Below, in pieces: positions 1 through 64,000 of a DNA stretch of 64,000 bases (the first letter of the stretch is position 1; each line of letters begins with the position of its first letter). The DNA lies in NCBI RefSeq assembly GCF_029946165.1, contig NZ_JAQSDZ010000011.1, positions 1 through 64,000 of the forward strand. Reading direction: 5' to 3'. This stretch comes from Methylotenera sp. (GTDB taxonomy: Bacteria > Pseudomonadota > Gammaproteobacteria > Burkholderiales > Methylophilaceae). The notes under the pieces are model-generated. The model made no database searches, had not been told where the DNA came from, and was given only the letters and a program-made list of their open reading frames with translations. A program made the translations under genes and the position numbers.

Positions 1-70
1 ACCCTTGAATTAATGCACTCAAACTGCATTTACACAGAATTATTTACAGGCTCAATTTAAAATTAGTCGC

Positions 71-195
71 CTATTCTTTTTTACTTCCAGTGCTTGCTTT
101 AGAATTAAGAATCGTAACTAAAAGTTTTCTATGGACGCTATTCAGTTGTCTTTCTAGTATTGCTAACTTTCCATTAGAGAAGTCCGTGGAACTAA
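71..195 (-). pseudogene. Fossil of a TnpT-like C-terminus
   Basis: Read on the minus strand, about 41 codons end at a stop (71-73) and resemble the tail of the neighbouring TnpT-like protein. The fossil has NGKLAILERQLNSVHRKLLV where the intact protein has TKGKLVEVEKQLMNTRKKLV, followed in both by a Lys/Ser-rich tail. No start or N-terminal part is seen; a stop lies just upstream in this frame. It is probably a leftover of a second copy or of an earlier longer reading frame of the same transposon family. The rest of 1-271 shows no gene. Confidence 0.5.
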
Positions 196-271
196 ATTAA
201 GGTTAATTATTCACAAAAACTTGTATATTAGTCTAATTGCATTTATGTTGTAAGAACTCTTGTCTCTATCT

Positions 272-1237
272 TTATTTTGTTAGACGTTCGTTCGTTAAAG
301 TCTCGCTCTTAATATGTCCGGATGTTTTATTCATACGTGGTGTAACTACCAGTTTTTTTCGAGTATTCATTAGCTGCTTCTCCACTTCTACCAATTTACC
401 TTTAGTAAGACCATTTGTTTCACGCAAATCATTGATGGTGTTTTGAATTTTAGCTAACTCCTTTTTGTGAGCATGCTCTAAACTAAAATTGGATTTACGT
501 GAATTCTGAAGTTCCTTTTCTAACTTTTTAATTAACTGTCTTGTCTGATCTATTTCTATTAATGATCTGCGTTCCAGGGATTCGTACCTGAATTCAGTTT
601 TTTGTAGAGATGCGTTAATTACAGCTAAATCTTTACTAAAAGAAGATTTCAAGACTTCAATTTGCTTACGATAATCATTTTTCTCATTTTTAAGCGATTT
701 AAGCGCTTTTTCTTTACTGGCTAAGGTATCAGTATTAGACCGTAATAAATAATCGGTCTCAGAGAGACGATTTAGGGCAATTTCTAAGCTAACTTTCGTT
801 TCACTTAATTGATACTTTATATTTTCTAAGTTTTTTCTAGATATTTCAGCTTCTAACTTAAATTTCAATATCTCAGCTGTGGCGTTATTAATTAACTCTG
901 AAAATCCATCCTGGGCAGCTTTTTGGGCATCAACCCATAACCTAGCTACAAACTCACCAGCCGCTAATCCTATATTTTCAGGTATGTCTGTACGATCGAT
1001 TCGTACTCGGCTTTTATCTCGTAATTCCCTCCAGAATTTATTGAGTGCCTCTGCTGGAGCTGACATGCTCCCTTTGCGTACATACTGATATAACTTGTTT
1101 GCCGTTGGCGTTACACCATACCTGAAGAACAACAATACGCATGCTTCTCTGTAAATATCTTGAGTATCAGAAAACTGGGCTTTCAGTTCATTTATTTGCG
1201 CTTGCAACTGTTGCTCATTGATAAATTCGTTACTCAT
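272..1237 (-). CDS. tnpT: KfrA_N-domain coiled-coil DNA-binding protein, TnpT-like
   Basis: The 321-residue protein has an N-terminal KfrA_N-like DNA-binding region (about residues 20-125, with GVTPTANKLYQYVRKGSMSA and ALNKFWRELRDKSRVRI) followed by a long Glu/Lys/Leu-rich coiled coil to about residue 285 and a basic tail. In Tn3-family transposons of the Tn4651 group, TnpT has this architecture and helps the tyrosine recombinase TnpS resolve cointegrates at a site between the two divergent genes. Here the gene is divergent from a tyrosine recombinase with 91 bp between them, and Tn3 remains lie nearby, which supports that role. A plain plasmid-type KfrA protein is the alternative. Confidence 0.7.
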   Translation of the reverse strand: MSNEFINEQQLQAQINELKAQFSDTQDIYREACVLLFFRYGVTPTANKLYQYVRKGSMSAPAEALNKFWRELRDKSRVRIDRTDIPENIGLAAGEFVARLWVDAQKAAQDGFSELINNATAEILKFKLEAEISRKNLENIKYQLSETKVSLEIALNRLSETDYLLRSNTDTLASKEKALKSLKNEKNDYRKQIEVLKSSFSKDLAVINASLQKTEFRYESLERRSLIEIDQTRQLIKKLEKELQNSRKSNFSLEHAHKKELAKIQNTINDLRETNGLTKGKLVEVEKQLMNTRKKLVVTPRMNKTSGHIKSETLTNERLTK

Positions 1238-1268
1238 GATGAAGTCTCAATAATTTATTAACTAATAC

Positions 1269-1287
1269 TACAACGTATTATGTTGTA
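1269..1287. promoter_or_regulatory. Candidate TnpS/TnpT recombination core (rst-like dyad)
   Basis: A perfect 6-bp inverted repeat, TACAAC (1269-1274) and GTTGTA (1282-1287), is separated by 7 bp (GTATTAT). It lies in the 91-bp gap between the divergent TnpT- and TnpS-like genes, where the resolution site of Tn4651-type transposons lies. Two short arms flanking a 6-8 bp spacer is the normal form of a tyrosine recombinase core. It may also serve as a promoter operator. Confidence 0.4.
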
Positions 1288-1328
1288 AATACAATTATTT
1301 ATGATTAACTTTTGACATTATTACTCTA

Positions 1329-2570
1329 ATGTCAAATAATATCCGAATATTCATTTTTAAAAGTATTGAGACCTTAAAATTGCAAAACTACAGCAAATTA
1401 AGTGTGTTGCCCACGATTGCCACCATTGAAAATGTGCAACTTTCACCTGCATTGGATGGTAGCAACGGAATCAACCGTTCGATCGGTAATCGCCCTCAAA
1501 TAACCGCTAATACAGACATTGATGCTATCCGGGTTTGGCTAGCTAGATATAGTGATACCAAAACTACCTTCGATAGCTACCGCAAAGAGGCAGAACGGCT
1601 ACTGCTGTGGTCAGTGGCTGAATTAGGCAAGCCATTATCCTCATTAACGCATGAAGACTTTTTAGTCTATCAACGCTTTCTGGTAGATCCCCAGCCTGCA
1701 GAAAGATGGATCATGACACAACGTAAGGTATCACGTGATAACCCTATATGGCGCCCATTTGCAGGCCCCCTCTTCCCTACCAGCCAACGCCAGGCCATCG
1801 TGATACTCAATGGTATGTTTTCTTGGCTTGTGAATGCAGGATACTTAGCTGGGAACCCACTTTCCCTATCAAGAAACCGGCAAAGAAAAGCCAAGCCTCG
1901 TATTACACGTTTTCTAGATGAAGATCTGTGGAATGAAGTAAAACTTACCATTGAAAGTATGCCTAGAGAAACGAATCGTGAGCGTGAACATTACTACCGC
2001 ATACGCTGGCTATTTTCTTTGCTATACATTTCAGGCATTCGTGCTTCAGAAGTGACTCAAAACACTATGGGCGGTTTTTTTTGTAGAAAAGACAAAAGCA
2101 GTGAATCTAGATGGTGGTTAGAAATTACTGGTAAGGGTGATAAAACAAGAATCATCCCAGCCACTAATGAACTCATGCTTGAGCTTGGGCGTTATCGTAG
2201 AGAAATGGGATTAAGTTTGACTCCAATTGAAGGAGAACCAACGCCACTGTTATTACCTATAGGAGGTAAGCTACGTGGAATGACCAGAAGTGCAATCCAT
2301 TTGATATTAAAGCAAGTGTTTAAAAATACAGCTAAACGTTTAATTGATCGTGGAGATGAATCGACAGCTCAAGTAGCAAGGCTTGAGGCTGCTTCAGCTC
2401 ACTGGATGAGACATACTGCCGGTTCTAATATGACCTCGTCAAATATGGACATTAGACATGTGCGGGATAATTTAGGGCATGAGTCACTTACCACCACAAA
2501 TAACTATTTGCACTCAGAGGATGATAAGAGGCACCAAGATACTGAAGAAAACCATCGATTGAAGTGGTAA
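1329..2570 (+). CDS. tnpS: Tyrosine site-specific recombinase, TnpS-like
   Basis: The 413-residue protein has an N-terminal SAM-like core-binding domain (about residues 65-185) and a C-terminal catalytic domain with the full tyrosine recombinase set: Arg in YISGIRASE (about 238), Lys in TGKGDKTR, HWMR (H358, R361), LGHES (H384) and the nucleophile in NNYLHS (Y393). It should cut and rejoin DNA through a 3'-phosphotyrosine. It is divergent from the TnpT-like gene, as in Tn4651-type Tn3 transposons where TnpS/TnpT resolve cointegrates. It is longer than the roughly 320-residue Tn4651 TnpS, so it may be a related integrase subfamily. The catalytic residues are intact although the transposase nearby is not. 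Confidence 0.85.
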   Translation: MSNNIRIFIFKSIETLKLQNYSKLSVLPTIATIENVQLSPALDGSNGINRSIGNRPQITANTDIDAIRVWLARYSDTKTTFDSYRKEAERLLLWSVAELGKPLSSLTHEDFLVYQRFLVDPQPAERWIMTQRKVSRDNPIWRPFAGPLFPTSQRQAIVILNGMFSWLVNAGYLAGNPLSLSRNRQRKAKPRITRFLDEDLWNEVKLTIESMPRETNREREHYYRIRWLFSLLYISGIRASEVTQNTMGGFFCRKDKSSESRWWLEITGKGDKTRIIPATNELMLELGRYRREMGLSLTPIEGEPTPLLLPIGGKLRGMTRSAIHLILKQVFKNTAKRLIDRGDESTAQVARLEAASAHWMRHTAGSNMTSSNMDIRHVRDNLGHESLTTTNNYLHSEDDKRHQDTEENHRLKW

Positions 2571-2777
2571 TCAGTAAAACGCTCTTAAAATTCATAATAA
2601 AGAAAAATAATACAACATTTAGTGATGCTACATCAGTATACTTACTATATATTGATTGACATCTCGTTGCAACACTAGGTTTTAGTTCGTTAGAAGATGG
2701 TGATTCAACGCATTATTCCTATGCAAGGCTTTACGCTTCAACAAAAAGCGTAAGCAACTCTGAAAGGTAAAGTTAAA

Positions 2778-3020
2778 ATGCTTAATTTAAGCCAGCTATT
2801 TTATACAAGTACGGACGAGTGCTTGCTATCGAACTTGGAATTTCTCCCCAATCAAAAAACTACGATGAATGATGCAAAGTTGCTTATCAGACAAATTTTA
2901 AGAGAGGAGCTTCCTAGAATTTTAGCCGCGATTGCAGGCGAAAGCGCAGTAACAGTACCTCGCTTCTTTACTCAAGGTTCATGGGTTAGCTACAAATACC
3001 CACCTTGTACATTATTTTAG
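2778..3020 (+). CDS. Small hypothetical protein
   Basis: An 80-codon reading frame with a purine-rich stretch (GAAAGGTAAAG) about 7 bp ahead of its ATG. The middle contains an amphipathic helix (LLIRQILREELPRILAAI) and the end is aromatic. No family was recognised. A second ATG at codon 30 is possible. It ends convergently, overlapping the 3' end of the DUF3280-like gene by a few bases. It sits inside the presumed Tn3 remnant and may be passenger debris. The 207 bp between tnpS and this frame hold nothing recognisable. Confidence 0.35.
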   Translation: MLNLSQLFYTSTDECLLSNLEFLPNQKTTMNDAKLLIRQILREELPRILAAIAGESAVTVPRFFTQGSWVSYKYPPCTLF

Positions 3021-3544
3021 TACTTAGTCATTTCTCTTAACTGGTCGCTTACTTTTTTTGCAAGCATTGCTCCACTATGTGCTGTTGTATTTTTCTCTGT
3101 CCAAGAGCCTTCTAATTGAACATAAGTCGTAAACGCCTTCTGTTTCGTCTTAATATCAACCAATAAAAGTCTTGGATAAACGAATAAGTAGGTCGGCTTC
3201 ATAGCCACACCAATAATAATATAATCTGCACCACTATCCTTTGCCATCTCTACTGCAACATCGGTATGGTCGAATAGGTAGGTAGCTGAATTTTTTGAAA
3301 TCTCATCTTTAATCTTGTCATTTACGGGCACAATCTCCACACCATTATCGGAAAGCTTTTGTTTAAATATTGTTGATAGGTAGGCAACTCTAGCTATTTC
3401 TTCTGGGGCATTTGGTAAATCAGTAAGGTCTTGAAGTTGAAAATCCAAAACCATAATTTTGGCAGTTGGCTCAGCAACAGCCGAGGTGTTGACTAATAAA
3501 ATCAACCCAATACTAAAAAACACTTTCAAAATTAAACTTTTCAT
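3017..3544 (-). CDS. Exported DUF3280/DUF2380-like protein
   Basis: The 175-residue protein starts with a clear Sec signal (MKSLILKVFFSIGLILLVNT, then SAVAEP cleavage region). The mature part begins KIMVLDFQLQDLTD and contains LSDNGVEIVP, GADYIIIGVAMKPT and a Lys/Thr-rich end, the pattern of small periplasmic DUF3280/DUF2380-type proteins. Function is unknown. An SD-like GGGGATAT lies just ahead of the ATG. It stands alone between transposon parts, which suggests passenger cargo. Confidence 0.6.
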   Translation of the reverse strand: MKSLILKVFFSIGLILLVNTSAVAEPTAKIMVLDFQLQDLTDLPNAPEEIARVAYLSTIFKQKLSDNGVEIVPVNDKIKDEISKNSATYLFDHTDVAVEMAKDSGADYIIIGVAMKPTYLFVYPRLLLVDIKTKQKAFTTYVQLEGSWTEKNTTAHSGAMLAKKVSDQLREMTKY

Positions 3545-3699
3545 AGAGATATCCCCTTAAATTTTTAATCACTATCGATTACTGTATACCGAACTGTATA
3601 TGAGTAGCAATAGCAATTTTAAATTTCCGCCCATTAATCAATAAAAAAGCACACTATTCTAAGTCATGTAGCTTGATTACTCCTGATGCTATAGGGCTC

Positions 3700-3802
3700 C
3701 TATCGCATGGAGTTAACTTTCAGATTTATGCGCAGAGAACCACTGATGATACGGTCAAGAATGGTATCCGCTACAGTGGTGGTGTTATTACTTAAATAGT
3801 TA
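3700..3802 (-). pseudogene. Remnant of IS21-type istB (3' end)
   Basis: On the minus strand about 33 codons end at TAG (3700-3702) and read [20 protein letters not shown] then INLKVNSMR. This matches the conserved C-terminal pattern of IstB helper ATPases (AdAiLDRlvh...i.LkGeSmR). Nothing upstream continues the match, because the Tn3 tnpA fossil on the other strand begins there. I read this as a scrap of an IS21-family element joined to the Tn3 fossil. The match is short, so confidence is moderate. Confidence 0.45.
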
Positions 3803-3806
3803 CACT

Positions 3807-4070
3807 GGTCATAGTTATGAACAACAGCGTTACCGTACCAGCGGGTTAGCGCTTGTAATGGCAGCTATTATTTTATGGAATACAGTTTATTTAGAGAGAG
3901 CCACCTAAGCTTTGGAGAAGGGCAACGTGAATTCAGATGAAGATTGGCATCAATATCTTTCACCACTAGGCTGGTGGCATATAAATCTAACAGGAGATTA
4001 CATTTTGGAACAAAGAAAAATCATACAACAGGGTAAATTCAGGCCGTTGAGAACACTTCAAAATCCTTAA
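3807..4070 (+). pseudogene. tnpA: Tn3-family transposase (tnpA) C-terminal fossil
   Basis: About 87 codons keep the most conserved end of Tn3-family Tnp[21 protein letters not shown], then [27 protein letters not shown] and GKFRPLRTL before TAA at 4068-4070. One in-frame TAA at 3906-3908 interrupts it directly after [10 protein letters not shown]. The catalytic DDE region and everything upstream are missing. The stop codon overlaps the inner end of the terminal repeat at 4066-4103, the normal arrangement at the tnpA end of these transposons. Confidence 0.85.
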
Positions 4071-4103
4071 CATGGTTTATATTCCGATTCGTGCGTCGAC
4101 CCC
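4066..4103 (-). repeat. 38-bp Tn3-type terminal inverted repeat (right end)
   Basis: Read on the minus strand the sequence starts GGGGTCGACGCACGAATCGG and ends ATGTTAAG, exactly 38 bp. Tn3-family repeats are typically 38 bp, start GGGG and end TAAG. It directly follows the tnpA fossil, so it marks the outer end of the element; the host sequence after it starts AGATA. I found no partner copy at 1-270, so the left end must lie outside the window or be lost. Confidence 0.8.
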
Positions 4104-4124
4104 AGATAACAAAATTCCTTCTGG

Positions 4125-5048
4125 TTATAATAATTTTTTGCGCCGAAACGCTCCAGGGCTTAATCCGGATGATTTTTTAAAAGCTTTGCTAAAGGCCGCT
4201 TCTGATTTATAACCCGTTAACTCTGCGATTACTGTCATATTTGTGGCATATGAACAAAGCATCTCTTTTGCTTTACTCATACGCCAAGAGGTTAGATACT
4301 GAATAGGCGTTCGCCCAGCCAGTTCATGAAATCGCACTGCAAAAGCAGAACGTGACATACCTGCAACTTTTGCCAGTTTGTCTACAGTCCAACTCTGCTC
4401 AGGGTGTTGATGCATTGCATTTATAGCTAAACCGATTTTGGAATCGGCAATAGCTCCTAGTATGCCCGTTTGAGTTGCTGATTGTGTTGTGTAAGCGCGC
4501 ATAATCTGAATAAACAGCACTTCGACCAGTCGATTAACGACAGCCTCATTACCAGGACGCTCGCTTCTGGTTTCGTAACCAATGAAGTTAATGGTGGATT
4601 GCAGCCATGAAAATTCCGTGACATCCGTACCATGGATATGAATATATGCTGGCAGCGCATCCAACAGCGGATGTTGGGTATGTTCATCAAACTGAAAGTA
4701 ACCACAGAGAATTGTCGCTGGCATACCGCCTTTACCAAAAGTAACAGGTCCATAGTGTTCTATTTTTTTGCTACCAACAATCTCTTGTGCAGTCGATGGA
4801 ATGGTACCAGGTGAATCTAAAAGTTCGTGTGCATGCCCATGTGGAAAAACCAGCAAATCTCCACCTTGCAGATGAATAGGTTCTGCTTCTCCAGCCATTT
4901 TAAGCCAGCAATTACCTCGAACAATCACATGAAACTCGGCAACAGGCGTCTGGCCAATATCCATTCCCCAAGGGGCGGAAAACTCACAGCGAAAAAATAC
5001 ACCGCCACGCATTCTCATAGAGTTCAATATGTCAGTTAGTGCATCCAT
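4125..5048 (-). CDS. AraC-family regulator with N-terminal cupin domain
   Basis: The 307-residue protein has an N-terminal cupin_6-type sensor domain (about residues 10-190, with GGDLLVFPHGHAHEL) and a C-terminal AraC double helix-turn-helix (about 205-305, with SRSAFAVRFHELAGRTPIQY and ELTGYKSEAAFSKAFKK). It is divergent from the tautomerase/AhpD/SRPBCC genes with a 156-bp gap, so it probably controls them. The effector is unknown; members of this subfamily often respond to small organic or electrophilic compounds. Confidence 0.85.
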   Translation of the reverse strand: MDALTDILNSMRMRGGVFFRCEFSAPWGMDIGQTPVAEFHVIVRGNCWLKMAGEAEPIHLQGGDLLVFPHGHAHELLDSPGTIPSTAQEIVGSKKIEHYGPVTFGKGGMPATILCGYFQFDEHTQHPLLDALPAYIHIHGTDVTEFSWLQSTINFIGYETRSERPGNEAVVNRLVEVLFIQIMRAYTTQSATQTGILGAIADSKIGLAINAMHQHPEQSWTVDKLAKVAGMSRSAFAVRFHELAGRTPIQYLTSWRMSKAKEMLCSYATNMTVIAELTGYKSEAAFSKAFKKSSGLSPGAFRRKKLL

Positions 5049-5204
5049 AATTTTAAATTAAAAACGATTAAACATAAATATTGCACTATTTATCATTTTA
5101 TATCCATATATATCTCTATATCATTCAACTTACACCTAACTGCTGCACTTATAATTTTTAGCAATGGTCAGATGAACTACCAAAACCACATAAGGAGTAA
5201 ATAA

Positions 5205-5420
5205 ATGCCACTAGTACAAATAAAAGGGGTTTCTGGATTTCTGAATATCGAACAGAAGCAGGAACTCATCCGCCGCGTCACCGATGCGGTCGTCTCGGTG
5301 GAAGGCGAAGGCCTGCGACCCGTAACATGGGTCATCATTGAAGATATACCATCTGGCGCCTGGGGTGTGGCTGGACAACCAGTCACCACCGAAGCTTTGC
5401 AGAAAATGGCAACTGCTTAA
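5205..5420 (+). CDS. 4-oxalocrotonate tautomerase family protein
   Basis: The 71-residue protein starts MPLVQIKG, so removing Met leaves the catalytic N-terminal Pro1 of this family. The pattern PLVQI..GV.....EQKQELIRRVTDAV continues with PVTWVIIEDIPSGAWGVAGQ, matching small tautomerases of about 62-75 residues. It should catalyse keto-enol tautomerisation or a related Pro1 reaction as an oligomer. A strong SD (AAGGAG) lies 8 bp before the ATG. It is the first gene of a unit with the AhpD-like and SRPBCC genes, opposite the AraC regulator. Confidence 0.9.
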   Translation: MPLVQIKGVSGFLNIEQKQELIRRVTDAVVSVEGEGLRPVTWVIIEDIPSGAWGVAGQPVTTEALQKMATA

Positions 5421-5480
5421 TCCTGAGACGCTGCACAACCAGATTACGTCAAAACCAGCTAAATTTATAAAGGAAAAATC

Positions 5481-6092
5481 ATGTCATCCAATTACAAACT
5501 CACACTTACATCACGTAGCATCAATGATGCAGAGCCTCGCGCCAAAACGGGTCTGGAAGGCGCACAAAAGTCCTTGGGCTTCATCCCGAACATGTACGCA
5601 TACATGGCCAATTCTCCAATCCTGCTGGACAGCTACCTCTACACCTATGCGTTGTTTCGTCAGGAATCCAGCTTTTCACCAGTAGAACAAGAAGTGGTAT
5701 TTCTAACCATCAGTCGCGAGAATGGTTGCCATTACTGCGTTGCAGCGCACAGCTTTGTTGGCGATGCGATGACCAAGGTGCCAGCTGAAGTAACCAATGC
5801 CATCCGTGATGGAAGCACGATACCTGATACCAAATTGCAAGCTCTGAGCGAATTTACCAAAACACTGCTCAACTCGCGCGGCCACCCTTGCCAAGGCTCA
5901 GTCGCCGCATTCTTAAGCGCGGGCTACAGCGAAGTACACATTCTGAATATTGTACAGGCCATCAGCGTGAAGGTTCTAAGCAACTATGCAAACCACCTGT
6001 TTGACACACCTTTGGATGAAATTTTCAAGGGGCGCGCATGGCAACCAGCCTGCGAAAAATCTGCCTGCGCAACCAAAGAGTGCACTGCGTAG
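5481..6092 (+). CDS. AhpD-like / carboxymuconolactone decarboxylase family protein
   Basis: The 203-residue protein carries the AhpD-type redox motif ISRENGCHYCVAAH (Glu, CxxC, His; about residues 76-89) in an all-helical fold. Such proteins are alkylhydroperoxidase-like peroxidases or reductases of organic substrates. The tail holds three extra cysteines (CEKSACATKECTA). An SD (AAAGGAAA) precedes the ATG. It lies 60 bp after the tautomerase and is probably in the same transcript under the AraC regulator. The exact substrate cannot be deduced. Confidence 0.85.
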   Translation: MSSNYKLTLTSRSINDAEPRAKTGLEGAQKSLGFIPNMYAYMANSPILLDSYLYTYALFRQESSFSPVEQEVVFLTISRENGCHYCVAAHSFVGDAMTKVPAEVTNAIRDGSTIPDTKLQALSEFTKTLLNSRGHPCQGSVAAFLSAGYSEVHILNIVQAISVKVLSNYANHLFDTPLDEIFKGRAWQPACEKSACATKECTA

Positions 6093-6108
6093 CTTAAACG
6101 ACTAAGCA

Positions 6109-6145
6109 CGCCACTTTCCATTTCATCAACGGAAAGTGGCGTTTT
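6109..6145 (+). terminator. Rho-independent terminator after the AhpD-like gene
   Basis: An 11-bp perfect stem, CGCCACTTTCC (6109-6119) and GGAAAGTGGCG (6131-6141), with an 11-nt loop is followed by TTTT. It lies between the AhpD-like gene and the broken SRPBCC gene, so the latter may be read only by read-through or from its own promoter. Confidence 0.8.
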
Positions 6146-6172
6146 ATAACAACATTTTCTAGGGAGTATTTT

Positions 6173-6736
6173 ATGACTGATTCGACAGAATTCAGCATCA
6201 CAAAATATACGCAGTCACCGTTACGCCTGGAATTAAAGAAACATTTCAGCGTGACACCGCAAGTGCTATTCGACACGATCTCTGACCATCACGCAGTAGC
6301 CAACTAGGTGCCGCTCATGAAGGCTGTGTCCATGGAACACCACAATAATAGCGGCGGGGAATGCGGGGTCGGTTCTGTTCGGCATTGCGCTTTGCACGGG
6401 ATGGGTGGTTTGGACGAAACCATTGTTTGGTGGAACCCGCCCCATGGCTATGCCTTCAAAGTAGATGTCAAATCGAAAATAATGATGCCCACTAAAGATC
6501 ACTTTTCCGTAATGCTGATTGAACCACATGTAAACGGCGGAAGCACATTGACATGGCGGCATTACTTCAACTGGCGCAGCTTTTTCATGCGTCATGTCAC
6601 AGCAGTTATGCTCCCTATGATGATGAGAAAAGCCATCGACAACATCCGCAAGGAACTGGGCGAAAAGTATATGAATAAATGTCATACTGGTGCTGGCTGC
6701 AACGCAATGACTCATCAAAATACCTGCTGTAAGTAA
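6173..6736 (+). pseudogene. SRPBCC-family protein interrupted by an in-frame TAG
   Basis: From ATG at 6173 one continuous 188-codon frame encodes a START/SRPBCC ligand-binding protein, except for TAG at 6305-6307 (codon 45). The context SDHHAVAN-stop-VPLMKAV matches the family's conserved SDH...W.p...V stretch, so the stop probably replaces a Trp TGG by one base. The rest is intact: GGECGVGSVRHCALHGMGG, DETIVWWNPPHGYAF, then a Met- and Cys-rich tail (HTGAGCNAMTHQNTCCK). It follows an SD-like AGGGAG. A GTG directly after the stop could restart translation. It could also be a sequence error. Confidence 0.75.
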
Positions 6737-6755
6737 TTCGTCCTTCAAACGACTA
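6728..6755 (+). promoter_or_regulatory. ECF-type promoter motif ahead of the DMT transporter
   Basis: TGTAAG (6728-6733), 16 bp, CGACTA (6750-6755), followed by ATTCC. It matches the window-wide bipartite motif. The -35 half overlaps the end of the SRPBCC gene. The -10 half lies only about 10 bp before the first ATG of the transporter, which implies a very short or absent leader. Confidence 0.55.
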
Positions 6756-6765
6756 ATTCCTATAT

Positions 6766-7632
6766 ATGATGACGATGCACAATTTACGAATCGGTCTGTT
6801 CACTTCACTTGCCATGATGGCTTTTGCAGGCAACTCCCTGCTTTGCCGATGGGCACTAAAAGAAACAGGGATAAATGCTGCCAGTTTTACTTTAATTCGT
6901 ATTATTTCTGGTGCACTTATGCTATTGATAATACTCAGGCTACGTAAAGACAATCATTTGGCGAGCCGTGCAGCTGCTGGCAGTTGGCCTTCTGCATTAG
7001 CTTTGTTTACTTATATGGCAGCATTTTCCTACGCTTATGTGAGTCTGCCAACTGGTACTGGCGCGCTGTTGCTTTTTGGATCCGTACAACTCACCATGGT
7101 TCTTTCTGGTTTGTGGCAAGGCGAGCGTTTACACATGCGACAAAATATAGGACTAATCATTGCAACAGTTGGCTTGGTCTGGCTACTGTTTCCTAGCATT
7201 GCAGCACCGCACCTTGTTGAATCATTGCTCATGCTGACCGCTGGTGTAGCTTGGGCCATTTACTCACTGCGCGGCAAGGGGGCATCAGATCCTGTCAGCA
7301 TTACTGCGGGTAATTTCATGCTTGCTACTATGTTTTCAGTAGTGCTTAGCTTTATCTTTACTTCAAACGCAAAAGTAGATACAACAGGGTTCGCGCTCGC
7401 AGTGCTATCTGGGGCAGTCACTTCTGGAGTAGGCTATGCAATATGGTATTCAGCCTTGCAAGGCTTAAAAACCACAACTGCGGCAATTGTTCAGCTAAGC
7501 GTTCCAGTCATTGCCGCTATTGGTGGCGTGATGCTTTTGAACGAGATAGTCACGCCAAGGCTGGTGATAGCTTCAGTTGCCACGCTAGGCGGCATTGCGC
7601 TGGTGCTTATTGAACGACGTAAGACAATCTGA
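6766..7632 (+). CDS. EamA/DMT-superfamily transporter
   Basis: The 288-residue protein has about ten hydrophobic helices in the duplicated EamA pattern: MMAFAGNSLLCRWALKE near the start, and in the second half GKGASDPVSITAGNFMLAT and SGAVTSGVGYAIWYSALQGL. Such proteins export small metabolites across the inner membrane; the substrate is unknown. Several ATGs lie within the first four codons. The closeness of the predicted -10 element suggests a leaderless message or a start at ATG 6775. It converges on merR. Confidence 0.85.
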   Translation: MMTMHNLRIGLFTSLAMMAFAGNSLLCRWALKETGINAASFTLIRIISGALMLLIILRLRKDNHLASRAAAGSWPSALALFTYMAAFSYAYVSLPTGTGALLLFGSVQLTMVLSGLWQGERLHMRQNIGLIIATVGLVWLLFPSIAAPHLVESLLMLTAGVAWAIYSLRGKGASDPVSITAGNFMLATMFSVVLSFIFTSNAKVDTTGFALAVLSGAVTSGVGYAIWYSALQGLKTTTAAIVQLSVPVIAAIGGVMLLNEIVTPRLVIASVATLGGIALVLIERRKTI

Positions 7633-7647
7633 AAACCTGGAAGGCGT

Positions 7648-8067
7648 TCAATTGCTCTGCAACGCATTGATTAATGGACACGCAACCTTGCCATTGGTTG
7701 CGTGGCAGGCGCACACAAGCTCAGCCAGCGCGGTCTCCATGCGCATCAAATCGGCCAGCTTCTCACGCACATCCTTAAGCTTATGCTCAGCCAAATGGCT
7801 GGCTTCTTCGCAGTGCGTGCCGTCCTCCAGCCGCAGTAAATCGGCGATCTCATCCAGACTAAAACCTAGGCGTTGCGCTGACTTCACAAACAGCACTCTT
7901 GCCACGTCTGACCCGTCATAACGGCGAATACCACCGTAAGGCTTTTCTGGCTCCAGCAACAAGCCCTTGCCCTGATAAAAACGGATGGTTTCCACGTTGA
8001 CTCCAGCCGCCTTGGCAAAGGTGCCAATGGTCAGATTTTCCAGATTGCTTTTCAAATTATTTTCCAT
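7648..8067 (-). CDS. merR: Mercury-responsive regulator MerR
   Basis: The 139-residue protein has an N-terminal MerR winged helix ([20 protein letters not shown], then [20 protein letters not shown]), a dimerising helix and the mercury-binding cysteines of the Hg(II) class (one in GTHCEEASH and two in the [14 protein letters not shown] loop). It represses merTPA without Hg(II) and activates it with Hg(II) by untwisting the long-spacer promoter. It is divergent from merT across the operator at 8073-8103. Confidence 0.95.
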
Positions 8068-8072
8068 ATGGC

Positions 8073-8103
8073 TTGACTCCGTATATAACTACGGAGATAA
8101 GCT
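8073..8103 (+). promoter_or_regulatory. mer operator/promoter
   Basis: The -35 element TTGACT (8073-8078) and -10 element TAAGCT (8098-8103) are 19 bp apart, the over-long spacer typical of MerR-controlled promoters. Within the spacer is the dyad CTCCGTA (8077-8083) / TACGGAG (8090-8096), as in Tn501-type operators. Confidence 0.95.
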
Positions 8104-8138
8104 TACGCTATTGATTATGGATTTGAAAGGAGAAACAC

Positions 8139-8489
8139 ATGTCAGAATCACAAAATGGGCGCGGCGCCCTCTTCACTGGCGGGCTGGCCGCCATCCTAGC
8201 TTCCACCTGCTGCCTGGGTCCGTTAATACTGGTGGCTCTTGGATTCAGCGGAGCCTGGATTGGCAATCTGACGGTGCTGGAACCATATCGGCCGATCTTT
8301 ATCGGCGTGGCGCTGGTGGCGATGTTTCTCGCTTGGCGCCGCATCTTCCGGCCAGTGCAAGCTTGCAAGCCGGGTGAAGTTTGCGCTATTCCACAGGTAC
8401 GCACCACTTACAAATTCATCTTCTGGGTGGTGGCTACACTGGTGCTGGTCGCGCTCGGATTTCCCTATGTTCTTCCCTTGTTTTACTAA
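8139..8489 (+). CDS. merT: Mercuric ion transport protein MerT
   Basis: The 116-residue inner-membrane protein has three transmembrane helices. The paired cysteines in the first helix (ASTCCLGPLILVALG) and the second pair in the cytoplasmic loop (QACKPGEVCAIP) are those that pass Hg(II) from MerP to MerA. An SD (GGAG) lies 9 bp ahead. It is the first structural gene of the mer operon. Confidence 0.95.
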   Translation: MSESQNGRGALFTGGLAAILASTCCLGPLILVALGFSGAWIGNLTVLEPYRPIFIGVALVAMFLAWRRIFRPVQACKPGEVCAIPQVRTTYKFIFWVVATLVLVALGFPYVLPLFY

Positions 8490-8502
8490 TCAGGAGTTCA
8501 CT

Positions 8503-8802
8503 ATGAATACACTAGTTTCGGCGCAAGCCAAAAAACTATTTGCCGCACTCGCACTTGCCGCCGTCATCACGCCAGCGTGGGCCGCAATGCAAACCGTCAC
8601 GTTATCCGTGCCGGGCATGACTTGTGCCGCCTGCCCAATCACCGTCAAGAAAGCACTCTCCAAGGTTGGTGGCGTGAGCAAGACTGGAGTGAGTTTCGAA
8701 AAACGCCAAGCCACCATCACCTTCGATGACGCCAAGACCAGCGTCCAGAGTCTGATAAAGGCGACTGAGGATGCAGGCTATCTATCAACTGCCAAGGAGT
8801 AA
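8503..8802 (+). CDS. merP: Periplasmic mercury-binding protein MerP
   Basis: The 99-residue protein has a signal peptide (LFAALALAAVITPAWA) and one heavy-metal-associated domain with GMTCAACPITVKKAL, the two-Cys site that captures Hg(II) in the periplasm and hands it to MerT. The SD CAGGAG lies 7 bp before the ATG; the next gene merA starts 3 bp after the stop. Confidence 0.95.
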   Translation: MNTLVSAQAKKLFAALALAAVITPAWAAMQTVTLSVPGMTCAACPITVKKALSKVGGVSKTGVSFEKRQATITFDDAKTSVQSLIKATEDAGYLSTAKE

Positions 8803-10263
<1,461 letters not shown>

Positions 10264-10316
10264 GCCTATACGAAACACTCCCGCCAGGCGAACTGCAAAT
10301 CAATTTCAATGCAAGT

Positions 10317-11663
10317 TTAACTCTTGGACTTTTTCGGATAATACTGATCAGCTAATTGCTGTGGAGATGTGCCAAAAAAATAAGCCAACCGTAACTGCCA
10401 CATCAATAAAATGGTGCGGATGATGCCGTTTTGTTCCCAACGGCGGCTAGACGTGATTACTGGTAACACAATACACAGCGGTCTGCCGAAGGTGTTTTTC
10501 AAGGCGCGGCTTAGTGCAATATCTTCCATCAAGGGAATGTCGGCGAATCCCTCAACAGAAAAAAATGCCTCCCGGCGAACAAATATAGCCTGATCGCCAG
10601 TAGCAATGCCTGTAAGACGTGAACGCAGATTCATCATTATTTCAACTACGCGTAACAATGCCTGGCGACCAGATAATCGCACATTGAAACGCCCCCATGA
10701 TTTTTTGCTGCGTGCCAAGCCACCACTGATAAGATACGTCGCCACATCGGGTAATTGCGTGTCAGCGTGCAGAAACAATAGAACATCTCCACTTGCCAAC
10801 CGTGCGCCGGCATTCATCTGCCGGCTACGGCCACGTTCAGAGAGAATAATATGATCTGCCAGCGGTTTGGCTAATACAGCAGTATCATCATCGCTTCCCC
10901 CATCTACCACTATAATCTCATGCCCCGCAGCGCGTAGTGGCTGAAGCATGGCCAGACTGGCCTCAATATGCCCTGCTTCGTTTAAAGTTGGAATAATAAT
11001 AGACAAACGTGTGGCGGAAGTCTCTGCCATGATTTCTGGAGACGCTAATAGCGCGGCGCCATGACGGCTGCGCACAATCCATTTAACCAACAAGAACAGC
11101 AGCAGCAAGCTACCTGCAACATAAAGTAAAACGACTTTGGAGTTTTCCAGCACACCAATAATAGACATGACCTTTTGTGCGAACATGGTACCAATACCAA
11201 CACCCAAAGCAGCCCAGAGCAAAGCACCAATGCCATCATAAAGCACAAACTGACGGTAGGTTACGCCCGACATGCCCGCCATAGGTGCGGCAAAAGTTCT
11301 GTATCCCGGGATAAACCTTGCATAGATGAGTGATTTTGGGCCAAAGCGTGTCAGATGATGCTCGGTTTTTGCCAGACACGCAGCAGAGCCAAAACTCATT
11401 TTGCAATAAAACTGGATGATGTTTCTGGAACCTTTACGCCCGGCAAAATACCAGGCGCTATCACTGATGAGAGCACCAACTGCAGCAACCATAGCTGCTG
11501 GTACAAACGCAAATTGATCATTAGCCACCAAGCTGCCCGTTAACAGGAGTATCAATTCGCCAGGTACAGGAAAACCTGCATTATCCAGCATGACCCCAAC
11601 AAAAATAGCAAGATAGCCATACTGTATGAATAGATTAAAAATCTGGTTTGCAATCGACTCCAA
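10317..11663 (-). CDS. DedA-family membrane domain fused to TIGR04283-type glycosyltransferase
   Basis: The 448-residue fusion has an N-terminal DedA/VTT domain (about 1-200; DNAGFPVPGELILLLTGSLV, FAGRKGSRNIIQFYCK and ARFIPGYRTFAAPMAGMSGV) and a C-terminal family 2 glycosyltransferase (about 215-445; LSIIIPTLNEAGHIEASLA, EIIVVDGGSDDDTAVLA, HADTQLP, GDQAIFVRR). The GT part resembles TIGR04283, a family often found with arsenosugar genes; its usual partner TIGR04282 is encoded 42 kb away at 52533-53162. It lies 41 bp downstream of the DUF3179 gene and may be its operon partner. The substrate is not known. Confidence 0.8.
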   Translation of the reverse strand: MESIANQIFNLFIQYGYLAIFVGVMLDNAGFPVPGELILLLTGSLVANDQFAFVPAAMVAAVGALISDSAWYFAGRKGSRNIIQFYCKMSFGSAACLAKTEHHLTRFGPKSLIYARFIPGYRTFAAPMAGMSGVTYRQFVLYDGIGALLWAALGVGIGTMFAQKVMSIIGVLENSKVVLLYVAGSLLLLFLLVKWIVRSRHGAALLASPEIMAETSATRLSIIIPTLNEAGHIEASLAMLQPLRAAGHEIIVVDGGSDDDTAVLAKPLADHIILSERGRSRQMNAGARLASGDVLLFLHADTQLPDVATYLISGGLARSKKSWGRFNVRLSGRQALLRVVEIMMNLRSRLTGIATGDQAIFVRREAFFSVEGFADIPLMEDIALSRALKNTFGRPLCIVLPVITSSRRWEQNGIIRTILLMWQLRLAYFFGTSPQQLADQYYPKKSKS

Positions 11664-11704
11664 GGTTTATCCCCTACTAGTGTCGGCATTATTTGCCGTC
11701 ATTG

Positions 11705-12730
11705 TTATTTTGACCGATAAATGGCGGTATCGGGGTGAAAACCAAACCAGGCAAACCAGAAAACCGTAGTTGATGATAGTGGCTTACCTGATGTGTCAAA
11801 TACAGTGCCGGTTCGATGCTCAGCGTTATAACGGATTACAATGGATTTTCCTGCAACACTATCTCTTATCTCGTTATCTTTATTAGTCACTTGCTTGGCA
11901 AGTTCCGCAAAAGGATATGCCTTGAATTTTCCGTCAATTTGCAATCCAATCACTAACTCTTTAGGATGAAAACCCTGCGAACGAAACTTTACCGGGAACA
12001 TGATATGTTCACTGGTTAAATAGTCATCGTAAGGGTTGGTTTTATAATCACGCCGGAAGCCAGTATCTTGCGATAACACCAATGTATTAGGATAGCGCTG
12101 CTTCCAGTCTGCCCACGTCGTATAATCTAGCGGCACTTGCGTTAGACGCTGTCCTTTCAATTTGCCACTGATTGCAGTCCGCATGAGTTGCGACCAGAGT
12201 GAATTGGTCTGACGATCATAAAGCAGAACGTCACTGTTATAGAGTAGCCCAGAAACGCCAAAAAGCAGATTCATATTGTTCTTATCAGTCAAAAACGCCA
12301 TGCCGCTGCCGCACAACGGGCAAAAAGTCACTACCAAAGGCTCGTCACCAAAACGATCATTCACAATTTCATGAAAATTAAGAATGGCTATCGGATAAGC
12401 TTTGACAACGCCATTGCGGGATATACCTAACACGCGATCAGTCGGTTTAATATAATCAGCTTTTGATACAGATAGAAACTTTGGGCGATCTATGGACGGA
12501 ATGCCATCGCGCGGCGGACCGCCTGAAAGTATTTCATCTTCAGGCACCAGACTGCCAGCCAAATCAAAATCATTTTTTATCGGTGCGGCACTTGCAAGTC
12601 CGATGAGTATGACTAAAAGTATTCCTATACGGAGTAAGCTATTGATTACTTCACGCAAGTAATGCTGCGCTCTCCACAACCAATTTCTAGTGGCGGCAGT
12701 ATCTGCTTTAGATGTAAGTTTAGCCTTCAT
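11705..12730 (-). CDS. DUF3179-domain protein, membrane-anchored or exported
   Basis: The 341-residue protein has an N-terminal hydrophobic segment (LLRIGILLVILIGLASAAP) and a DUF3179 domain (about 85-330) with GISRNGVVKAYPIAILNFHE, TFCPLCGSGMAF, SGLLYNSDVLLYDRQTNSLW and GFRRDY. The fold is conserved but its function is unknown. The predicted -10 element (12736-12741) nearly touches the ATG used here. The message may therefore be leaderless, or translation may start at an internal TTG (codon 18 or 25, the latter after GGAGAG). It is divergent from glk. Confidence 0.75.
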   Translation of the reverse strand: MKAKLTSKADTAATRNWLWRAQHYLREVINSLLRIGILLVILIGLASAAPIKNDFDLAGSLVPEDEILSGGPPRDGIPSIDRPKFLSVSKADYIKPTDRVLGISRNGVVKAYPIAILNFHEIVNDRFGDEPLVVTFCPLCGSGMAFLTDKNNMNLLFGVSGLLYNSDVLLYDRQTNSLWSQLMRTAISGKLKGQRLTQVPLDYTTWADWKQRYPNTLVLSQDTGFRRDYKTNPYDDYLTSEHIMFPVKFRSQGFHPKELVIGLQIDGKFKAYPFAELAKQVTNKDNEIRDSVAGKSIVIRYNAEHRTGTVFDTSGKPLSSTTVFWFAWFGFHPDTAIYRSK

Positions 12731-12735
12731 TTTTG

Positions 12736-12764
12736 TTAGTCGATTATTTAGCTAATTTATTACA
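12736..12764 (-). promoter_or_regulatory. ECF-type promoter motif ahead of the DUF3179 gene
   Basis: On the minus strand: TGTAAT half (ATTACA on plus, about 12759-12764), 16 bp, CGACTAA (12736-12742). It forms a divergent pair with the glk motif about 17 bp away. Confidence 0.65.
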
Positions 12765-12780
12765 TGTCAAAAAAACACTC

Positions 12781-12809
12781 TGTAATAAAAATAACGTTTG
12801 CTCGACTAA
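12781..12809 (+). promoter_or_regulatory. ECF-type promoter motif ahead of glk
   Basis: TGTAAT (12781-12786), 16 bp, CGACTAA (12803-12809), 42 bp ahead of the glk start. It is the divergent partner of the DUF3179 motif, so one regulator would switch both units. Confidence 0.7.
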
Positions 12810-12850
12810 TTCAATATCACGTATAAAAAATACGTGGGGAGCCACTCAAA

Positions 12851-13831
12851 GTGAATGAATATATGCTTGCCGGTGACGTTGGTGGCACCAAAACCAATAT
12901 CGCATTTTATACAGTGACAGGTGATTTTTCACCCATTGCAGAACACACCTATTTAAATAAGGAATTCTCAAGCTTGGAGCAAATCATCCGCCAGTTTTAT
13001 GAAGATACAGGATTCACGGCAAACACGGCATGCTTTGGCATAGCAGGTGCGATACACGATGGACGCTGCGACATGCCTAATTTAGGTTGGCATATTGATA
13101 GCAATGCGCTGGCCACATCTCTTGGTTTTAGTGAAGTGCATCTGCTCAATGACCTGGAGGCTACGGCCTACGGCATTGCCACACTTGCACCTAATCAGTT
13201 GGCAACCATCAATGAGGGAACGCCAGTCAGAAATGGGAACATGGCTTTAATCGCGGCAGGTACTGGCTTGGGTGAAGCAATATTGCTCCACACCAATAAC
13301 GATTATCATGTTTCGGCCTCAGAAGGCGGCCATGCTGATTTTGCGCCGCACAATGAAGAGGAAATTACCTTGCTGCGCCACCTTACCGCACGTTACGGCC
13401 ATGTAAGCTGGGAGCGTGTTGTATCTGGTCCCGGGCTAAAAAATATTTATGATTTTCTTAAAACAAGCCAACGCGCGGCAGAGCCTGCGTGGCTTGCTGA
13501 GTTGTTGGCGCAGGAAGGTGATGCAAGCGCGATCATCGCTCATAGCGCGCTTGAAAATGAAGCCGAAATCAGCACACGAGCACTTGATATTTTCATGTCA
13601 GCGTATGGCGCTGAAGCTGGTAATCTTGCATTAAAATCTTTATCTACTGGAGGCTTATACATTGGTGGAGGTATCGCACCAAAAATTTTGCATAAATTTT
13701 ATGAAGAAGCCTTTGTTACTTCTTTTTTAAACAAAGGCCGTTTTTCCACACTACTAGCTGAAATGCCACTTAAGGTTATACTAGAACCCAAAACTGCCTT
13801 GCGTGGCGCAGTGGCGTTTTTGAGAAAATAA
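12851..13831 (+). CDS. glk: Glucokinase
   Basis: The 326-residue protein phosphorylates glucose at C6 with ATP. It shows the N-terminal phosphate loop LAGDVGGTKTNIAFY, the sugar-binding LLNDLEATAYGI and the ASEGGHADFAPHNEEE region of bacterial Glk (ROK-like fold). The start is GTG, with GGGGAG 9 bp upstream. It leads a unit with HD-GYP, DoxX-like and sterol desaturase-like genes and carries the ECF-type motif upstream. Confidence 0.92.
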   Translation: MNEYMLAGDVGGTKTNIAFYTVTGDFSPIAEHTYLNKEFSSLEQIIRQFYEDTGFTANTACFGIAGAIHDGRCDMPNLGWHIDSNALATSLGFSEVHLLNDLEATAYGIATLAPNQLATINEGTPVRNGNMALIAAGTGLGEAILLHTNNDYHVSASEGGHADFAPHNEEEITLLRHLTARYGHVSWERVVSGPGLKNIYDFLKTSQRAAEPAWLAELLAQEGDASAIIAHSALENEAEISTRALDIFMSAYGAEAGNLALKSLSTGGLYIGGGIAPKILHKFYEEAFVTSFLNKGRFSTLLAEMPLKVILEPKTALRGAVAFLRK

Positions 13832-13860
13832 ATTGACTTAATTACTCAAGAAAGAAAGTC

Positions 13861-14709
13861 ATGAACCACGTTGAACATTTATTGAAAAGCCTTTATATCA
13901 TGGCCTCCATGGTCGAAGCACGCGACCCTTATACTGGCGGCCACCTCTGGCGAGTATCACAATTTAGCCGTGTGCTTGCTGAAAACGGCGGGCTGCCAAC
14001 ATCAGAGATTGCACGCATTGCCCTAGGCGGTTTTCTACACGACTTAGGAAAAATCAGTGTACCCGACGCCATTCTGAATAAACCAGACAAACTTACCGAT
14101 GAAGAATACAACATCATTAAAACACATCCCGATGTAGGTAGCCGCTTGCTGTCAGATCACCCATTGGCTGACCTCGCGCGCCCTGCTGTTCTCTCCCACC
14201 ATGAAATGCCTAATGGGCGAGGTTATCCTCATGGATTATCCGGGGAACAAATCAGTCTGGACGCAAGCATCGTCGGTGTATGCGATGCTTTTGACGCAAT
14301 GACGAGTACACGTCCTTATCGTAAGGGGATGCCTACTGATGTGGCGCTGGGTATCATCCAAACCAACTTGGGCAGTCAGTTCCACACTGAATGGGGCTCT
14401 AGCCTCGTCAGCCTAGGCGAATCAGGTCGCCTCGACCATATTATTGGGCATAGCGAATTTGGCATTCCGCTCCAGCAATGCCCGATGTGCGGCCCGACAC
14501 TTGTCATCAATCGTCACCACCAGCACGGCGACCACATTTACTGCCGCTCATGTGGCGGCGAGGCTGAAGTTAAACGTGAAGGCGCTCGCGTCTACAGCAC
14601 ACCTACTGCGCGTAAAGGTGTTTTCAAAAATCTAGAACCCGAAATAGATAATAGCCTGCTAGATGAGTTAGTGAAGACAAGTAGCGGCCACCTAGGCATC
14701 ACTGCTTAA
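13861..14709 (+). CDS. HD-GYP domain phosphodiesterase with C-terminal zinc ribbon
   Basis: The 282-residue protein has an HD-GYP domain (about 8-185): EARDPYTGGHLWRV, the metal site GGFLHDLGK, LSHHEMPNGRGYPHGL and DAFDAMTSTRPYR. These are the residues of active cyclic-di-GMP phosphodiesterases. The C-terminus adds two CxxC pairs (CPMCGPTL and YCRSCGG), probably a zinc ribbon. It has no receiver domain, so its input signal is unclear. It follows glk by 29 bp. Confidence 0.85.
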   Translation: MNHVEHLLKSLYIMASMVEARDPYTGGHLWRVSQFSRVLAENGGLPTSEIARIALGGFLHDLGKISVPDAILNKPDKLTDEEYNIIKTHPDVGSRLLSDHPLADLARPAVLSHHEMPNGRGYPHGLSGEQISLDASIVGVCDAFDAMTSTRPYRKGMPTDVALGIIQTNLGSQFHTEWGSSLVSLGESGRLDHIIGHSEFGIPLQQCPMCGPTLVINRHHQHGDHIYCRSCGGEAEVKREGARVYSTPTARKGVFKNLEPEIDNSLLDELVKTSSGHLGITA

Positions 14710-14730
14710 ATCGCCATTAAAGGATAAGCC

Positions 14731-15171
14731 ATGAACATCTTAAACAAAGATTCAACGCGTATTGCGCTTGCATTGCTATTACTTCGCCTTGGCGTATTTG
14801 TTGTAATGGTGATGTGGACGTTAGATAAATTCATACGGCCCGAGCATGCTGCAGCTGTTTTTGAACATTTCTATGGATTGGCAGGTTTTGGCATCACGGT
14901 AGTCTATGCACTGGCTATCGCTGAATCCATACTGCTGATTGGGTTTCTATTGGGTGTCGCGCCACGGCTAACCTATGGTGCCGTACTGGTGTTGCACGGA
15001 ATTTCAACCTTATCTGCCTACCAGCAATATCTGCACCCGTTCAACAGCAATAACCTGTTGTTTTTTGCCGCTTGGCCCATGCTGGCGGCATGTTTTACCT
15101 TATACACACTACGCGACCTGGATATTTGGCGATTTTATTTATATAGCAAACTTGCTAAACCTACTGTGTAA
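14731..15171 (+). CDS. DoxX-like small membrane protein
   Basis: The 146-residue protein has four hydrophobic helices in the DoxX-like arrangement (LRLGVFVVMVMWTLDKFIRP at the first helix, later QQYLHPFNSNNLLFFAAW). The biochemical role is unknown. SD AAAGGA lies 9 bp upstream, and it is 21 bp after the HD-GYP gene. Confidence 0.65.
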   Translation: MNILNKDSTRIALALLLLRLGVFVVMVMWTLDKFIRPEHAAAVFEHFYGLAGFGITVVYALAIAESILLIGFLLGVAPRLTYGAVLVLHGISTLSAYQQYLHPFNSNNLLFFAAWPMLAACFTLYTLRDLDIWRFYLYSKLAKPTV

Positions 15172-15196
15172 ATCACGCAAATAGAAACTGTACAAC

Positions 15197-15994
15197 ATGC
15201 CTATTACCCACGAAGTTGCTATTCGCTTGATTTCATTCTTTGGTATTTTTGCGCTCATGGCGCTGTGGGAAGTACTTGCGCCTAAACGTGTGCTTTCAGT
15301 ATCAAAAACCCTGCGCTGGAGCAGCAACATCGCGCTCACCATACTCAACAGCGTCATTTTACGGCTGATGTTCCCTGCTGCCGCTACTGGCATGGCAATA
15401 TACGCAACAGCACATGGCTGGGGACTGTTCAATTGGCTGCAAACACCTGCATGGCTGGCTATTACAGTTAGCGTCATTTTGCTAGATATGATCATTTACT
15501 GGCAACATGTGATGATGCACCACGTGCCATTGTTTTGGCGTTTGCACCGCGTGCATCATGTTGATCTCGATATTGACGTCACTACTGGCGCGCGTTTTCA
15601 TCCCATCGAAATCCTAATTTCCATGGTCATAAAATTTGCTGCTATTGCGCTACTAGGTGCACCTGTACTGGCCGTGCTAATTTTCGAAGTGGTACTCAAC
15701 GCCATGGCCATGTTCAACCATAGCAATGTTGCACTACCCTCTTTAATTGACCGGTTTTTACGAAAAATAGTCGTAACGCCAGACGTACACCGCGTGCATC
15801 ACTCTGTAGAAGTGATTGAAACCAATAGCAATTACGGCTTCAATCTGGTTTGCTGGGATAAGCTATTTGGCACTTACCGCGAACAGCCCATGGCAGGTCA
15901 TACAGGCATGACAATTGGCTTGCTAGAGTGGCGCAACCCAAGTATTTGCTGCCATTTAAAGGGGATGTTGAGCATCCCTTTCTTTAGAAAATGA
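15197..15994 (+). CDS. Sterol desaturase / fatty acid hydroxylase family protein
   Basis: The 265-residue integral membrane protein has the histidine clusters of the di-iron hydroxylase family: MMHHVPLFWRLHRVHHVD, then HSNVALP and DVHRVHHSVEV. It would hydroxylate or desaturate a lipid. It closes the glk-led unit, 25 bp after the DoxX-like gene. The substrate is unknown. Confidence 0.85.
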   Translation: MPITHEVAIRLISFFGIFALMALWEVLAPKRVLSVSKTLRWSSNIALTILNSVILRLMFPAAATGMAIYATAHGWGLFNWLQTPAWLAITVSVILLDMIIYWQHVMMHHVPLFWRLHRVHHVDLDIDVTTGARFHPIEILISMVIKFAAIALLGAPVLAVLIFEVVLNAMAMFNHSNVALPSLIDRFLRKIVVTPDVHRVHHSVEVIETNSNYGFNLVCWDKLFGTYREQPMAGHTGMTIGLLEWRNPSICCHLKGMLSIPFFRK

Positions 15995-16012
15995 AGCGTC
16001 CAATACAGACAG

Positions 16013-16681
16013 TTATTTCGTCAGAACGGTAATCAAATCAGTTAATGATCGCACCGTAATTGTTGGCTCTATTCCCCAAGCATCATAGATATTCTTATCA
16101 GACCGTCTAACCCAAGCCGCTTCTAGACCCGCATTACGTGCGCCTATAATATCCCATGCATTACCCGACACCAGCCAGAGAGGGGATGACTCAGCCCCCG
16201 TGGCATGCCTCGCATAAGCATATACGGCGGGATCAGGCTTAAAGCTCCGTACTTCATCAACACTCACGATGCCCTCAAAATAATCACGCAGCCCAGCGTT
16301 AGTGAGCACTGCATCAACTTGAGCTGCCGTTCCGTTGGAAAAGGCAAAGAGTCGAAATGTGTTGCGCAGTGTTTCCAGTGCTAGCAATGCATCATCAAAT
16401 GGCGGCAGATGCTGATAAAGGCGCATCAGCTCCATTTGACGCTCCGCACTAATGTCAGCCAGGAAATGTAGACAGGTAACTTTGAGTGCGTCAGCTGTGC
16501 AAACAGAAAAGTCTGCATAACGTTGCATCAAACCACGACGAAAGCAATATTCAAGCTGCTTTTGGCGCCACATTTCTGAAAATTCCACAGCATCATTACC
16601 AACATCATGCAAGAGATGACTAGCCATATTTGATGGGTCAACAAGCGTGCCATATATATCAAAAGCTAAAGTAGTCTTCAT
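16013..16681 (-). CDS. Haloacid dehalogenase, type II (HAD superfamily)
   Basis: The 222-residue protein has HAD motif I (AFDIYGTLVDP, nucleophile Asp), motif II (AFSNGTAAQV), Lys in FKPDPAVYAYA and motif IV-like SGNAWDIIGARNAGLEAAWV with VRRSD. These match L-2-haloacid dehalogenases of about 220-230 residues, which hydrolyse small 2-halo acids. It lies convergent with the desaturase gene. Confidence 0.85.
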   Translation of the reverse strand: MKTTLAFDIYGTLVDPSNMASHLLHDVGNDAVEFSEMWRQKQLEYCFRRGLMQRYADFSVCTADALKVTCLHFLADISAERQMELMRLYQHLPPFDDALLALETLRNTFRLFAFSNGTAAQVDAVLTNAGLRDYFEGIVSVDEVRSFKPDPAVYAYARHATGAESSPLWLVSGNAWDIIGARNAGLEAAWVRRSDKNIYDAWGIEPTITVRSLTDLITVLTK

Positions 16682-16729
16682 GCTCGATCCTATAAAAAAG
16701 CTTAACTAAATAAACCTTATTAACCAGTT

Positions 16730-17194
16730 TTAACTAACCATCAATTTATAATCTGGTGTCGGATTAAGCGGGCATGAGTAAACGTACTCGCCTGCTTTCA
16801 AATATATTGCATAATCCTGTACTTTACCTTGTAGCAGACCACCGCCCGACACGCTAGGCAATAAAGCACGTTGCGCAAGCGTTGCACCGCGCAGCCAAAA
16901 GCCGAGTTCATAGGGCACGTTCTTGTTGGCAACACGGAATACGTATTTACCAGGCTTAAGCTTAAGCACTTTTGCCTCAGCCAGCCGGCCCTTACCTGTC
17001 TTTGCATTAATGGCGTTACAGTCTTCAGCCTTTATGGTGTGAAAACCGCGGTCAACACCGTTCTCGCTTTCCAGGAACTGGCAGCCAGTCTGCGTTAATG
17101 TAATAACGGTTGGCTCTGCGGCAAAGACAGGCTGTAAAACTGACATAAGCCCAACAAACATGATGTAATGAATGTGTTTTATAGAAAGCTGCAT
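16730..17194 (-). CDS. Exported hypothetical protein, cupredoxin-like fold possible
   Basis: From ATG 17194, with GGAGA 7 bp ahead, the protein has a signal peptide (YIMFVGLMSVLQPVFAAEP) and a beta-rich mature part of about 130 residues. KLKPGKYVFRVANKNVPYEL and LKAGEYVYSCPLNPTPDYKL resemble cupredoxin strands, but the usual copper-binding His/Cys/His/Met set is not seen. An upstream in-frame ATG at 17254 gives a less likely start. It sits between the dehalogenase and msrA on the same strand. Confidence 0.6.
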   Translation of the reverse strand: MQLSIKHIHYIMFVGLMSVLQPVFAAEPTVITLTQTGCQFLESENGVDRGFHTIKAEDCNAINAKTGKGRLAEAKVLKLKPGKYVFRVANKNVPYELGFWLRGATLAQRALLPSVSGGGLLQGKVQDYAIYLKAGEYVYSCPLNPTPDYKLMVS

Positions 17195-17238
17195 GGTGTT
17201 CTCCAAAATAAAACTTACAAAATTAAAAACAGTAGTGC

Positions 17239-17880
17239 CTAATTGCCACCCCAAACGTCATGCACACGTGCATCCCTGCCACAACCTTTGCGATAGTAGG
17301 CATAGCGAATCGGATTTTTTTTGTAGTAATCCTGATGATATTCCTCGGCGGGGTAAAATTCGGTAGCCGCAATAATTTCAGTATAGATTTTTGACAACTT
17401 GCCACTTTTTAATAATGCATCACGGCTGGATTCTGACACTTGATGTTCACCCTCGCTCTGCCAATAAATACCCGTGCGATACTGTGTGCCAACATCACAA
17501 AATTGCCGATCTTTCACTGTCGGGTCAATGTGGTGCCAAAAATAATCAACTAATTGCGCATAACTTACTTTGGCTGGATCGTAAGTCACGCGCACTGCCT
17601 CGGCGTGCCCAGTCCAACCAGCGCTTACTTGCTCGTAGGTGGGATTAACGACCTTGCCGGCAGTGAAGCCGGACTCGGCGCCAATCACACCTGGCAGTTT
17701 TTCAAAATCCGCCTCTACGCACCAGTAACACCCTCCAGCAAAAATTGCTGTGGCAGTGTGGCTAGATGCCGATGCCGACAATGGGGCTTGCTCTGCCGCG
17801 AGCGCTGTCATGCTTAACGCTACCGTCAAGTATGTGAAAATGGTTAGGGCTAATTTGATTAATATGGGCTTCGTTTTCAT
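17239..17880 (-). CDS. msrA: Exported peptide methionine sulfoxide reductase MsrA
   Basis: The 213-residue protein has an N-terminal signal (LALTIFTYLTVALSMTALAA) and the MsrA domain with catalytic FAGGCYWCVEADFEKLPGV and TGHAEAVRVTYDP, followed by DRQFCDVGTQYRTGIYW. It reduces the S-epimer of methionine sulfoxide, here in the periplasm. A Cys near the C-terminus (RKGCGRDARV) may be the resolving residue. Its start overlaps the msrB stop by 4 bp (ATGA), so the two are co-translated. Confidence 0.93.
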   Translation of the reverse strand: MKTKPILIKLALTIFTYLTVALSMTALAAEQAPLSASASSHTATAIFAGGCYWCVEADFEKLPGVIGAESGFTAGKVVNPTYEQVSAGWTGHAEAVRVTYDPAKVSYAQLVDYFWHHIDPTVKDRQFCDVGTQYRTGIYWQSEGEHQVSESSRDALLKSGKLSKIYTEIIAATEFYPAEEYHQDYYKKNPIRYAYYRKGCGRDARVHDVWGGN

Positions 17881-18392
17881 GTCCGTAACTCCGGTAATTT
17901 TTCGGTGCTGGGCACAAATTGAAGCGCTAGACCATTATTGCAATAACGCAGCCCAGTCGGTTTGGGCCCATCATTAAACACATGGTCTTGATGGCCGCCA
18001 CAGCGGGCGCAATGATATTCAGTACGCAGCCAAACCAGCTTCAAATCCGTTTTTGTTAACAATGCATTCGGGAGGTGATCGAAAAAGCTTGGCCAGCCTG
18101 TGCCGCTGTCAAATTTCTTCGCGCTATCAAACAATGGCAGGTGGCATGCGGCGCAAATAAATGTGCCAACGCGCTTTTCATGGTTAAGCGGGCTGGAGCC
18201 TGAACGCTCGGTATCTTCCTCAAACAGCACGCCATAACGGTCAGCAGGCAACAAGGTTTTCCACTCTAATTTGGATTTTAATAATAGCTTCACGATATTG
18301 GCTGCATTAGCAAAAACAGTTAAAAGATTGCTAACCAGCAATCCTGTTGTACCAAATAAAAATGTACGACGAAGAAATTGACGGCGGTCCAT
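17877..18392 (-). CDS. msrB: Tat-exported methionine sulfoxide reductase MsrB
   Basis: From ATG 18392 (GGGGAG upstream) the protein begins MDRRQFLRRTFLFGTTGLLV, a twin-arginine signal. The MsrB domain has two zinc CxxC pairs (ICAACHLP and HCARCGGHQ), SGTGWPSFF and the catalytic Cys in RYCNNGLALQF. It reduces the R-epimer of methionine sulfoxide in the periplasm. Being first in the msrBA pair, it probably holds the promoter. A weak, imperfect version of the ECF motif (TTTAATAA ... CGAAACTA) lies upstream, but I do not count it. Confidence 0.92.
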   Translation of the reverse strand: MDRRQFLRRTFLFGTTGLLVSNLLTVFANAANIVKLLLKSKLEWKTLLPADRYGVLFEEDTERSGSSPLNHEKRVGTFICAACHLPLFDSAKKFDSGTGWPSFFDHLPNALLTKTDLKLVWLRTEYHCARCGGHQDHVFNDGPKPTGLRYCNNGLALQFVPSTEKLPELRT

Positions 18393-18695
18393 AATATGCT
18401 CCCCACAGTTTCTGTGACATCGCAACCATCGTTATAGTTTCGCAAGAATCACTTGCGTTTATTAAACTCACAATGATGCGCTATGCAGCCAATAAAAATT
18501 GGCCTCATAAATGTTATAATGAACGCATTACTTAAATCAATTCAGCCTTATACCAATGTAATTTCTCTGCCTCACTTCATTCAATCTGCTCTGCAAATTT
18601 AGTCAAGCAGGTACATATTCATCTTAAAAAAGTCGTTATTGCGTCTCATAGCCAGCATAGGCAGGCAGCGATTTTATCGTATTGGGGAAACACGT

Positions 18696-20231
18696 TTGTC
18701 TACAATCAATCTTAAAGCAGTCAATCTGCAAGAAATAAAAACAAATTTATTAAGTGGCTTAACTGTTGCATTAGCGATGGTGCCAGAAGCGATTGCCTTC
18801 GCACTGATTGCTCACGTTTCACCGCTCACTGGTTTATATGCAGCAGTTATTGTTGCATTTATTACATCAACCTTTGGTGGTCGTCCAGGCATGATTTCTG
18901 GCGCCACTGGGGCACTCGCTGTAGTGATGGTGGCTTTAGTGGTTCAGCATGGCGTTGAGTACCTTTTCGCTACCGTCGTGCTGATGGGCATGCTGCAAAT
19001 GCTGTTTGCCGTAGCAAAATTGGGCAAGTTTATTCGGATGGTGCCTCATCCCGTCATGTTGGGTTTTGTGAATGGTCTGGCTATTGTTATCTTCTTGGCG
19101 CAGTTCGGTCATTTTAAAACAGTCGCAGCAGATGGCACGACAGCATGGATGAGCGGTGAACCCCTTTTTATTATGGCGGCATTGATTGCACTCACCGTCG
19201 CTATCATCTATCTATTACCTAGAATCACAAAGGCTATTCCTTCAACACTTGCGGCTATCATGGTGGTGTCATTCGGTGTTCCATTTTTAGGCATTGACAC
19301 CAAAACAGTGGGAGATTTAGGCTCTATTGCTGGTGGTCTGCCAAGTTTCCATTTACCCGCTGTACCGTTCAATGTTGAAACATTCAGGATTATCTTTCCT
19401 TACGCATTAATTTTAGCAGCCATCGGTTTGATTGAAACCTTGCTTACGCTTAATCTGATTGATGATATGACCGATACTAGAGGCAAACCTAATCGTGAAT
19501 CACTGGCACAAGGTGTTGCTAACGTTGTCACTGGCTTCTTTGGCGGCATGGGTGGTTGCGCCATGATTGGTCAAAGCATGATTAACGTAAATAACGGCGC
19601 ACTTAAAAGACTATCAGGCATTGCAACTGCTATATTCCTACTTTCATTTATTCTGTTTGCATCCCATTGGATTGAAATGATTCCATTGGCGGCGCTGATT
19701 GGTGTGATGTTTGTGGTGGCAGAAAAAACCTTTGAATGGGGTAGTTTTAGATTGTTTGGCAAAGTGCCGAAATCAGATCTTTTTGTGGCTCTATTAGTAA
19801 CCGTTACAACAGTCATTACAGATTTAGCCGTCGCCGTGATTGTAGGTGTCATTGTTGCCGCACTGGTATTTGCTTGGGAACATGCCAAACAAATCAGCGT
19901 AAATACCTTTGTAGATGAAAAAGGCTGGAAAGTATATGAGTTGCAGGGCAGCTTGTTTTTCGCATCTATTTCAGCATTTCAGAATCTGTTTTCACCGATC
20001 AACGACCCAGACGAAGTAGTGATTGACTTTAGAAATGCTCGCGTGGCGGATCACTCAGCACTAGTTGCCATAGATACGCTGGCTGTTAGGTATCACTCTC
20101 TAGGTAAAAAGCTACATTTGAAACACCTGAGCCAAGATTGCTTAGAGTTGCTAGAGAATGCTAAAGGTATGATTGAGGTAAACGTTATGGAAGACCCAAA
20201 ATATCATATTGCCGATAATAAATTGGGGTAG
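18696..20231 (+). CDS. SulP-family inorganic anion transporter
   Basis: The protein has about 11 transmembrane helices with the SulP signatures (LSGLTVALAMVPEAIAFALI, GRPGMISGATGALAVVM, FFGGMGGCAMIGQSMIN) and a C-terminal STAS domain (about the last 110 residues, VVIDFRNARVADHSALVAID). It transports sulfate, bicarbonate or a related anion. I place the start at TTG 18696 because GGGGA lies 8 bp ahead; an in-frame TTG at 18639 would add 19 residues. Confidence 0.88.
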   Translation: MSTINLKAVNLQEIKTNLLSGLTVALAMVPEAIAFALIAHVSPLTGLYAAVIVAFITSTFGGRPGMISGATGALAVVMVALVVQHGVEYLFATVVLMGMLQMLFAVAKLGKFIRMVPHPVMLGFVNGLAIVIFLAQFGHFKTVAADGTTAWMSGEPLFIMAALIALTVAIIYLLPRITKAIPSTLAAIMVVSFGVPFLGIDTKTVGDLGSIAGGLPSFHLPAVPFNVETFRIIFPYALILAAIGLIETLLTLNLIDDMTDTRGKPNRESLAQGVANVVTGFFGGMGGCAMIGQSMINVNNGALKRLSGIATAIFLLSFILFASHWIEMIPLAALIGVMFVVAEKTFEWGSFRLFGKVPKSDLFVALLVTVTTVITDLAVAVIVGVIVAALVFAWEHAKQISVNTFVDEKGWKVYELQGSLFFASISAFQNLFSPINDPDEVVIDFRNARVADHSALVAIDTLAVRYHSLGKKLHLKHLSQDCLELLENAKGMIEVNVMEDPKYHIADNKLG

Positions 20232-20647
20232 TGAAGCTATTATTTGGCAGACTGATTAAGGAGTTATGAGCTTTAGTCAGCAATGCCATGTGTGCACCTA
20301 TATGGATACTGTTAATCTTGGCAATTAGTTTTAGTAGCTCAGAGATTAATGATGCATTCAATACTGTGACTAAGATTCGAAGAGCAAGTGTCTCGCATTA
20401 ACTTTGCAACACCCGAATATGAGCGTGACCTAGAGTCTAATAAACACGAATTTTTCGGACGAGCGGCCACCAGTCATAAAGAAATATTTGCAACGGTCGC
20501 TACATAGCAACCCATCCGACAATTGTCAGACTTTCTCGCGCTGTATTGAGGAAGGTGCTACTGTTGAGCTGTCCAATGGAATCTGTTGTTAACGGCAGAT
20601 TTCAATATCTCTAATTTAGTGATGAAGAAGTTGTTACTCAATCAAAA
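20232..20647. other. Gap with a decayed coding stretch
   Basis: No intact gene was found. On the plus strand 20370-20507 is an open stretch of 45 codons ending TAG, containing EEQVSRINFATPEYERDLES and NKHEFFGRAATSHKEIFA. It has protein-like composition but no start, so it is probably a gene remnant. I could not name the family. Confidence 0.35.
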
Positions 20648-20881
20648 TTACAGCTTTTTAATATAAAAATTAAACAGGTCGTCAGATTTTGACTCTTTTA
20701 GCAACTCATAAGCGTTGTTTTTTACTAAAGTGCGCAAATTGTTAATAGTACCTTCTTTGTTAGTGACAACCTTCAATGTATACCCAGAAGTAAGAGTGTC
20801 TAGCACCTCTTTAGTTTTAATTGTTGGCACTGGGCAGTCATCTTGAGTTACGTCCAAGATCAAATCATAAGTAATGTTCAT
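20648..20881 (-). CDS. TusA-family sulfurtransferase-like protein
   Basis: The 77-residue protein has the TusA fold pattern with the active CPxP motif (DDCPVPTIKTKEVLDTL) and a C-terminal EGTINNLRTLVKNNAYELLK. Family members carry persulfide sulfur to acceptors. The SD GGGAGGAGT lies ahead of the ATG. No partner gene adjoins it, so the pathway is unclear; it may be a stand-alone TusA paralogue rather than the tRNA-thiolation TusA. Confidence 0.75.
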   Translation of the reverse strand: MNITYDLILDVTQDDCPVPTIKTKEVLDTLTSGYTLKVVTNKEGTINNLRTLVKNNAYELLKESKSDDLFNFYIKKL

Positions 20882-21065
20882 GAATACTCCTCCCTTAATA
20901 TTAAGAAATCTATGAAACGAATCATGGTTAAATTAACCATGAAAATAATTATTAAAACGAAAGAGTTTTTCGTTAGTGCATCGAGCTATATGCTAAATAT
21001 ATTTGCATAAATACAATTTGTACAATTATAATTGTGTTTTAATTTTAATTAAAGGATGTATTACA

Positions 21066-21614
21066 ATGAAATACAGATTGATTTTTGCATTAATCCCAGC
21101 GTTATTATCAGCTTGTGCAGGCACTAAGCTTCAACCGGACTCAGCACCAAAAGTTGCGGCACCAGTTCAGGCGCAGACTCAGCAGCCTGTTGCTGAATCA
21201 CCATCGGTTAATGCTTCAACAGCGCCAATTGAGAATAAAAAAATTGCCGAAAATCCATTAAATGACCCAAGCAACATCTTATACAAACGCAGCGTATATT
21301 TTGCTTTTGATAAATTTGACATTAATCCAGAATTTAGATCGTTGATTGAGGCGCATGCGAAATATTTATCGGAGCATCCTAATGCTAGTGTTCGGTTAGA
21401 GGGTAATGCCGATGACCGAGGAAGCCGAGAGTACAATCTTTCATTAGGTCAGAAACGTGCAGTTGCAGTTAAAAATGCAATGAATATTTATGGTGTATCT
21501 GACAAACAGATCGAAACTGTGAGCTTTGGAGAAGAAAAACCCAAAGCATTGGGGGATGACGAAACTTCATGGGCAGAAAATCGTCGTGCTGATATCACTT
21601 ATTCTGTGGAGTAA
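21066..21614 (+). CDS. pal: OmpA-family peptidoglycan-associated lipoprotein (Pal-like)
   Basis: From ATG 21066 (AAAGGA ahead) the 182-residue protein has a lipoprotein signal (FALIPALLSACAG, lipid-modified Cys), a Pro/Gln/Ala-rich linker, then an OmpA-C domain: SVYFAFDKFDINPEFRSLIE, LEGNADDRGSREYNLSLGQK and NRRADITYS. It anchors the outer membrane to peptidoglycan. It lies alone rather than in a tol operon, so it may be a paralogue of the main Pal. Confidence 0.85.
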   Translation: MKYRLIFALIPALLSACAGTKLQPDSAPKVAAPVQAQTQQPVAESPSVNASTAPIENKKIAENPLNDPSNILYKRSVYFAFDKFDINPEFRSLIEAHAKYLSEHPNASVRLEGNADDRGSREYNLSLGQKRAVAVKNAMNIYGVSDKQIETVSFGEEKPKALGDDETSWAENRRADITYSVE

Positions 21615-21662
21615 TCTTTGTCCCTATTCGTTAGAATATGCTTCTAAGCAAAGTAAGAAATC

Positions 21663-22979
21663 ATGCCAACTCTCAGTGATATTCTAGCTACATTTCAAAC
21701 TTTTAAACTAACAAATCTTGATGCTTGGCGTGGTCGACTGATTGTCTGGACTGCAGCTGCAACAGCTGGATTAATCGTAGTGCTTTTTGCCAAAGCATCT
21801 GAGCACGCCATTGCCATGTTCTTTTTAATACAAAAATCATATTGGTGGGCTCCTATAGTATTAACACCACTTGCAGGCATGCTGATTGTTTGGATCACAA
21901 ATCGTTGGTTTACGGGTGCAGGAGGGAGCGGTATTCCGCAAACCATAGCTGCACTGCATGTAGAAAACCAAAACACCCCACTTTCATCTTTTGTGTCCCT
22001 TAAGTTAGCCTTTGGCAAAGTTGTACTTGGCGTTGGTGCATTAGCTGCTGGGTTTTCTGCTGGAAGAGAAGGACCATCGGTTCAAGTAGGCGCAAGCATC
22101 ATGCATGCCTTTCGTCGATTTTTACCTGTCGGATTTTCTGTACACCCTAAACATCTCATTTTAGCTGGCGGTGCAGCAGGCATCTCGGCTGCATTTAATA
22201 CCCCGTTAGCGGGTGTGGTGTTTGCCATTGAAGAGTTGGGGCGACGCTTTGAGCAAAAGACAAATGGGGTTGTGATCACTGCAATTGTATTGGCCGGACT
22301 TGTATCAATCTCTATACAAGGTAACTATACCTATTTTGGGAATCTAGCTGTAGGGGTCGTTGATCGAGCTATTATCCTACCAGTCATTGTATGCGGAGTT
22401 GTTTGCGGACTATTTGGTGGTGTTTTTAGTAGAACATTGATTGAGTCATCAACTCGGCTAAAGGGACGCCTAGGAACATTTCGCCTACTGCATCCGCTAT
22501 GGTGGGCTGGGTTTTGTGGCTTATTGGTTGCTATGCTAGGCGTAATCAGCGCTGGTGCTGCACACGGTTCTGGATATGCATACACTCAGGAGTTATTGAA
22601 AGGTGGTAGTGTCGATAGCTGGCAATATGCTCCTGTTAAATACCTAGCGACTATTTTTACCTACCTAAGCGGTATTCCTGGTGGGATATTTGCACCCTCA
22701 TTGTCCATTGGTGCGGGTATAGGACATGACCTGCTACCTTTGTTTGGGCACAATCATTTACCAACTGCAATTATCGCGTTATGCATGGCAGGGTTTTTAT
22801 CTGCGGCAACGCAAGCACCTCTAACATCATTCATTATCGTAATGGAAATGATTGATGGGCATGAGATGGTGATTAGTTTAATGGCAGTGACCATGATTGC
22901 TTCATTAACAGCGAGAATATTTAGCCCCCCGCTTTATGCAACGCTTGCTGATATTCAATTAACGCGAGTTACAAACTAA
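21663..22979 (+). CDS. ClC-type chloride channel / transporter
   Basis: The 438-residue membrane protein shows the ClC selectivity motifs GAGGSGIPQ, AGREGPSVQVGA and GGIFAPSLSIGAG, with FNTPLAGVVFAIEEL. CBS domains are absent. It moves chloride or another halide, perhaps exchanging protons. It starts 48 bp after pal. Confidence 0.92.
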   Translation: MPTLSDILATFQTFKLTNLDAWRGRLIVWTAAATAGLIVVLFAKASEHAIAMFFLIQKSYWWAPIVLTPLAGMLIVWITNRWFTGAGGSGIPQTIAALHVENQNTPLSSFVSLKLAFGKVVLGVGALAAGFSAGREGPSVQVGASIMHAFRRFLPVGFSVHPKHLILAGGAAGISAAFNTPLAGVVFAIEELGRRFEQKTNGVVITAIVLAGLVSISIQGNYTYFGNLAVGVVDRAIILPVIVCGVVCGLFGGVFSRTLIESSTRLKGRLGTFRLLHPLWWAGFCGLLVAMLGVISAGAAHGSGYAYTQELLKGGSVDSWQYAPVKYLATIFTYLSGIPGGIFAPSLSIGAGIGHDLLPLFGHNHLPTAIIALCMAGFLSAATQAPLTSFIIVMEMIDGHEMVISLMAVTMIASLTARIFSPPLYATLADIQLTRVTN

Positions 22980-23091
22980 AGACAAAGTAATATTTTGCTA
23001 GTTAAGCAAATATTGACAGAAAAATACATTTGTACAATAATTACTACCCAGTGAGTCGTGTCACTAGAATCTAAAGGTTTAAATTAGTATC

Positions 23092-23135
23092 GCGTGTATA
23101 AAGCCCTTCCATGGGGCTTTATACACGCTTTCTTT
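23092..23135 (+). terminator. Rho-independent terminator
   Basis: A 15-bp perfect stem, GCGTGTATAAAGCCC (23092-23106) and GGGCTTTATACACGC (23114-23128), with a 7-nt loop is followed by a T-rich run. It lies about 110 bp after the ClC gene and just ahead of marR. Confidence 0.8.
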
Positions 23136-23199
23136 TTGCTGGCAGTCACTTTTATCTTTGTCACTTGTCAGGTTAGCAGAATCAAGCAATAATCTTGCT

Positions 23200-23679
23200 A
23201 TGATTACTTTAAACAATTCAAAATCAGCACTAGATACCTTGGCACTTTTTCGTATTGTATTTAAGTCCGCCAATCGGCATTTCCATGAAATCGAGAAGAA
23301 AGCCGGAGTAGGAGGCGCATCTCTGTGGGCGCTTGCGGAAATTGCCGAGTCTGAAAAATTAACAGTATCTGGTTTGGCTAAAGCAATGGCAGTGCATCAG
23401 TCTACAGCAAGCAATTTGATGGAAAAGCTCGAATCCAGTGGTTACGTTTTGAGAACAAGAAGCACAGAAGATCGGCGCGTTGTATATCTTGAAATAACAC
23501 CAAAAGGACAAGCCGCTTTAGAAAAATCCCCACCCCCATACCGTGGAATATTGCCAGATGCACTCATGAGGCTCGATCCAATTACTCTTGAAGAGCTCAA
23601 TCAAAATCTCACTAAGCTAGTTACATCTCTAGAACATAAACAAGTTAATGCGGGGTATGAGCCATTAGGTGGAGAATAG
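23200..23679 (+). CDS. MarR-family transcriptional regulator
   Basis: From ATG 23200 the protein is 159 residues with a MarR winged helix (about 45-120): SLWALAEIAESEKLTVSGLA, MAVHQSTASNLMEKLESSGY and RSTEDRRVVYLEITPKG. The tail is unusual (SPPPYRGILPDALMRLDP). Its start lacks a clear SD, and an upstream TTG at 23158 is possible. No divergent or downstream target gene is obvious. Confidence 0.8.
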   Translation: MITLNNSKSALDTLALFRIVFKSANRHFHEIEKKAGVGGASLWALAEIAESEKLTVSGLAKAMAVHQSTASNLMEKLESSGYVLRTRSTEDRRVVYLEITPKGQAALEKSPPPYRGILPDALMRLDPITLEELNQNLTKLVTSLEHKQVNAGYEPLGGE

Positions 23680-24058
23680 TAATATAGATTCAGCATAGGC
23701 TACATACTACATTTCCATTAATACAATCTCACTTAAAATATCTTTAGAATTAAGTTTTAAGGAAGAGGTTGTAAACAGTTTCTTTTCATACTTTCGCCAT
23801 GATGAAATAACATATTCATTTACGTCTTCAAGTAAAAAGTATGTCGAAGTTTTTTCTGAGCAATTTTCCTACGTCAGCAGATGAGGCCCTTGAGACGGTC
23901 GCTAATCTCAATATGACGAATTCTGAATGGCTACTAAGTGTAATTATAGGTGGCCTTTTTGAAGGATTATGAGTGGCTTTTTTAGGAGATAATACACAAC
24001 CCTTACAATTTCTTGCAACCATATTGCCAAGTGTAATCGTGCTGCCTATCAATATCGC
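23680..24058. other. Gap with a decayed small membrane reading frame
   Basis: No intact gene was found. On the plus strand from ATG 23841 about 34 codons read MSKFFLSNFPTSADEALETV then ANLNMTNSEWLLSV before a stop. Another frame then continues as a hydrophobic stretch (FLGDNTQPLQFLATILPSVI) up to TAA overlapping the end of the glucosidase gene. This looks like a small membrane-protein gene broken by frameshift and stop. Confidence 0.3.
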
Positions 24059-26794
24059 TTAATCGCCCTTTTGTTGTCTCATTAGAAGTAAATTTGCAAC
24101 TAGCCCTGTCCAGCCAGTTTGGTGAGAGGCACCCAGTCCCTGTCCCGTTTCACCATGGTAATACTCATTAAACTGCAATAAATTTTGCCAGTGCGGGTCT
24201 GATTGAAATGGACTATCAGTGGTGAAAGCCGCAATATTGCCACCTGTGTCACGCTGAAAGACGCCAGCGATACGGTCGGCCAGCAAACAGGAAACTTCGT
24301 GCAGCGTCATCTCACGATTATCCAGGTACGGCACTTCAACTTTGAAATTTTCGCCCATGTAATGGTGGAACTTCATCATGGTTTCAATCAAAAGATAATT
24401 GACAGGCATCCATACTGGCCCGCGCCAGTTAGAGTTGCCGCCAAATAACCCTGTGTTGGATTCGCCTGGCAGGTATTCAATCAGCGCGCGACCGATGGCT
24501 GGAAGCCAGCCTAAATCATGATGCATAGTATGGATGCGACTCACGCTGCGGATGCCGTGTGGTGAGAGAAACTCATTTTCATTCATTAAGTGCTTGAGCA
24601 CTGGCGGCAGCATGAGGTGGTTTGCCAGCGATAACAGATGCTCGCCGCGCTCGTTGGTGTGGGCAGGGCAGGCGCAAATGGTGTGTCCGTCGAACATGCC
24701 GCCCATGTGCGCCATTAGCATTTTTTCAAATCTGGGTGAGGTTTTTAGTAAACGTGGTTCAACCACTTCGCAAGCGAACAGTGGAATAATTCCCACCATG
24801 GAAAACACATCAATGCGATGACGACTACCATCTGGCGTAATCAGAATATCCTTAAAGAAACCGTCATCGCTATCCCATAGTGAAGGGCTGCCATCTACAT
24901 TGCCTGCCATGACATTGGCCATACTCAAAAACTGGCTGTAGCACTGCAGGGCAATATCTTCATAATCTGGCTCTTCAGTCGCTAACTCCAGCGCAATCAT
25001 AGTCATGTTAAGGGCAAACATCGCCACCCAGCCAGTAGCATCAGCCTGTTTCAATCGGTAGCCTTCTGGTAGGGGCTGCGAGCGGTCATATACCGAGATG
25101 TTATCCAGACCCAGAAAACCACCTTCAAACACGCCATTGCCATCGGCATCCTTAGCATTGAGCCACCAGGTGTAGTTAAGCAAAAGCTTATGCATGGCGC
25201 GACGTAAAAATCCCAGGTCGCCATGGCCACGCTGCTCACGTTCCATGCGAAACACTTTGAGTACAGCCATGGCATGCACCGGTGGATTAACATCACCAAA
25301 GGCCCATTCATAGGCTGGTATCTGGCCATTGGGGTGCAGGGTGTCTTCACGTAACAGAATTTCGAGCTGCTGCTTGGCGAAGTCAATATCTACCAAAGCC
25401 AAAGGTATGGTATGAAATGCCAAGTCCCAAGCGGCAAACCAAGGAAACTCCCAACTATCGGGGACAGACATCACGTCTGCGGCATGAAAATGTCGCCACT
25501 GACGGTTGCGACCAGTTTTGCGAGATTCAGGTGGTTGGACAATATCGCCGTCCAGCCAGCGTGCCACATCAAAATGATAGAACTGTTTATTCCAAATCAT
25601 GCCAGCCAGAGCTTGGCGCAAAATATTACGCGCCTCATCGCTTGCAGTCTCTGCTGGCAGCAGGCTACGGTAAAACGCATTCGCTTCGACCTCACGTTGA
25701 TTAAACACTTCAGCCGTCACGGAGAACGGCCCATTGAGGGCCTTGTCTGACAACACCAATTCCAACGTAACCGACTGATGAGCTTCTACCATATGTGTAT
25801 GCCAAGCGGCGAACTTGGTGCCAGTGTGTGCTGGATTGACTGCTTGCTCATCACCATGCACCACGCGGTGATGAAAGGCGTTTTTTACATATGGCGCACG
25901 ATTGGGCTGCCCCCAAAGCGCCTGTGTGTTGCTATCGTTCTCGGTAAACAAAGGTTGTGCGACTTCACGTCCGTAGCAATAGTATTCTCCTAATCCATCA
26001 ACCACTGCGCGCACTGCCCATGCTGCGCCCAAAGGGGTTTTACCAAGCATCAACTCAGGCTTGCCTTCTGCGCCCTCACCCCAGCCCCAAGTATTTCTAC
26101 ACCACAAGGTGGGCAACAGATGCAGCACAGCGGCTTCCGCCCCACGATTGCTTGCTGTGATGCGGACATGTATTTGACCAACATCTGCTTTAGCGTAAGC
26201 CACTTCAATATCCCAATAGTGATTATCTGCAAAAGCGCCCGTGTCTATTAAATTATAAGGAGGATCATCACGTGTGCGACGTGCGTTCTCTTCTACCAGC
26301 TGGCTGTAGGGAAAAGCACGCTGCGGATATTTGTAGTGGTAGCGCAAGAAGCTGTGGCTAGGCGTAGCGTCAAGGTAAAAATAGGCTTCTTTTACATCTT
26401 CACCATGGTTGCCCTGATTACCGGTGAGACCAAACGCACGCTCTTTCAAAATAGGGTCAACGCCGTTCCACAAGGTAAGCGCAAAGCATAACCGTTGCTG
26501 CTCGTCACAAATGCCGCCCAAGCCATCTTCACTCCAGCGATAAGCGCGAGCACGTGATTGGTCATGGCTAAAATGCTCCCACGCCGTGCCGTCAGCACTA
26601 TAATCTTCACGCACCGTACCCCACGCACGTTCGGCCAGATATGGCCCCCACAAGCGCCAGTTTTCCTGGCCTTGGCGTTGCGCTTCCAGGCGCTGCCGTT
26701 CGGTAGCCGCAAGGTCACCGTGAAATAGATGTTGAGCAAACATACCTACCTTTCCGAGCAAGCTTGTATCAGGCTTATTTTTAGCAGCATCCAT
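24059..26794 (-). CDS. GH63-type glucosidase
   Basis: The 911-residue protein matches the long GH63/MGH1-type glucosidase family. It starts with RLEAQRQGQENWRLWGPYLA and AWGTVREDYSADGTAWEHFS. The (alpha/alpha)6 catalytic barrel holds WEFPWFAAWDLAFHTIPLAL (Asp, probable general acid) and LFGGNSNWRGPVWMPVNYLL. It has no signal peptide, so it acts in the cytoplasm, probably on glucosides such as trehalose- or glucosylglycerate-like compounds or oligosaccharides. It directly follows the debranching enzyme gene (0 bp gap), so the two are one operon. Confidence 0.85.
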   Translation of the reverse strand: MDAAKNKPDTSLLGKVGMFAQHLFHGDLAATERQRLEAQRQGQENWRLWGPYLAERAWGTVREDYSADGTAWEHFSHDQSRARAYRWSEDGLGGICDEQQRLCFALTLWNGVDPILKERAFGLTGNQGNHGEDVKEAYFYLDATPSHSFLRYHYKYPQRAFPYSQLVEENARRTRDDPPYNLIDTGAFADNHYWDIEVAYAKADVGQIHVRITASNRGAEAAVLHLLPTLWCRNTWGWGEGAEGKPELMLGKTPLGAAWAVRAVVDGLGEYYCYGREVAQPLFTENDSNTQALWGQPNRAPYVKNAFHHRVVHGDEQAVNPAHTGTKFAAWHTHMVEAHQSVTLELVLSDKALNGPFSVTAEVFNQREVEANAFYRSLLPAETASDEARNILRQALAGMIWNKQFYHFDVARWLDGDIVQPPESRKTGRNRQWRHFHAADVMSVPDSWEFPWFAAWDLAFHTIPLALVDIDFAKQQLEILLREDTLHPNGQIPAYEWAFGDVNPPVHAMAVLKVFRMEREQRGHGDLGFLRRAMHKLLLNYTWWLNAKDADGNGVFEGGFLGLDNISVYDRSQPLPEGYRLKQADATGWVAMFALNMTMIALELATEEPDYEDIALQCYSQFLSMANVMAGNVDGSPSLWDSDDGFFKDILITPDGSRHRIDVFSMVGIIPLFACEVVEPRLLKTSPRFEKMLMAHMGGMFDGHTICACPAHTNERGEHLLSLANHLMLPPVLKHLMNENEFLSPHGIRSVSRIHTMHHDLGWLPAIGRALIEYLPGESNTGLFGGNSNWRGPVWMPVNYLLIETMMKFHHYMGENFKVEVPYLDNREMTLHEVSCLLADRIAGVFQRDTGGNIAAFTTDSPFQSDPHWQNLLQFNEYYHGETGQGLGASHQTGWTGLVANLLLMRQQKGD

Positions 26795-28843
26795 TTATTT
26801 TCCCCCTTGATGATTGACGCGTAAGGCATGTTGCAATTTCCACCAGGCCTCCAGTGTGCAAGCCACCGACCAAGCCTGTGCAGGACAGCCACGTGGTGTG
26901 TGCGGCGCATCCCCATCAAAAATCTCGCTAACTGTGCCCAGCCCTGCATCATTAAGATGTTCCTGCATAGGTTCTAAGCGTAAAAGGGCTTGATTTGCAT
27001 CGCCACTCACGCGATATTCGGCAAGTGCGTAATGGCCAAGCAACCAAGCCCACACGGTGCCTTGATGATAGGCGCTATCGCGCGCCCAAACATCGCCTTC
27101 ATAATAAGGGCGATATTCCGGATGGTTAGGATCTAGCGTGCGTAAACCAAAAGACGTTAATAGATGACTGGCGCATATTTCTACTATGTGGCATTGAGCA
27201 CTTGCATCTAAAGGACTGAAATGCAAACTTACGGCAAAAATCTGGTTTGGTCGAATCCGACCATCATTGCCTTCCGGGCCATCTAAAACATCATGAAGAC
27301 ATTCATGCTCTACGTTGATGAAGCGCTGAAAACCTTTTTTGGTATGCGCTGCCATCGCAGCATAGGTGGCAGATTCTTCTTGATGCCCTAGGCATTGTGC
27401 AAACTGCGCCATGGTCATCAGTGCGTTATACCAAAGCGCATTCACTTCCACAGGCTTGCCAATGCGTGGCGTGATAACGGTATCACCTACTTTGGCATCC
27501 ATCCAGGTGAGTTGCACACCCGCTTCGCCTGCGTAAATCAGGCCATCTGTCTCATCCATCTTGATGTTGTAACGTGTACCATCGCGATAGTACTGGATAA
27601 TCTCCTGCAATTTAGGCCAGGCATCCATGAGCAACTGACGTTCATTGTGAATTTCCACATAAGCGCGCCAGGCTTCGATGTACCATAGCGCAGCGTCCAC
27701 GGTGTTGTATTGTGGGGTATCATTATCCCTAGGAAAATAATTGGGCAGCATGCCGCAATTCACCAAGGGCAGATAACTGCTCAAAAGACGGCGTGCCTGA
27801 GCATAGCGCCCAGTTGCCAATAGCAAACCTGGCAGGGAAATCATCGTGTCGCGACCCCATTCCCCAAACCATGGGTAACCCGCAATGATGGCAGTGCGCT
27901 CCTGTGTATTGTTAATGGCAATATTCACAACAAAGCTATCAGCCGCCATGACCAGTTGATTAATCCAGCGTGGCACATCGGCAAGTTCAGGTACAATATA
28001 CTTTGGCTGTGTGAGCAACATTTTTTCATGCGCAACAAAGCGATCCATGGCCTCCATCACATAAGGCGATGCATCTTCTACCAGTGAAGCCACCATACCC
28101 ATCCAATTGCCTGCATGCAATGGAAACGTAATGTGCCCAACACACAACTGACTATCACGGTCTGCTAAGCCGCGTTCACGCTCTCTGGGCAAATCAAAAT
28201 CCAGCACCCAATAGTTTGCTGCTTCAACTTGCCCACAACGGGAGTTAAAATGTAGCGTATATAAATCATCTTGTTTTACGTCCAGCTCATTTTCATAAAC
28301 AGTTATTTCAGGTGTGCATTGATCGGTCTGCGTGTTGCCGTGATGGTCACGCACATTGACCAACAGGCGCGTCCTTAAATACACTTCACGATCTTCAGGA
28401 TTATCCAGTAAACGCCAAGCCATATAGGAACTTGGTTTTCCAGGCTCCATCCAGATACGCGCCTCAATCAAAAGCCCTTCAAAAGAGTAGCGCCATACGG
28501 GCATGCGACCATCCATATGAAATGACTCAATATTTAAATGGCCACGCGGTTCAATCGCACCACTCCCCCAACGATTCGTATTGAGGGGAATAACGCGATC
28601 ACCATCAAGCAATTCTGCATCAACTTTTGCAAACAGCAAATGCCGCTGAAGCACACCATGATGAGGGCCGGTGAGCGGGGTTATTAACATGCCATGGTAA
28701 CGTCTAGTCAGTGTGCCGGCCACGGTACCGCCAGCATAGCCGCCCAAACCATTGGCCAACCACCATTCTCGTCGCTCTGCTTGCTCCAGATTGTTGCAAA
28801 CATCACGCCCCAAATGCACTAACTGTGGAAGTACGCAAGTCAT
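26795..28843 (-). CDS. Glycogen debranching enzyme (amylo-alpha-1,6-glucosidase type)
   Basis: The 682-residue protein has an N-terminal GDE_N domain (EWWLANGLGGYAGGTVAGTL, RRYHGMLITPL) and a C-terminal glucosidase domain (AGYPWFGEWGRDTMISLPGL, DAALWYIEAWRAYVEIHNER, GDVWARDSAYHQGTVWAWLL). It hydrolyses alpha-1,6 branch glucose in glycogen-like polymers. SD AGGAG lies 7 bp ahead. It sits between the DUF2934 gene and the GH63 gene in one operon read from the ECF-type motif at 29208-29235. Confidence 0.88.
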   Translation of the reverse strand: MTCVLPQLVHLGRDVCNNLEQAERREWWLANGLGGYAGGTVAGTLTRRYHGMLITPLTGPHHGVLQRHLLFAKVDAELLDGDRVIPLNTNRWGSGAIEPRGHLNIESFHMDGRMPVWRYSFEGLLIEARIWMEPGKPSSYMAWRLLDNPEDREVYLRTRLLVNVRDHHGNTQTDQCTPEITVYENELDVKQDDLYTLHFNSRCGQVEAANYWVLDFDLPRERERGLADRDSQLCVGHITFPLHAGNWMGMVASLVEDASPYVMEAMDRFVAHEKMLLTQPKYIVPELADVPRWINQLVMAADSFVVNIAINNTQERTAIIAGYPWFGEWGRDTMISLPGLLLATGRYAQARRLLSSYLPLVNCGMLPNYFPRDNDTPQYNTVDAALWYIEAWRAYVEIHNERQLLMDAWPKLQEIIQYYRDGTRYNIKMDETDGLIYAGEAGVQLTWMDAKVGDTVITPRIGKPVEVNALWYNALMTMAQFAQCLGHQEESATYAAMAAHTKKGFQRFINVEHECLHDVLDGPEGNDGRIRPNQIFAVSLHFSPLDASAQCHIVEICASHLLTSFGLRTLDPNHPEYRPYYEGDVWARDSAYHQGTVWAWLLGHYALAEYRVSGDANQALLRLEPMQEHLNDAGLGTVSEIFDGDAPHTPRGCPAQAWSVACTLEAWWKLQHALRVNHQGGK

Positions 28844-28921
28844 GTTAATCTCCTATTTTGCATTAGTATTGAGATACAAGGAAAAACTGGTGGCTTTAAA
28901 TAAAACCACCATGCGTCACAT

Positions 28922-29131
28922 TTAAAGTGGTGACTGTGCCAAGACTAATGACTCTGCTTCAAGCCAGTCCTGCAACTCATAATCAGGTGAAAAACCACGT
29001 TTTTCTGCTAAATAGTAAGCTTCTTTGGCAATCAAATCCTGAATTGAAGCAGCCAAATCTTGAGCCTTGTTTTCATCAGATACATTTTCATCTTGTGTGT
29101 TTATTTGCGCTGCTTTGTCGTCCATTTTCAT
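28922..29131 (-). CDS. DUF2934 small protein
   Basis: The 69-residue protein holds the DUF2934 pattern IQDLIAKEAYYLAEKRGFSP followed by DYELQDWLEAESLV. Function is unknown, but such proteins often accompany glycogen/trehalose and stress genes, as here. SD AGGAG precedes the ATG. It is the first gene of the debranching/GH63 operon. Confidence 0.8.
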   Translation of the reverse strand: MKMDDKAAQINTQDENVSDENKAQDLAASIQDLIAKEAYYLAEKRGFSPDYELQDWLEAESLVLAQSPL

Positions 29132-29207
29132 TCTCCTGAAATTGTGTGATTTCTAAATTTTAACTAGGAAATACAGTTTAACCATTGCTCTGCATCACCT
29201 TAATGGG

Positions 29208-29235
29208 TAGTCGTAGCATCACTGGTTTTATTACG
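29208..29235 (-). promoter_or_regulatory. ECF-type promoter motif ahead of the DUF2934/debranching operon
   Basis: On the minus strand: CGTAAT (29230-29235), 16 bp, CGACTA (29208-29213). It faces the DUF2934 gene, 77 bp away, and lies back to back with the motif of the next small gene. Confidence 0.55.
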
Positions 29236-29266
29236 GAAATTTACAAAATATATTTCATGCCATCAG

Positions 29267-29294
29267 CGTAATCATTTTGAGTTGAAATCGACTA
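29267..29294 (+). promoter_or_regulatory. ECF-type promoter motif ahead of the small exported protein
   Basis: CGTAAT (29267-29272), 16 bp, CGACTA (29289-29294), 75 bp ahead of the gene start at 29369. Confidence 0.55.
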
Positions 29295-29368
29295 TTCATT
29301 ACGGGGAGCAACAATGCAACACCCCAAGAATCCCGAAAGGGTAATTTTACAAACGATAGGAGAATATC

Positions 29369-29584
29369 ATGTTAAGGTTACAGAAAAATTTAAGTACATC
29401 AGCTGGATTACTATGCTTAGCTCTGGCTTTCACAAATACTACAATGGCAGCAGATTTAGGTTCTGGTGGCTATAACCGCAAAGTAGAAACGATTACTTTC
29501 GAGCAAAGCGCACCAGTATTAGTGACGCTACCAATTGCTCAGGGAGATTTTAACCGATGGTTAAATAAACAATCTGGTCAATAA
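29369..29584 (+). CDS. Small exported hypothetical protein
   Basis: The 71-residue protein has a signal peptide (TSAGLLCLALAFTNTTMAAD) leaving a mature part of about 43 residues with no Cys (GGYNRKVETITFEQSAPVLV ending LNKQSGQ). SD AGGAGA precedes the ATG and a strong terminator follows, so it is a single-gene unit. No family was recognised. Its ECF-type promoter motif places it with the stress genes. Confidence 0.65.
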   Translation: MLRLQKNLSTSAGLLCLALAFTNTTMAADLGSGGYNRKVETITFEQSAPVLVTLPIAQGDFNRWLNKQSGQ

Positions 29585-29617
29585 GTATGCAGCACCTCAA
29601 CTCTGCATGCTTCATCA

Positions 29618-29648
29618 AAATCAGGGCTGGTATTTCTAGCCCTGATTT
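29618..29648 (+). terminator. Rho-independent terminator
   Basis: An 11-bp perfect stem, AAATCAGGGCT (29618-29628) and AGCCCTGATTT (29638-29648), with a 9-nt loop closes the small exported protein's unit. Confidence 0.75.
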
Positions 29649-29770
29649 ACTTAAGTTATTCCATTAAAATTTAAGGCTGGTGATAACAGATAAGTTTCGC
29701 CACTTCATTTTTTAAATCCAACATCACGGAAATTCGAACATTTTGAATCTTCATAATATCTGGAAATGGT

Positions 29771-29798
29771 TGTAATAAAGTCGTTGAATTGACGACTA
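29771..29798 (+). promoter_or_regulatory. ECF-type promoter motif ahead of the thioredoxin-ovothiol operon
   Basis: TGTAAT (29771-29776), 16 bp, CGACTA (29793-29798). The -10 half is followed about 18 bp later by an SD (AAAAGGA) and the thioredoxin ATG, an ideal layout. Confidence 0.72.
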
Positions 29799-29824
29799 AT
29801 CCTTTTAACTATTAAAAGGACCTC

Positions 29825-30208
29825 ATGATGAAATCATTCTTGCGTTTTATATCCTTACTGTCCATATTGTTTGCCACAAGCGCGTTGGCAGAACCACAGA
29901 CCTACTCTCAGTCCACATTTAACAAGTTGAACGCAACGGGAAAACCTATACTTGTAGAAGTGCATGCCGATTGGTGCTCAACCTGCCGGGCACAGGCATA
30001 TGTTACTGATGCGCTGCTCAATGAAGCGCCTTATCGGAACATCACCGCACTACGTGTTGATTTCGATAACCAGAAAGACATTGTGAGAGCGTTGCACGTC
30101 TCCATACAAAGCACACTAATCATTTTTAAAAATGGTAAGGAAATTGCGCGCAGTCTTGGCGATACGACACATGATGGTGTCGAAAATCTGTTAAAAAAAG
30201 CGATCTAG
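29825..30208 (+). CDS. Exported thioredoxin-family protein
   Basis: The 127-residue protein has a signal peptide (FISLLSILFATSALAEP) and a thioredoxin fold with the redox motif HADWCSTCRAQ. It is paired with a CcdA-like electron carrier 10 bp downstream, so it is probably a periplasmic thiol reductant fed through that membrane protein. It leads the operon that includes ovoA. Confidence 0.88.
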   Translation: MMKSFLRFISLLSILFATSALAEPQTYSQSTFNKLNATGKPILVEVHADWCSTCRAQAYVTDALLNEAPYRNITALRVDFDNQKDIVRALHVSIQSTLIIFKNGKEIARSLGDTTHDGVENLLKKAI

Positions 30209-30217
30209 GAGAGCACC

Positions 30218-30961
30218 ATGATTGCTGAATTAGGGATTGCTGAATTAGGCACTTACGGACTTAGTGCCGCTGCAGGTACACTTTCTACGCTGTCGCCCTG
30301 TGTACTACCATTAATTCCCATCTTAATTGGCTCGTCACTGATGACGCACCGCTTTGGCCCTTACGCGCTGGCTACCGGATTGGCATTATCGTTTACTGTA
30401 GTTGGCGTATTGGTTATCAGCCTAGGATCCGCTATCGGGTTAGATCAAGACGTGATTCGCAACATGGGCGCAGCACTACTGATTCTTTTCGGCACATTGC
30501 TCCTTATGCCCGTACTTCAGGAACGCTTTGCATTAGCGGCTTCCAGACTCAGCGGCCCTGGGCAATCCCTGATGAGTCATGTTTCTGGAGACGGGCTATC
30601 AGGTCAGTTTGCACTTGGCATGCTGCTAGGGGTGGTATGGAGTCCATGCGTTGGGCCAACATTGGGAGCCACGATTACACTGGCAAGTCAAGGGCAAGAC
30701 CTCGTACATGCCAGTTTGATGATGGCGCTGTTCGGGGTGGGCGCTGGAATACCGCTAATTCTGCTGGGCATGCTTTCACGTCAAGCAATGATGAAATTCA
30801 GGGATCGTATGTTGATCGCAGGCAAAGCCGGTAAAAAAGTTCTGGGCGGTCTATTGTTGGCGATGGGAGTGCTGATCATCACAGGAGCAGATAAAAATAT
30901 TGAAACCTTAATTCTGCGAATTTTACCTGACTGGTTAACTCAACTTACCACCTCTATTTAA
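30218..30961 (+). CDS. CcdA/DsbD-type membrane electron carrier
   Basis: The 247-residue protein has about six transmembrane helices with the paired redox cysteines of the family (TLSPCVLPLIPILIG and VVWSPCVGPTLGATI). It carries electrons from cytoplasmic thioredoxin to a periplasmic partner, here probably the thioredoxin encoded just upstream. SD AGGAGAG is present. Confidence 0.85.
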   Translation: MIAELGIAELGTYGLSAAAGTLSTLSPCVLPLIPILIGSSLMTHRFGPYALATGLALSFTVVGVLVISLGSAIGLDQDVIRNMGAALLILFGTLLLMPVLQERFALAASRLSGPGQSLMSHVSGDGLSGQFALGMLLGVVWSPCVGPTLGATITLASQGQDLVHASLMMALFGVGAGIPLILLGMLSRQAMMKFRDRMLIAGKAGKKVLGGLLLAMGVLIITGADKNIETLILRILPDWLTQLTTSI

Positions 30962-31018
30962 TCACAAAGAGCAATCTACCAAAACAAAATTTGCTTTACA
31001 TCAAGTCAGGGAAGTCAA

Positions 31019-31813
31019 ATGAATAATCAATTACAAGAGTGGCTGGAACAGAAAAAATATGCCGCTCTAACCTTTATAAATCCGAAGCTGGAAACCTGCT
31101 CACAGATTGCGGGTAACAACGCCTTTGTCATAGATGGCTTTACAACACCAGGCCTAGGATGTCACATCCTATCTATACCACACCATGGGGCACTATCCGG
31201 GGGTGATATTCACTATGTGACCGTTTGCGGACATCAGATGAAAAGTAAATTTGTCCTGATTGATGCCAGAGGCCATGGCGAAGCGGCATCAAGGCTCTCG
31301 GCTCGACTGCTTGGGTCTATGGGTCGACTCGCGAGCCAACCTGACAACCAATCATTATTGGCTGAAATCAATGCATTAATCTACAATACTGATGACATTC
31401 CTGCACTGGCAACCGCAGCGGCTGGCACCTTCAACGATTTAGACGGCACCTGGACATATGCTTATGCAGGTCTACCCAACATGCTAATTCGACATAACGG
31501 CCTTTGGTCAGAACTACAGCCTGACGGTGATAAATCACTACCTTGCGGAATGATGAACGATAGCGGCTATTACCAAACGACCACGACATTACACCCAGGA
31601 GACTGGATCATGATGTATTCGGACGGAATACTAAGTACAGTCGAACGACACAAAGCCAAACATGATACTGCCAATTTGATAGAACTTGCCTCCTCAGTAG
31701 ATGCCGAAACTACCGAACAGTTTTTTCCTGCCTTTGTCGAACGACTGGTGGAGGCCAATCAACGGGCTGATTTCGAGGATGACCTGACATTGATTTTAAT
31801 TGAGCGAAAATAA
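31019..31813 (+). CDS. PP2C/SpoIIE-type serine phosphatase
   Basis: The 264-residue protein has PP2C-type elements: GDIHYVTVCGHQMKSKFVLI, DARGHGEAASRLS, GTWTYAYAGLPNMLIRHNGL, DWIMMYSDGILS and FEDDLTLILIE. Compared with typical SpoIIE domains the first metal site is written GGDI rather than GGDW/Y. It should remove phosphate from Ser/Thr, often of an anti-sigma antagonist, which is notable in an operon with an ECF-type promoter. It is followed 3 bp later by ovoA. Confidence 0.82.
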   Translation: MNNQLQEWLEQKKYAALTFINPKLETCSQIAGNNAFVIDGFTTPGLGCHILSIPHHGALSGGDIHYVTVCGHQMKSKFVLIDARGHGEAASRLSARLLGSMGRLASQPDNQSLLAEINALIYNTDDIPALATAAAGTFNDLDGTWTYAYAGLPNMLIRHNGLWSELQPDGDKSLPCGMMNDSGYYQTTTTLHPGDWIMMYSDGILSTVERHKAKHDTANLIELASSVDAETTEQFFPAFVERLVEANQRADFEDDLTLILIERK

Positions 31814-31815
31814 CG

Positions 31816-33921
31816 ATGGTCGCACTATTTAACCGCACGCCAATGCTTAATGGCAAGGATATTGAGCATAAACGGCAAGAAATCCGTGACTATTTCCACG
31901 CCACCTGTGACCGTTACGAGCTGTTATTCAAAACACTCGTCAATGATGACGCTTTTTACCGCAAGCCCATCCCATTGCGTCACCCACTGATTTTTTACTA
32001 CGGTCACACCGCAACTTTTTTCATTAACAAACTGGTGCTGGCAGGGTTACTTGATGCGCGCCTGAATCCCACATTTGAATCCATGTTTGCCATTGGCGTG
32101 GATGAAATGAGCTGGGACGACCTCAGCGATGCCAGCTACGACTGGCCCACCGTACAAGCGGTGCGCGACTATCGGGTTGAAGTGCAACGCGTGGTGGATG
32201 AACTGATCGGCAAGTTGCCACTTTCGTTACCCATCGACTGGGAAAGCTCATGGTGGCCCATCCTGATGGGCATCGAGCACGAGCGCATTCATCTTGAAAC
32301 CTCTTCTGTGCTAATTCGGCAACATGCGTTGCAATACGTACGCACGCACCCAGCATGGCAGCCTTGTCGCAACAGCGGTACTGCGCCAGATAACGTATTA
32401 GTTTCCATTCCGGCGGTCACGGTGCAACTGGGAAAACAGAATGACCCAACTTACGGCTGGGATAACGAATATGGCCGACATGAAGCCGACATCCCCGCCT
32501 TCCAGGCTGCTCGCTACCTCACCAGCAACCGCGAATTCCTAACCTTTGTCGTGGTAGGCGGCTACGCCGAAGATAGCTTGTGGGAAGAGGAAGGCCGCGC
32601 CTGGAAAAACTACGCGCAAGCCAGTCACCCGACCTTCTGGCTGCGCGACAACAACGTCTGGAAACTGCGCCTGATGACAGAAGAAGTCGCCATGCCATGG
32701 GATTGGCCAGTAGAGGTGAACTACCACGAAGCTAAAGCGTTCTGCAACTGGATGCAACGACTAACTGGCCGTACTACGCGCCTGCCCACCGAAGATGAAT
32801 GGGTTCGTCTGTACGATGTTTCTGGGTTGCAAGAGGTGCCCAACGACCAGTCAGCCAATGCTAATCTGCATCTCGACCGTTACGCATCACCCTGCCCTGT
32901 CACCGAGTTCCGCCACGGTGAGTTGTATGACGTGGCGGGCAACGTCTGGCAGTGGACAGAAACGCCCATTTACCCGTTCGATGGATACAAAGTGCATCCG
33001 CTGTACGACGATTTCACCACACCCACCTTCGACGACCGTCACAACCTGTTCAAGGGCGGCTCCTGGATTTCCTGTGGCAATGAAGCCTTGCGTAGTGCAC
33101 GCTACGCCTTTCGCCGCCACTTCTTCCAGCATGCGGGATTCCGCTACGTGGTATCCGACACCCCCGTCACCACGCAAGCGTCCCATTATGAAACCGACAA
33201 GCTGCTATCGGAATATGCGGAATTCCATTACGGCGATACCTATTTCGATGCTCCTAACTTCCCGCACGCCTTGAGCGATATTGTAATCAACATCATGCAA
33301 AACAAGCCCGCTACAAGAGCACTCGATCTGGGCTGCGCTGCTGGGCGTGCCACCTTTGAACTGGCGCGGCACTTCGCACATGTTACTGGTATCGACTTCT
33401 CCGCCCGTTTCATTGGACTGGGCGTACAACTCGCCGAGCAAGGCGTGCTGCGCTACACTCTGGCCGACGAAGGCGAACTGGTAACCTATCACGAGCGTAC
33501 GTTAGTCGAACTGGGGCTGGATAGCGTCCGCCACAAGGTTGAGTTCTGGCAGGGCGACGCCTGCAACCTCAAACCGCACTTTACTGGTTACGATCTTATT
33601 CTGGCAGCCAATCTGATCGACCGCCTGTACAGCCCGAAGAAATTTCTTGCTACGGTGCATGAGCGGCTCAATCCGGGTGGCTTGCTCATGATCACTTCGC
33701 CCTATACCTGGCTGAAAGAGCATACTCCACGTGAGGAATGGATCGGCGGCTTCAAACAGGCGGGAGAGAACTTTACCACGCTAGATGGGCTGAAGGCGAT
33801 ATTAGGTGCGCACTTCCGCTTGGTGAACGGCCCGTTGGAAGTACCTTTTGTCATCCGCGAAACTCGACACAAGTTCCAACACTCGCTGTCAGAAGTCACC
33901 ATCTGGGAGAAAATTTCTTGA
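31816..33921 (+). CDS. ovoA: 5-histidylcysteine sulfoxide synthase / ovothiol synthase OvoA
   Basis: The 701-residue protein has the full OvoA layout. First is a DinB-like helical domain (about 20-175) with the iron-binding motif MGIEHERIHLE. Then comes an FGE-sulfatase/EgtB-type domain (about 195-450; RLPTEDEWVRLYD, VAGNVWQWTETP, FKGGSWISCGNEALRSARYA). Last is a SAM methyltransferase (about 475-700; ALDLGCAAGRATFELA). OvoA joins Cys to His using oxygen and Fe(II), and its C-terminal domain N-methylates the resulting thiol to ovothiol A. The lyase gene overlaps its stop. Confidence 0.93.
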   Translation: MVALFNRTPMLNGKDIEHKRQEIRDYFHATCDRYELLFKTLVNDDAFYRKPIPLRHPLIFYYGHTATFFINKLVLAGLLDARLNPTFESMFAIGVDEMSWDDLSDASYDWPTVQAVRDYRVEVQRVVDELIGKLPLSLPIDWESSWWPILMGIEHERIHLETSSVLIRQHALQYVRTHPAWQPCRNSGTAPDNVLVSIPAVTVQLGKQNDPTYGWDNEYGRHEADIPAFQAARYLTSNREFLTFVVVGGYAEDSLWEEEGRAWKNYAQASHPTFWLRDNNVWKLRLMTEEVAMPWDWPVEVNYHEAKAFCNWMQRLTGRTTRLPTEDEWVRLYDVSGLQEVPNDQSANANLHLDRYASPCPVTEFRHGELYDVAGNVWQWTETPIYPFDGYKVHPLYDDFTTPTFDDRHNLFKGGSWISCGNEALRSARYAFRRHFFQHAGFRYVVSDTPVTTQASHYETDKLLSEYAEFHYGDTYFDAPNFPHALSDIVINIMQNKPATRALDLGCAAGRATFELARHFAHVTGIDFSARFIGLGVQLAEQGVLRYTLADEGELVTYHERTLVELGLDSVRHKVEFWQGDACNLKPHFTGYDLILAANLIDRLYSPKKFLATVHERLNPGGLLMITSPYTWLKEHTPREEWIGGFKQAGENFTTLDGLKAILGAHFRLVNGPLEVPFVIRETRHKFQHSLSEVTIWEKIS

Positions 33922-35082
33922 GGTTCAACTTCGACGATGACATTTCCCGTACCGGGACTGCCTCGCTGAAATACGATGGCAGTGCTGGTGTTTTCGGCAC
34001 TGTCGATGTACTGCCTATGTGGGTCGCCGATATGGATTTCGCCACGCCAGAAGCCATTACACAGGCGCTGACCGCGCGTGCCGCTCACCCGATTTACGGC
34101 TACTGTGCCGCCAGATAGCCTGTATGACGCGCTCATCGGCTGGATGAAACAACGCCATCACTGGCAAATCGAGCGCGAGTGGATTATGCTCACGCCGGGC
34201 GTGGTACCGTCATTGCACGCCGCAGTAATGGCACTTACCCGTCCAGATGAAGGTGTAATCGCGCAGCCGCCAGTGTATTCCCCGTTTTTCTCCGCCGCCA
34301 CCAAGACCAGCCGGCGCCTGATTGAGAACCCATTACGCATTGTAAACGACAGCTATGGTATTGACTTTGAGCATCTGGAGCAGTGTGCAAGTCATGCCCG
34401 CCTGCTACTACTCTGCTCACCGCACAACCCAGTTGGTCGAGTCTGGCAGAAAGGCGAACTGGTGCAGGTACTGGACATTGCCCGCCGCCACAATCTCGCC
34501 ATTGTTTCCGATGAAGTCCACGCAGACCTGATCTATCCCGAATACCGGCACCACGCACTGGCGACATTGACCGATGACCCTACCAACATCATCACTGCGA
34601 TCGCACCGAGCAAGACCTTCAATATTCCAGGGCTTGGGCTTTCCGCGCTGATTGTTCCCGACCCAACGCGACGCGCGGCTATACAAAAAATACTGGACAT
34701 GATCCACATGAGCGCCGCCAATCCGTTTAGCCTCGTGGCGTTCGAGGCCGCCTATCGCGGCGAAGGTGCCTGGCTGGAAAGCCTGCTTGCCTATCTGCAA
34801 AATACCCGTGATGCGGCAGCTGTTTATATCAAACGCGAACTGCCAGAGATTCGTATCATCCAGCCCGAAGGCACATATCTGCTTTGGCTAGATTGCCGCG
34901 GACTGGGCATGAACGATAAACGACTGCAGCAGTTTCTGGTCAACGAGGCCAAGGTCGGCCTGTCGACTGGCATCTCTTTTGGCACCGGTGGCGAAGGCTT
35001 CATGCGCATGAACATCGGTACACCGCGTAAAAATGTGATGACAGCGCTAAAGCGCATCCGAGATGCACTTGATTCACGGTAA
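33918..35082 (+). pseudogene. ovoB: OvoB-like PLP-dependent C-S lyase (MalY/PatB family), frameshifted
   Basis: Starting at TTG 33918, overlapping the ovoA stop, one frame encodes FNFDDDISRTGTASLKYD, VLPMWVADMDFATPEAI and HPIYGY, then hits TAG at 34116-34118. The protein continues one frame over from about 34105 as VPPDSLYDALIGWMKQRHHW, SDEVHADLIYPEYRHH and the PLP-lysine region IAPSKTFNIPGLGLSALI, to 35082. Restoring two bases (TACT to TACACT) would give the family's GYT-PPDSLYDAL. An intact OvoB would release the thiol from the OvoA sulfoxide. It may be a real lesion or a sequence error. Confidence 0.85.
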
Positions 35083-35146
35083 AAGACAATTGCGAGTGGC
35101 AAAGCCAGGTGCGATTGATTAATAATACTAAATAAAAGGAATTTTC

Positions 35147-35257
35147 ATGCACCGTAGGACTGTAATTGCCAACCATAAAATACAGGGCAGCATTTCTGAA
35201 AACAAGGATTTTCTATACGGCTTACTGGCCAGCACCGACGTAACCACAACGGCCTAA
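35147..35257 (+). CDS. Short reading frame of 36 codons
   Basis: ATG 35147 follows a good SD (AAAAGGA, 6 bp) and encodes MHRRTVIANHKIQGSISENK then DFLYGLLASTDVTTTA. It sits between the OvoB-like gene and the YeeE-type transporter. No family was recognised; it may be a leader peptide, a tiny protein or a remnant. Confidence 0.3.
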   Translation: MHRRTVIANHKIQGSISENKDFLYGLLASTDVTTTA

Positions 35258-35260
35258 CAA

Positions 35261-36430
35261 TTGACTACTCAAAAAATGAACCGTTACCTGGCAAGCATCA
35301 AATCAACAACACTAATCACTTTCCTGTCACTGATAGCCATCACAGCTACGCTACAAGGCTTTCGGCTTCCAAGCTTATTTGCGATTGGTCTATTATTAGG
35401 AATGGTGTTATTCCTTTCTCAATTTGGTTTTGCCTCCACTTATCGCAAGCTAATTTTGCATGGTGAAACAAATGGAATAAAAGCACAAATCATCATGCTG
35501 ATTGTAGCCACTTGCCTATTTGCACCCATACTCAGCGCAGGCAGTATTTTCGGTATGGGCGTCACTGGCGCAATAGCCCCACTTAGCCTGTCGGTAGTGA
35601 TAGGTGCGTTCATGTTTGGCATTGGCATGCAACTGGGGGGAGGATGCGGCTCTGGCACTCTATACAGCTTTGGCGGTGGCAGCATGCGCATGGGCATTAC
35701 TTTATTGGCATTTATTGCGGGTTCGTTTTGGGCCAGCCTGCATATGACTTGGTGGCAAGCACTGCCATCTGCAGGCGTATGGGTGTTAGGGAACAGTTTA
35801 GGCTGGACATTTGCCGTATTATTGCAAGTATGGGTATTGATTGGTCTTTATATATGGACACCTCGCGCAACTGCTACAACATTACCGACACCGAAAAACT
35901 GGCGGCAAACTTTCAGCAAACCATTTTTCTTTAGGCCATGGAGCTTGCTGGAAGGTGCACTCGCACTGGCAATCCTGAATTTTGCCACGCTCATTATTTC
36001 AGGTCATCCATGGTCAATCACTTGGGCGTTTACATTATGGGGGGCCGAGACCGCTACTTATGTCGGCTGGAATCCAGCCTCCTCGACTTTCTGGCAAGGT
36101 GATTTCCAACAAGCTGCGCTGGCAAATGGAATTTTTCGGGATGAAACCTCGTTGATGGATATTGGCCTCATACTAGGCGCATTGTTGGCAGCCATATTGT
36201 CCAACCGCTTAACTTTTACATTACAAGCCCCTCCACGCGCTATTGCAGCTTCGCTTATCGGTGGCTTGGCAATGGGTTATGGAGCTCGCATTGCTTACGG
36301 ATGCAACATTGGCGCGTTCTTTTCAGGTGTAGCTTCAACAAGTCTGCACGGTTGGCTATGGATTATATCCGCCATCGCAGGCACATGGATAGGTGTGCAT
36401 CTACGACCGAAATTTGGGCTGGCGAATTGA
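35261..36430 (+). CDS. YeeE/YedE-family (TsuA-like) sulfur-compound transporter
   Basis: The 389-residue membrane protein has about ten helices and the two family repeats containing conserved Cys: GIGMQLGGGCGSGTLYSFGG and GARIAYGCNIGAFFSG. TsuA homologues import thiosulfate. Placed after the ovothiol genes, it may supply sulfur for Cys synthesis, which is inference. The start is TTG 35261 or ATG 35276, neither with a clear SD. Confidence 0.82.
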   Translation: MTTQKMNRYLASIKSTTLITFLSLIAITATLQGFRLPSLFAIGLLLGMVLFLSQFGFASTYRKLILHGETNGIKAQIIMLIVATCLFAPILSAGSIFGMGVTGAIAPLSLSVVIGAFMFGIGMQLGGGCGSGTLYSFGGGSMRMGITLLAFIAGSFWASLHMTWWQALPSAGVWVLGNSLGWTFAVLLQVWVLIGLYIWTPRATATTLPTPKNWRQTFSKPFFFRPWSLLEGALALAILNFATLIISGHPWSITWAFTLWGAETATYVGWNPASSTFWQGDFQQAALANGIFRDETSLMDIGLILGALLAAILSNRLTFTLQAPPRAIAASLIGGLAMGYGARIAYGCNIGAFFSGVASTSLHGWLWIISAIAGTWIGVHLRPKFGLAN

Positions 36431-36530
36431 ATATCCTTACTATTCCTAGTCGTGTAAGCACTCCTCTAGCAAAAAAATATTTCTCTGAAGCTTGTTTGAA
36501 CGTTTTATGACTGATATAGTCTGCAGACAT

Positions 36531-36896
36531 ATGAAATTACTTCGTTTGATTTCAGTTTTTTTGATATTAGTGCTGGCTTCTAGCCCAGTGCTTGCTTCTG
36601 CTTGCGCTATTTCATGTGCACTTGGTTCTATGAATGGCTCTCAACAAATAATGAGCATGGATATGTCTTCAATGGATGCCAATCATTGTAAGCTCATGCA
36701 AAAATCATCTGACCACCATGGTAAACAAACCCAACACAACAATTGCACGATGGCTGGCTGCCATTTTTCAGTGGCTACTACGCTAGATTTAGATCATCAA
36801 GATTTCTCTTTCAACGACACTAGTAAGCAACCGATACACTTCAATTCTTTCGGATTATCTGCCGATCCATACCCACCTATAAAACCTCCTGCCTGA
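36531..36896 (+). CDS. Small exported His/Met/Cys-rich protein of a metal-efflux locus
   Basis: From ATG 36531 the protein has a signal peptide (LISVFLILVLASSPVLASA) and a mature part rich in metal ligands: CAISC, MDMSSMDANHCKLMQKSSDH and HNNCTMAGCHFS. This is the usual look of small periplasmic proteins preceding CusCBA-type genes, and it probably binds copper or silver. An in-frame ATG at 36492 gives a longer, less likely form. Confidence 0.7.
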   Translation: MKLLRLISVFLILVLASSPVLASACAISCALGSMNGSQQIMSMDMSSMDANHCKLMQKSSDHHGKQTQHNNCTMAGCHFSVATTLDLDHQDFSFNDTSKQPIHFNSFGLSADPYPPIKPPA

Positions 36897-36956
36897 TTTA
36901 ACGCATAGGGACAATTGCGTCCTTTTTCGTTACTTTTAGTGCTTAGGAGCGTTTTT

Positions 36957-38273
36957 ATGAATACCTTTATTGGTAATTTTCTGCTTTTCTGCGCATTATC
37001 ATTGGCTGCATTCTCTGTGCATGCTGATCATAATGCGCAACATCAAACTACTGGTTCAAACCAAGAGTCGTCATCAAGATTGTCATTAGATGATGCGATT
37101 CAACTGGCAATCCAGAACCAACCATTAATCCAGTCACTGGATGATGCGTCTGCCGCTTCTCGCGAAGCTGCTATCGCCGAAGGCCAACTACCAGACCCCA
37201 AGCTAAAGTTTGGGGTGATTAACTTGCCAATCAACCATGGTGATGCACTACGCTTTGATCGGGATGATGTGACCATGTCCAATATTGGGTTTTCTCAAGA
37301 CGTCGTTCCGAGATTAAAGCGAGATGCTGCTTCCCGTAAAATGGAAGCTGAAGCGGATCAGTATCATTCAGAACAGCTCGTGACAATTCGATCAATTCAA
37401 CGCGATGTGGCTCTAGCTTGGTTAGATGTTTTCGAGGCACAGAAAAAATCCGGGCTATACGCAAAAATTGCAGACGAAATAGCTGCCGAACGTAAAGTGA
37501 CGCTTGCTCGTATCAGTTCAGGTGGTGCTTCACCCAGTGATGCACTCCAACTTGATAAAGAACGTGCGCTGACTCATGATCAATATTACGTTGCTAAGCG
37601 TGATGAGCAGAAAGCCCGTGCGATACTGGCACGCTGGATAGGGAGTGCTGCAAATAATTCTATTTCAGATGATTTGCCGACTATTACTGCCAAACTTCTG
37701 GATACAGTTGCAGCGACGAATGCTGAAATTGACAGCCATCCTGCGTTACAAAATGCGCGGCAGGCAGAGCTAGTCGCTCAGTCAGATGTAGATATAGCAA
37801 AAGCAGAACGCCTTAAAAATTGGAACTGGGAAGTTATATATGGCAAACGACGCTCAGATTTAAGCGATATGGTCAGTGTTCAAGTCTCAATTGACCTGCC
37901 TTGGGACAGAGCTAATCGTCAAGATAAACGTACCAGTGAAAAATTACTTATGATAGAACGAGCACAAAAACTAACCGCTGACCGTCGCCTTGAACTGTCA
38001 GCAGAATTAGCTTCTGCACGTGCTGAATGGGATGCCGCAGAAGCGCGTGAAGCTGAGCATCAGGCAAGCTTAATTCCTGTCACCAATGCACGTTTGAATT
38101 TGATGCAAGCGAGTTATGCGGCAGGAAAAGCCTCTTTAGCAGATGTCTGGGAAGCGCGTCGCGGTGTGCTTGAAGTAGAAATGGATCACTGGGGAATATT
38201 GACTGACAGACAGCGAGCAGCTGTAAAGATTGGTTACCTAGTCAACGATAATCGCATATTCAAAGGTAATTAA
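36957..38273 (+). CDS. cusC: TolC-family outer membrane channel, CusC/CzcC-like
   Basis: From ATG 36957 (TAGGAG ahead) the 438-residue protein has a signal peptide (LLFCALSLAAFSVHAD), a His-containing spacer and two outer-membrane efflux repeats (RLSLDDAIQLAIQNQP ... ASYAAGKASLADVWEARRGV). It is the outer membrane duct of the RND pump encoded next. It lacks a lipoprotein Cys, so it is nearer to CzcC-type than E. coli CusC. Confidence 0.85.
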   Translation: MNTFIGNFLLFCALSLAAFSVHADHNAQHQTTGSNQESSSRLSLDDAIQLAIQNQPLIQSLDDASAASREAAIAEGQLPDPKLKFGVINLPINHGDALRFDRDDVTMSNIGFSQDVVPRLKRDAASRKMEAEADQYHSEQLVTIRSIQRDVALAWLDVFEAQKKSGLYAKIADEIAAERKVTLARISSGGASPSDALQLDKERALTHDQYYVAKRDEQKARAILARWIGSAANNSISDDLPTITAKLLDTVAATNAEIDSHPALQNARQAELVAQSDVDIAKAERLKNWNWEVIYGKRRSDLSDMVSVQVSIDLPWDRANRQDKRTSEKLLMIERAQKLTADRRLELSAELASARAEWDAAEAREAEHQASLIPVTNARLNLMQASYAAGKASLADVWEARRGVLEVEMDHWGILTDRQRAAVKIGYLVNDNRIFKGN

Positions 38274-38275
38274 TC

Positions 38276-39925
38276 ATGAAACGACTCCATTTATTATCAG
38301 CAATAATTTTTACCGTTCTAATCGGCATTATTATCTGGCTGGGCTGGGATAAATTTCATTCCACAGCATCTACTGAATCTATGGTGAAAGAATCTATGCC
38401 CTCAACTTCTATGGTCACAAAACCTGCTGCACCAGCTGGAGTTGTTCAAGACAATAGTGGCAAAGTAGTCAAGTACTGGTATGACCCGATGGTGCCGGCA
38501 CAGAAGTTCGACAAGCCTGGCAAATCACCATTCATGGATATGCAGCTAGAGCCTAAGTATGCAGAAGCAGATGGGGAAGACGCTGGCGTGTCTATTTCAT
38601 CACAAACACAACATAATCTTGGTATTCGCTTAGCCAAAGTTGAAAAACATGATTTTGGCAATAAGCTTTCTGCTGTTGGACGTATTCAACCTGATGAACG
38701 GAAATTATATGTAGTTCAGACCCGCATTCCTGGCTTTGTTGAGCGGCTATTAGTGCGTGCTATAGGTGATCAGGTCGCTAAAGGACAAAAGGTGGCTGAG
38801 ATGTACGCACCTGAGCTATTAGCAGCGCAACAAGAGTATCTGGCGCTGAGTGTTTATGAAACTGATTCTGCTACTAAAGGAGTTGCTTCCAGCGGTCTGG
38901 CACAAGCTGCCCGTAGCCGCCTGAAATTACTGGGAATGTCTGAGGGCGAGATTGCTGCCATTACGCAATCTGGTAAATCTAGCCCGCGTTTTGGCATTTA
39001 TGCGCCTGCATCTGGCGTATTGACTGAACTCAATGTGCGTGAAGGCGGGCAATTAATGCCAGGCACGAGTTTGATGCAAATCACGGATTTATCCAACGTC
39101 TGGTTAATTGCTGATGTGCCTGAACGTGATGCGTCAAAACTAAAACTTGGTAACCTCGCTGTAGTGCGATTGCAGGGAGTCGCTGATGAAATTAAAGGTA
39201 AGGTAAGTTATATTTATCCGTCTTTAGATGCGACTACACGCTCACTGCAAGTACGTGTTGAACTGACTAATAAGGGTGGTCGATTACGTCCAAGTATGTA
39301 TGCCAATGTTGAATTCACTGGAGAGTCACACGGAGCCTTGTCAGTGCCAAGTGAGGCTGTGATTGCTACTGGTACCAGAAAAGTGGTGATTGTGAAACTC
39401 AAAAATGGCTTCCATCCCGTAGACGTTAGCACGGGGCAAGAAAGTGAAAGTTCTACCGAAATTCTTCAAGGTTTATCAGAAGGCGATGAGGTAGTTGCAT
39501 CGGGCCAATTCTTAATTGATTCAGAAGCTTCTTTATCGGGTGTTTTAAGTAAGCTTTCGCAACAAACTGAAAAAGATGGGGCGATGTCAGATATGGGCAT
39601 GAAAGAGCCTGCCAAGGATGAGTTGAGTAATATGAAGATGCCAGAAAAAACATCTGAAAAGATGCCTGTTGGCCGTGGCAAAGTGATGGAGATCGACGCT
39701 AAATCTGGGAAAGTCACGCTTGCACATGAACCAATAGCTGAGTTAGGCTGGCCTGCAATGACCATGGGCTTCATTGTTAAAGACGCTCAGTCACTCACAA
39801 AACTTAAGGTGGGTGATACGGTGCAGTTTGAACTCAAATCTAACCCTAACACTGAGCAATACGATATTGAACATATCGACAAGCAAATACCAATCTCTTC
39901 CAGAAAAATGGGAGCGAAGCCATGA
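38276..39925 (+). CDS. cusB: RND periplasmic adaptor, CusB-like, with HMBD and CusF-like domains
   Basis: The 549-residue protein has an N-terminal anchor, a heavy-metal-binding domain ([20 protein letters not shown], then [10 protein letters not shown]), the adaptor core with a lipoyl hairpin ([20 protein letters not shown]) and beta-barrel. It ends in a CusF-like metallochaperone domain ([30 protein letters not shown]), whose WPAMTM is the Cu(I)/Ag(I) site. This points to monovalent copper/silver rather than zinc/cobalt. It overlaps the cusA start by 4 bp. Confidence 0.9.
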
Positions 39926-42900
39926 TTGCCCAATTGATACGCTGGTCAGCAGTAAATCGCCTCATGGTCATGCTGGTGACTTTAATGGTGGCCGCCTGGG
40001 GTGTTTTTGCCATGCTCAAAACGCCATTAGATGCTATTCCAGACCTGTCTGATACACAAGTCATCATCCGCACGCAATGGTCGGGACAGGCACCACAAAT
40101 TGTAGAGAATCAAGTAACGTATCCGCTTACTACTACGATGCTTTCTGTACCAGGCGTTAAAACTGTACGCGGCTATTCATTTTTTGGTGATTCTTTTGTT
40201 TATATATTATTCAACGATGGTACTGACCAATACTGGGCGCGTTCACGCGTACTAGAGTATTTAAGTCAGCTCTCTTCACGTTTACCCAAAGGCGCTTCAC
40301 CCAGTCTTGGGCCAGATGCCACAGGTGTGGGCTGGGTATATGAATACGCACTAGTTGATAAATCAGGAAAACACGATTTAGGTGAACTACGTGCCTTACA
40401 AGACTGGTTTCTAAAGTTTGAGTTGAAGACCATCCCGGGCATTGCTGAAGTGGCGACTATCGGTGGCATGGTAAAACAATACCAAGTGCAGATAGATCCG
40501 AATAAGTTACGTGACTACAAGCTACCTCTGAGCAAAGTGATTTCAGCTATTCAAATGGCTAATCAGGAAACTGGAGGTGCGGTCGTCGAGTTGGCTGAAG
40601 CGGAATATATGGTGCGGGCACATGGCTATCTTGAGTCACTGAATGATTTCCGCAATATTCCTATCAGTGTTTCTGATAAAGGCACTCCCATACTGCTTTC
40701 CGATGTGGCGCATATTCAGATTGGTCCGGAATTGCGACGAGGCGTTGCAGAGCTAAATGGCGAAGGCGAAGTCGCTGGGGGGGTAATTGTGGTGCGCTCA
40801 GGGCAAAATGCTTTAGAAGTCATTGATGCAGTTAAAACCAAACTAGAAACTTTAAAGAAAAGCCTGCCACAAGGCGTGGAAATTGTGACTACTTATGACC
40901 GTTCTCAACTCATTAAACGAGCTATTGATAATCTAAGCCATAAGCTTATTGAAGAGTTTATTGTCGTTGCGCTGATTTGCATTATTTTCTTGTGGCATTT
41001 CAGGTCTGCTCTGGTCGCCATTGTGGCCTTACCTTTAGGCGTGCTGATTAGTTTTATCGTGATGTATTACCAAGGCATCAATGCCAATATTATGTCGTTG
41101 GGTGGTATCGCGATTGCGATTGGCGCTATGGTAGATGCAGCCATTGTGATGATTGAAAATGCACATCGAAAACTGGAAGACTTTCGTCATGCGCATGGCG
41201 AGCTTAGTAACAAGCGGCGCATATACGTCATCATTGAAGCAGCCAGTGAAGTTGGGCCAGCGCTATTCTTTTCCTTACTGATTATTACCCTGTCATTCAT
41301 CCCTGTCTTTACGCTGGAGGCGCAAGAAGGCAAGTTATTTGCGCCACTGGCTTTTACCAAAACCTATGCCATGGCAGCGGCAGCAGGGTTGTCGGTGACA
41401 TTGGTACCCGTGTTGATGACATTTTTTATTCGGGGCAAGATTCGTTCAGAAACTGAGAATCCGCTTAATCGTTGGTTAATTGCGATTTATAAACCCATGC
41501 TAGGTAGTGTGTTGCGCCATCCTAAACTAACGATAGGCGCTGCGGTAATTGTGGTGTTAATTACCTTATGGCCATTAGGCAAACTTGGCAGTGAATTTAT
41601 GCCACCTTTAGATGAAGGTGATCTGCTGTATATGCCGACTGCCTTACCCGGATTGTCAGTTTCAAAAGCCTCAGAAATTTTGCAATTGAGTGATCGATTG
41701 ATTAAAACGGTGCCAGAGGTTAAGTCCGTGTTTGGTAAAACAGGTCGCGCTGAAACGGCTACTGATCCAGCTCCATTAGAAATGCTAGAAACAACTATTC
41801 AGTTTAAGCCACGCTCTGAGTGGCGTGATGGGATGACCACTGATAAGCTGATTAAAGAACTCGATAGCCGACTTAAAATACCAGGCATGGCTAATGTCTG
41901 GGTACAACCCATTCGCAATCGAATTGATATGCTTTCTACTGGGATTAAGAGCCCGGTTGGTATCAAGATTGGCGGGCCAGATCTAGCTACTCTAGAAAAG
42001 CTCGGTGAAGAAGTAGAACGCATCATGAAGAAGGTGCCAGGTGCAAGCTCTGTCATTGCAGAACGTGTCACTGGTGGGCGTTATATCGACATTCGTATTG
42101 ACCGTCTTAAAGCCGCTCGCTATGGACTCAATATTGCTGAAGTGCAAACACTGATATCTATGGCGATTGGTGGCGATAATGTCGCTGAGAAAGTGGATGG
42201 CCTAGCGCGATTCCCAATTAATGTGCGCTTCCCGCGTGAGCTACGGGACTCTGTGGAGAAACTCAAAACATTGCCCATCGTTACCGAAGCAGGTGCGACC
42301 GTGCCATTAGGTAGTGTTGCTGATATTGCCATCACCGATGGTCCGCCCATGATCAAAAGCGAAAATGCACGCCCCAATGTCTGGGTCTATGTGGATATCC
42401 AAGATCGTGATTTAGGTGGTTTTGTGAATGAGGCGAAAGCAACTTTAGACAAAGAGTTGCAGTTGCCTGCAGGTTATTCACTGAACTGGTCTGGACAGTT
42501 TGAATACTTTGAACGTGCCTCTAAGCGTTTGAGCTATGTAGTACCCATGACGCTGGGTATTATTTTTATCATGCTGTTTATGACATTTAAGCGCATTGGA
42601 CCAGCTGTGCTGATTTTATCCAGCTTACCGTTTGCATTAGTAGGCGCAATATGGTTTCTATACCTTCTTAAATTTCATTTCTCTATTGCCAGTGGCGTCG
42701 GCATGATTGCGTTAGCGGGTTTGGCTACTGAATTTGGCATCATCATGTTGGTGTATCTGGATGACGCACTCGATCGTTATAGAAAGGCCGGCAAATTGAA
42801 TACTTTAGATGACTGGCATGCCGCACTGATTGAAGGCGCAGCGCTTAGAGTCAGACCTAAAGCCATGACAGTTGCAGTGATACTAGCTGGTTTAATTCCA

Positions 42901-43038
42901 ATTTTGATTGGTACAGGAACTGGATCTGAAGCGATGAGTCGTATTGCAGCGCCGATGGTGGGCGGAATGCTGACTGCGCCGTTACTCTCGCTTTTTGTAT
43001 TACCTGCTGCCTATATGTTGCTCAGGCGTAAAGATTAA
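39922..43038 (+). CDS. cusA: Heavy-metal RND efflux pump, CusA-like
   Basis: The 1038-residue protein has 12 transmembrane helices in the HME-RND pattern ([20 protein letters not shown] at the start, [20 protein letters not shown] in helix 4, [16 protein letters not shown] in the porter region). It exports metal ions through CusB and the TolC-like channel using proton flow. Its ATG overlaps the cusB stop. The CusF-like tail of the adaptor suggests Cu/Ag as substrate. Confidence 0.93.
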
Positions 43039-43061
43039 TGATATGCAAGTCGGATTGATTT

Positions 43062-43805
43062 TCAGGTACTTATGTTAAGTGGGTTAAGCGCCGCCGCTAC
43101 CGCCTTAATCTGCTCCTCAACGTTAATGGCCATATACCCCGTAAGATCAAGCTTTCGATCCTCAAACACATCTATATCAGGATGCGCTGCTACCCACTGA
43201 GCAACCACCTGATCGCGCTCATGTAATAACACTTCTATTTGCGGACGAAACAGCACCAACATAGATGAAATCCATAGATTGACTGGCCATGATGGAAACG
43301 CATGGTCAATCTTGAAATGATCAAGCATGGCAATGACATCCTCAGCTTTATACCAGGCCTCTGCCGTCACCCACCGATTGGTAGCAAATAACCCAAGAGG
43401 ATAGCCATAAGCATCCATGGAAATCGCAATTAAATGTGATAACGCATCTTTACCAGTGGGCCATGGCTCATCACCATCATAAGGCACGGGTAATGTTCCG
43501 TCAGGCATTCCTGGTTGACGTAAAAAAGTATGAAAATGTCCATGCTCGCCAGCATCGGCACGGTGGGCATGATAATAATACTGGCTATGCGTATCGCTAT
43601 CAAACACATCGTCATTGGGATAATGGTCGAGCTCATAAAATTCGCCCTGCCCTTTGAGCAACTCACCTACGATATTGATGCTGCCTTTTTTCATGACGCG
43701 ATAACATTCAATAATTTGCAATCCCGCCTCAGCCATGCGTTCCAACTGTTCGCGTGGCAGGCTTGAGAGATTGAGTTGCAACAAGTCTTTAGATTTCATT
43801 TTCAC
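43062..43805 (-). CDS. Conserved hypothetical protein (possibly DUF6969)
   Basis: The 247-residue soluble protein has no signal peptide. It contains a His-rich part HSQYYYHAHRADAGEHGHFH and conserved-looking segments HLIAISMDAYGYPLGLFATN, RWVTAEAWYKAEDV and HAFPSWPVNLWISSMLVLFR. It is convergent with cusA and upstream, on the same strand, of nothing obvious. I think it belongs to the DUF6969 group but cannot confirm this. Function unknown. Confidence 0.6.
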   Translation of the reverse strand: MKMKSKDLLQLNLSSLPREQLERMAEAGLQIIECYRVMKKGSINIVGELLKGQGEFYELDHYPNDDVFDSDTHSQYYYHAHRADAGEHGHFHTFLRQPGMPDGTLPVPYDGDEPWPTGKDALSHLIAISMDAYGYPLGLFATNRWVTAEAWYKAEDVIAMLDHFKIDHAFPSWPVNLWISSMLVLFRPQIEVLLHERDQVVAQWVAAHPDIDVFEDRKLDLTGYMAINVEEQIKAVAAALNPLNIST

Positions 43806-43885
43806 CTACAATACACGAAAAAAATGCGATGGAGCCTGTCTATGACTTCATCGCATCTAGTTTACCTGCAACAAACTACCTATTG

Positions 43886-44635
43886 CTATTTAGCTGCGCA
43901 AGGATTCTTGGCCGCACATGGATTTTTTGCAGCGCATGGGTTCTTAGCTGCACATGGATTTTTCACGGCACAAGGATTCTTTGCTGCGCATGGATTGGCT
44001 GCGCATGGGTTTTTGGCGGCGCACGGATTATTGCCTGCAGCTGTTGGCTTATAAGCCTTATGTAATTTAGCGGTATAAGTCGTTAAAGCTGCTAGTTCAC
44101 GCGAGTTCCATGGCAATGGCTGGGCTTGCATAGGTTTAACCATACAAAACTGCACCATTTCTTCTAAGGTAATGGATTGCAAACCAGCATTATCTACCGC
44201 CATTTGAACGCGATGCGGATAAGGCTTAGTAAAGCTTGGTAAGAACAAATTTGTACCATTTGTACCATGACAAGTAGCACATGAAATATTGCCGCTACTA
44301 CTTAACTTGGGGTTATTCCACAACTTTTCGCCTTCTTTCAGCAAGGCTTGTTTATTTCCTTTGTACGGTGTTGTGCCCTTAGGACGAGTGACCAATTTAG
44401 CATCAATATGAGATCCAGCAGCACAAGGGTTAGCGGCACATGGATTCTTGGCTGCACATGGGTTCTTTGCAGCACAGGGATTTTTCGCAGCACATGGGCT
44501 GCAAGGGTTACGTTTAGATGCTCGCGGCGCACATGGTGCGCAAGGTGATGCAGCCATAGCCACTGGCATGCCTATCACTGCGCCAAAAATTGCTGAAAGT
44601 ATTGCTGCTTTAATCGGCTTTATTTGTGTGTTCAT
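43886..44635 (-). CDS. c-type cytochrome flanked by NPCAAK cysteine repeats
   Basis: From ATG 44635 (GGAGAG ahead) the protein has a signal peptide (ILSAIFGAVIGMPVAMAA), an N-terminal run of NPCAAK/SPCAPCAP repeats, then a monohaem cytochrome c domain. The domain has one haem site (ISCATCHGTNG) and Met candidates (MVKPMQAQPLPW), and resembles small cytochromes with a SoxX/diheme-like fold. A C-terminal tail of about nine more NPCAAK repeats follows. Some 27 cysteines make it a periplasmic thiol-rich, probably metal-binding redox protein. It lies 28 bp after the next repeat protein and shares its promoter. Confidence 0.75.
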   Translation of the reverse strand: MNTQIKPIKAAILSAIFGAVIGMPVAMAASPCAPCAPRASKRNPCSPCAAKNPCAAKNPCAAKNPCAANPCAAGSHIDAKLVTRPKGTTPYKGNKQALLKEGEKLWNNPKLSSSGNISCATCHGTNGTNLFLPSFTKPYPHRVQMAVDNAGLQSITLEEMVQFCMVKPMQAQPLPWNSRELAALTTYTAKLHKAYKPTAAGNNPCAAKNPCAANPCAAKNPCAVKNPCAAKNPCAAKNPCAAKNPCAAK

Positions 44636-44662
44636 GATATTTCTCTCCATGAATAAAAGTGC

Positions 44663-44944
44663 TTATTTAGCTGCACAGGGATTTTTAGCCGCACAAGGGT
44701 TCTTGGCAGCGCAAGGATTTTTAGCAGCGCAAGGATTAGCTGCACATGGTTTCGCACTACATGGATTTTTAGCAGCGCAAGGATTTTTAGCTGCACATGG
44801 GTTTTTCATATCATGCTTATGCGTTGTTTTAGCCTTTGGTGAACAAGGGCTACATGGGTTGGCATTGGCAATAGAGCTTCCCATTCCAAGTGTTATAGCG
44901 CCTGCTAAAAGCGTCGTTGCTAAAAGTTTGTGTTGTGTTTTCAT
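44663..44944 (-). CDS. Small exported NPCAAK-repeat cysteine-rich protein
   Basis: The 93-residue protein has a signal peptide (LLATTLLAGAITLGMGSSIA) and a mature part made of NPCSPCSP then about nine NPCAAK-type units (NPCAAK, NPCSAK, PCAA). Every 5-6 residues there is one Cys, with Lys in between. It is likely a periplasmic thiol buffer or metal/metalloid binder. The ECF-type motif lies about 90 bp upstream. It is first in a two-gene unit with the repeat-bearing cytochrome. Confidence 0.72.
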   Translation of the reverse strand: MKTQHKLLATTLLAGAITLGMGSSIANANPCSPCSPKAKTTHKHDMKNPCAAKNPCAAKNPCSAKPCAANPCAAKNPCAAKNPCAAKNPCAAK

Positions 44945-45036
44945 CTTTAATTCTCCAAATAATTTGAGTGATAAATCAAAATGCTAATAATCTAAAAACT
45001 TCAAGTCCTCAAAATTAATATTTTGATTACAACGAA

Positions 45037-45064
45037 TAGTCGTAGGCGCTTTCAATTTATTACA
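45037..45064 (-). promoter_or_regulatory. ECF-type promoter motif ahead of the NPCAAK operon
   Basis: On the minus strand: TGTAAT (45059-45064), 16 bp, CGACTA (45037-45042), facing the repeat-protein operon 93 bp away. Confidence 0.68.
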
Positions 45065-45212
45065 GCAAATAAAATATATTTTTAATATTTTCTAAAGTTT
45101 GGCACCATTCAATAAAATTATTACAAACCGCATGGGTAATAACTACAAACCACGCCTACACTACTGTGCTCAATTTGTCTGGCAACGGACAATTCAATGA
45201 GTAGCGGCTTAT

Positions 45213-45467
45213 TCAACCTTTCTCAACGATTGACTTCATTGCTTCAGCTATCCTAGTCTTGGCATCATCTGGGAGTAAGGCTAAAGAAGCATCCTGTTTT
45301 TGAATAAAAAATGGCGCAATTTTATGAATAATTGATAGCTGCCTAGAAAATATTGCACAACCCGGGCAAGTAATGATATGTACCTTTAGCATCATACGTT
45401 TAAACAAAGGTAGCTCTTCATCTAACGCCTGAGATATCAACTCGCTCGATTGTTTGCAATTTAACAT
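45213..45467 (-). CDS. zf-HC2 small anti-sigma-like protein
   Basis: From ATG 45467 (AGGAGTGG ahead) the 84-residue protein reads MLNCKQSSELISQALDEELP, then KVHIITCPGCAIFSRQL. The Cys plus HxxxCPGC zinc pattern of ZAS/zf-HC2 anti-sigma factors is present. It is soluble, with no transmembrane helix. It has its own ECF-type motif upstream, is a paralogue of the protein at 46030-46254 and has a decayed copy at 57330-57495. Confidence 0.75.
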   Translation of the reverse strand: MLNCKQSSELISQALDEELPLFKRMMLKVHIITCPGCAIFSRQLSIIHKIAPFFIQKQDASLALLPDDAKTRIAEAMKSIVEKG

Positions 45468-45522
45468 TTGGCCACTCCTGAAGCTCATATTGCGCAAAAA
45501 TTTGGCAACTTATATAAAGTTT

Positions 45523-45550
45523 TAGTCGGGAATAAGGCAAATTTATTACA
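45523..45550 (-). promoter_or_regulatory. ECF-type promoter motif ahead of the zf-HC2 gene
   Basis: On the minus strand: TGTAAT (45545-45550), 16 bp, CGACTA (45523-45528). It is arranged back to back with the glutaredoxin motif. Confidence 0.68.
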
Positions 45551-45592
45551 TATCAATCAAAATCATTCTCCAGCATAGCTACCTTAAAAAAT

Positions 45593-45621
45593 TGTAAGAA
45601 AACCTATAGCATTGCCGACAA
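45593..45621 (+). promoter_or_regulatory. ECF-type promoter motif ahead of glutaredoxin
   Basis: TGTAAG (45593-45598), 17 bp, CGACAA (45616-45621). It differs from the consensus by one base in each half and faces the glutaredoxin gene 78 bp away. Confidence 0.5.
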
Positions 45622-45698
45622 AGGTATTATCTAAAGGTATTTATGGAATTTAATTTCAATTATTTTTAGTTTTAAACTTACAGCTAAGGAACATAGAA

Positions 45699-45956
45699 AT
45701 GACCAATATCACAATATACAGCACCAGCACTTGCCCATACTGCGTGGCTGCAGAAAACTTTTTGGCCAACAAGGGATTTTCACAAATTAATAAAATTTTA
45801 GTTGACCGACTTTCAAATGAAAGAGATGCAATGATTCAACGCACGGGACGACGCACTGTACCTCAAATTTTTATTAACGACATACATGTCAGTGGATATG
45901 ATGATCTGGTTGACCTTGACCGCAAGGGTGGATTGGATGCTATATTAAATGCTTAA
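45699..45956 (+). CDS. grxC: Glutaredoxin 3-type
   Basis: The 85-residue protein has the dithiol site TCPYCVAAENFL, the cis-Pro region GRRTVPQIFIND and the GSH-binding GYDDLVDLDRKGGLD. It reduces disulfides and glutathione mixed disulfides in the cytoplasm, and may also supply electrons to arsenate reduction or thiol repair in this cluster. SD AAGGAA is present. A strong terminator follows. Confidence 0.92.
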   Translation: MTNITIYSTSTCPYCVAAENFLANKGFSQINKILVDRLSNERDAMIQRTGRRTVPQIFINDIHVSGYDDLVDLDRKGGLDAILNA

Positions 45957-45958
45957 AT

Positions 45959-45999
45959 AGCACAACATGTTAGCGAAAAGCTAACATGTTGTGCTGTCC
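45959..45999. terminator. Strong bidirectional terminator hairpin
   Basis: A perfect 16-bp stem, AGCACAACATGTTAGC (45959-45974) and GCTAACATGTTGTGCT (45980-45995), with loop GAAAA lies between the convergent glutaredoxin and zf-HC2 genes. T-rich sequence follows on the plus side. Confidence 0.85.
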
Positions 46000-46029
46000 G
46001 TTTTAATTTTGAGTGATATAGTTAAACAA

Positions 46030-46254
46030 CTATAACGGAGGTGGGGGTAACTCATCTTCACACTTAATCAACTCATCTGCCAAGCCGTTTACATACTGCT
46101 TAGCAACTCCCCTTAGAGAAAACATTTGTTTTTCAAAGCTATGACAACCATCGCACATGGCAAGATGAATTTTCAATGCCATTCTTTCTCGGAGTTTCAA
46201 TGGGTGTTCCAACGACTCCGAAAGTAATAATGTTACTTCACGACAACTCAGCAT
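46030..46254 (-). CDS. zf-HC2 anti-sigma factor
   Basis: The 74-residue protein reads MLSCREVTLLLSESLEHPLK, then KIHLAMCDGCHSFEKQM, the Cys-(His-x3-Cys-x2-Cys) zinc site of ZAS anti-sigma factors, and ends in a Pro run. It is soluble. Its start overlaps the sigma gene end by 17 bp, so the two are translationally coupled, the normal layout for a sigma/anti-sigma pair. Redox or metal loss of zinc would release the sigma factor. Confidence 0.85.
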   Translation of the reverse strand: MLSCREVTLLLSESLEHPLKLRERMALKIHLAMCDGCHSFEKQMFSLRGVAKQYVNGLADELIKCEDELPPPPL

Positions 46255-46873
46255 GATTCTGACTCCTTTGATACCAATTCATGTCCATACATTCCCTTAG
46301 CCGCATGCGTGCGCGATATAAGGTGACGAAAAGCAAATTAATTGTGATGTCAGCTGCTTCACATATCTCATCTGTTTCCAGCTCTATAAATTCACGCATC
46401 ATAAAAATTCGCGCCTGCTTTGGAGGTAGATGATCCAAGCATGCTTCAAACACAATCCAAAAGTCTTTCTGACTTAGTGATGCTTCTGGATCACACCATT
46501 GTGAGGGTCTGTCATCATGATTCCATCCCCCTTTTTGATCAAACAATGACATAAAATCTTCATTCTCATCCTCCTCACCAGCCCCTTGCAAGCTACTCAC
46601 ATTAACCGTTTTTTGCTTACTTCTAAGCACATCAGCAATCTTGTTTTTAAGAATTGCAAACACCCAGGTTTTAAGCGCTGCTCGCCCGCCAAATGAAGTT
46701 ACGTTTTTTAATGCTCCTATTAGCGCATCCTGTACGGCATCTTCGGCAAGGTGGAAATCACCTAATTGTTGAGTGGCAAATTTAAGCATCTGTCGCCTCA
46801 AGTCTTCGACCACTTCACCATCATGCAAGAACTCTGAAGTGGTTTTGGTTGATTTCTCCAAATTAATCTTCAT
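46238..46873 (-). CDS. ECF-type RNA polymerase sigma factor
   Basis: From ATG 46873 the 211-residue protein has sigma region 2 (LAEDAVQDALIGALKNVTSF, LKTWVFAILKNKIADVLRSK), a long acidic linker with DEDENED-like residues and DQKGGWNHDDRP, and region 4 (CLDHLPPKQARIFMMREFIE then AADITINLLFVTLYRARMRL). It resembles the TIGR02943 group of Neisseria-type ECF sigma factors, which control Msr and oxidative stress genes. It is the best candidate to read the TGTAAT-N16/17-CGACTA promoters in this window, although its own operon lacks the motif. Confidence 0.88.
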   Translation of the reverse strand: MKINLEKSTKTTSEFLHDGEVVEDLRRQMLKFATQQLGDFHLAEDAVQDALIGALKNVTSFGGRAALKTWVFAILKNKIADVLRSKQKTVNVSSLQGAGEEDENEDFMSLFDQKGGWNHDDRPSQWCDPEASLSQKDFWIVFEACLDHLPPKQARIFMMREFIELETDEICEAADITINLLFVTLYRARMRLRECMDMNWYQRSQNHAELS

Positions 46874-47093
46874 TTCGTTTTCCAGTTGAAATTTCATTAA
46901 TGGAAGCACTGTAAGTTGACACTAAATAAGGTACCAAGTAATTCATTATCAAATGGGCATAAGAAATACTTCCGTCACTCAAAAAGTGCTCCCCTTGGTT
47001 AATAAGATTTAATATCGTACCTACAATTAAAGAAACCTTGATTGAGTTTTTCAATATATGCGGTTTCAATGCTGTTTTAAATAAAAGCGTCAT
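46863..47093 (-). CDS. nrtS: NrtS-like small membrane protein
   Basis: The 76-residue protein has two hydrophobic helices (IKVSLIVGTILNLINQGEHF, IMNYLVPYLVSTYSASI), the pattern of NrtS, a tiny nitrate/nitrite transport-associated protein. It overlaps the sigma factor start slightly, so it is first in the nrtS-sigma-zf-HC2 unit. No SD motif is strong (AGAAAGAA). Confidence 0.7.
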   Translation of the reverse strand: MTLLFKTALKPHILKNSIKVSLIVGTILNLINQGEHFLSDGSISYAHLIMNYLVPYLVSTYSASINEISTGKRNED

Positions 47094-47185
47094 TTCTTTC
47101 TCAATAAATTATGTTTACTTAATCTCAAGCTTTGCTCAGACAAACATCTTTTTTTCCAACAGAATTAGTTGCGGTTTATCTTTAT

Positions 47186-48052
47186 TTACCCTCGCGCGCC
47201 ACTCACATAAGCTGCGGTTAATTGATGCGCAGGCGCTTCAAATATCTGCTGACAACGACCAAATTCAATTAATGTGCCGGTGCGTTCCTGCATCCAAAAG
47301 AAACCAGCATAATTGGCAATACGTCGTGCCTGAGCAAGATTATGGGTAACGATAACCACAGTATAGCGACCACGCAAGCTTTTAATCAAATCTTCAACCA
47401 CAGCAGAAGATAGTGGATCAAGTGCACTACAAGGCTCATCCATCAGTAGGATTTCTGGCTCCAGCACCAGTGCGCGGGCAATACACAAACGTTGTTGCTG
47501 CCCGCCTGAAAGCGCCAATGCTGGACTATCCAGACGATCTTTCACTTCATCCCACAAGCCAACATCGGTCAGTGCTTTTTCAACGCGATGGCTCAACACG
47601 TAACGATCTCTAATGCCATGTTCTTTCAAGGGCATTTCGAGATTACGGCGGATAGAAAGTGGAAATGGATTGGGCTTCTGGAAAATCATGCCTATTCTGC
47701 GCCGCAATGCCTGCACATCGGTATTGGCAGCGTGTACATTCACACTATCAACCAGAATTTCACCTTTAATTTTGCAGCCGGCAATCATATCGGTCAGCCG
47801 ATTAAGGCTTGAAAGAAAACTGGTTTTTCCGCAGCCAGAAGGGCCAATTAGCGCAGTGATGCATCCACGGTAAATATCCAGACTAACACCTGACAACGCG
47901 GTTTTATCGGCATAACTTAAAGACAGATTTTTAATCTGAATGTGTGGTTCAGGGTCGCAGCATGGCGGGCCCAATTGCAAAGGTCCGAGTGTAAAAGCCT
48001 CGGAAGACATTTCAGATGGGGTGCAGCAAACATTTTTTTCAATGACCGTCAT
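47186..48052 (-). CDS. pstB: Phosphate ABC transporter ATPase PstB, with N-terminal Cys pairs
   Basis: The 288-residue ATPase has Walker A (GPSGCGKTSF), signature LSGGQQQRLCIARAL and Walker B (ILLMDEPCSALD). It energises PstSCA. It has an unusual N-terminal extension of about 35 residues with two vicinal cysteine pairs (C9-C10, C31-C32). Because it is coded downstream of arsM, these could bind As(III) or another metalloid; that is inference. It overlaps pstA by 4 bp. No phoU follows. Confidence 0.9.
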   Translation of the reverse strand: MTVIEKNVCCTPSEMSSEAFTLGPLQLGPPCCDPEPHIQIKNLSLSYADKTALSGVSLDIYRGCITALIGPSGCGKTSFLSSLNRLTDMIAGCKIKGEILVDSVNVHAANTDVQALRRRIGMIFQKPNPFPLSIRRNLEMPLKEHGIRDRYVLSHRVEKALTDVGLWDEVKDRLDSPALALSGGQQQRLCIARALVLEPEILLMDEPCSALDPLSSAVVEDLIKSLRGRYTVVIVTHNLAQARRIANYAGFFWMQERTGTLIEFGRCQQIFEAPAHQLTAAYVSGARG

Positions 48053-48924
48053 GCTGTAATTATCCTTCGTTGTAACAGTTTTTCTGACAAACTCTGCGCA
48101 ATGCCATTAATAATCATCAGCAGTACAATCAATATGAGTGCTGAGGCATAGGCATTGGCATCGCCACCAGCGACATTCATAGATAAGTCATAAATATGTA
48201 CTGATAATGCACGACCAGAGTCCATTAGTGAGGATGGCATACGATCTACATAACCACTGGTAAAAATCAGTGCTGCAGTTTCAGCCATGGCGCGGCCGAC
48301 ACCTAATAACAGCGCTGCAGTTAGCGCTGGTGCAGCAGCAGGAATCAATATATGCAACAGTGCCGCACCCCGCGACAAGCCCAGCGCGGCAGCGCCAGCA
48401 CGCCATTCATCTGGCACTGCGCGCAAGCCAGCTTCTGCGGTGTTGATGAAAATTGGCAATGCCATGCAAGCCAGCGTTAACCCGCCAGAAAGAATTGAGA
48501 AACCTAGACCTAAATACACACTAAAAAAAACATTGCCAAATAGACCAAACACGATAGAAGGCACACCTGCGAGCACATCGAGACTCATGCCAATCAAACG
48601 GCCAAAGCGACTGGTGGCTGAGATAAATTCGGTCAACAATACCGCTGTTGCCAGCCCCAGCGGTACGGCCGCGAGCATGGCTACTGTCAAAATCAGCAGT
48701 GTAGAAACTATAATCGAACCAATGCCGCCAGCACGTCCTGCATTTTCTGGGGCATCAACAAGGAATGACCAGGAAAGATGCGTTGCGCCATGCACCAACA
48801 GATCACCCAACAGCCATAAAAATGCCCCTGCCACCATTAGTGCTGCAAGCCAGATAAACAGCGTCATCAAATGATCGCGTTTCCACGCCATTAACTGGCC
48901 ATAAGCTTGATGCGAATTATCCAT
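48049..48924 (-). CDS. pstA: Phosphate ABC transporter permease PstA
   Basis: The 291-residue protein has six hydrophobic helices, with GGIGSIIVSTLLILTVAMLA, EFISATSRFGRLIGMSLDVL and the permease loop AGAAALGLSRGAALLHILIP. It pairs with PstC to form the channel and overlaps pstC by 8 bp. Confidence 0.92.
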   Translation of the reverse strand: MDNSHQAYGQLMAWKRDHLMTLFIWLAALMVAGAFLWLLGDLLVHGATHLSWSFLVDAPENAGRAGGIGSIIVSTLLILTVAMLAAVPLGLATAVLLTEFISATSRFGRLIGMSLDVLAGVPSIVFGLFGNVFFSVYLGLGFSILSGGLTLACMALPIFINTAEAGLRAVPDEWRAGAAALGLSRGAALLHILIPAAAPALTAALLLGVGRAMAETAALIFTSGYVDRMPSSLMDSGRALSVHIYDLSMNVAGGDANAYASALILIVLLMIINGIAQSLSEKLLQRRIITA

Positions 48925-49786
48925 GCAAGCGCCCTCCGCCCAAACGGCTTGCAGACATGGCTAAAACCAGCACCAAGCCCATTAACATTAGCCCTGAAAC
49001 AAATAAGGATGCGCGATGATCGCCAGTGGCATACGCCATTTCCAAGGCAATATTGGCTGTGAGCGTGCGTATCGGGTCAAATAGACTTGTTGGGGTTTGT
49101 ACCACATTGCCAGCTACCATCAGTACCGCCATGGTCTCACCCAGCGCACGTGCTGCCGCCAATAGAATGCCGCCAGTAATACCTGCCTTTGCCGCAGGCA
49201 ATAGTACGCCGAGTATGGTGGTGGCGCGCGAAAAACCCAATGCTGCCGAACCGCGCAGATAATGCTCGGGCACGGCGGCCAAAGCTGCATCGGCAGTCAG
49301 TGCAATAGTGGGCAAAATCATGATTGTGAGTATTAAAATACCAGCCAAAAGACTCGCGCCTGGTGGCTCGAATGCAGCAATGAATGGCACCAGCACAGTT
49401 AATCCCCAGAGGCCAAATACCACCGAGGGAATGCCTGCCAACAAAGCCACCATGCGCTGAAACGGCAAAGCCAACCATCGTGGCGCATAAAACCGTGTAA
49501 ATAATGTAGCAGCCAAGCCCAATGGCGTCGCCACCAACACAGCACCGATGCCAACAGCCAGCGTTGCCCATAGCATAGGTGCCAGCCCAAAGCGTGCTTC
49601 TAGCGGATACCAGCCATCATCGGTAAAAAATCTTAAAATGCCAACTTTATTTAACACTGGCCACGATTCCCGTAGCAGAAACAATAAAATCAATAGCAAA
49701 ATCGCAGCTGCAATAACCGCTGAGATTGCCAATACACTTATCAGTGGCTGATCAGTGCGGGAGCGGGACAAAATACTGCGCCTCAA
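48917..49786 (-). CDS. pstC: Phosphate ABC transporter permease PstC
   Basis: The 289-residue permease has the family stretch FTDDGWYPLEARFGLAPMLW, LLAGIPSVVFGLWGLTVLVP and the loop GSAALGFSRATTILGVLLPA, ending with MAYATGDHRASLF. Its first ATG overlaps the pstS end by 35 bp; a start a few codons later is possible. Confidence 0.92.
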   Translation of the reverse strand: MRRSILSRSRTDQPLISVLAISAVIAAAILLLILLFLLRESWPVLNKVGILRFFTDDGWYPLEARFGLAPMLWATLAVGIGAVLVATPLGLAATLFTRFYAPRWLALPFQRMVALLAGIPSVVFGLWGLTVLVPFIAAFEPPGASLLAGILILTIMILPTIALTADAALAAVPEHYLRGSAALGFSRATTILGVLLPAAKAGITGGILLAAARALGETMAVLMVAGNVVQTPTSLFDPIRTLTANIALEMAYATGDHRASLFVSGLMLMGLVLVLAMSASRLGGGRLHG

Positions 49787-50564
49787 CTAAATCGGCCACC
49801 TCTTTCGAACGTGTAAAATCAATGAACTGTTTCACGAGTCCCATAGGTACATATTTGGTTACTAGATTAAGTGGGCGCGACAATGGGAAACTGCCATTAC
49901 GCACATTTTCGACTGAAGCCGCTACGCCCTCCATAGGCAACAATTTAATCGGCGTGCCATTGCCAGACTCAAATTCAGCAGTGCCGATTGAAACATAGCC
50001 GATTGCACCTGGATTACCGGCCACGGTTTTAATACCTTGCTGGTTATCGCCAATCACTACTTGCGCCTTGATGTCACTATTTTTTAATTTGTAATAATGC
50101 GTAAAAAGCTCAAGCGTAGAACGCCCTTCGGCTTTATTTACTACGGTAATGCGACCATCCTTGCCGCCCACATCACGCCAGTTGGTGATCTTGCCGGTAT
50201 AAATATCAATCACCTGCTGATCGGTAAGTGTTTTCACCGGGTTATCCTTGTGCAGGATAACGCCAATGCCATCCAAGGCAATGGTAAAACTTTTTAGGTC
50301 CTTTTCTTCATCCTTGAGCGCGCGCGAAGCCATGCCGATGTCGGCCAGCCCACTACGGGCGTCGCTCACCCCGCGCGAAGAACCGCCAGACTGCACATCC
50401 ACGCGTACACCAGGGTTGAGTTTTTCAAAGCGCTTGCCTAGTTCGACAGCTAATGGTGCAATGGTGCTGGAGCCAGTCAGCACCAGTTTCTGATCGGCGG
50501 CGTATGTGAGTGAAGTTATTGCCAACATTAAAACTGAGGCAATCAATTGATTGATTTTGAACAT
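49752..50564 (-). CDS. pstS: Phosphate-binding protein PstS
   Basis: The 270-residue protein has a signal peptide (LIASVLMLAITSLTYAAD) and PstS features: LTGSSTIAPLAVELGKRFEK, QSGGSSRGVSDARSGLADIG and GTRSTLELF-like EGRSTLELFTHYY. It captures phosphate in the periplasm and could also meet arsenate. It follows arsM by 27 bp, so phosphate uptake and arsenic methylation appear to share one transcript. Confidence 0.93.
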   Translation of the reverse strand: MFKINQLIASVLMLAITSLTYAADQKLVLTGSSTIAPLAVELGKRFEKLNPGVRVDVQSGGSSRGVSDARSGLADIGMASRALKDEEKDLKSFTIALDGIGVILHKDNPVKTLTDQQVIDIYTGKITNWRDVGGKDGRITVVNKAEGRSTLELFTHYYKLKNSDIKAQVVIGDNQQGIKTVAGNPGAIGYVSIGTAEFESGNGTPIKLLPMEGVAASVENVRNGSFPLSRPLNLVTKYVPMGLVKQFIDFTRSKEVADLVEAQYFVPLPH

Positions 50565-50591
50565 GAAGAATCTCTTTATAATTAACCTGAT

Positions 50592-51635
50592 TCAGCAGCA
50601 AGAACCTTTACTGCCATCCACAGTGGTACTGCTATCAAATGGAATAGCCGTACCGCAACCTTCAAAAATACCGAAGTGCTGACTAAAATCACCAATGAAA
50701 TCGAAGTGATTTTTAAAGCGTGTTTCATGCAGCATTTTCCAGGTGTTGCCGCAAACAGGGAATACACGGCCTTTTTCAATGTGATGATGTTTATCCAGCA
50801 CGAATAAATGCGGCTGTTCAGGCGCGGTGCCACGATAAACCACGGCTTGACCATAATCCTCACAGGCAGGTTCTAAACCATCCACCTTGAACAGGCGATA
50901 TGTCGCGGAGTAAAAACGCAAATTGCCAGCATGCGCGGCAATTTCAGGGTCAGTAATTTCCAGTGGACGATCTTCCACCAGCCGCGGATCGGCAAAACCA
51001 CTGTGTTTGGCAAGATTCAAAAAATCATTCCAGTACAGCGCACCGCCTAGGCATTCGCCGTAAAAAACCGGGTCATGACTCACCGCACCAGGTACGCGAG
51101 CATTAACGTAAACATCGGAAAAATAAAATTCACCTCCCGGTTTGAGCAAGCGATGCACCTCGCGCAGCACCGCATCCTTATCTGGCGACAAGTTAATGAC
51201 ACAATTGGAAACAATCACATCAAAGCTATTACTTTCTAGATCAAGCTCATCAAGATGCTCGATATAACCCTTCTTGAAAGTGACATTGCTAAACCCAAAG
51301 GCTTCGGCATGGTAGTCAAGATATTTGTTGGCGACATCTAGTTGCTCGTCAGTCATATCCACGCCGATAACCTCACCCGTTACCCCCACAAGTTGTGCCA
51401 GCGCATAAACATCACGACCCGAGCCGCTACCTAGATCCAGCACGCGGCACCCTTCCAGTAGCGGCGGGCACACTAGGCCGCAACCGTAATAGCGCGAAGT
51501 AACTTCAGGATGAATGCGCGCCAGTAGGGGTTTCAACCAATTGGGTACTTGGCTGATGTCACAACAAGCGGTCGTTTTTAGATCGTCAGAACTTTGCAAC
51601 TGACGGCCATAGTAGTCTTTAACAGAATCAAGCAT
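50592..51635 (-). CDS. arsM: Arsenite methyltransferase ArsM
   Basis: The 347-residue SAM methyltransferase has a SAM site (RVLDLGSGSGRDVYALAQLV), DVIVSNCVINLSPDK and the cysteines expected for As(III) binding: vicinal C24-C25, YYGCGLVC (C52, C56), one in SNCVIN and one in FYGECLGGALYW. It ends with SKGSCC. It methylates As(III) stepwise. The ECF-type motif lies upstream, and pstSCAB follows. In arsenosugar clusters ArsM supplies dimethylarsenite to ArsS. Confidence 0.9.
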   Translation of the reverse strand: MLDSVKDYYGRQLQSSDDLKTTACCDISQVPNWLKPLLARIHPEVTSRYYGCGLVCPPLLEGCRVLDLGSGSGRDVYALAQLVGVTGEVIGVDMTDEQLDVANKYLDYHAEAFGFSNVTFKKGYIEHLDELDLESNSFDVIVSNCVINLSPDKDAVLREVHRLLKPGGEFYFSDVYVNARVPGAVSHDPVFYGECLGGALYWNDFLNLAKHSGFADPRLVEDRPLEITDPEIAAHAGNLRFYSATYRLFKVDGLEPACEDYGQAVVYRGTAPEQPHLFVLDKHHHIEKGRVFPVCGNTWKMLHETRFKNHFDFIGDFSQHFGIFEGCGTAIPFDSSTTVDGSKGSCC

Positions 51636-51673
51636 AGTTTATTTCACCTTATATTTTAAATAACTTTTATATT

Positions 51674-51702
51674 TAGTCGGCATTGGATAGTAAATTATTA
51701 CA
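51674..51702 (-). promoter_or_regulatory. ECF-type promoter motif ahead of arsM-pstSCAB
   Basis: On the minus strand: TGTAAT (51697-51702), 17 bp, CGACTA (51674-51679), followed by AATA. It is 39 bp ahead of arsM. Confidence 0.72.
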
Positions 51703-51733
51703 AACATAGTTAATTTTTATAACCACAAGTACA

Positions 51734-52546
51734 TTACGAAAATTTACACTCCTGATCTTTCGTAACAAGATGTATATCAGCAAAACCGGCATGCGCCTTC
51801 TCACCAGTATTGTCAGTATCTGAAGCCACCGCGACGAGTGCGATTTGAACATTGCCAAAACTTGCATAGTTAGCGCCGAAGGTGGCTTTAAAGTCTGCCA
51901 TTAAGTCTCTGCGTTCACTCACCCACGTGTTGGCTTTACTTGATCCAGTTTGCTGCACAATCATCTGCGTACGGTTGGTATAGGCATTGGGGCGTTGCGT
52001 GCCAATTTCATAGCGGTTATCCCACACATAGTTAATGGCGGCATCGGGTACAACATCACCATATATTTTTCGAGCGATGGCTAGTTTAGTACGGATTGTA
52101 AAACTCAGCATTTCAGGCGGCAGCTTAAATGCCACATACACACGGGCGGTGTAATCGTCGCCTTTTTTAGTTGCCATATCCGCCTGAACCAATGGCGAGT
52201 CTACGCGCCAACGCCAGCAAAGTATCGGCGCCTTAGCGAGATTAATCTCTACCGGCCTTGCAAGTAAGGTCATGCTTTTGTCGGCGATTGCCTCAATGGC
52301 AGGCACGCCATCCCATAATCGCATTTGATAGTGTGTAGCAGGCACGCGCTTATCAAGCTGCATTAACTGCCATGGGATAGAGATTTCTGCGTCGTGCGTA
52401 TTTTTGGTAGTAGGCGCATTGAACTTCCCGAGCCAGAGAATCTTATTTTCGACACTGTTTTCTACAGCGCCCCCTGCTTCGGTTTGAGTGGTGACCGATA
52501 TTAACCCTGATAAAACTACAACAAATGAGGTTTTAATGCTCTGCAT
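51734..52546 (-). CDS. DUF3047 exported protein
   Basis: The 270-residue protein has a signal peptide (SFVVVLSGLISVTTQTEAGG) and the DUF3047 body: PILCWRWRVDSPLVQADMAT, KKGDDYTARVYVAF, INYVWDNRYEIGTQRPNAYT and ALVAVASDTDNTGEKAHAGF. Its molecular role is unknown, but it recurs beside arsenosugar-type genes. Its start overlaps the end of the TIGR04282 gene by 14 bp; it is the last gene of the arsS operon. Confidence 0.85.
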   Translation of the reverse strand: MQSIKTSFVVVLSGLISVTTQTEAGGAVENSVENKILWLGKFNAPTTKNTHDAEISIPWQLMQLDKRVPATHYQMRLWDGVPAIEAIADKSMTLLARPVEINLAKAPILCWRWRVDSPLVQADMATKKGDDYTARVYVAFKLPPEMLSFTIRTKLAIARKIYGDVVPDAAINYVWDNRYEIGTQRPNAYTNRTQMIVQQTGSSKANTWVSERRDLMADFKATFGANYASFGNVQIALVAVASDTDNTGEKAHAGFADIHLVTKDQECKFS

Positions 52547-53162
52547 ACAACCACTCTAAAGGTACATGATCTAAATCATCTGGCGTATCTACATCATGTA
52601 GCAAGTTTCCAATATGAATAGACCAGTCCAGCTGTTTTATTTTCAAAATGGTCTGGTAAGCAACGTCGCTAGTGCTCCAGGCAATATTATTAAAAACACT
52701 CAAATCAAATTGTCGCAACCCCAGCAAAGCATAACCGCCATCCGCTGTTGGATAGATAACGGTATCGTTTGAATCCAGATTTTGAATAGCCTCGATTAAT
52801 AACATCGCACTCATTTCAATGCAATCTGTGCCTATCAATAAAACCGCATCTCCTTGTGCCAATGCTCGTGCGGTTGCGCGCGCCATTCTTTCACCCAAAT
52901 CACCTTCACCTTGATGGCTGACTTCAACTACATCTGGAATTTCTACGCCCTGCCATGCGACAGAGGTCAAATCAGGCGTCACACATAATTCAACCTTTGC
53001 CACACCAGCCCCGATAGCACTGCTCAATGTATTCTTAAGCATTAAATGGGCAATATTGGCGGCACCTTCAGCGCCCAAGGCAGGAATAAGCCGCGTCTTG
53101 GCAAAGTTGGCCTGAGGGGCTTTGGCAAAAATGATAATTCTTATGTTCTTTTTATCTGTCAT
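52533..53162 (-). CDS. TIGR04282-type arsenosugar-associated glycosyltransferase
   Basis: The 209-residue protein is of the DUF2064/TIGR04282 kind: IIFAKAPQANFAKTRLIPAL, GERMARATARALAQGDAVLL, GTDCIEMS and YPTADGGYALLGLRQFD. It resembles nucleotidyl-/glycosyl-transferase folds and is the usual neighbour of ArsS and TIGR04283. Its TIGR04283 partner is fused to DedA at 10317-11663. It lies 5 bp after the DUF547 gene. Confidence 0.85.
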   Translation of the reverse strand: MTDKKNIRIIIFAKAPQANFAKTRLIPALGAEGAANIAHLMLKNTLSSAIGAGVAKVELCVTPDLTSVAWQGVEIPDVVEVSHQGEGDLGERMARATARALAQGDAVLLIGTDCIEMSAMLLIEAIQNLDSNDTVIYPTADGGYALLGLRQFDLSVFNNIAWSTSDVAYQTILKIKQLDWSIHIGNLLHDVDTPDDLDHVPLEWLYAEH

Positions 53163-53167
53163 TGAAT

Positions 53168-53957
53168 TTATTGTTTGCGGTTAAGCTGCCAGTTGTAATC
53201 CAGAAAGTCTATGTCAATTTCTCCTGCCTGCAAACGTCGAACATCATTTTCATTGAGCCCCAGGGCTTGGCTATAGTTACCCAAAAACTGTGGCAATGAC
53301 TTAAATCCAGCCCATCCACGCTCAAAATCTTTTTTGTACCATTTGAAAATACTGGATAGCTTTAACTTGCCATCTTCAAATCTATTGCGCGTTCTATCTT
53401 TAAGAAACATTTGTGCTGCATCGTCCAATTGTTTGGTCAGGTTTTCAGCAGTATAGGCTTCTGCTCGCAGTGCAGGGCAACCGATACTCGCGCAGTTCAC
53501 GGCAAAATGAATACGTGGCTCCTGGTAACGGTTAGAGCGAATCAAACCTTGCTCAATATCATCCAAAGACCTTGTTTCGCCTAACAATGGGATAAATGAC
53601 TTCTTCCATGGCGACTTTAACAGTGAGCCTAAATCCTTGATGGATTTAACAGGGTATCCTGACAACACCAGTTCAACAGTCCATGCGTTATAAGCATTAA
53701 TTAAAAAAGCCAACTGTTCATTTTTATTCCAGCTGTCAAAAGTGCTTTGTTTAACTGCGGATGTAGCTTCCAGAAATGCTTTTAACTGGGCATGGTCAGC
53801 AAGCAAACCTTCGTAATCCACTTGCGTAGTTTGCCCTTGGTTCACTTGTATGACATGTTTTTTTAAGCAGACTGTCCCATTGGCCATAAGCAAAGCTCGC
53901 AGCCTGAACATTTAGACTTAACATCATTAATCCAACTATAATAAAAAAACGCTTCAT
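53168..53957 (-). pseudogene. DUF547 exported protein, frameshifted at an A7 run
   Basis: ATG 53957 (GAGG ahead) opens with MKRFFIIVGLMMLSLNVQAA, a signal peptide, then SFAYGQWDSLLKK. At the run of seven A (plus T7, 53858-53864) the frame shifts: one A fewer would continue as KHVIQVNQGQTTQVDYEGLL, the normal DUF547 start. From there the DUF547 body is intact (FLINAYNAWTVELVLSGYPV, FAVNCASIGCPALRAEAYTA, LDYNWQL). It may be a pseudogene, a slippage-controlled gene or a homopolymer error. It follows the VTT-oxidoreductase gene by 14 bp. Confidence 0.85.
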
Positions 53958-53971
53958 TGCTAACCTCATTT

Positions 53972-56125
53972 TTATGTACCTCGTTTCCAAGTGTGATATT
54001 TCTCAACAAATTCCAGTAATTTTTTGGGAGAATGCGCGCGCTTCCACTCACCGGCCACGTATTTATTGGCTTCGGCCAAAGTGGGATAGGTGTGGATAGT
54101 GCCTAGTATCTTGTTCAAGCCTAAACCATGCTTCATGGCCAATACATATTCAGCCAATAAATCCCCAGCGTGCTCGCCAACAATAGTGACCCCGAGGATT
54201 TTATCTTTGCCAGGCACAGTTAACACTTTAATAAAGCCATGTGCCACACTGTCGGTAATGGCGCGATCAAGTTCTTCAAGGTCAAAACGCGTCACTTCAT
54301 AGGCAATGCCCTTTTGTTTGGCATCCTGCTCGTTTAAGCCAACACGCGCCACTTCCGGGTCAATAAATGTTGCCCATGGAATCACTGAATAATCCGCTTT
54401 AAAGCGTTTAAGGCCACCAAACAGTGCATTAACTGCGGCATACCAAGCCTGATGTGCGGCAAAGTGAGTAAACTGATAAGGCCCTGCCACGTCGCCAGCG
54501 GCGTAGATATTGGGATACAAAGTTTCGAGGTACTCATTGATGGTGACGGTGCGATTAGTATCGACGCCTAATTCTTCCAGACCATAACCACTGAGCCTAG
54601 CCTCGCGCCCGGTGGCACATAAAAACTGGTCAAATTCAATGCGTTGTTCTATACCAGATTTTTCTACAACCACAAATTTGCTGTTACCGACCTTTTCGCA
54701 ACGCACGGTATTATGCTCAGTCAGCACGTTGATGCCATCCGCTTGTAGTGCCTGCAACGCAAACGCGGAAACTTCTTCATCCTCGCCAGACATAATGCGC
54801 TTGCCGCGTACAATCAATGTCACTTTTGACCCTAATCGCGCAAAACTTTGTGCTAATTCGCAACCAATCGGGCCGCCGCCTAGTACAATTAAGCGTGCTG
54901 GCGCTTCGTCCAATTGCGCAAACTTGTCCCACAACGTATCACTGGTGACATAACCCACTTCTTCCAGGCCTGTCAATTTTGGCACTTGCGGTTTACCGCC
55001 CGCTGCAATCACGATGCTGCGCGTGGTAATGCGGCGTGTGCCGCCAGTATTCAGCACAACTTCCACTGTCCATGGGTCAATAATCTTGGCGTAGCCCTGC
55101 ACAACTTCCACACCCAGCTTGGTATAACGCTCTACGCTGTCATGTGGCTCAACCGTAGCGATTAATGCATGTACTCTAGCCATCACTTTTTTGAAACTGA
55201 ATTTTGCTGGCGCCGCTTCCAAACCGTAATGATCAGCATTGGCCATTTGATGCGCAATCTTGGCACTTTTGATAATCGCCTTACTCGGCACACAGCCATA
55301 ATTCAGGCAATCGCCCCCCATCTTATGCGCCTCAACCAATACCACTTTGGCCTTCACTGCTGCGGCAATATAAGACGTGACCAAGCCAGCAGCGCCAGCG
55401 CCGATAACCACCAAATTCTGCTCAAACGACTTTGGTTTAGTCCAACGTGCGTAGACGCGACGTTTATGCAGGATGCCAATGACTTTTTTAGCGATTAAAG
55501 GAAAAACGCCGAGCAAGGCAAAGGAAAGTAAAACCGTTGGCGAGGCGATTCCAGATAAGCTAGTAATTTGCGCCAACTGCGTACCAGCGTTTACAAACAC
55601 CAATGTGCCTGCCAACATGCCAAGCTGGCTTACCCAATAATAGGTAGCAGTTCGGATTGTTGTGAGCCCCATTAGCAAGTTGATTAGAAAAAACGGAAAC
55701 ACGGGGACTAACCGTAACGTGAATAAATACAAAGCACCATCTTTAGCAACACCATCGTTAATGGATTTGAGTTTATCGCCGAAACGCTGTTGCACACTAT
55801 CGCGAAGTAAATAACGCGAAGTCAAAAAAGCCAGGGTCGCTCCTATGCTTGAAGCAAAAGAAACAATCAACGTTCCTTGCCACAAACCAAATAACGCACC
55901 TGCCAGTAACGTGAGCAGCACAGCCCCTGGCAGCGAGAGTGCGGTAGCAATAATGTATATCACAAAAAAACTGATGATTACCAGCCACGGCGACTGTCCT
56001 TGCAAGCTTGCTAATTGATTGCGATTTTCTTTAATGGAGTCTAGCGTTAAATAGTGATTTAGATCTAAGCCAAAGAAAAGTGAGATAGCAACTAAAATAA
56101 CACCAACGATAATAAGTTTTTTCAT
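53972..56125 (-). CDS. VTT (TVP38/TMEM64) membrane domain fused to a MerA-like FAD disulfide reductase
   Basis: The 717-residue fusion has an N-terminal VTT/SNARE-associated membrane domain (about 1-225; LVIISFFVIYIIATALSLPG, LVPVFPFFLINLLMGLT). A pyridine nucleotide-disulfide oxidoreductase follows (about 233-717; VVIGAGAAGLVTSYIAAAVK, GGDCLNYGCVPSK, VLGGGPIGCELAQSFARLGS, IYAAGDVAGP). The C-terminal TIHTYPTLAEAN matches MerA/DLD-like enzymes. The redox CxxxxC is intact, but no C-terminal vicinal Cys is seen, so it is not a true MerA. It follows arsS by 39 bp. It could reduce a thiol or arsenical near the membrane. Confidence 0.85.
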   Translation of the reverse strand: MKKLIIVGVILVAISLFFGLDLNHYLTLDSIKENRNQLASLQGQSPWLVIISFFVIYIIATALSLPGAVLLTLLAGALFGLWQGTLIVSFASSIGATLAFLTSRYLLRDSVQQRFGDKLKSINDGVAKDGALYLFTLRLVPVFPFFLINLLMGLTTIRTATYYWVSQLGMLAGTLVFVNAGTQLAQITSLSGIASPTVLLSFALLGVFPLIAKKVIGILHKRRVYARWTKPKSFEQNLVVIGAGAAGLVTSYIAAAVKAKVVLVEAHKMGGDCLNYGCVPSKAIIKSAKIAHQMANADHYGLEAAPAKFSFKKVMARVHALIATVEPHDSVERYTKLGVEVVQGYAKIIDPWTVEVVLNTGGTRRITTRSIVIAAGGKPQVPKLTGLEEVGYVTSDTLWDKFAQLDEAPARLIVLGGGPIGCELAQSFARLGSKVTLIVRGKRIMSGEDEEVSAFALQALQADGINVLTEHNTVRCEKVGNSKFVVVEKSGIEQRIEFDQFLCATGREARLSGYGLEELGVDTNRTVTINEYLETLYPNIYAAGDVAGPYQFTHFAAHQAWYAAVNALFGGLKRFKADYSVIPWATFIDPEVARVGLNEQDAKQKGIAYEVTRFDLEELDRAITDSVAHGFIKVLTVPGKDKILGVTIVGEHAGDLLAEYVLAMKHGLGLNKILGTIHTYPTLAEANKYVAGEWKRAHSPKKLLEFVEKYHTWKRGT

Positions 56126-56164
56126 AGTATTTTTTTCGATATGAGATGGATTTTTAAGCTGAAA

Positions 56165-57139
56165 TTACTCAACCAATGCGCCGCCACAGCTACTACCCTG
56201 CCCCGCAGTACATCCGTAACAGTGGTCTGCAATACGTATAAGCTTGCCTTGGCTGACGTATTGCTCAAAATCTTTTAAATGCGGGCGTGAGTTTTTAAGT
56301 GTGCCAGTTGTAGGTATGCTAATACCAAGCTGCTGGTTGAAATCGCAGTCATAAAGGTAACCTTGCCAGTCAACGCTTAACAGCGTGCGGCACATCACAC
56401 TATCCAGATTGCCAGCCGCATAGTTCGTCTTTAAGAGGTGCATATAATCTTTAAACTGCCCCCTGGAAACCAAAGTGCTGCCAAAGCGCTGAATCGGCAT
56501 ATTGGTGACGGTAAATAGCTGGTTAAACACAATACCAAAGTGTTCAAATAACTCCTCTTTATACTTGGCTTGCAGTGGCGCTTGTGCTGGCGGCAAGCTG
56601 GGGCCAAGCGGGTTGTAAACCAAATTTAATACGAGTCCGCTGCCTTCATGTCCATAGCCAAGACTATTCAACAACTGCAACCCAGCAATGCTTTTTTCAA
56701 ACACGCCATCACCACGCTGTTCGTCCACATTTTTAGCAGAGTAACAAGGTAATGACGCCACCACCTCCACCTTATGCTGAGCTAAAAACTCGGCAAGACC
56801 TTCCTGACCAGGCTCAAATAAAATGGTAAGGTTACAGCGGTCAATCACTTTCACACCCAGCGCAGTAGCATTGATCACTATATCGCGGAACATCGAATGC
56901 AACTCTGGCGCCCCACCCGTTAAATCAAGTGTACTGATATTATTATCGGCAAGAATTTGGAGAACTAATGAAATAGTCCCTTCATCCATCATTTCCTTGC
57001 GAGTTGGCCCCGCGTTCACGTGACAATGCAAGCATGTCTGATTACAGCGATAGCCTAGATTAACTTGTAACGTCTCTAGCCTGCTTCTATGCAATGCTGG
57101 AAAATCTGTTTTTTGAATCAACGGTAAAATGGCGTGCAT
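56165..57139 (-). CDS. arsS: Arsenosugar biosynthesis radical SAM protein ArsS
   Basis: The 324-residue protein has the radical SAM cluster CNQTCLHC in LGYRCNQTCLHCHVNAGPTR, DLTGGAPELHSMF and VVASLPCYSAKNVDEQRGDG. A C-terminal SPASM-like region with cysteines follows (YDCDFNQQLG, HCYGCTAGQGSSCGG). These are hallmarks of ArsS (TIGR04167), which joins the 5'-deoxyadenosyl group of SAM to dimethylarsenite. It leads a five-gene operon, with the ECF-type motif about 65 bp upstream. Confidence 0.92.
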   Translation of the reverse strand: MHAILPLIQKTDFPALHRSRLETLQVNLGYRCNQTCLHCHVNAGPTRKEMMDEGTISLVLQILADNNISTLDLTGGAPELHSMFRDIVINATALGVKVIDRCNLTILFEPGQEGLAEFLAQHKVEVVASLPCYSAKNVDEQRGDGVFEKSIAGLQLLNSLGYGHEGSGLVLNLVYNPLGPSLPPAQAPLQAKYKEELFEHFGIVFNQLFTVTNMPIQRFGSTLVSRGQFKDYMHLLKTNYAAGNLDSVMCRTLLSVDWQGYLYDCDFNQQLGISIPTTGTLKNSRPHLKDFEQYVSQGKLIRIADHCYGCTAGQGSSCGGALVE

Positions 57140-57204
57140 TAAAATTCCTAAAAATACATCAATCTAATGATCTTGGTGTCATGGTTTAGTTAACATTTGA
57201 TTGT

Positions 57205-57232
57205 TAGTCGATATACTTGCCAAATTATTACA
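57205..57232 (-). promoter_or_regulatory. ECF-type promoter motif ahead of arsS
   Basis: On the minus strand: TGTAAT (57227-57232), 16 bp, CGACTA (57205-57210), followed by ACAA. The -35 side, TTGTAATAATTT, is identical to that of arsM over 12 bp. Confidence 0.74.
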
Positions 57233-57329
57233 ATATTTTATATAAAAACTCCTCGCATATTTTCAACAACATTGTTCACCGGAACTTAATAACTTATCTA
57301 ACCAAAGTTTTAGGTGGGGGTTATATGAA

Positions 57330-57495
57330 AAACAGCTGACTCAACCATAAATGGCGTTGCTTTGTGAATAATTGCTTAACTAAAGATGGCACAATTGCGG
57401 TAAGTAGAATATGTGCTCCTAACACCACCCGTTTACATAATGCCAATTTGTTGTCGATAGCCTGAGATATCAATTCAATTGTTTATAATTTGACA
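57330..57495 (-). pseudogene. Decayed zf-HC2 anti-sigma copy
   Basis: On the minus strand MSNYKQ, a frameshift, then ELISQAIDNKLALCKRVVLG and AHILLTAIVPSLVKQLFTKQ align with the intact protein at 45213-45467 (MLNCKQSSELISQALDEELP, FKRMMLKVHIITCPGCAIFS). The zinc cysteines are gone. Upstream a damaged copy of that gene's promoter is also visible (ATAGTCTAGAATAAG around 57550). It is a duplicated and dead regulator gene. Confidence 0.75.
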
Positions 57496-57615
57496 TTACA
57501 GCTGTCCTTGAATTTATATCGCACTAGAGTTTGTGCGTCATATAAATTCATAGTCTAGAATAAGTCTAACTTTTTGCCACTTATCAATAAACAGTAACTA
57601 TCTCTCAAAATACTC

Positions 57616-57644
57616 TGTAATAAATATCCTAGTCACGACGACTA
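57616..57644 (+). promoter_or_regulatory. ECF-type promoter motif ahead of the MTA phosphorylase
   Basis: TGTAAT (57616-57621), 17 bp, CGACTA (57639-57644), followed by TAAC. It is 38 bp before the ATG, with the SD AAAGGAAAGAG between. Confidence 0.72.
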
Positions 57645-57682
57645 TAACTAATATTTAATAATCCAAAGGAAAGAGATTCAAT

Positions 57683-58558
57683 ATGCAACAAGCACTAATA
57701 GGAGTCATTGGCGGTAGTGGTCTTTACCAAATGGATGCATTAGAAAATACTAATGAAATCCAAATTGAAACCCCTTTTGGCAAACCTTCTGATGTGATTG
57801 TCACGGGTCAAGTTGCGGGAATAGATGTAGCATTTCTAGCTAGACACGGAAGAGGTCATCGACTAATTCCTTCAGAAGTGCCTTATAGAGCTAACATCTA
57901 CGCAATGAAAAAAATGGGGATTAGATATTTGATTTCAATATCGGCGGTTGGCTCTTTAAGAGAAGAAATGAAACCACTTGACATCGTGCTACCCGATCAA
58001 TTTATCGATTTAACAAAGCGGCGTGACAGCAGTTTTTTTGGTAATGGTGCAGTAGCCCACGTATCAATGGCGCATCCTATATGTGATCGCGTAGCGAATG
58101 CGCTGCTTCGGGCAACAGATAAACTCAACCTGAGTGAGCCCATCCAGCTACATCAAGGTGGAACTTATGTATGTATTGAAGGGCCGCAATTTTCAACATT
58201 AGCCGAATCACAGTGGTATCGCAGCATGGGGGCAAGTGTAATTGGCATGACTAATATGCCAGAAGCAAAACTGGCTAGGGAAGCGGAAATTGCATATGCC
58301 ACTCTAGCAATGGTAACTGACTATGATTGCTGGCATCCACAAGAGGCAAACGTAACGGCAAATATGGCAATAGCCAATTTGATGAAAAATGCACATCACG
58401 CACAAGAAATTATCGCAACTGCAATTAAGATTTTAGGTACAGAACGTCCTCTATCTATAGCACACGGCGCCCTATCTGATGCACTTGTGACGCGGCCAGA
58501 TGGCATGTCAGATGTTACTCGCGATAGATTATCGGCAATTCTTGAAGCATACACCTAA
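57683..58558 (+). CDS. mtnP: S-methyl-5'-thioadenosine phosphorylase family (MTAP)
   Basis: The 291-residue protein has MTAP features: IGVIGGSGLYQMDALENTNE, FLARHGRGHRLIPSEVPYRA, SAVGSLREE (phosphate site), YVCIEGPQFSTLAES and MVTDYDCWHPQEANV. The TDYDCW stretch is that of adenine-specific MTAPs. It splits a 5'-modified adenosine into adenine and the 5'-modified ribose-1-phosphate. It is divergent from arsS and has its own ECF-type motif. So in this cluster it may act on the ArsS product as well as on, or instead of, MTA; this is inference. Confidence 0.9.
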   Translation: MQQALIGVIGGSGLYQMDALENTNEIQIETPFGKPSDVIVTGQVAGIDVAFLARHGRGHRLIPSEVPYRANIYAMKKMGIRYLISISAVGSLREEMKPLDIVLPDQFIDLTKRRDSSFFGNGAVAHVSMAHPICDRVANALLRATDKLNLSEPIQLHQGGTYVCIEGPQFSTLAESQWYRSMGASVIGMTNMPEAKLAREAEIAYATLAMVTDYDCWHPQEANVTANMAIANLMKNAHHAQEIIATAIKILGTERPLSIAHGALSDALVTRPDGMSDVTRDRLSAILEAYT

Positions 58559-58893
58559 ACTGAATTGCTCCCTATTTACTGTGAGGTTTGAGTGATGATT
58601 CTCAGACAGAATACTCAACGTAAGCAATCAATGCCTAGAATCAAGAAGAGTAGAAACTCAAAAAAAGGAAGTTTGCCGATAGTTTTGGCTTCTTCATGGG
58701 CTTAAATGAGCAACTCTTGGGTGACTAAATATAGTAAAGCTGATATGGCAAACGACAGTGCTATTTCTAAAGTATTGTTGTGTGGCCTACTTTTGAGCAC
58801 AATCAATGGCAGGTTTCATCGCTGAATGAGTGGCGCTTTTGAGCACATATTCTGTTGAGTAAATAATGAGTAATAAAAACCCTTTATTGCAAA
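58559..58893. other. Gap between the phosphorylase and tniQ; likely end of the Tn7-like element
   Basis: No gene is seen. The AT-rich gap probably holds one end of the Tn7-like transposon, marked by a repeated 12-mer (see 58785-58847). The exact border and target duplication cannot be set without the other end. Confidence 0.5.
58785..58847 (+). repeat. Two copies of a GTGGC...CTTTTGAGCACA repeat, candidate TnsB sites
   Basis: CTTTTGAGCACA occurs at 58790-58801 and 58836-58847, 46 bp apart, both preceded by a GTGGC a few bases upstream. A weaker relative (CTTAAATGAGCAACT) lies near 58697. Tn7-like ends carry several direct TnsB-binding repeats, and these lie just outside the 3' end of the tniQ operon. 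Confidence 0.45.
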
Positions 58894-60621
58894 TTACTTG
58901 GGAATGAGTTTCAGCCTGATCAACTCATACTTACCCGCTTCTGCCCTCCTTGCCCTATCATAATCTTCAAGACTTTTTGCTAGAGCGAAGTCATAAATTT
59001 TTGTTAACTTTTTTGCTTTATTAAGCACTTCTATATTGTGATTTTTACTTTCAATTCCAAGTGTAAAATTCGGTAGACAACTTTCTACTTTTGTTCCTAT
59101 AAGGATTTGAATTCCAGTTGGTATAGTGCTTATCAAAAACGATGGACTTAATTTGATTACTTTAGATTTAAACTCTTGCTCAATATCAACTTGATAATAG
59201 TTGATTTTATCTGCATGAATTTCAAGCTCATACAAAGCCCAAGCCCAAGAATAAACAAACATTAGCAAAAGCTCATCAATGATGGGAATCAAACTTCCCA
59301 TTGGTACAAAAATTCTTACTTGTTTAATCCCATAAGGTATTTCATCGCCAAGAATATGTCCAGGCTCATAACTCTTCAGAAATTCATGCTGATTTCTAAC
59401 AAATTTTCCACACCACTTAGAAATAAGCTGGTGCTGATTACATTTCTCAACGAAATTATTATCGCGACCAAAATCATTTAAATTTGAATCTAAAGTTTCA
59501 ACTAAACACTCACCCAATAGATTTTTTGATTCAAATTCAAAAAGTAACTGGGAAAGTTTTAAAGTTCCAATTCTTTTACATGGAACCATGTCAAATCTAT
59601 CCATGTTGTAAGGTGGTCGAACTAGAGGATTGTGCTTAACCCTCAAAGTCTCTAATGCAATAAATGATTTTTTATAAACGGCAAGGCATTCAAAATGGTT
59701 TTGGAGGAGATTACTTTTTAGCTCTTCTAATATAAGCTTCCATTGTGGGTATACTTCCTCTGCTTCACAGTATATTTGTCTTGCTTGTATTAATGAAACA
59801 ATTCTATCTGCACCAAATTTCGAAATTAACTCTGTTTCTTCTTTATTACTTTTAAAATAATACGGTTTAATTGAGCCAAAGTGACCAGGTGAGTAAAGAC
59901 ATTCCAACGAGCTATCTTTCATGGGTAAGCTGTGGAAATTTAGATTCAGATTTGAAAAACGATTTGCACCCACAACAGTGAATGGCTCTAAAATTTCAAA
60001 CCGATTTTCAATTTTTTTTAATTCTGATAATAAACTATATGATTTTGTAGAAACATTTTTACAATCTAATAATTTCCACTGCTTATTCTTAGAAGTTTTC
60101 CAAAAATCTTGATTTTCAAACCATAACTCATACAAATCCGTTAATAGAACAGAGTCATCATTTAAATTTCTCACATACTTGCTTCTCGTTGTTTTTATTT
60201 GTAACGCAGAATTATGAATAAAACACTTTGTAAGCCAATTTAATTGGTGAAGAGGCGAGTGATAACCATGATTTAAACATTCTGGACAGAATCTAAGATT
60301 TTTTTCAAACTGATTAAATAAATCGCATTTATTTAAATTTCGCAGATCAAGGAATTTCAATAACGATAATTGTTTTGCTATACCCAATGGCTCACCAAAA
60401 ATTTTTGATATTTTTTCAGGTTTCAATTTTGGATTATCGAAGGTGAAATTAAAGTCTGATGAAAAATCACCGTCGACTAAGTCTTCGATTAATTTACCAA
60501 ATTCTATTGGCTTAACTTTATTGAGATAGCAATATTTAGCACCTACTGATCCAGCGGATTCAAAAGGTCGCAAAGAACCAGACTTCCAATTAACCTCACC
60601 AATGGAATGCAACCTGCTCAT
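58894..60621 (-). CDS. tniQ: TniQ/TnsD-family target-selection protein
   Basis: The 575-residue protein has the TniQ zinc site (FCPECLNHGYHSPLHQLNWL then TKCFIHN, about residues 112-136) and a long, divergent C-terminal part. In Tn7-like elements TniQ/TnsD directs insertion to a target site, and its large size (above 500) is nearer TnsD than the short TniQ of CRISPR-linked elements. It begins 1 bp after the tnsC stop, in a tnsA-B-C-tniQ operon. The block is strongly AT-rich against its neighbours. Confidence 0.85.
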   Translation of the reverse strand: MSRLHSIGEVNWKSGSLRPFESAGSVGAKYCYLNKVKPIEFGKLIEDLVDGDFSSDFNFTFDNPKLKPEKISKIFGEPLGIAKQLSLLKFLDLRNLNKCDLFNQFEKNLRFCPECLNHGYHSPLHQLNWLTKCFIHNSALQIKTTRSKYVRNLNDDSVLLTDLYELWFENQDFWKTSKNKQWKLLDCKNVSTKSYSLLSELKKIENRFEILEPFTVVGANRFSNLNLNFHSLPMKDSSLECLYSPGHFGSIKPYYFKSNKEETELISKFGADRIVSLIQARQIYCEAEEVYPQWKLILEELKSNLLQNHFECLAVYKKSFIALETLRVKHNPLVRPPYNMDRFDMVPCKRIGTLKLSQLLFEFESKNLLGECLVETLDSNLNDFGRDNNFVEKCNQHQLISKWCGKFVRNQHEFLKSYEPGHILGDEIPYGIKQVRIFVPMGSLIPIIDELLLMFVYSWAWALYELEIHADKINYYQVDIEQEFKSKVIKLSPSFLISTIPTGIQILIGTKVESCLPNFTLGIESKNHNIEVLNKAKKLTKIYDFALAKSLEDYDRARRAEAGKYELIRLKLIPK

Positions 60622-60622
60622 T

Positions 60623-61606
60623 TTATTGTCTCGATCTAGATTCAGCTTTTAATATTCTAAGAGATTCTTTAAAACCTGAAGCCGAGACCGCATTGACAAG
60701 CACATCGTGAGAAATGCTTAAGTTACATTTATCTTTAGATACCATTATATTTAGTGTAGAGATAAGTGCACTTGTAAAATAATGCATGGGAATGTTTATT
60801 TGCCCAAACAACCCTTGCTCCAACCATAGCTTTTCGAATGTTTGCCACATTCCTGGGCCTAAAGATGCAAGTTTGAATCCACTATGAATTCCTAATGGTA
60901 TAAAACTTTCTGCAAAGAGCTTATCACTTCCACTAGGATAAATTGTATGATCAAACTCATTTAAAATTGAGATGATATCTTTTTCTGAAACTAAGCCAAC
61001 GAACTCATGCTCTCTAACCATGAATCGTCCAACAATTTGCTCCCTTCCCTCATTTATTAATTCGTTCTTTTTTTCAATTAACTCTGTTTGACCAACTAAT
61101 AAACAAAATAATCGACATCCATTTTTGTCTAACTCATTTGATATATTAACTAACCAGTCATAATGTTGATTTTGTAATAACTGAGCTTCGTCTAAAAACA
61201 AAACCGCTCCATTAATTGGTGAACGAATAGCTCTATTAATCAACCATTGACTAAAACGATCGCGTTTGTCCCCAGCAGTACCAATCATAGCGTGTCGGTG
61301 CTTGATGCAAGTTAATAAATGCTGGAAAAAGGCTTTCTCTGATGCTACGAACTGACCTCTCACTGGAATTTCAACCACTGGAAACCTGCCAATTATTTCG
61401 GGTAACATATGTAATGTCCAACGAGTTGCAGAAGTTTTGCCTAAACGAGGCCTTCCGTAAATAATTGCACCTTGTGAACCAGTTGTTAACCATGAACTCA
61501 TTAGTTTTAAATATAAAGCAGCTTGAGGCGTTTTAATCAAAAATGCACGACCTGCTAGTAAGCGAGTAGATAAATTAGTGCGTTCTTTATATATTATATC
61601 TATCAA
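60623..61606 (-). CDS. tnsC: TnsC/TniB-family AAA+ ATPase
   Basis: The 327-residue protein has Walker A (IIYGRPRLGKTSATRW, about 49-60), Walker B (AVLFLDEAQLLQ), a sensor-like CLLVGQTELIEKKNEL and an arginine-rich REQIVGRFMV. It links target choice (TniQ) to the transposase. It lies between tnsB and tniQ. Confidence 0.88.
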   Translation of the reverse strand: MIDIIYKERTNLSTRLLAGRAFLIKTPQAALYLKLMSSWLTTGSQGAIIYGRPRLGKTSATRWTLHMLPEIIGRFPVVEIPVRGQFVASEKAFFQHLLTCIKHRHAMIGTAGDKRDRFSQWLINRAIRSPINGAVLFLDEAQLLQNQHYDWLVNISNELDKNGCRLFCLLVGQTELIEKKNELINEGREQIVGRFMVREHEFVGLVSEKDIISILNEFDHTIYPSGSDKLFAESFIPLGIHSGFKLASLGPGMWQTFEKLWLEQGLFGQINIPMHYFTSALISTLNIMVSKDKCNLSISHDVLVNAVSASGFKESLRILKAESRSRQ

Positions 61607-61615
61607 CTAATACTC

Positions 61616-63568
61616 CTACCTATATGTAGTCCCAAGCCCTTTGATAAGCTTGTCTAACTCATCTTCTTCTAATTCATCTTCTTTTGAATCAATATTATTT
61701 GTATTTTTATTAATTTCATTTTCGGATTCTTCGACGGGGGGAATTTCATAAGTCATCACACTCGTCGTGAATATATCTTTATCACCTACAATTAAAGGTG
61801 CGTTAGCTTCCTGATCTTTAAATAACCTAGCAAGGATTCTTTGGTTTGTCGCGTTATTCGCAGCTTCTGCTTTCACATGATTAATGAAGGCTAATGGTAT
61901 ATCTGCGGCATGTTTAAGAAAACTATTATTGGTCATGAATTTTCTAACAGTTGATCTAGCAAATAAGGAATGTGGTGTACTAAGCCAGCGCTTCTCTACA
62001 TACAGAATTCCTAATGTGCCTCCATCACTTAACAACACAACCTCAATTTGACGAACATCTTTATTTGCTAATACAAGTACCTTTTGACCAATTAGATTCC
62101 CATGTAATGATAAGCCAGCACCAAAGTATCTTGCATTCTTCCACCTTACGACTGGTTTCCCCCTATCTTGACCAATTACAGCCTCATCAAAAATAGAGTA
62201 TTGAATACACTTATCCCTATTTTTAATAGGGATCCTCCGATAAATATCAGTTTCTCGCATCACTGCACGCCTCAAAACTTCATTTCTGCTAATCGTAGTA
62301 CCTGGAGCTATGCTGGTGTTATATCGCACAATAAGTAGATCTATCAAATCAAGTAATGTTTCTAACTTTAGCGCATACTTTGCATCCTTTGCTCTTCGAA
62401 GGTCTTTTGAATTTGAGCCTGTAGTACCATCTAAACAATGAATTCCTGCTTCTTCTAACAAATCAAATAGAAGTTCAATTTTTGGCCTAACATTTGGCGA
62501 TGCTTTTGGACCAAAAACTGGTACGGCATTTACTGTTCTTTCAAGCATCGTCATGAATAAGGCGCTTAAGTGACTTTTTGCATTATCAATCCATAATTCT
62601 TCGTAACACATGTACGCTAGCTCTGGAATTAATGCATTTGGTAAGCACTCATCCGGCTTATAGGAAATGGTTGTAATTGATAGGTTTCTAGGTTCCCAAG
62701 GGACAAGACTACTTCTAACAGCTTCTGCTAAATCTGACGCGTTGTAATTCTTACCTAAGGAAATACTGTAACCCAACACAGCACCACTTTTATCCTCAAG
62801 TAATGCAAGCAGCCATAATCTCGAAACTTTGCAATAAATAGACCCCTCTCCATTTAAACCAGGTACCTCTAATGTCCAATTCACGTCTAGAAAGTGACCA
62901 TCGGCTTCAACTCTTTGATAGCATTTGGAAGGAGCCCTTGTTAGGTTGAAATCAACATTGGCACTATATCTATTCGCACTGTCTGCCTCTTTTCGCTCCA
63001 GTAGACGCTTACCCCATGTTACGAGCGAAGATTTTCCTTTAGATTCACTGCAAAATGGATAGGATGGTGATCTAATATTTTGAGTTTCACATTCATCAAG
63101 AAAAATCCTGTGAATGTGATCCCAAGTAAGTCGTGAATTTTTATTTTTAGATTGCGGCAAAACCCCTTCAATAATTAACTTTTTCATTGTTATCTTAAGA
63201 TCAGGGTATTTTAAGAATAAAGCTTGAAGTGAACCTGCGGTGGGTTTTCCTGAATTTAAATTGAAAGTTGATACCACTCTTGAACCGACTTGCTTACCTT
63301 TAATTAATCCGAAATAGCCTACTATTTCACCCTTTTCATCCATCTGAGTACATCTTTTTAAAAGATACGAGATTAATTGACGGTTAATTCCTGTGTTTTT
63401 GAGTATTTCAGAATTTTTAACACCATTCATGTATTGGTCAATGGCACTTTTTCTAGTCTCAAAATTTGCCCGTTTTTGAGCATCTAGGGCATAGATATTT
63501 GGAAATGGCCAAGAGTCATAATTTTCAAAGCCTGGTTGAATACGACGATTATTTTTTAGAGAATTCAT
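61616..63568 (-). CDS. tnsB: TnsB-like DDE transposase
   Basis: The 650-residue protein has N-terminal HTH-type DNA-binding regions (about 40-80, ILKNTGINRQLISYLLKRC). The integrase core carries Asp in VEADGHFLDVNWTL (about 222), Asp in YEELWIDNAKSHLS and Glu in NVRPKIELLFDLLEEA, then a mu-type C-terminal domain and an acidic tail (DELEEDELDKLIKGL) that may touch TnsC. It performs the 3' cuts and joining of the transposon. It overlaps the TnsA-like gene by 20 bp. Confidence 0.88.
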   Translation of the reverse strand: MNSLKNNRRIQPGFENYDSWPFPNIYALDAQKRANFETRKSAIDQYMNGVKNSEILKNTGINRQLISYLLKRCTQMDEKGEIVGYFGLIKGKQVGSRVVSTFNLNSGKPTAGSLQALFLKYPDLKITMKKLIIEGVLPQSKNKNSRLTWDHIHRIFLDECETQNIRSPSYPFCSESKGKSSLVTWGKRLLERKEADSANRYSANVDFNLTRAPSKCYQRVEADGHFLDVNWTLEVPGLNGEGSIYCKVSRLWLLALLEDKSGAVLGYSISLGKNYNASDLAEAVRSSLVPWEPRNLSITTISYKPDECLPNALIPELAYMCYEELWIDNAKSHLSALFMTMLERTVNAVPVFGPKASPNVRPKIELLFDLLEEAGIHCLDGTTGSNSKDLRRAKDAKYALKLETLLDLIDLLIVRYNTSIAPGTTISRNEVLRRAVMRETDIYRRIPIKNRDKCIQYSIFDEAVIGQDRGKPVVRWKNARYFGAGLSLHGNLIGQKVLVLANKDVRQIEVVLLSDGGTLGILYVEKRWLSTPHSLFARSTVRKFMTNNSFLKHAADIPLAFINHVKAEAANNATNQRILARLFKDQEANAPLIVGDKDIFTTSVMTYEIPPVEESENEINKNTNNIDSKEDELEEDELDKLIKGLGTTYR

Positions 63569-64000
63569 GATAAACCGAAACCTCAGTTAACATGCTTAAA
63601 GGCGACAAACTAATGTCTGAAAAAATTTTGCGATTAATGATTAGTCTTGATAAAGCAACTTTTATTAGTTCAGGATCGCTTTGTGGAAAGTACTCAATTA
63701 CTTTTAAGTAAATAGTTTTTTTAACATTTCTTAGCTCATCAAGAATTGAATTTTCAATGTCGTTATTGACTTCCAATCCAGCAAAACTAGTGAATCTTAA
63801 CAATCTCTTTAAATTAGCTAATTCAATAGCATTGGCATTGATTTTTTTTGAATTCCATAACTGATGTTTAAAATTATTATTAGAACAATACTTTCCCCAT
63901 GCTTCTATTTTTAGATTTGTTCCAGTCTCAGATTCCGACTCATCAGTATTTATAATATTATGAATAACAACTGATTTATCAAAACCTAATGTAACAAAGC
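63549..64000 (-). CDS. tnsA: TnsA-like endonuclease, C-terminal part (cut by window edge)
   Basis: The frame is open to the window end, so at least 150 residues are present and the start lies outside. The visible part contains WGKYCSNNNFKHQLWNSKKI, ANLKRLLRFTSFAGLEV and a C-terminal winged-helix-like stretch (ILDELRNVKKTIYLKVIEYF, ALSRLIINRKIFSDISLSPL, SMLTEVSVY), fitting the TnsA C-domain that binds TnsC. The catalytic half is not in the window. Assignment rests mainly on position directly before tnsB. Confidence 0.55.
   Translation of the reverse strand, partial: FVTLGFDKSVVIHNIINTDESESETGTNLKIEAWGKYCSNNNFKHQLWNSKKINANAIELANLKRLLRFTSFAGLEVNNDIENSILDELRNVKKTIYLKVIEYFPQSDPELIKVALSRLIINRKIFSDISLSPLSMLTEVSVYHEFSKK

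Follow-up and report, generated by a model that had tools for sequence, protein, structure and literature searches.

A probable ECF sigma factor regulon of predicted arsenosugar and thiol genes in a Methylotenera sp. genome

In Caulobacter, promoters of the ECF sigma factor SigF carry a −35 element GTAACC and a −10 element CGAA. The available parts of published accounts place such ECF genes in bufferin clusters (PMC3511200, PMC12452194) and name NrsF as the anti-sigma factor of SigF (PMC12452194). In Neisseria meningitidis, as far as the accessible text goes, the direct regulon of sigma-E comprises the rpoE operon and msrA/msrB (PMC2893595; PMC3240639), and the Neisseria promoter consensus is GTMAGBWTT-N12-13-CGTCTAAH (PMC2893595). 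Haemophilus influenzae RpoE2/HrsE is described, in the portion at hand, with a small peptide ZAS anti-sigma factor, a DMT transporter, a DoxX cluster, and a response to oxidative stress (PMC7907618), and the rpoQ-rsqA pair of Cupriavidus metallidurans lies by the bufferin-type operon gigPABT in the context of metal stress (PMC10304878).

Here, we describe a locus of Methylotenera sp. in a 64,000-nucleotide stretch of DNA (the window, meaning the whole stretch analysed) that resembles these systems in part. It shares with Neisseria sigma-E/MseR a ZAS anti-sigma gene beside the sigma gene, identical residues at the four metal-ligand positions given for MseR in the available text (Cys4, His30, Cys34, and Cys37; PMC2893595, PMC3240639), a GTAA −35 and a CGNCTA −10 element at equal overall distance, and a thiol/oxidation theme. 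It differs from the Neisseria system, so far as the sources extend, in its letters (GTAATAA and CGACTA, where the Neisseria −10 is CGTCTA; PMC2893595), in its msrBA pair, upstream of which no site of ≥7 bits was found with an independent matrix, and in its core of predicted arsenosugar genes (PMC2893595, PMC3240639). The small ZAS protein, DMT transporter, and DoxX-like gene recall H. influenzae RpoE2, although the part of that account available to us contains neither arsenosugar genes nor a promoter consensus (PMC7907618). Unlike the zf-HC2 protein found here, the anti-sigma factor of SigF is NrsF (PMC12452194) and RsqA is predicted to be membrane-bound, with RpoQ control of gig not demonstrated in the accessible text (PMC10304878); no bufferin gene was identified in the presumed island. 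Within the partial literature coverage of our search, we found no sigma factor tied to arsenosugar genes and no regulator of them.

We propose, with a probability of about 0.8, that 12 sites in the window are promoters read by RNA polymerase carrying a horizontally acquired, island-encoded ECF sigma factor, and that its regulon of arsenosugar, thiol-repair, and Cys-rich-protein genes is packed beside it (Table 1).

Table 1. Predicted promoter sites (scored with the independent matrix) and principal genes in the window
Feature	Position	Strand	Score	Gene(s) faced or remark
Site 1	6728..6755	+	21.7 bits	EamA/DMT transporter 6766-7632
Site 2	12737..12764	-	17.8 bits	DUF3179 gene 11705-12730, then DedA-TIGR04283 glycosyltransferase 10317-11663
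Site 3	12781..12808	+	21.3 bits	glk, HD-GYP, DoxX-like, FA hydroxylase 12851-15994
Site 4	29208..29235	-	19.2 bits	69-aa ORF 28922-29131, then 26795-28843 and 24059-26794 (presumably glycoside hydrolases, a name given earlier from sequence alone)
Site 5	29267..29294	+	11.3 bits, marginal	71-aa exported protein 29369-29584
Site 6	29771..29798	+	21.5 bits	thioredoxin-DsbD_TM-SpoIIE-OvoA and later genes 29825-36430
Site 7	45037..45064	-	21.2 bits	NPCAAK protein 44663-44944, NPCAAK/SoxA-like cytochrome 43886-44650, DUF6969 43062-43805
Site 8	45523..45550	-	22.7 bits, highest of 12	second zf-HC2 45213-45497
Site 9	45593..45621	+	19.8 bits	glutaredoxin 45699-45956; TGTAAG/CGACAA
Site 10	51674..51702	-	21.3 bits	ArsM-like gene 50592-51635, then pstSCAB 47186-50564
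Site 11	57205..57232	-	19.1 bits	ArsS 56165-57139, TVP38-FAD oxidoreductase 53972-56125, DUF547 53168-53911, TIGR04282 52533-53162, DUF3047 51734-52546
Site 12	57616..57644	+	21.9 bits	S-methyl-5'-thioadenosine phosphorylase (MTAP) 57683-58558
ECF sigma factor, 223 aa	46238..46909	-	NCBIfam NF009196 297.2 bits (cutoff 287); TIGR02943 244.3 bits (cutoff 162.2)	
Coupled zf-HC2 anti-sigma, 74 aa	46030..46254	-		17 bp overlap with sigma gene
Second zf-HC2 protein	45213..45497	-	NF052368 anti-sigma family 58 bits (cutoff 50)	own site
ArsS	56165..57139	-	TIGR04167 452 bits (cutoff 300)	
ArsM-like arsenite methyltransferase	50592..51635	-	best model 175.9 bits, below cutoff 263	
TIGR04282 arsenosugar glycosyltransferase	52533..53162	-	196 bits (cutoff 134)	
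TIGR04283 arsenosugar glycosyltransferase fused to VTT/DedA domain	10317..11663	-	270 bits (cutoff 182)	

The sigma factor and the 12 sites

Judged by both curated cutoffs, which it passes, the product of the sigma gene is a TIGR02943/PRK12544 ECF sigma factor (Neisseria sigma-E-like); we take Neisseria sigma-E to belong within these models. An E. coli-type sigma-E (RseA) was considered and rejected: the −35 element here is TGTAATAA, not the GGAACTT given for E. coli sigma-E in the available text (PMC2893595), and the 74-aa anti-sigma factor is soluble-looking by eye. With the independent matrix, no motif site was found directly upstream of the sigma gene, and autoregulation would therefore require read-through across the 276-bp gap between the arsM-pstSCAB unit and the sigma/anti-sigma pair, a gap in which no terminator-like site was found and in which sigma-70-like matches (3 vs a shuffle mean of 1.5) were not far above expectation.

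An earlier note, made from sequence alone, had listed 12 copies of TGTAAT, 16–17 bp, CGACTA facing gene starts within about 95 bp. All 12 are in the sequence, ten at exactly the positions given and two (sites 2 and 3, corrected in Table 1) off by one, and the closeness to genes holds throughout, with 6–92 nt between the −10 element and the start codon in 12/12 (at site 2, the ATG comes just 6 nt past the −10). The window contains 8 copies of the exact pattern TGTAATN{14,19}CGACTA vs 0.03 expected from 100 dinucleotide shuffles. A matrix derived without the window, from 65 sites that neighbour ECF relatives, made the window test independent and returned exactly the same 12 sites at ≥11 bits (range 11.3 to 22.7 bits), vs a mean of 0.65 (maximum 3) in twenty first-order Markov shuffles of the window; at ≥19 bits, there were 10 sites vs none in the shuffles. 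The rule of at most one change per half, given in the earlier note for its copies, also fits four more N16 sites (1487, 10448, 11777, and 28127, with one change in both halves), but each of these scores <7 bits, so that the original choice was right. When spacing was freed to 11–22, 4 extra window matches of ≥11 bits appeared, at spacings other than 16–17. The fifth −35 base is T rather than G in 10/12 sites, and C replaces the first T at 29208 and 29267, which belong to the carbohydrate and small-protein units; 29267 is the weakest site of all.

Three pairs of sites (12737/12781, 29208/29267, and 45523/45593) stand back to back and divergent, an operator-like arrangement seen again in relatives, and the motif could on this ground be a classical transcription factor binding site and no promoter. 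We regard this as highly improbable, because the motif consists of two asymmetric halves at a strict spacing, points at the nearby gene, resembles the −35/−10 pair of the Neisseria sigma-E consensus as far as that source was available (PMC2893595), and goes along with an ECF gene.

Across the 2.94-Mb genome, the strict motif has 9 exact matches, 8 of them inside the window (binomial P about 4e-13), and 11 of 21 loose matches genome-wide also fall there. The signal lies in this concentration: loose patterns showed no whole-genome excess over a reversed control (34 vs 47; 21 vs 25), and the unrestricted pattern was likewise not enriched against reversed controls in the whole genomes of 20 relatives. 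The strict motif occurs once each in 6/51 congeners and 1–2 times in 25/369 class genomes.

The motif beside related sigma factors

The best 80 of 265 ECF-relative loci were compared, and all orthologue counts in this paragraph refer to those 80. Near close relatives of the window sigma factor, the motif reads TGTAA[G/C/T]AA then CGACTA, with a spacing of 16–17 almost exclusively. GTAAN..CGNCTA at N16–17 gave 73 sites in 44 loci, 65 of which (43 loci) were GTAA[GCT]..CGACTA, and the base ahead of GTAA, which was free of selection, was T in 63 of these 65. At ≥17 bits, the matrix found 122 sites at spacing 16–17 vs 7 across ten other spacings. Sites lie upstream of orthologues of ArsS (13/17), MTAP (12/14), ArsM (5/14), thioredoxin (3/8), glutaredoxin (2/5), and MsrA (1/2), and of the sigma gene itself (16/80), counts that are not fully independent because these 80 loci also supplied the matrix; an NPCAAK protein orthologue elsewhere also carries a site. 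No site was found at 64/80 sigma genes, 18/22 AhpD-like genes, 11/13 HD-GYP genes, 19/20 TVP38 fusions, and 4/4 EamA genes near the sigma factor. Some of the site-less orthologues are internal operon genes. DUF2282-like genes (named by eye) also come after the motif in relatives.

As a control, 30 loci were ranked by ArsS score alone, and a site of ≥14 bits upstream of arsS was present in 0/30 (Fisher 2e-8 against the 13/17 near an ECF gene). This control is not ECF-free, since a more distant TIGR02943 ECF passes the cutoff in 8/30 genomes and neighbours arsS in 5 of these; the link between ArsS and the motif is thus a trait of the near subfamily and not of every ECF beside arsS. One control genome has a weaker TGAAAGG..CGACTA (11.5 bits) at arsS, and the same 30 loci carry sites at 2/6 TVP38 fusions and 1/2 DUF3179 genes. 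At some control loci, arsS lies closely behind another gene.

The occurrence of the motif with ECF genes in other genomes, including upstream of the sigma gene, bears out the earlier proposal of a sigma regulon. Its description as one thiol/metalloid/carbohydrate regulon stands for the thiol and metalloid part, in which orthologues of ArsS, MTAP, ArsM, thioredoxin, glutaredoxin, and the NPCAAK protein carry sites; genes for arsenic-containing sugar synthesis and thiol handling are the best-supported candidate targets, and the core would be a predicted arsenosugar pathway that was absent from the earlier account. That account also lacked the resemblance of the motif class to the Neisseria sigma-E consensus, the similar motif probably read by a resident paralogue, and the candidate function of the second zf-HC2 protein in feedback inhibition. 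The carbohydrate units (glk and GH operon) are weakly assigned, on the basis of the window sites, two of 13 orthologues of HD-GYP (the gene after glk here), and a 24.4-bit site that one congener has ahead of a glucokinase-like gene. A "stress" role would follow by analogy from the sigma family.

It is conceivable, if doubtful, that control is limited to the core (ArsS, MTAP, ArsM, thioredoxin, glutaredoxin, NPCAAK, and zf-HC2) and that the motif copies at the carbohydrate and DMT units arose by chance or have decayed. Among the best 80 of 265 loci, sites were found at 0/1 of each GH orthologue as well as at none of the EamA genes, and no DUF3179 or glk orthologue was found; in the window, site 5 is marginal. 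Against this, sites 1–3 score 17.8–21.7 bits, the congener glucokinase-like gene has its strong site, and a DMT transporter is under RpoE2 control in H. influenzae according to the accessible text (PMC7907618).

Origin of the presumed island and the resident paralogue

The sigma factor, its inhibitor, and its promoters seem to belong to a block of foreign genes, and all of them were probably gained together as a single island. In the genus (52 genomes), the best match to the sigma factor in any other genome shares 44% identity, and ArsS exceeds the cutoff in 1/52. Of 370 class genomes, 44 have the sigma factor and 191 have ArsS above the respective cutoffs; 32/44 sigma-positive genomes also have ArsS (p 0.0035), and no more than about 10 kb separates the two in at least 11/32, window genome included (by eye, among the matches listed, which lack the place of ArsS in 4/32). 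A Burkholderia glumae plasmid holds ECF, zf-HC2, CcdA, thioredoxin, ArsS, TIGR04282/04283, and MTAP together, with one 15.7-bit and one 11.0-bit site only and none at ArsS; on a Cupriavidus plasmid, a 19-kb stretch with ArsS has no site of ≥9 bits. A check for Tn7-like genes gave an AAA_22 match and a weak TniQ match (E 0.009, below cutoff), a Pfam scan of the TnsB-like protein gave no match, and no inverted 13-mer pair resembling Tn7-type ends was found.

The genome also encodes a resident paralogous ECF sigma factor (contig C18:105318-105848), 42% identical to the island sigma factor, which probably reads TGTAAGG...CGACTA-like sites at msrP. In the genus, 26/30 msrP loci have an upstream site of ≥11.6 bits (19/30 at ≥14 bits); among these 26, TGTAAGG opens 24 sites and an exact CGACTA closes 13, with both features present in 11. 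The site in this genome (C19:2706, 20 bits) is TGTAAGA..CGACTA. The resident paralogue could read some island sites, and the spread of msrP sites through a genus whose other species are without the island sigma factor favours this; that it reads the island promoters, instead of or together with the island sigma factor, we nevertheless consider unlikely for the following reasons: (i) in most island sites, the fifth −35 base is T and not G; (ii) strict sites are scarce in congeners with the paralogue and without the island; (iii) the fifth −35 base is homogeneous per locus (0.70 vs 0.49 shuffled, 0/2000, kinship ignored); and (iv) the recognition helix is altered in the island sigma factor (INLLFVTLYRAR vs VSNLNVMLHRAR, the latter a common form in relatives). 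That the sigma-promoter pairs of island and resident have drifted apart is only a suggestive reading, as the usual helix also occurs at some TGTAAT loci.

Proposed regulation and significance

In the regulation that we propose, the island sigma factor would read a −35 element TGTAATAA and a −10 element CGACTA, spaced 16–17 from TGTAAT, and would be held by the zinc-binding anti-sigma factor until released by thiol oxidation or a thiophilic metal/metalloid. Once freed, it may direct (i) arsenic methylation and arsenosugar assembly (ArsM, ArsS, MTAP, and TIGR04282/04283), (ii) phosphate/arsenate-type transport (Pst), (iii) thiol repair (thioredoxin-DsbD, glutaredoxin, and ovothiol synthase), and (iv) Cys-rich exported proteins. 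Positive feedback could arise via an arsM-pst-sigma operon, and negative feedback via the second zf-HC2 protein, a possible feedback inhibitor and owner of the strongest site.

Somewhat short of even odds, we tentatively suggest that arsenosugar biosynthesis in many Beta- and Gammaproteobacteria answers to a dedicated ECF sigma factor that spreads horizontally and acts as its master regulator, and that here the −35 preference of the imported sigma factor changed from TGTAAG to TGTAAT along with the recognition helix, insulating the foreign regulon from the TGTAAGG-reading resident paralogue. Bacterial arsenosugar genes are widespread, as the class-wide ArsS counts indicate, and the sigma-plus-motif signature offers a testable candidate regulator for them. 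It also predicts new pathway members, namely NPCAAK proteins, DUF3179, DUF3047, and DUF547, to which relatives add a SelD-like oxidoreductase. The genome would further offer a naturally occurring example of a single cell in which two paralogous ECF sigma factors have similar promoters.

The motif in the window and beyond

All 12 TGTAAT-N16-17-CGACTA copies noticed at the outset, none with more than a single change in either half, are present in the window, and exact TGTAATN{14,19}CGACTA occurs there eight times against 0.03 expected. Each copy was said to face a gene start within about 95 bp, and the distance from the -10 end to the start codon is indeed 6-92 nt (12/12). The ATG of the DUF3179 gene follows site 2 after just 6 nt: either its start codon is mis-set or the transcript would have no leader. 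The geometry is identical to that of the consensus published for Neisseria, GTMAGBWTT-N12-13-CGTCTAAH (PMC2893595), and so the window motif is, as judged from sequence, a variant of the Neisseria sigma-E-type promoter.

An independent weight matrix was built from 65 GTAA[GCT]..CGACTA sites at 43 loci of relatives of the island sigma, the ECF sigma factor encoded in the window. Scanning named genomes gave 265 such relatives, and the best 80 (51-68% identity; the near subfamily), among which Burkholderiales, Gallionella/Sideroxydans-type and Microbulbifer are frequent, were kept. In their loci the spacing is 16 or 17 and hardly any other, the unselected base before GTAA is T in 63/65 sites, and the fifth -35 base is mostly followed by AA. 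Scores of at least 17 bits number 36 at spacing 16, 86 at spacing 17 and 7 in total at ten other spacings. Applied to the window, the matrix returned exactly the same 12 sites at ≥11 bits; four extra N16 sites allowed by the one-change rule score below 7 bits, and the following 40 kb of the contig holds a single site of 14.3 bits and none other of ≥11 bits. Divergent back-to-back pairs occur in the window and recur in relatives (L067, L071, L087, L144), with -35 elements ~8-42 bp apart.

In a whole-genome scan of the kind that the earlier note had proposed, the window holds 8 of the 9 exact N16-17 matches in the genome (2,944,828 bases, 27 contigs), but the loose pattern does not exceed its reversed control. 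GTAAB-N16-17-CGACTA occurs 21 times (11 in the window; reversed control 25), and the pattern with two mismatches 34 times against 47. These loose counts show no excess over the control across the genome; what is seen is a concentration of sites in the window. In the whole genomes of 20 relatives, summed, the loose pattern is no commoner than the reversed control; several have sites clustered on the contig that carries the sigma (G429 C16, G422 C28 and G440 C46 among them), and others have them scattered. Outside the window in the present genome, only the site before an msrP-like gene looks real, and perhaps a 12-bit site at a DoxX-like gene. Three other matches were rejected as promoters: one of 19.5 bits lies where an ORF on the other strand ends and faces no start nearby, and two are inside ORFs.

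The strict motif, with nine copies here, is found once each in 6/51 congeners and once or twice in 25/369 genomes of the class sample, where it tracks the ECF (8/43 genomes with ECF vs 17/326, p 0.004). In one congener, G031, a copy lies 41 nt before a glucokinase-like gene (locus L312); this genome has no ArsS over cutoff, and its own ECF relative is at 42% identity.

Coordinates of the features discussed (window positions unless a contig, C, a fetched locus, L, or another genome, G, is named)
Feature	Location	Remark
Integrase	1329-2570	
Extra one-change N16 sites	1487, 10448, 11777, 28127	
Divergent motif pairs	12737/12781, 29208/29267, 45523/45593	
msrB-msrA pair	16730-18425	
NPCAAK-repeat proteins and DUF6969 gene	43062-44944	two exported NPCAAK proteins
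Second zf-HC2 protein	45213-45497	
Coupled anti-sigma (zf-HC2)	46030-46254 (-)	
Island sigma (ECF)	46238-46909 (-)	
Transposition-like operon	58894-63803, on to C11:64253	TniQ-like, AAA ATPase, large transposase-like, TnsA-like
Resident ECF block	C18 ~105279-108224 (L258:7280-10225)	
Resident ECF gene	C18:105318-105848	
msrPQ-like pair and DoxX-like gene	C19:361-2732 (L257)	named by eye
Site before msrP-like gene	C19:2706	
Site at DoxX-like gene	C19:921	
Rejected, 3' end of ORF	C26:98784	
Rejected, inside ORFs	C16:176668, C26:85905	
Rejected, inside resident ECF gene	L258:7752-7778	also L040-L065
Strict copy in G031	G031 C11:335-362	

Probable target genes in relatives of the island sigma

An orthologue in the 80 ECF loci was counted if its identity was ≥35% and the locus included its N-terminus and ≥120 bp of upstream sequence; sites were counted at ≥14 bits. 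When the same promoters were compared in related genomes, as had been suggested, they recurred near the ECF relatives upstream of ArsS (13/17), MTAP (12/14), ArsM (5/14), thioredoxin (3/8), glutaredoxin (2/5), AhpD-like (4/22), HD-GYP (2/13), the NPCAAK cytochrome (1/2), MsrA (1/2), DUF547 (1/6), the TVP38 fusion (1/20) and TIGR04282 (1/11), and of the sigma gene itself in 16/80. In these loci no site was found for the coupled anti-sigma (0/15) or DsbD-like (0/10), both internal operon genes here, nor for MerA-like (0/8), MerR (0/7), DUF6969 and DUF3047 (0/5 each), EamA (0/4), AraC-like (0/2), two GH genes (0/1 each), the Pst genes (0/1-2 each) and some further genes with one or two orthologues each. 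The motif is also often followed directly by genes, named by eye, for exported DUF2282-like proteins, for a 'VGGGHAHLSVL' oxidoreductase and for a 'LLARPHPFI' protein of 151 aa.

Among the 30 best ArsS loci of the class-wide sample, ranked solely by ArsS score, none had a site of ≥14 bits upstream of ArsS (0/30); the TVP38 fusion (2/6) and DUF3179 (1/2) did have one. This control is not ECF-free, as 8/30 genomes carry a family ECF over cutoff, five of them beside arsS, and none of these eight has a 14-bit site at arsS. Comparison of these loci thus shows the motif-ArsS link only for the near subfamily, within which motif, sigma and targets belong together. A distant family ECF adjoins arsS in G112, G230, G121, G235 and G178 (L172, L174, L187, L190, L195). 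G112 has a weaker TGAAAGG..CGACTA at arsS (11.5 bits), and at some ECF-arsS control loci arsS closely follows another gene. Beside a distant ECF, arsS would either have a different promoter or be read from further upstream.

Anti-sigmas, arsenosugar genes and possible mobility

The claim of an ECF sigma with a coupled zf-HC2 anti-sigma stood: the sigma exceeds the NF009196 and TIGR02943 cutoffs, and the two genes overlap by 17 bp. The anti-sigma carries Cys4, His30, Cys34 and Cys37, positions equal to those of MseR (PMC2893595), and the second zf-HC2 protein, behind the highest-scoring site, has identical Cys-His-Cys-Cys spacing. Oxidants or thiophilic metal(loid)s would free the sigma from its zinc-thiolate anti-sigma, and the freed sigma would turn on arsenosugar synthesis and thiol repair. 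Feedback may come through arsM-pst-sigma read-through, no terminator-like site being found in the gap between pst and sigma, and through the second zf-HC2 protein. Neisseria sigma-E controls msrAB (PMC2893595, PMC3240639), and H. influenzae RpoE2 does so too, its reported regulon also including a DMT transporter along with a DoxX-type cluster (PMC7907618). Although Msr genes are classic targets of the family, the msrB-msrA pair in the window has no site of ≥7 bits.

ArsM, ArsS and nucleoside phosphorylase act in arsenosugar synthesis, a role that NCBIfam model names support. Here ArsS, TIGR04282 and TIGR04283 are over cutoffs and MTAP is over that of TIGR01694; the ArsM-like protein matches arsenite methyltransferase models below cutoffs. 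Of the 370 genomes in the class sample, the ECF is over cutoff in 44 and ArsS in 191, and 32/44 have both (Fisher 0.0035). The two lie within ~10 kb in at least 11 of the 32 (this one and 10 others, read by eye among the matches listed, which give no place of ArsS for four), and in nine more genomes ArsS adjoins an ECF of lower score. One 17-kb stretch of a B. glumae plasmid is annotated with ECF, zf-HC2, CcdA, thioredoxin, ArsS, TIGR04282/04283, MTAP and DUF547 and has just two sites (15.7 and 11.0 bits); in a Cupriavidus plasmid, no site reaches 9 bits within an unannotated 19-kb stretch with ArsS. The NPCAAK proteins, one with a SoxA/TsdA-like cytochrome domain, adjoin a DUF6969 gene and are possible metal or metalloid sinks.

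The set was probably acquired as one block. Across the genus (52 genomes), the best match to the island sigma outside the present genome is at 44% identity, and ArsS is over cutoff in 1/52. The integrase and the transposition-like operon, whose TniQ match is below cutoff and other family matches weak or absent, suggest mobility of the block; a search for Tn7-like ends by inverted 13-mers found none. Titles and abstracts of the matches listed contain no published ECF promoter matching TGTAAT or CGACTA, and literature coverage that excludes most subscription journals yielded no paper that mentions arsenosugar, sigma factor and ArsS together. Some papers mention both arsenosugar and sigma factor, and a C. 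metallidurans paper mentions extracytoplasmic function and arsM.

Two sigma factors and two -35 elements

The genus also has a resident ECF (42% identity to the island sigma), followed by zf-HC2 and by exported Cys-containing, DUF692-like and DUF2063-like genes, named by eye as what would be a bufferin-type cluster. Inside the resident ECF gene, the motif-like TGTAAGGAACT..CGACCA was rejected as a promoter; it is coding sequence of region 4.2, and the likeness was put down to coincidence. In the present genome the msrPQ-like pair and the DoxX-like gene lie behind TGTAAG..CGACTA sites, the msrP copy being TGTAAGA..CGACTA. An msrP-like gene is present in 38/52 genus genomes, preceded by a site of ≥11.6 bits at 26/30 loci (19 at ≥14 bits; four loci with none), and these 26 sites begin with TGTAAGG in 24 cases, end with exact CGACTA in 13 and do both in 11. 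This recurrence points to a resident sigma-E-like regulon, and the sites would be read by the resident ECF.

At the fifth -35 base 10/12 island sites carry T, counting CGTAAT, and the presumed recognition helix of the island sigma, INLLFVTLYRAR, departs from a form common among relatives, VSNLNVMLHRAR, and from that of the resident, ATNAWVMLYRAR. The fifth base is more uniform within loci than by chance (0.70 vs 0.49; 35 loci with at least two sites, kinship ignored); a one-to-one link between it and a single sigma residue was looked for and not found. Insulation of the island from the resident sigma is possible on these grounds. A bolder and more tentative reading is that the island sigma may be a dedicated, travelling master regulator of arsenosugar genes, with a changed -35 preference that would insulate it. 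Its probability was lowered from 0.40 to 0.35, since ECFs that adjoin arsS but fall outside the near subfamily have no such site there.
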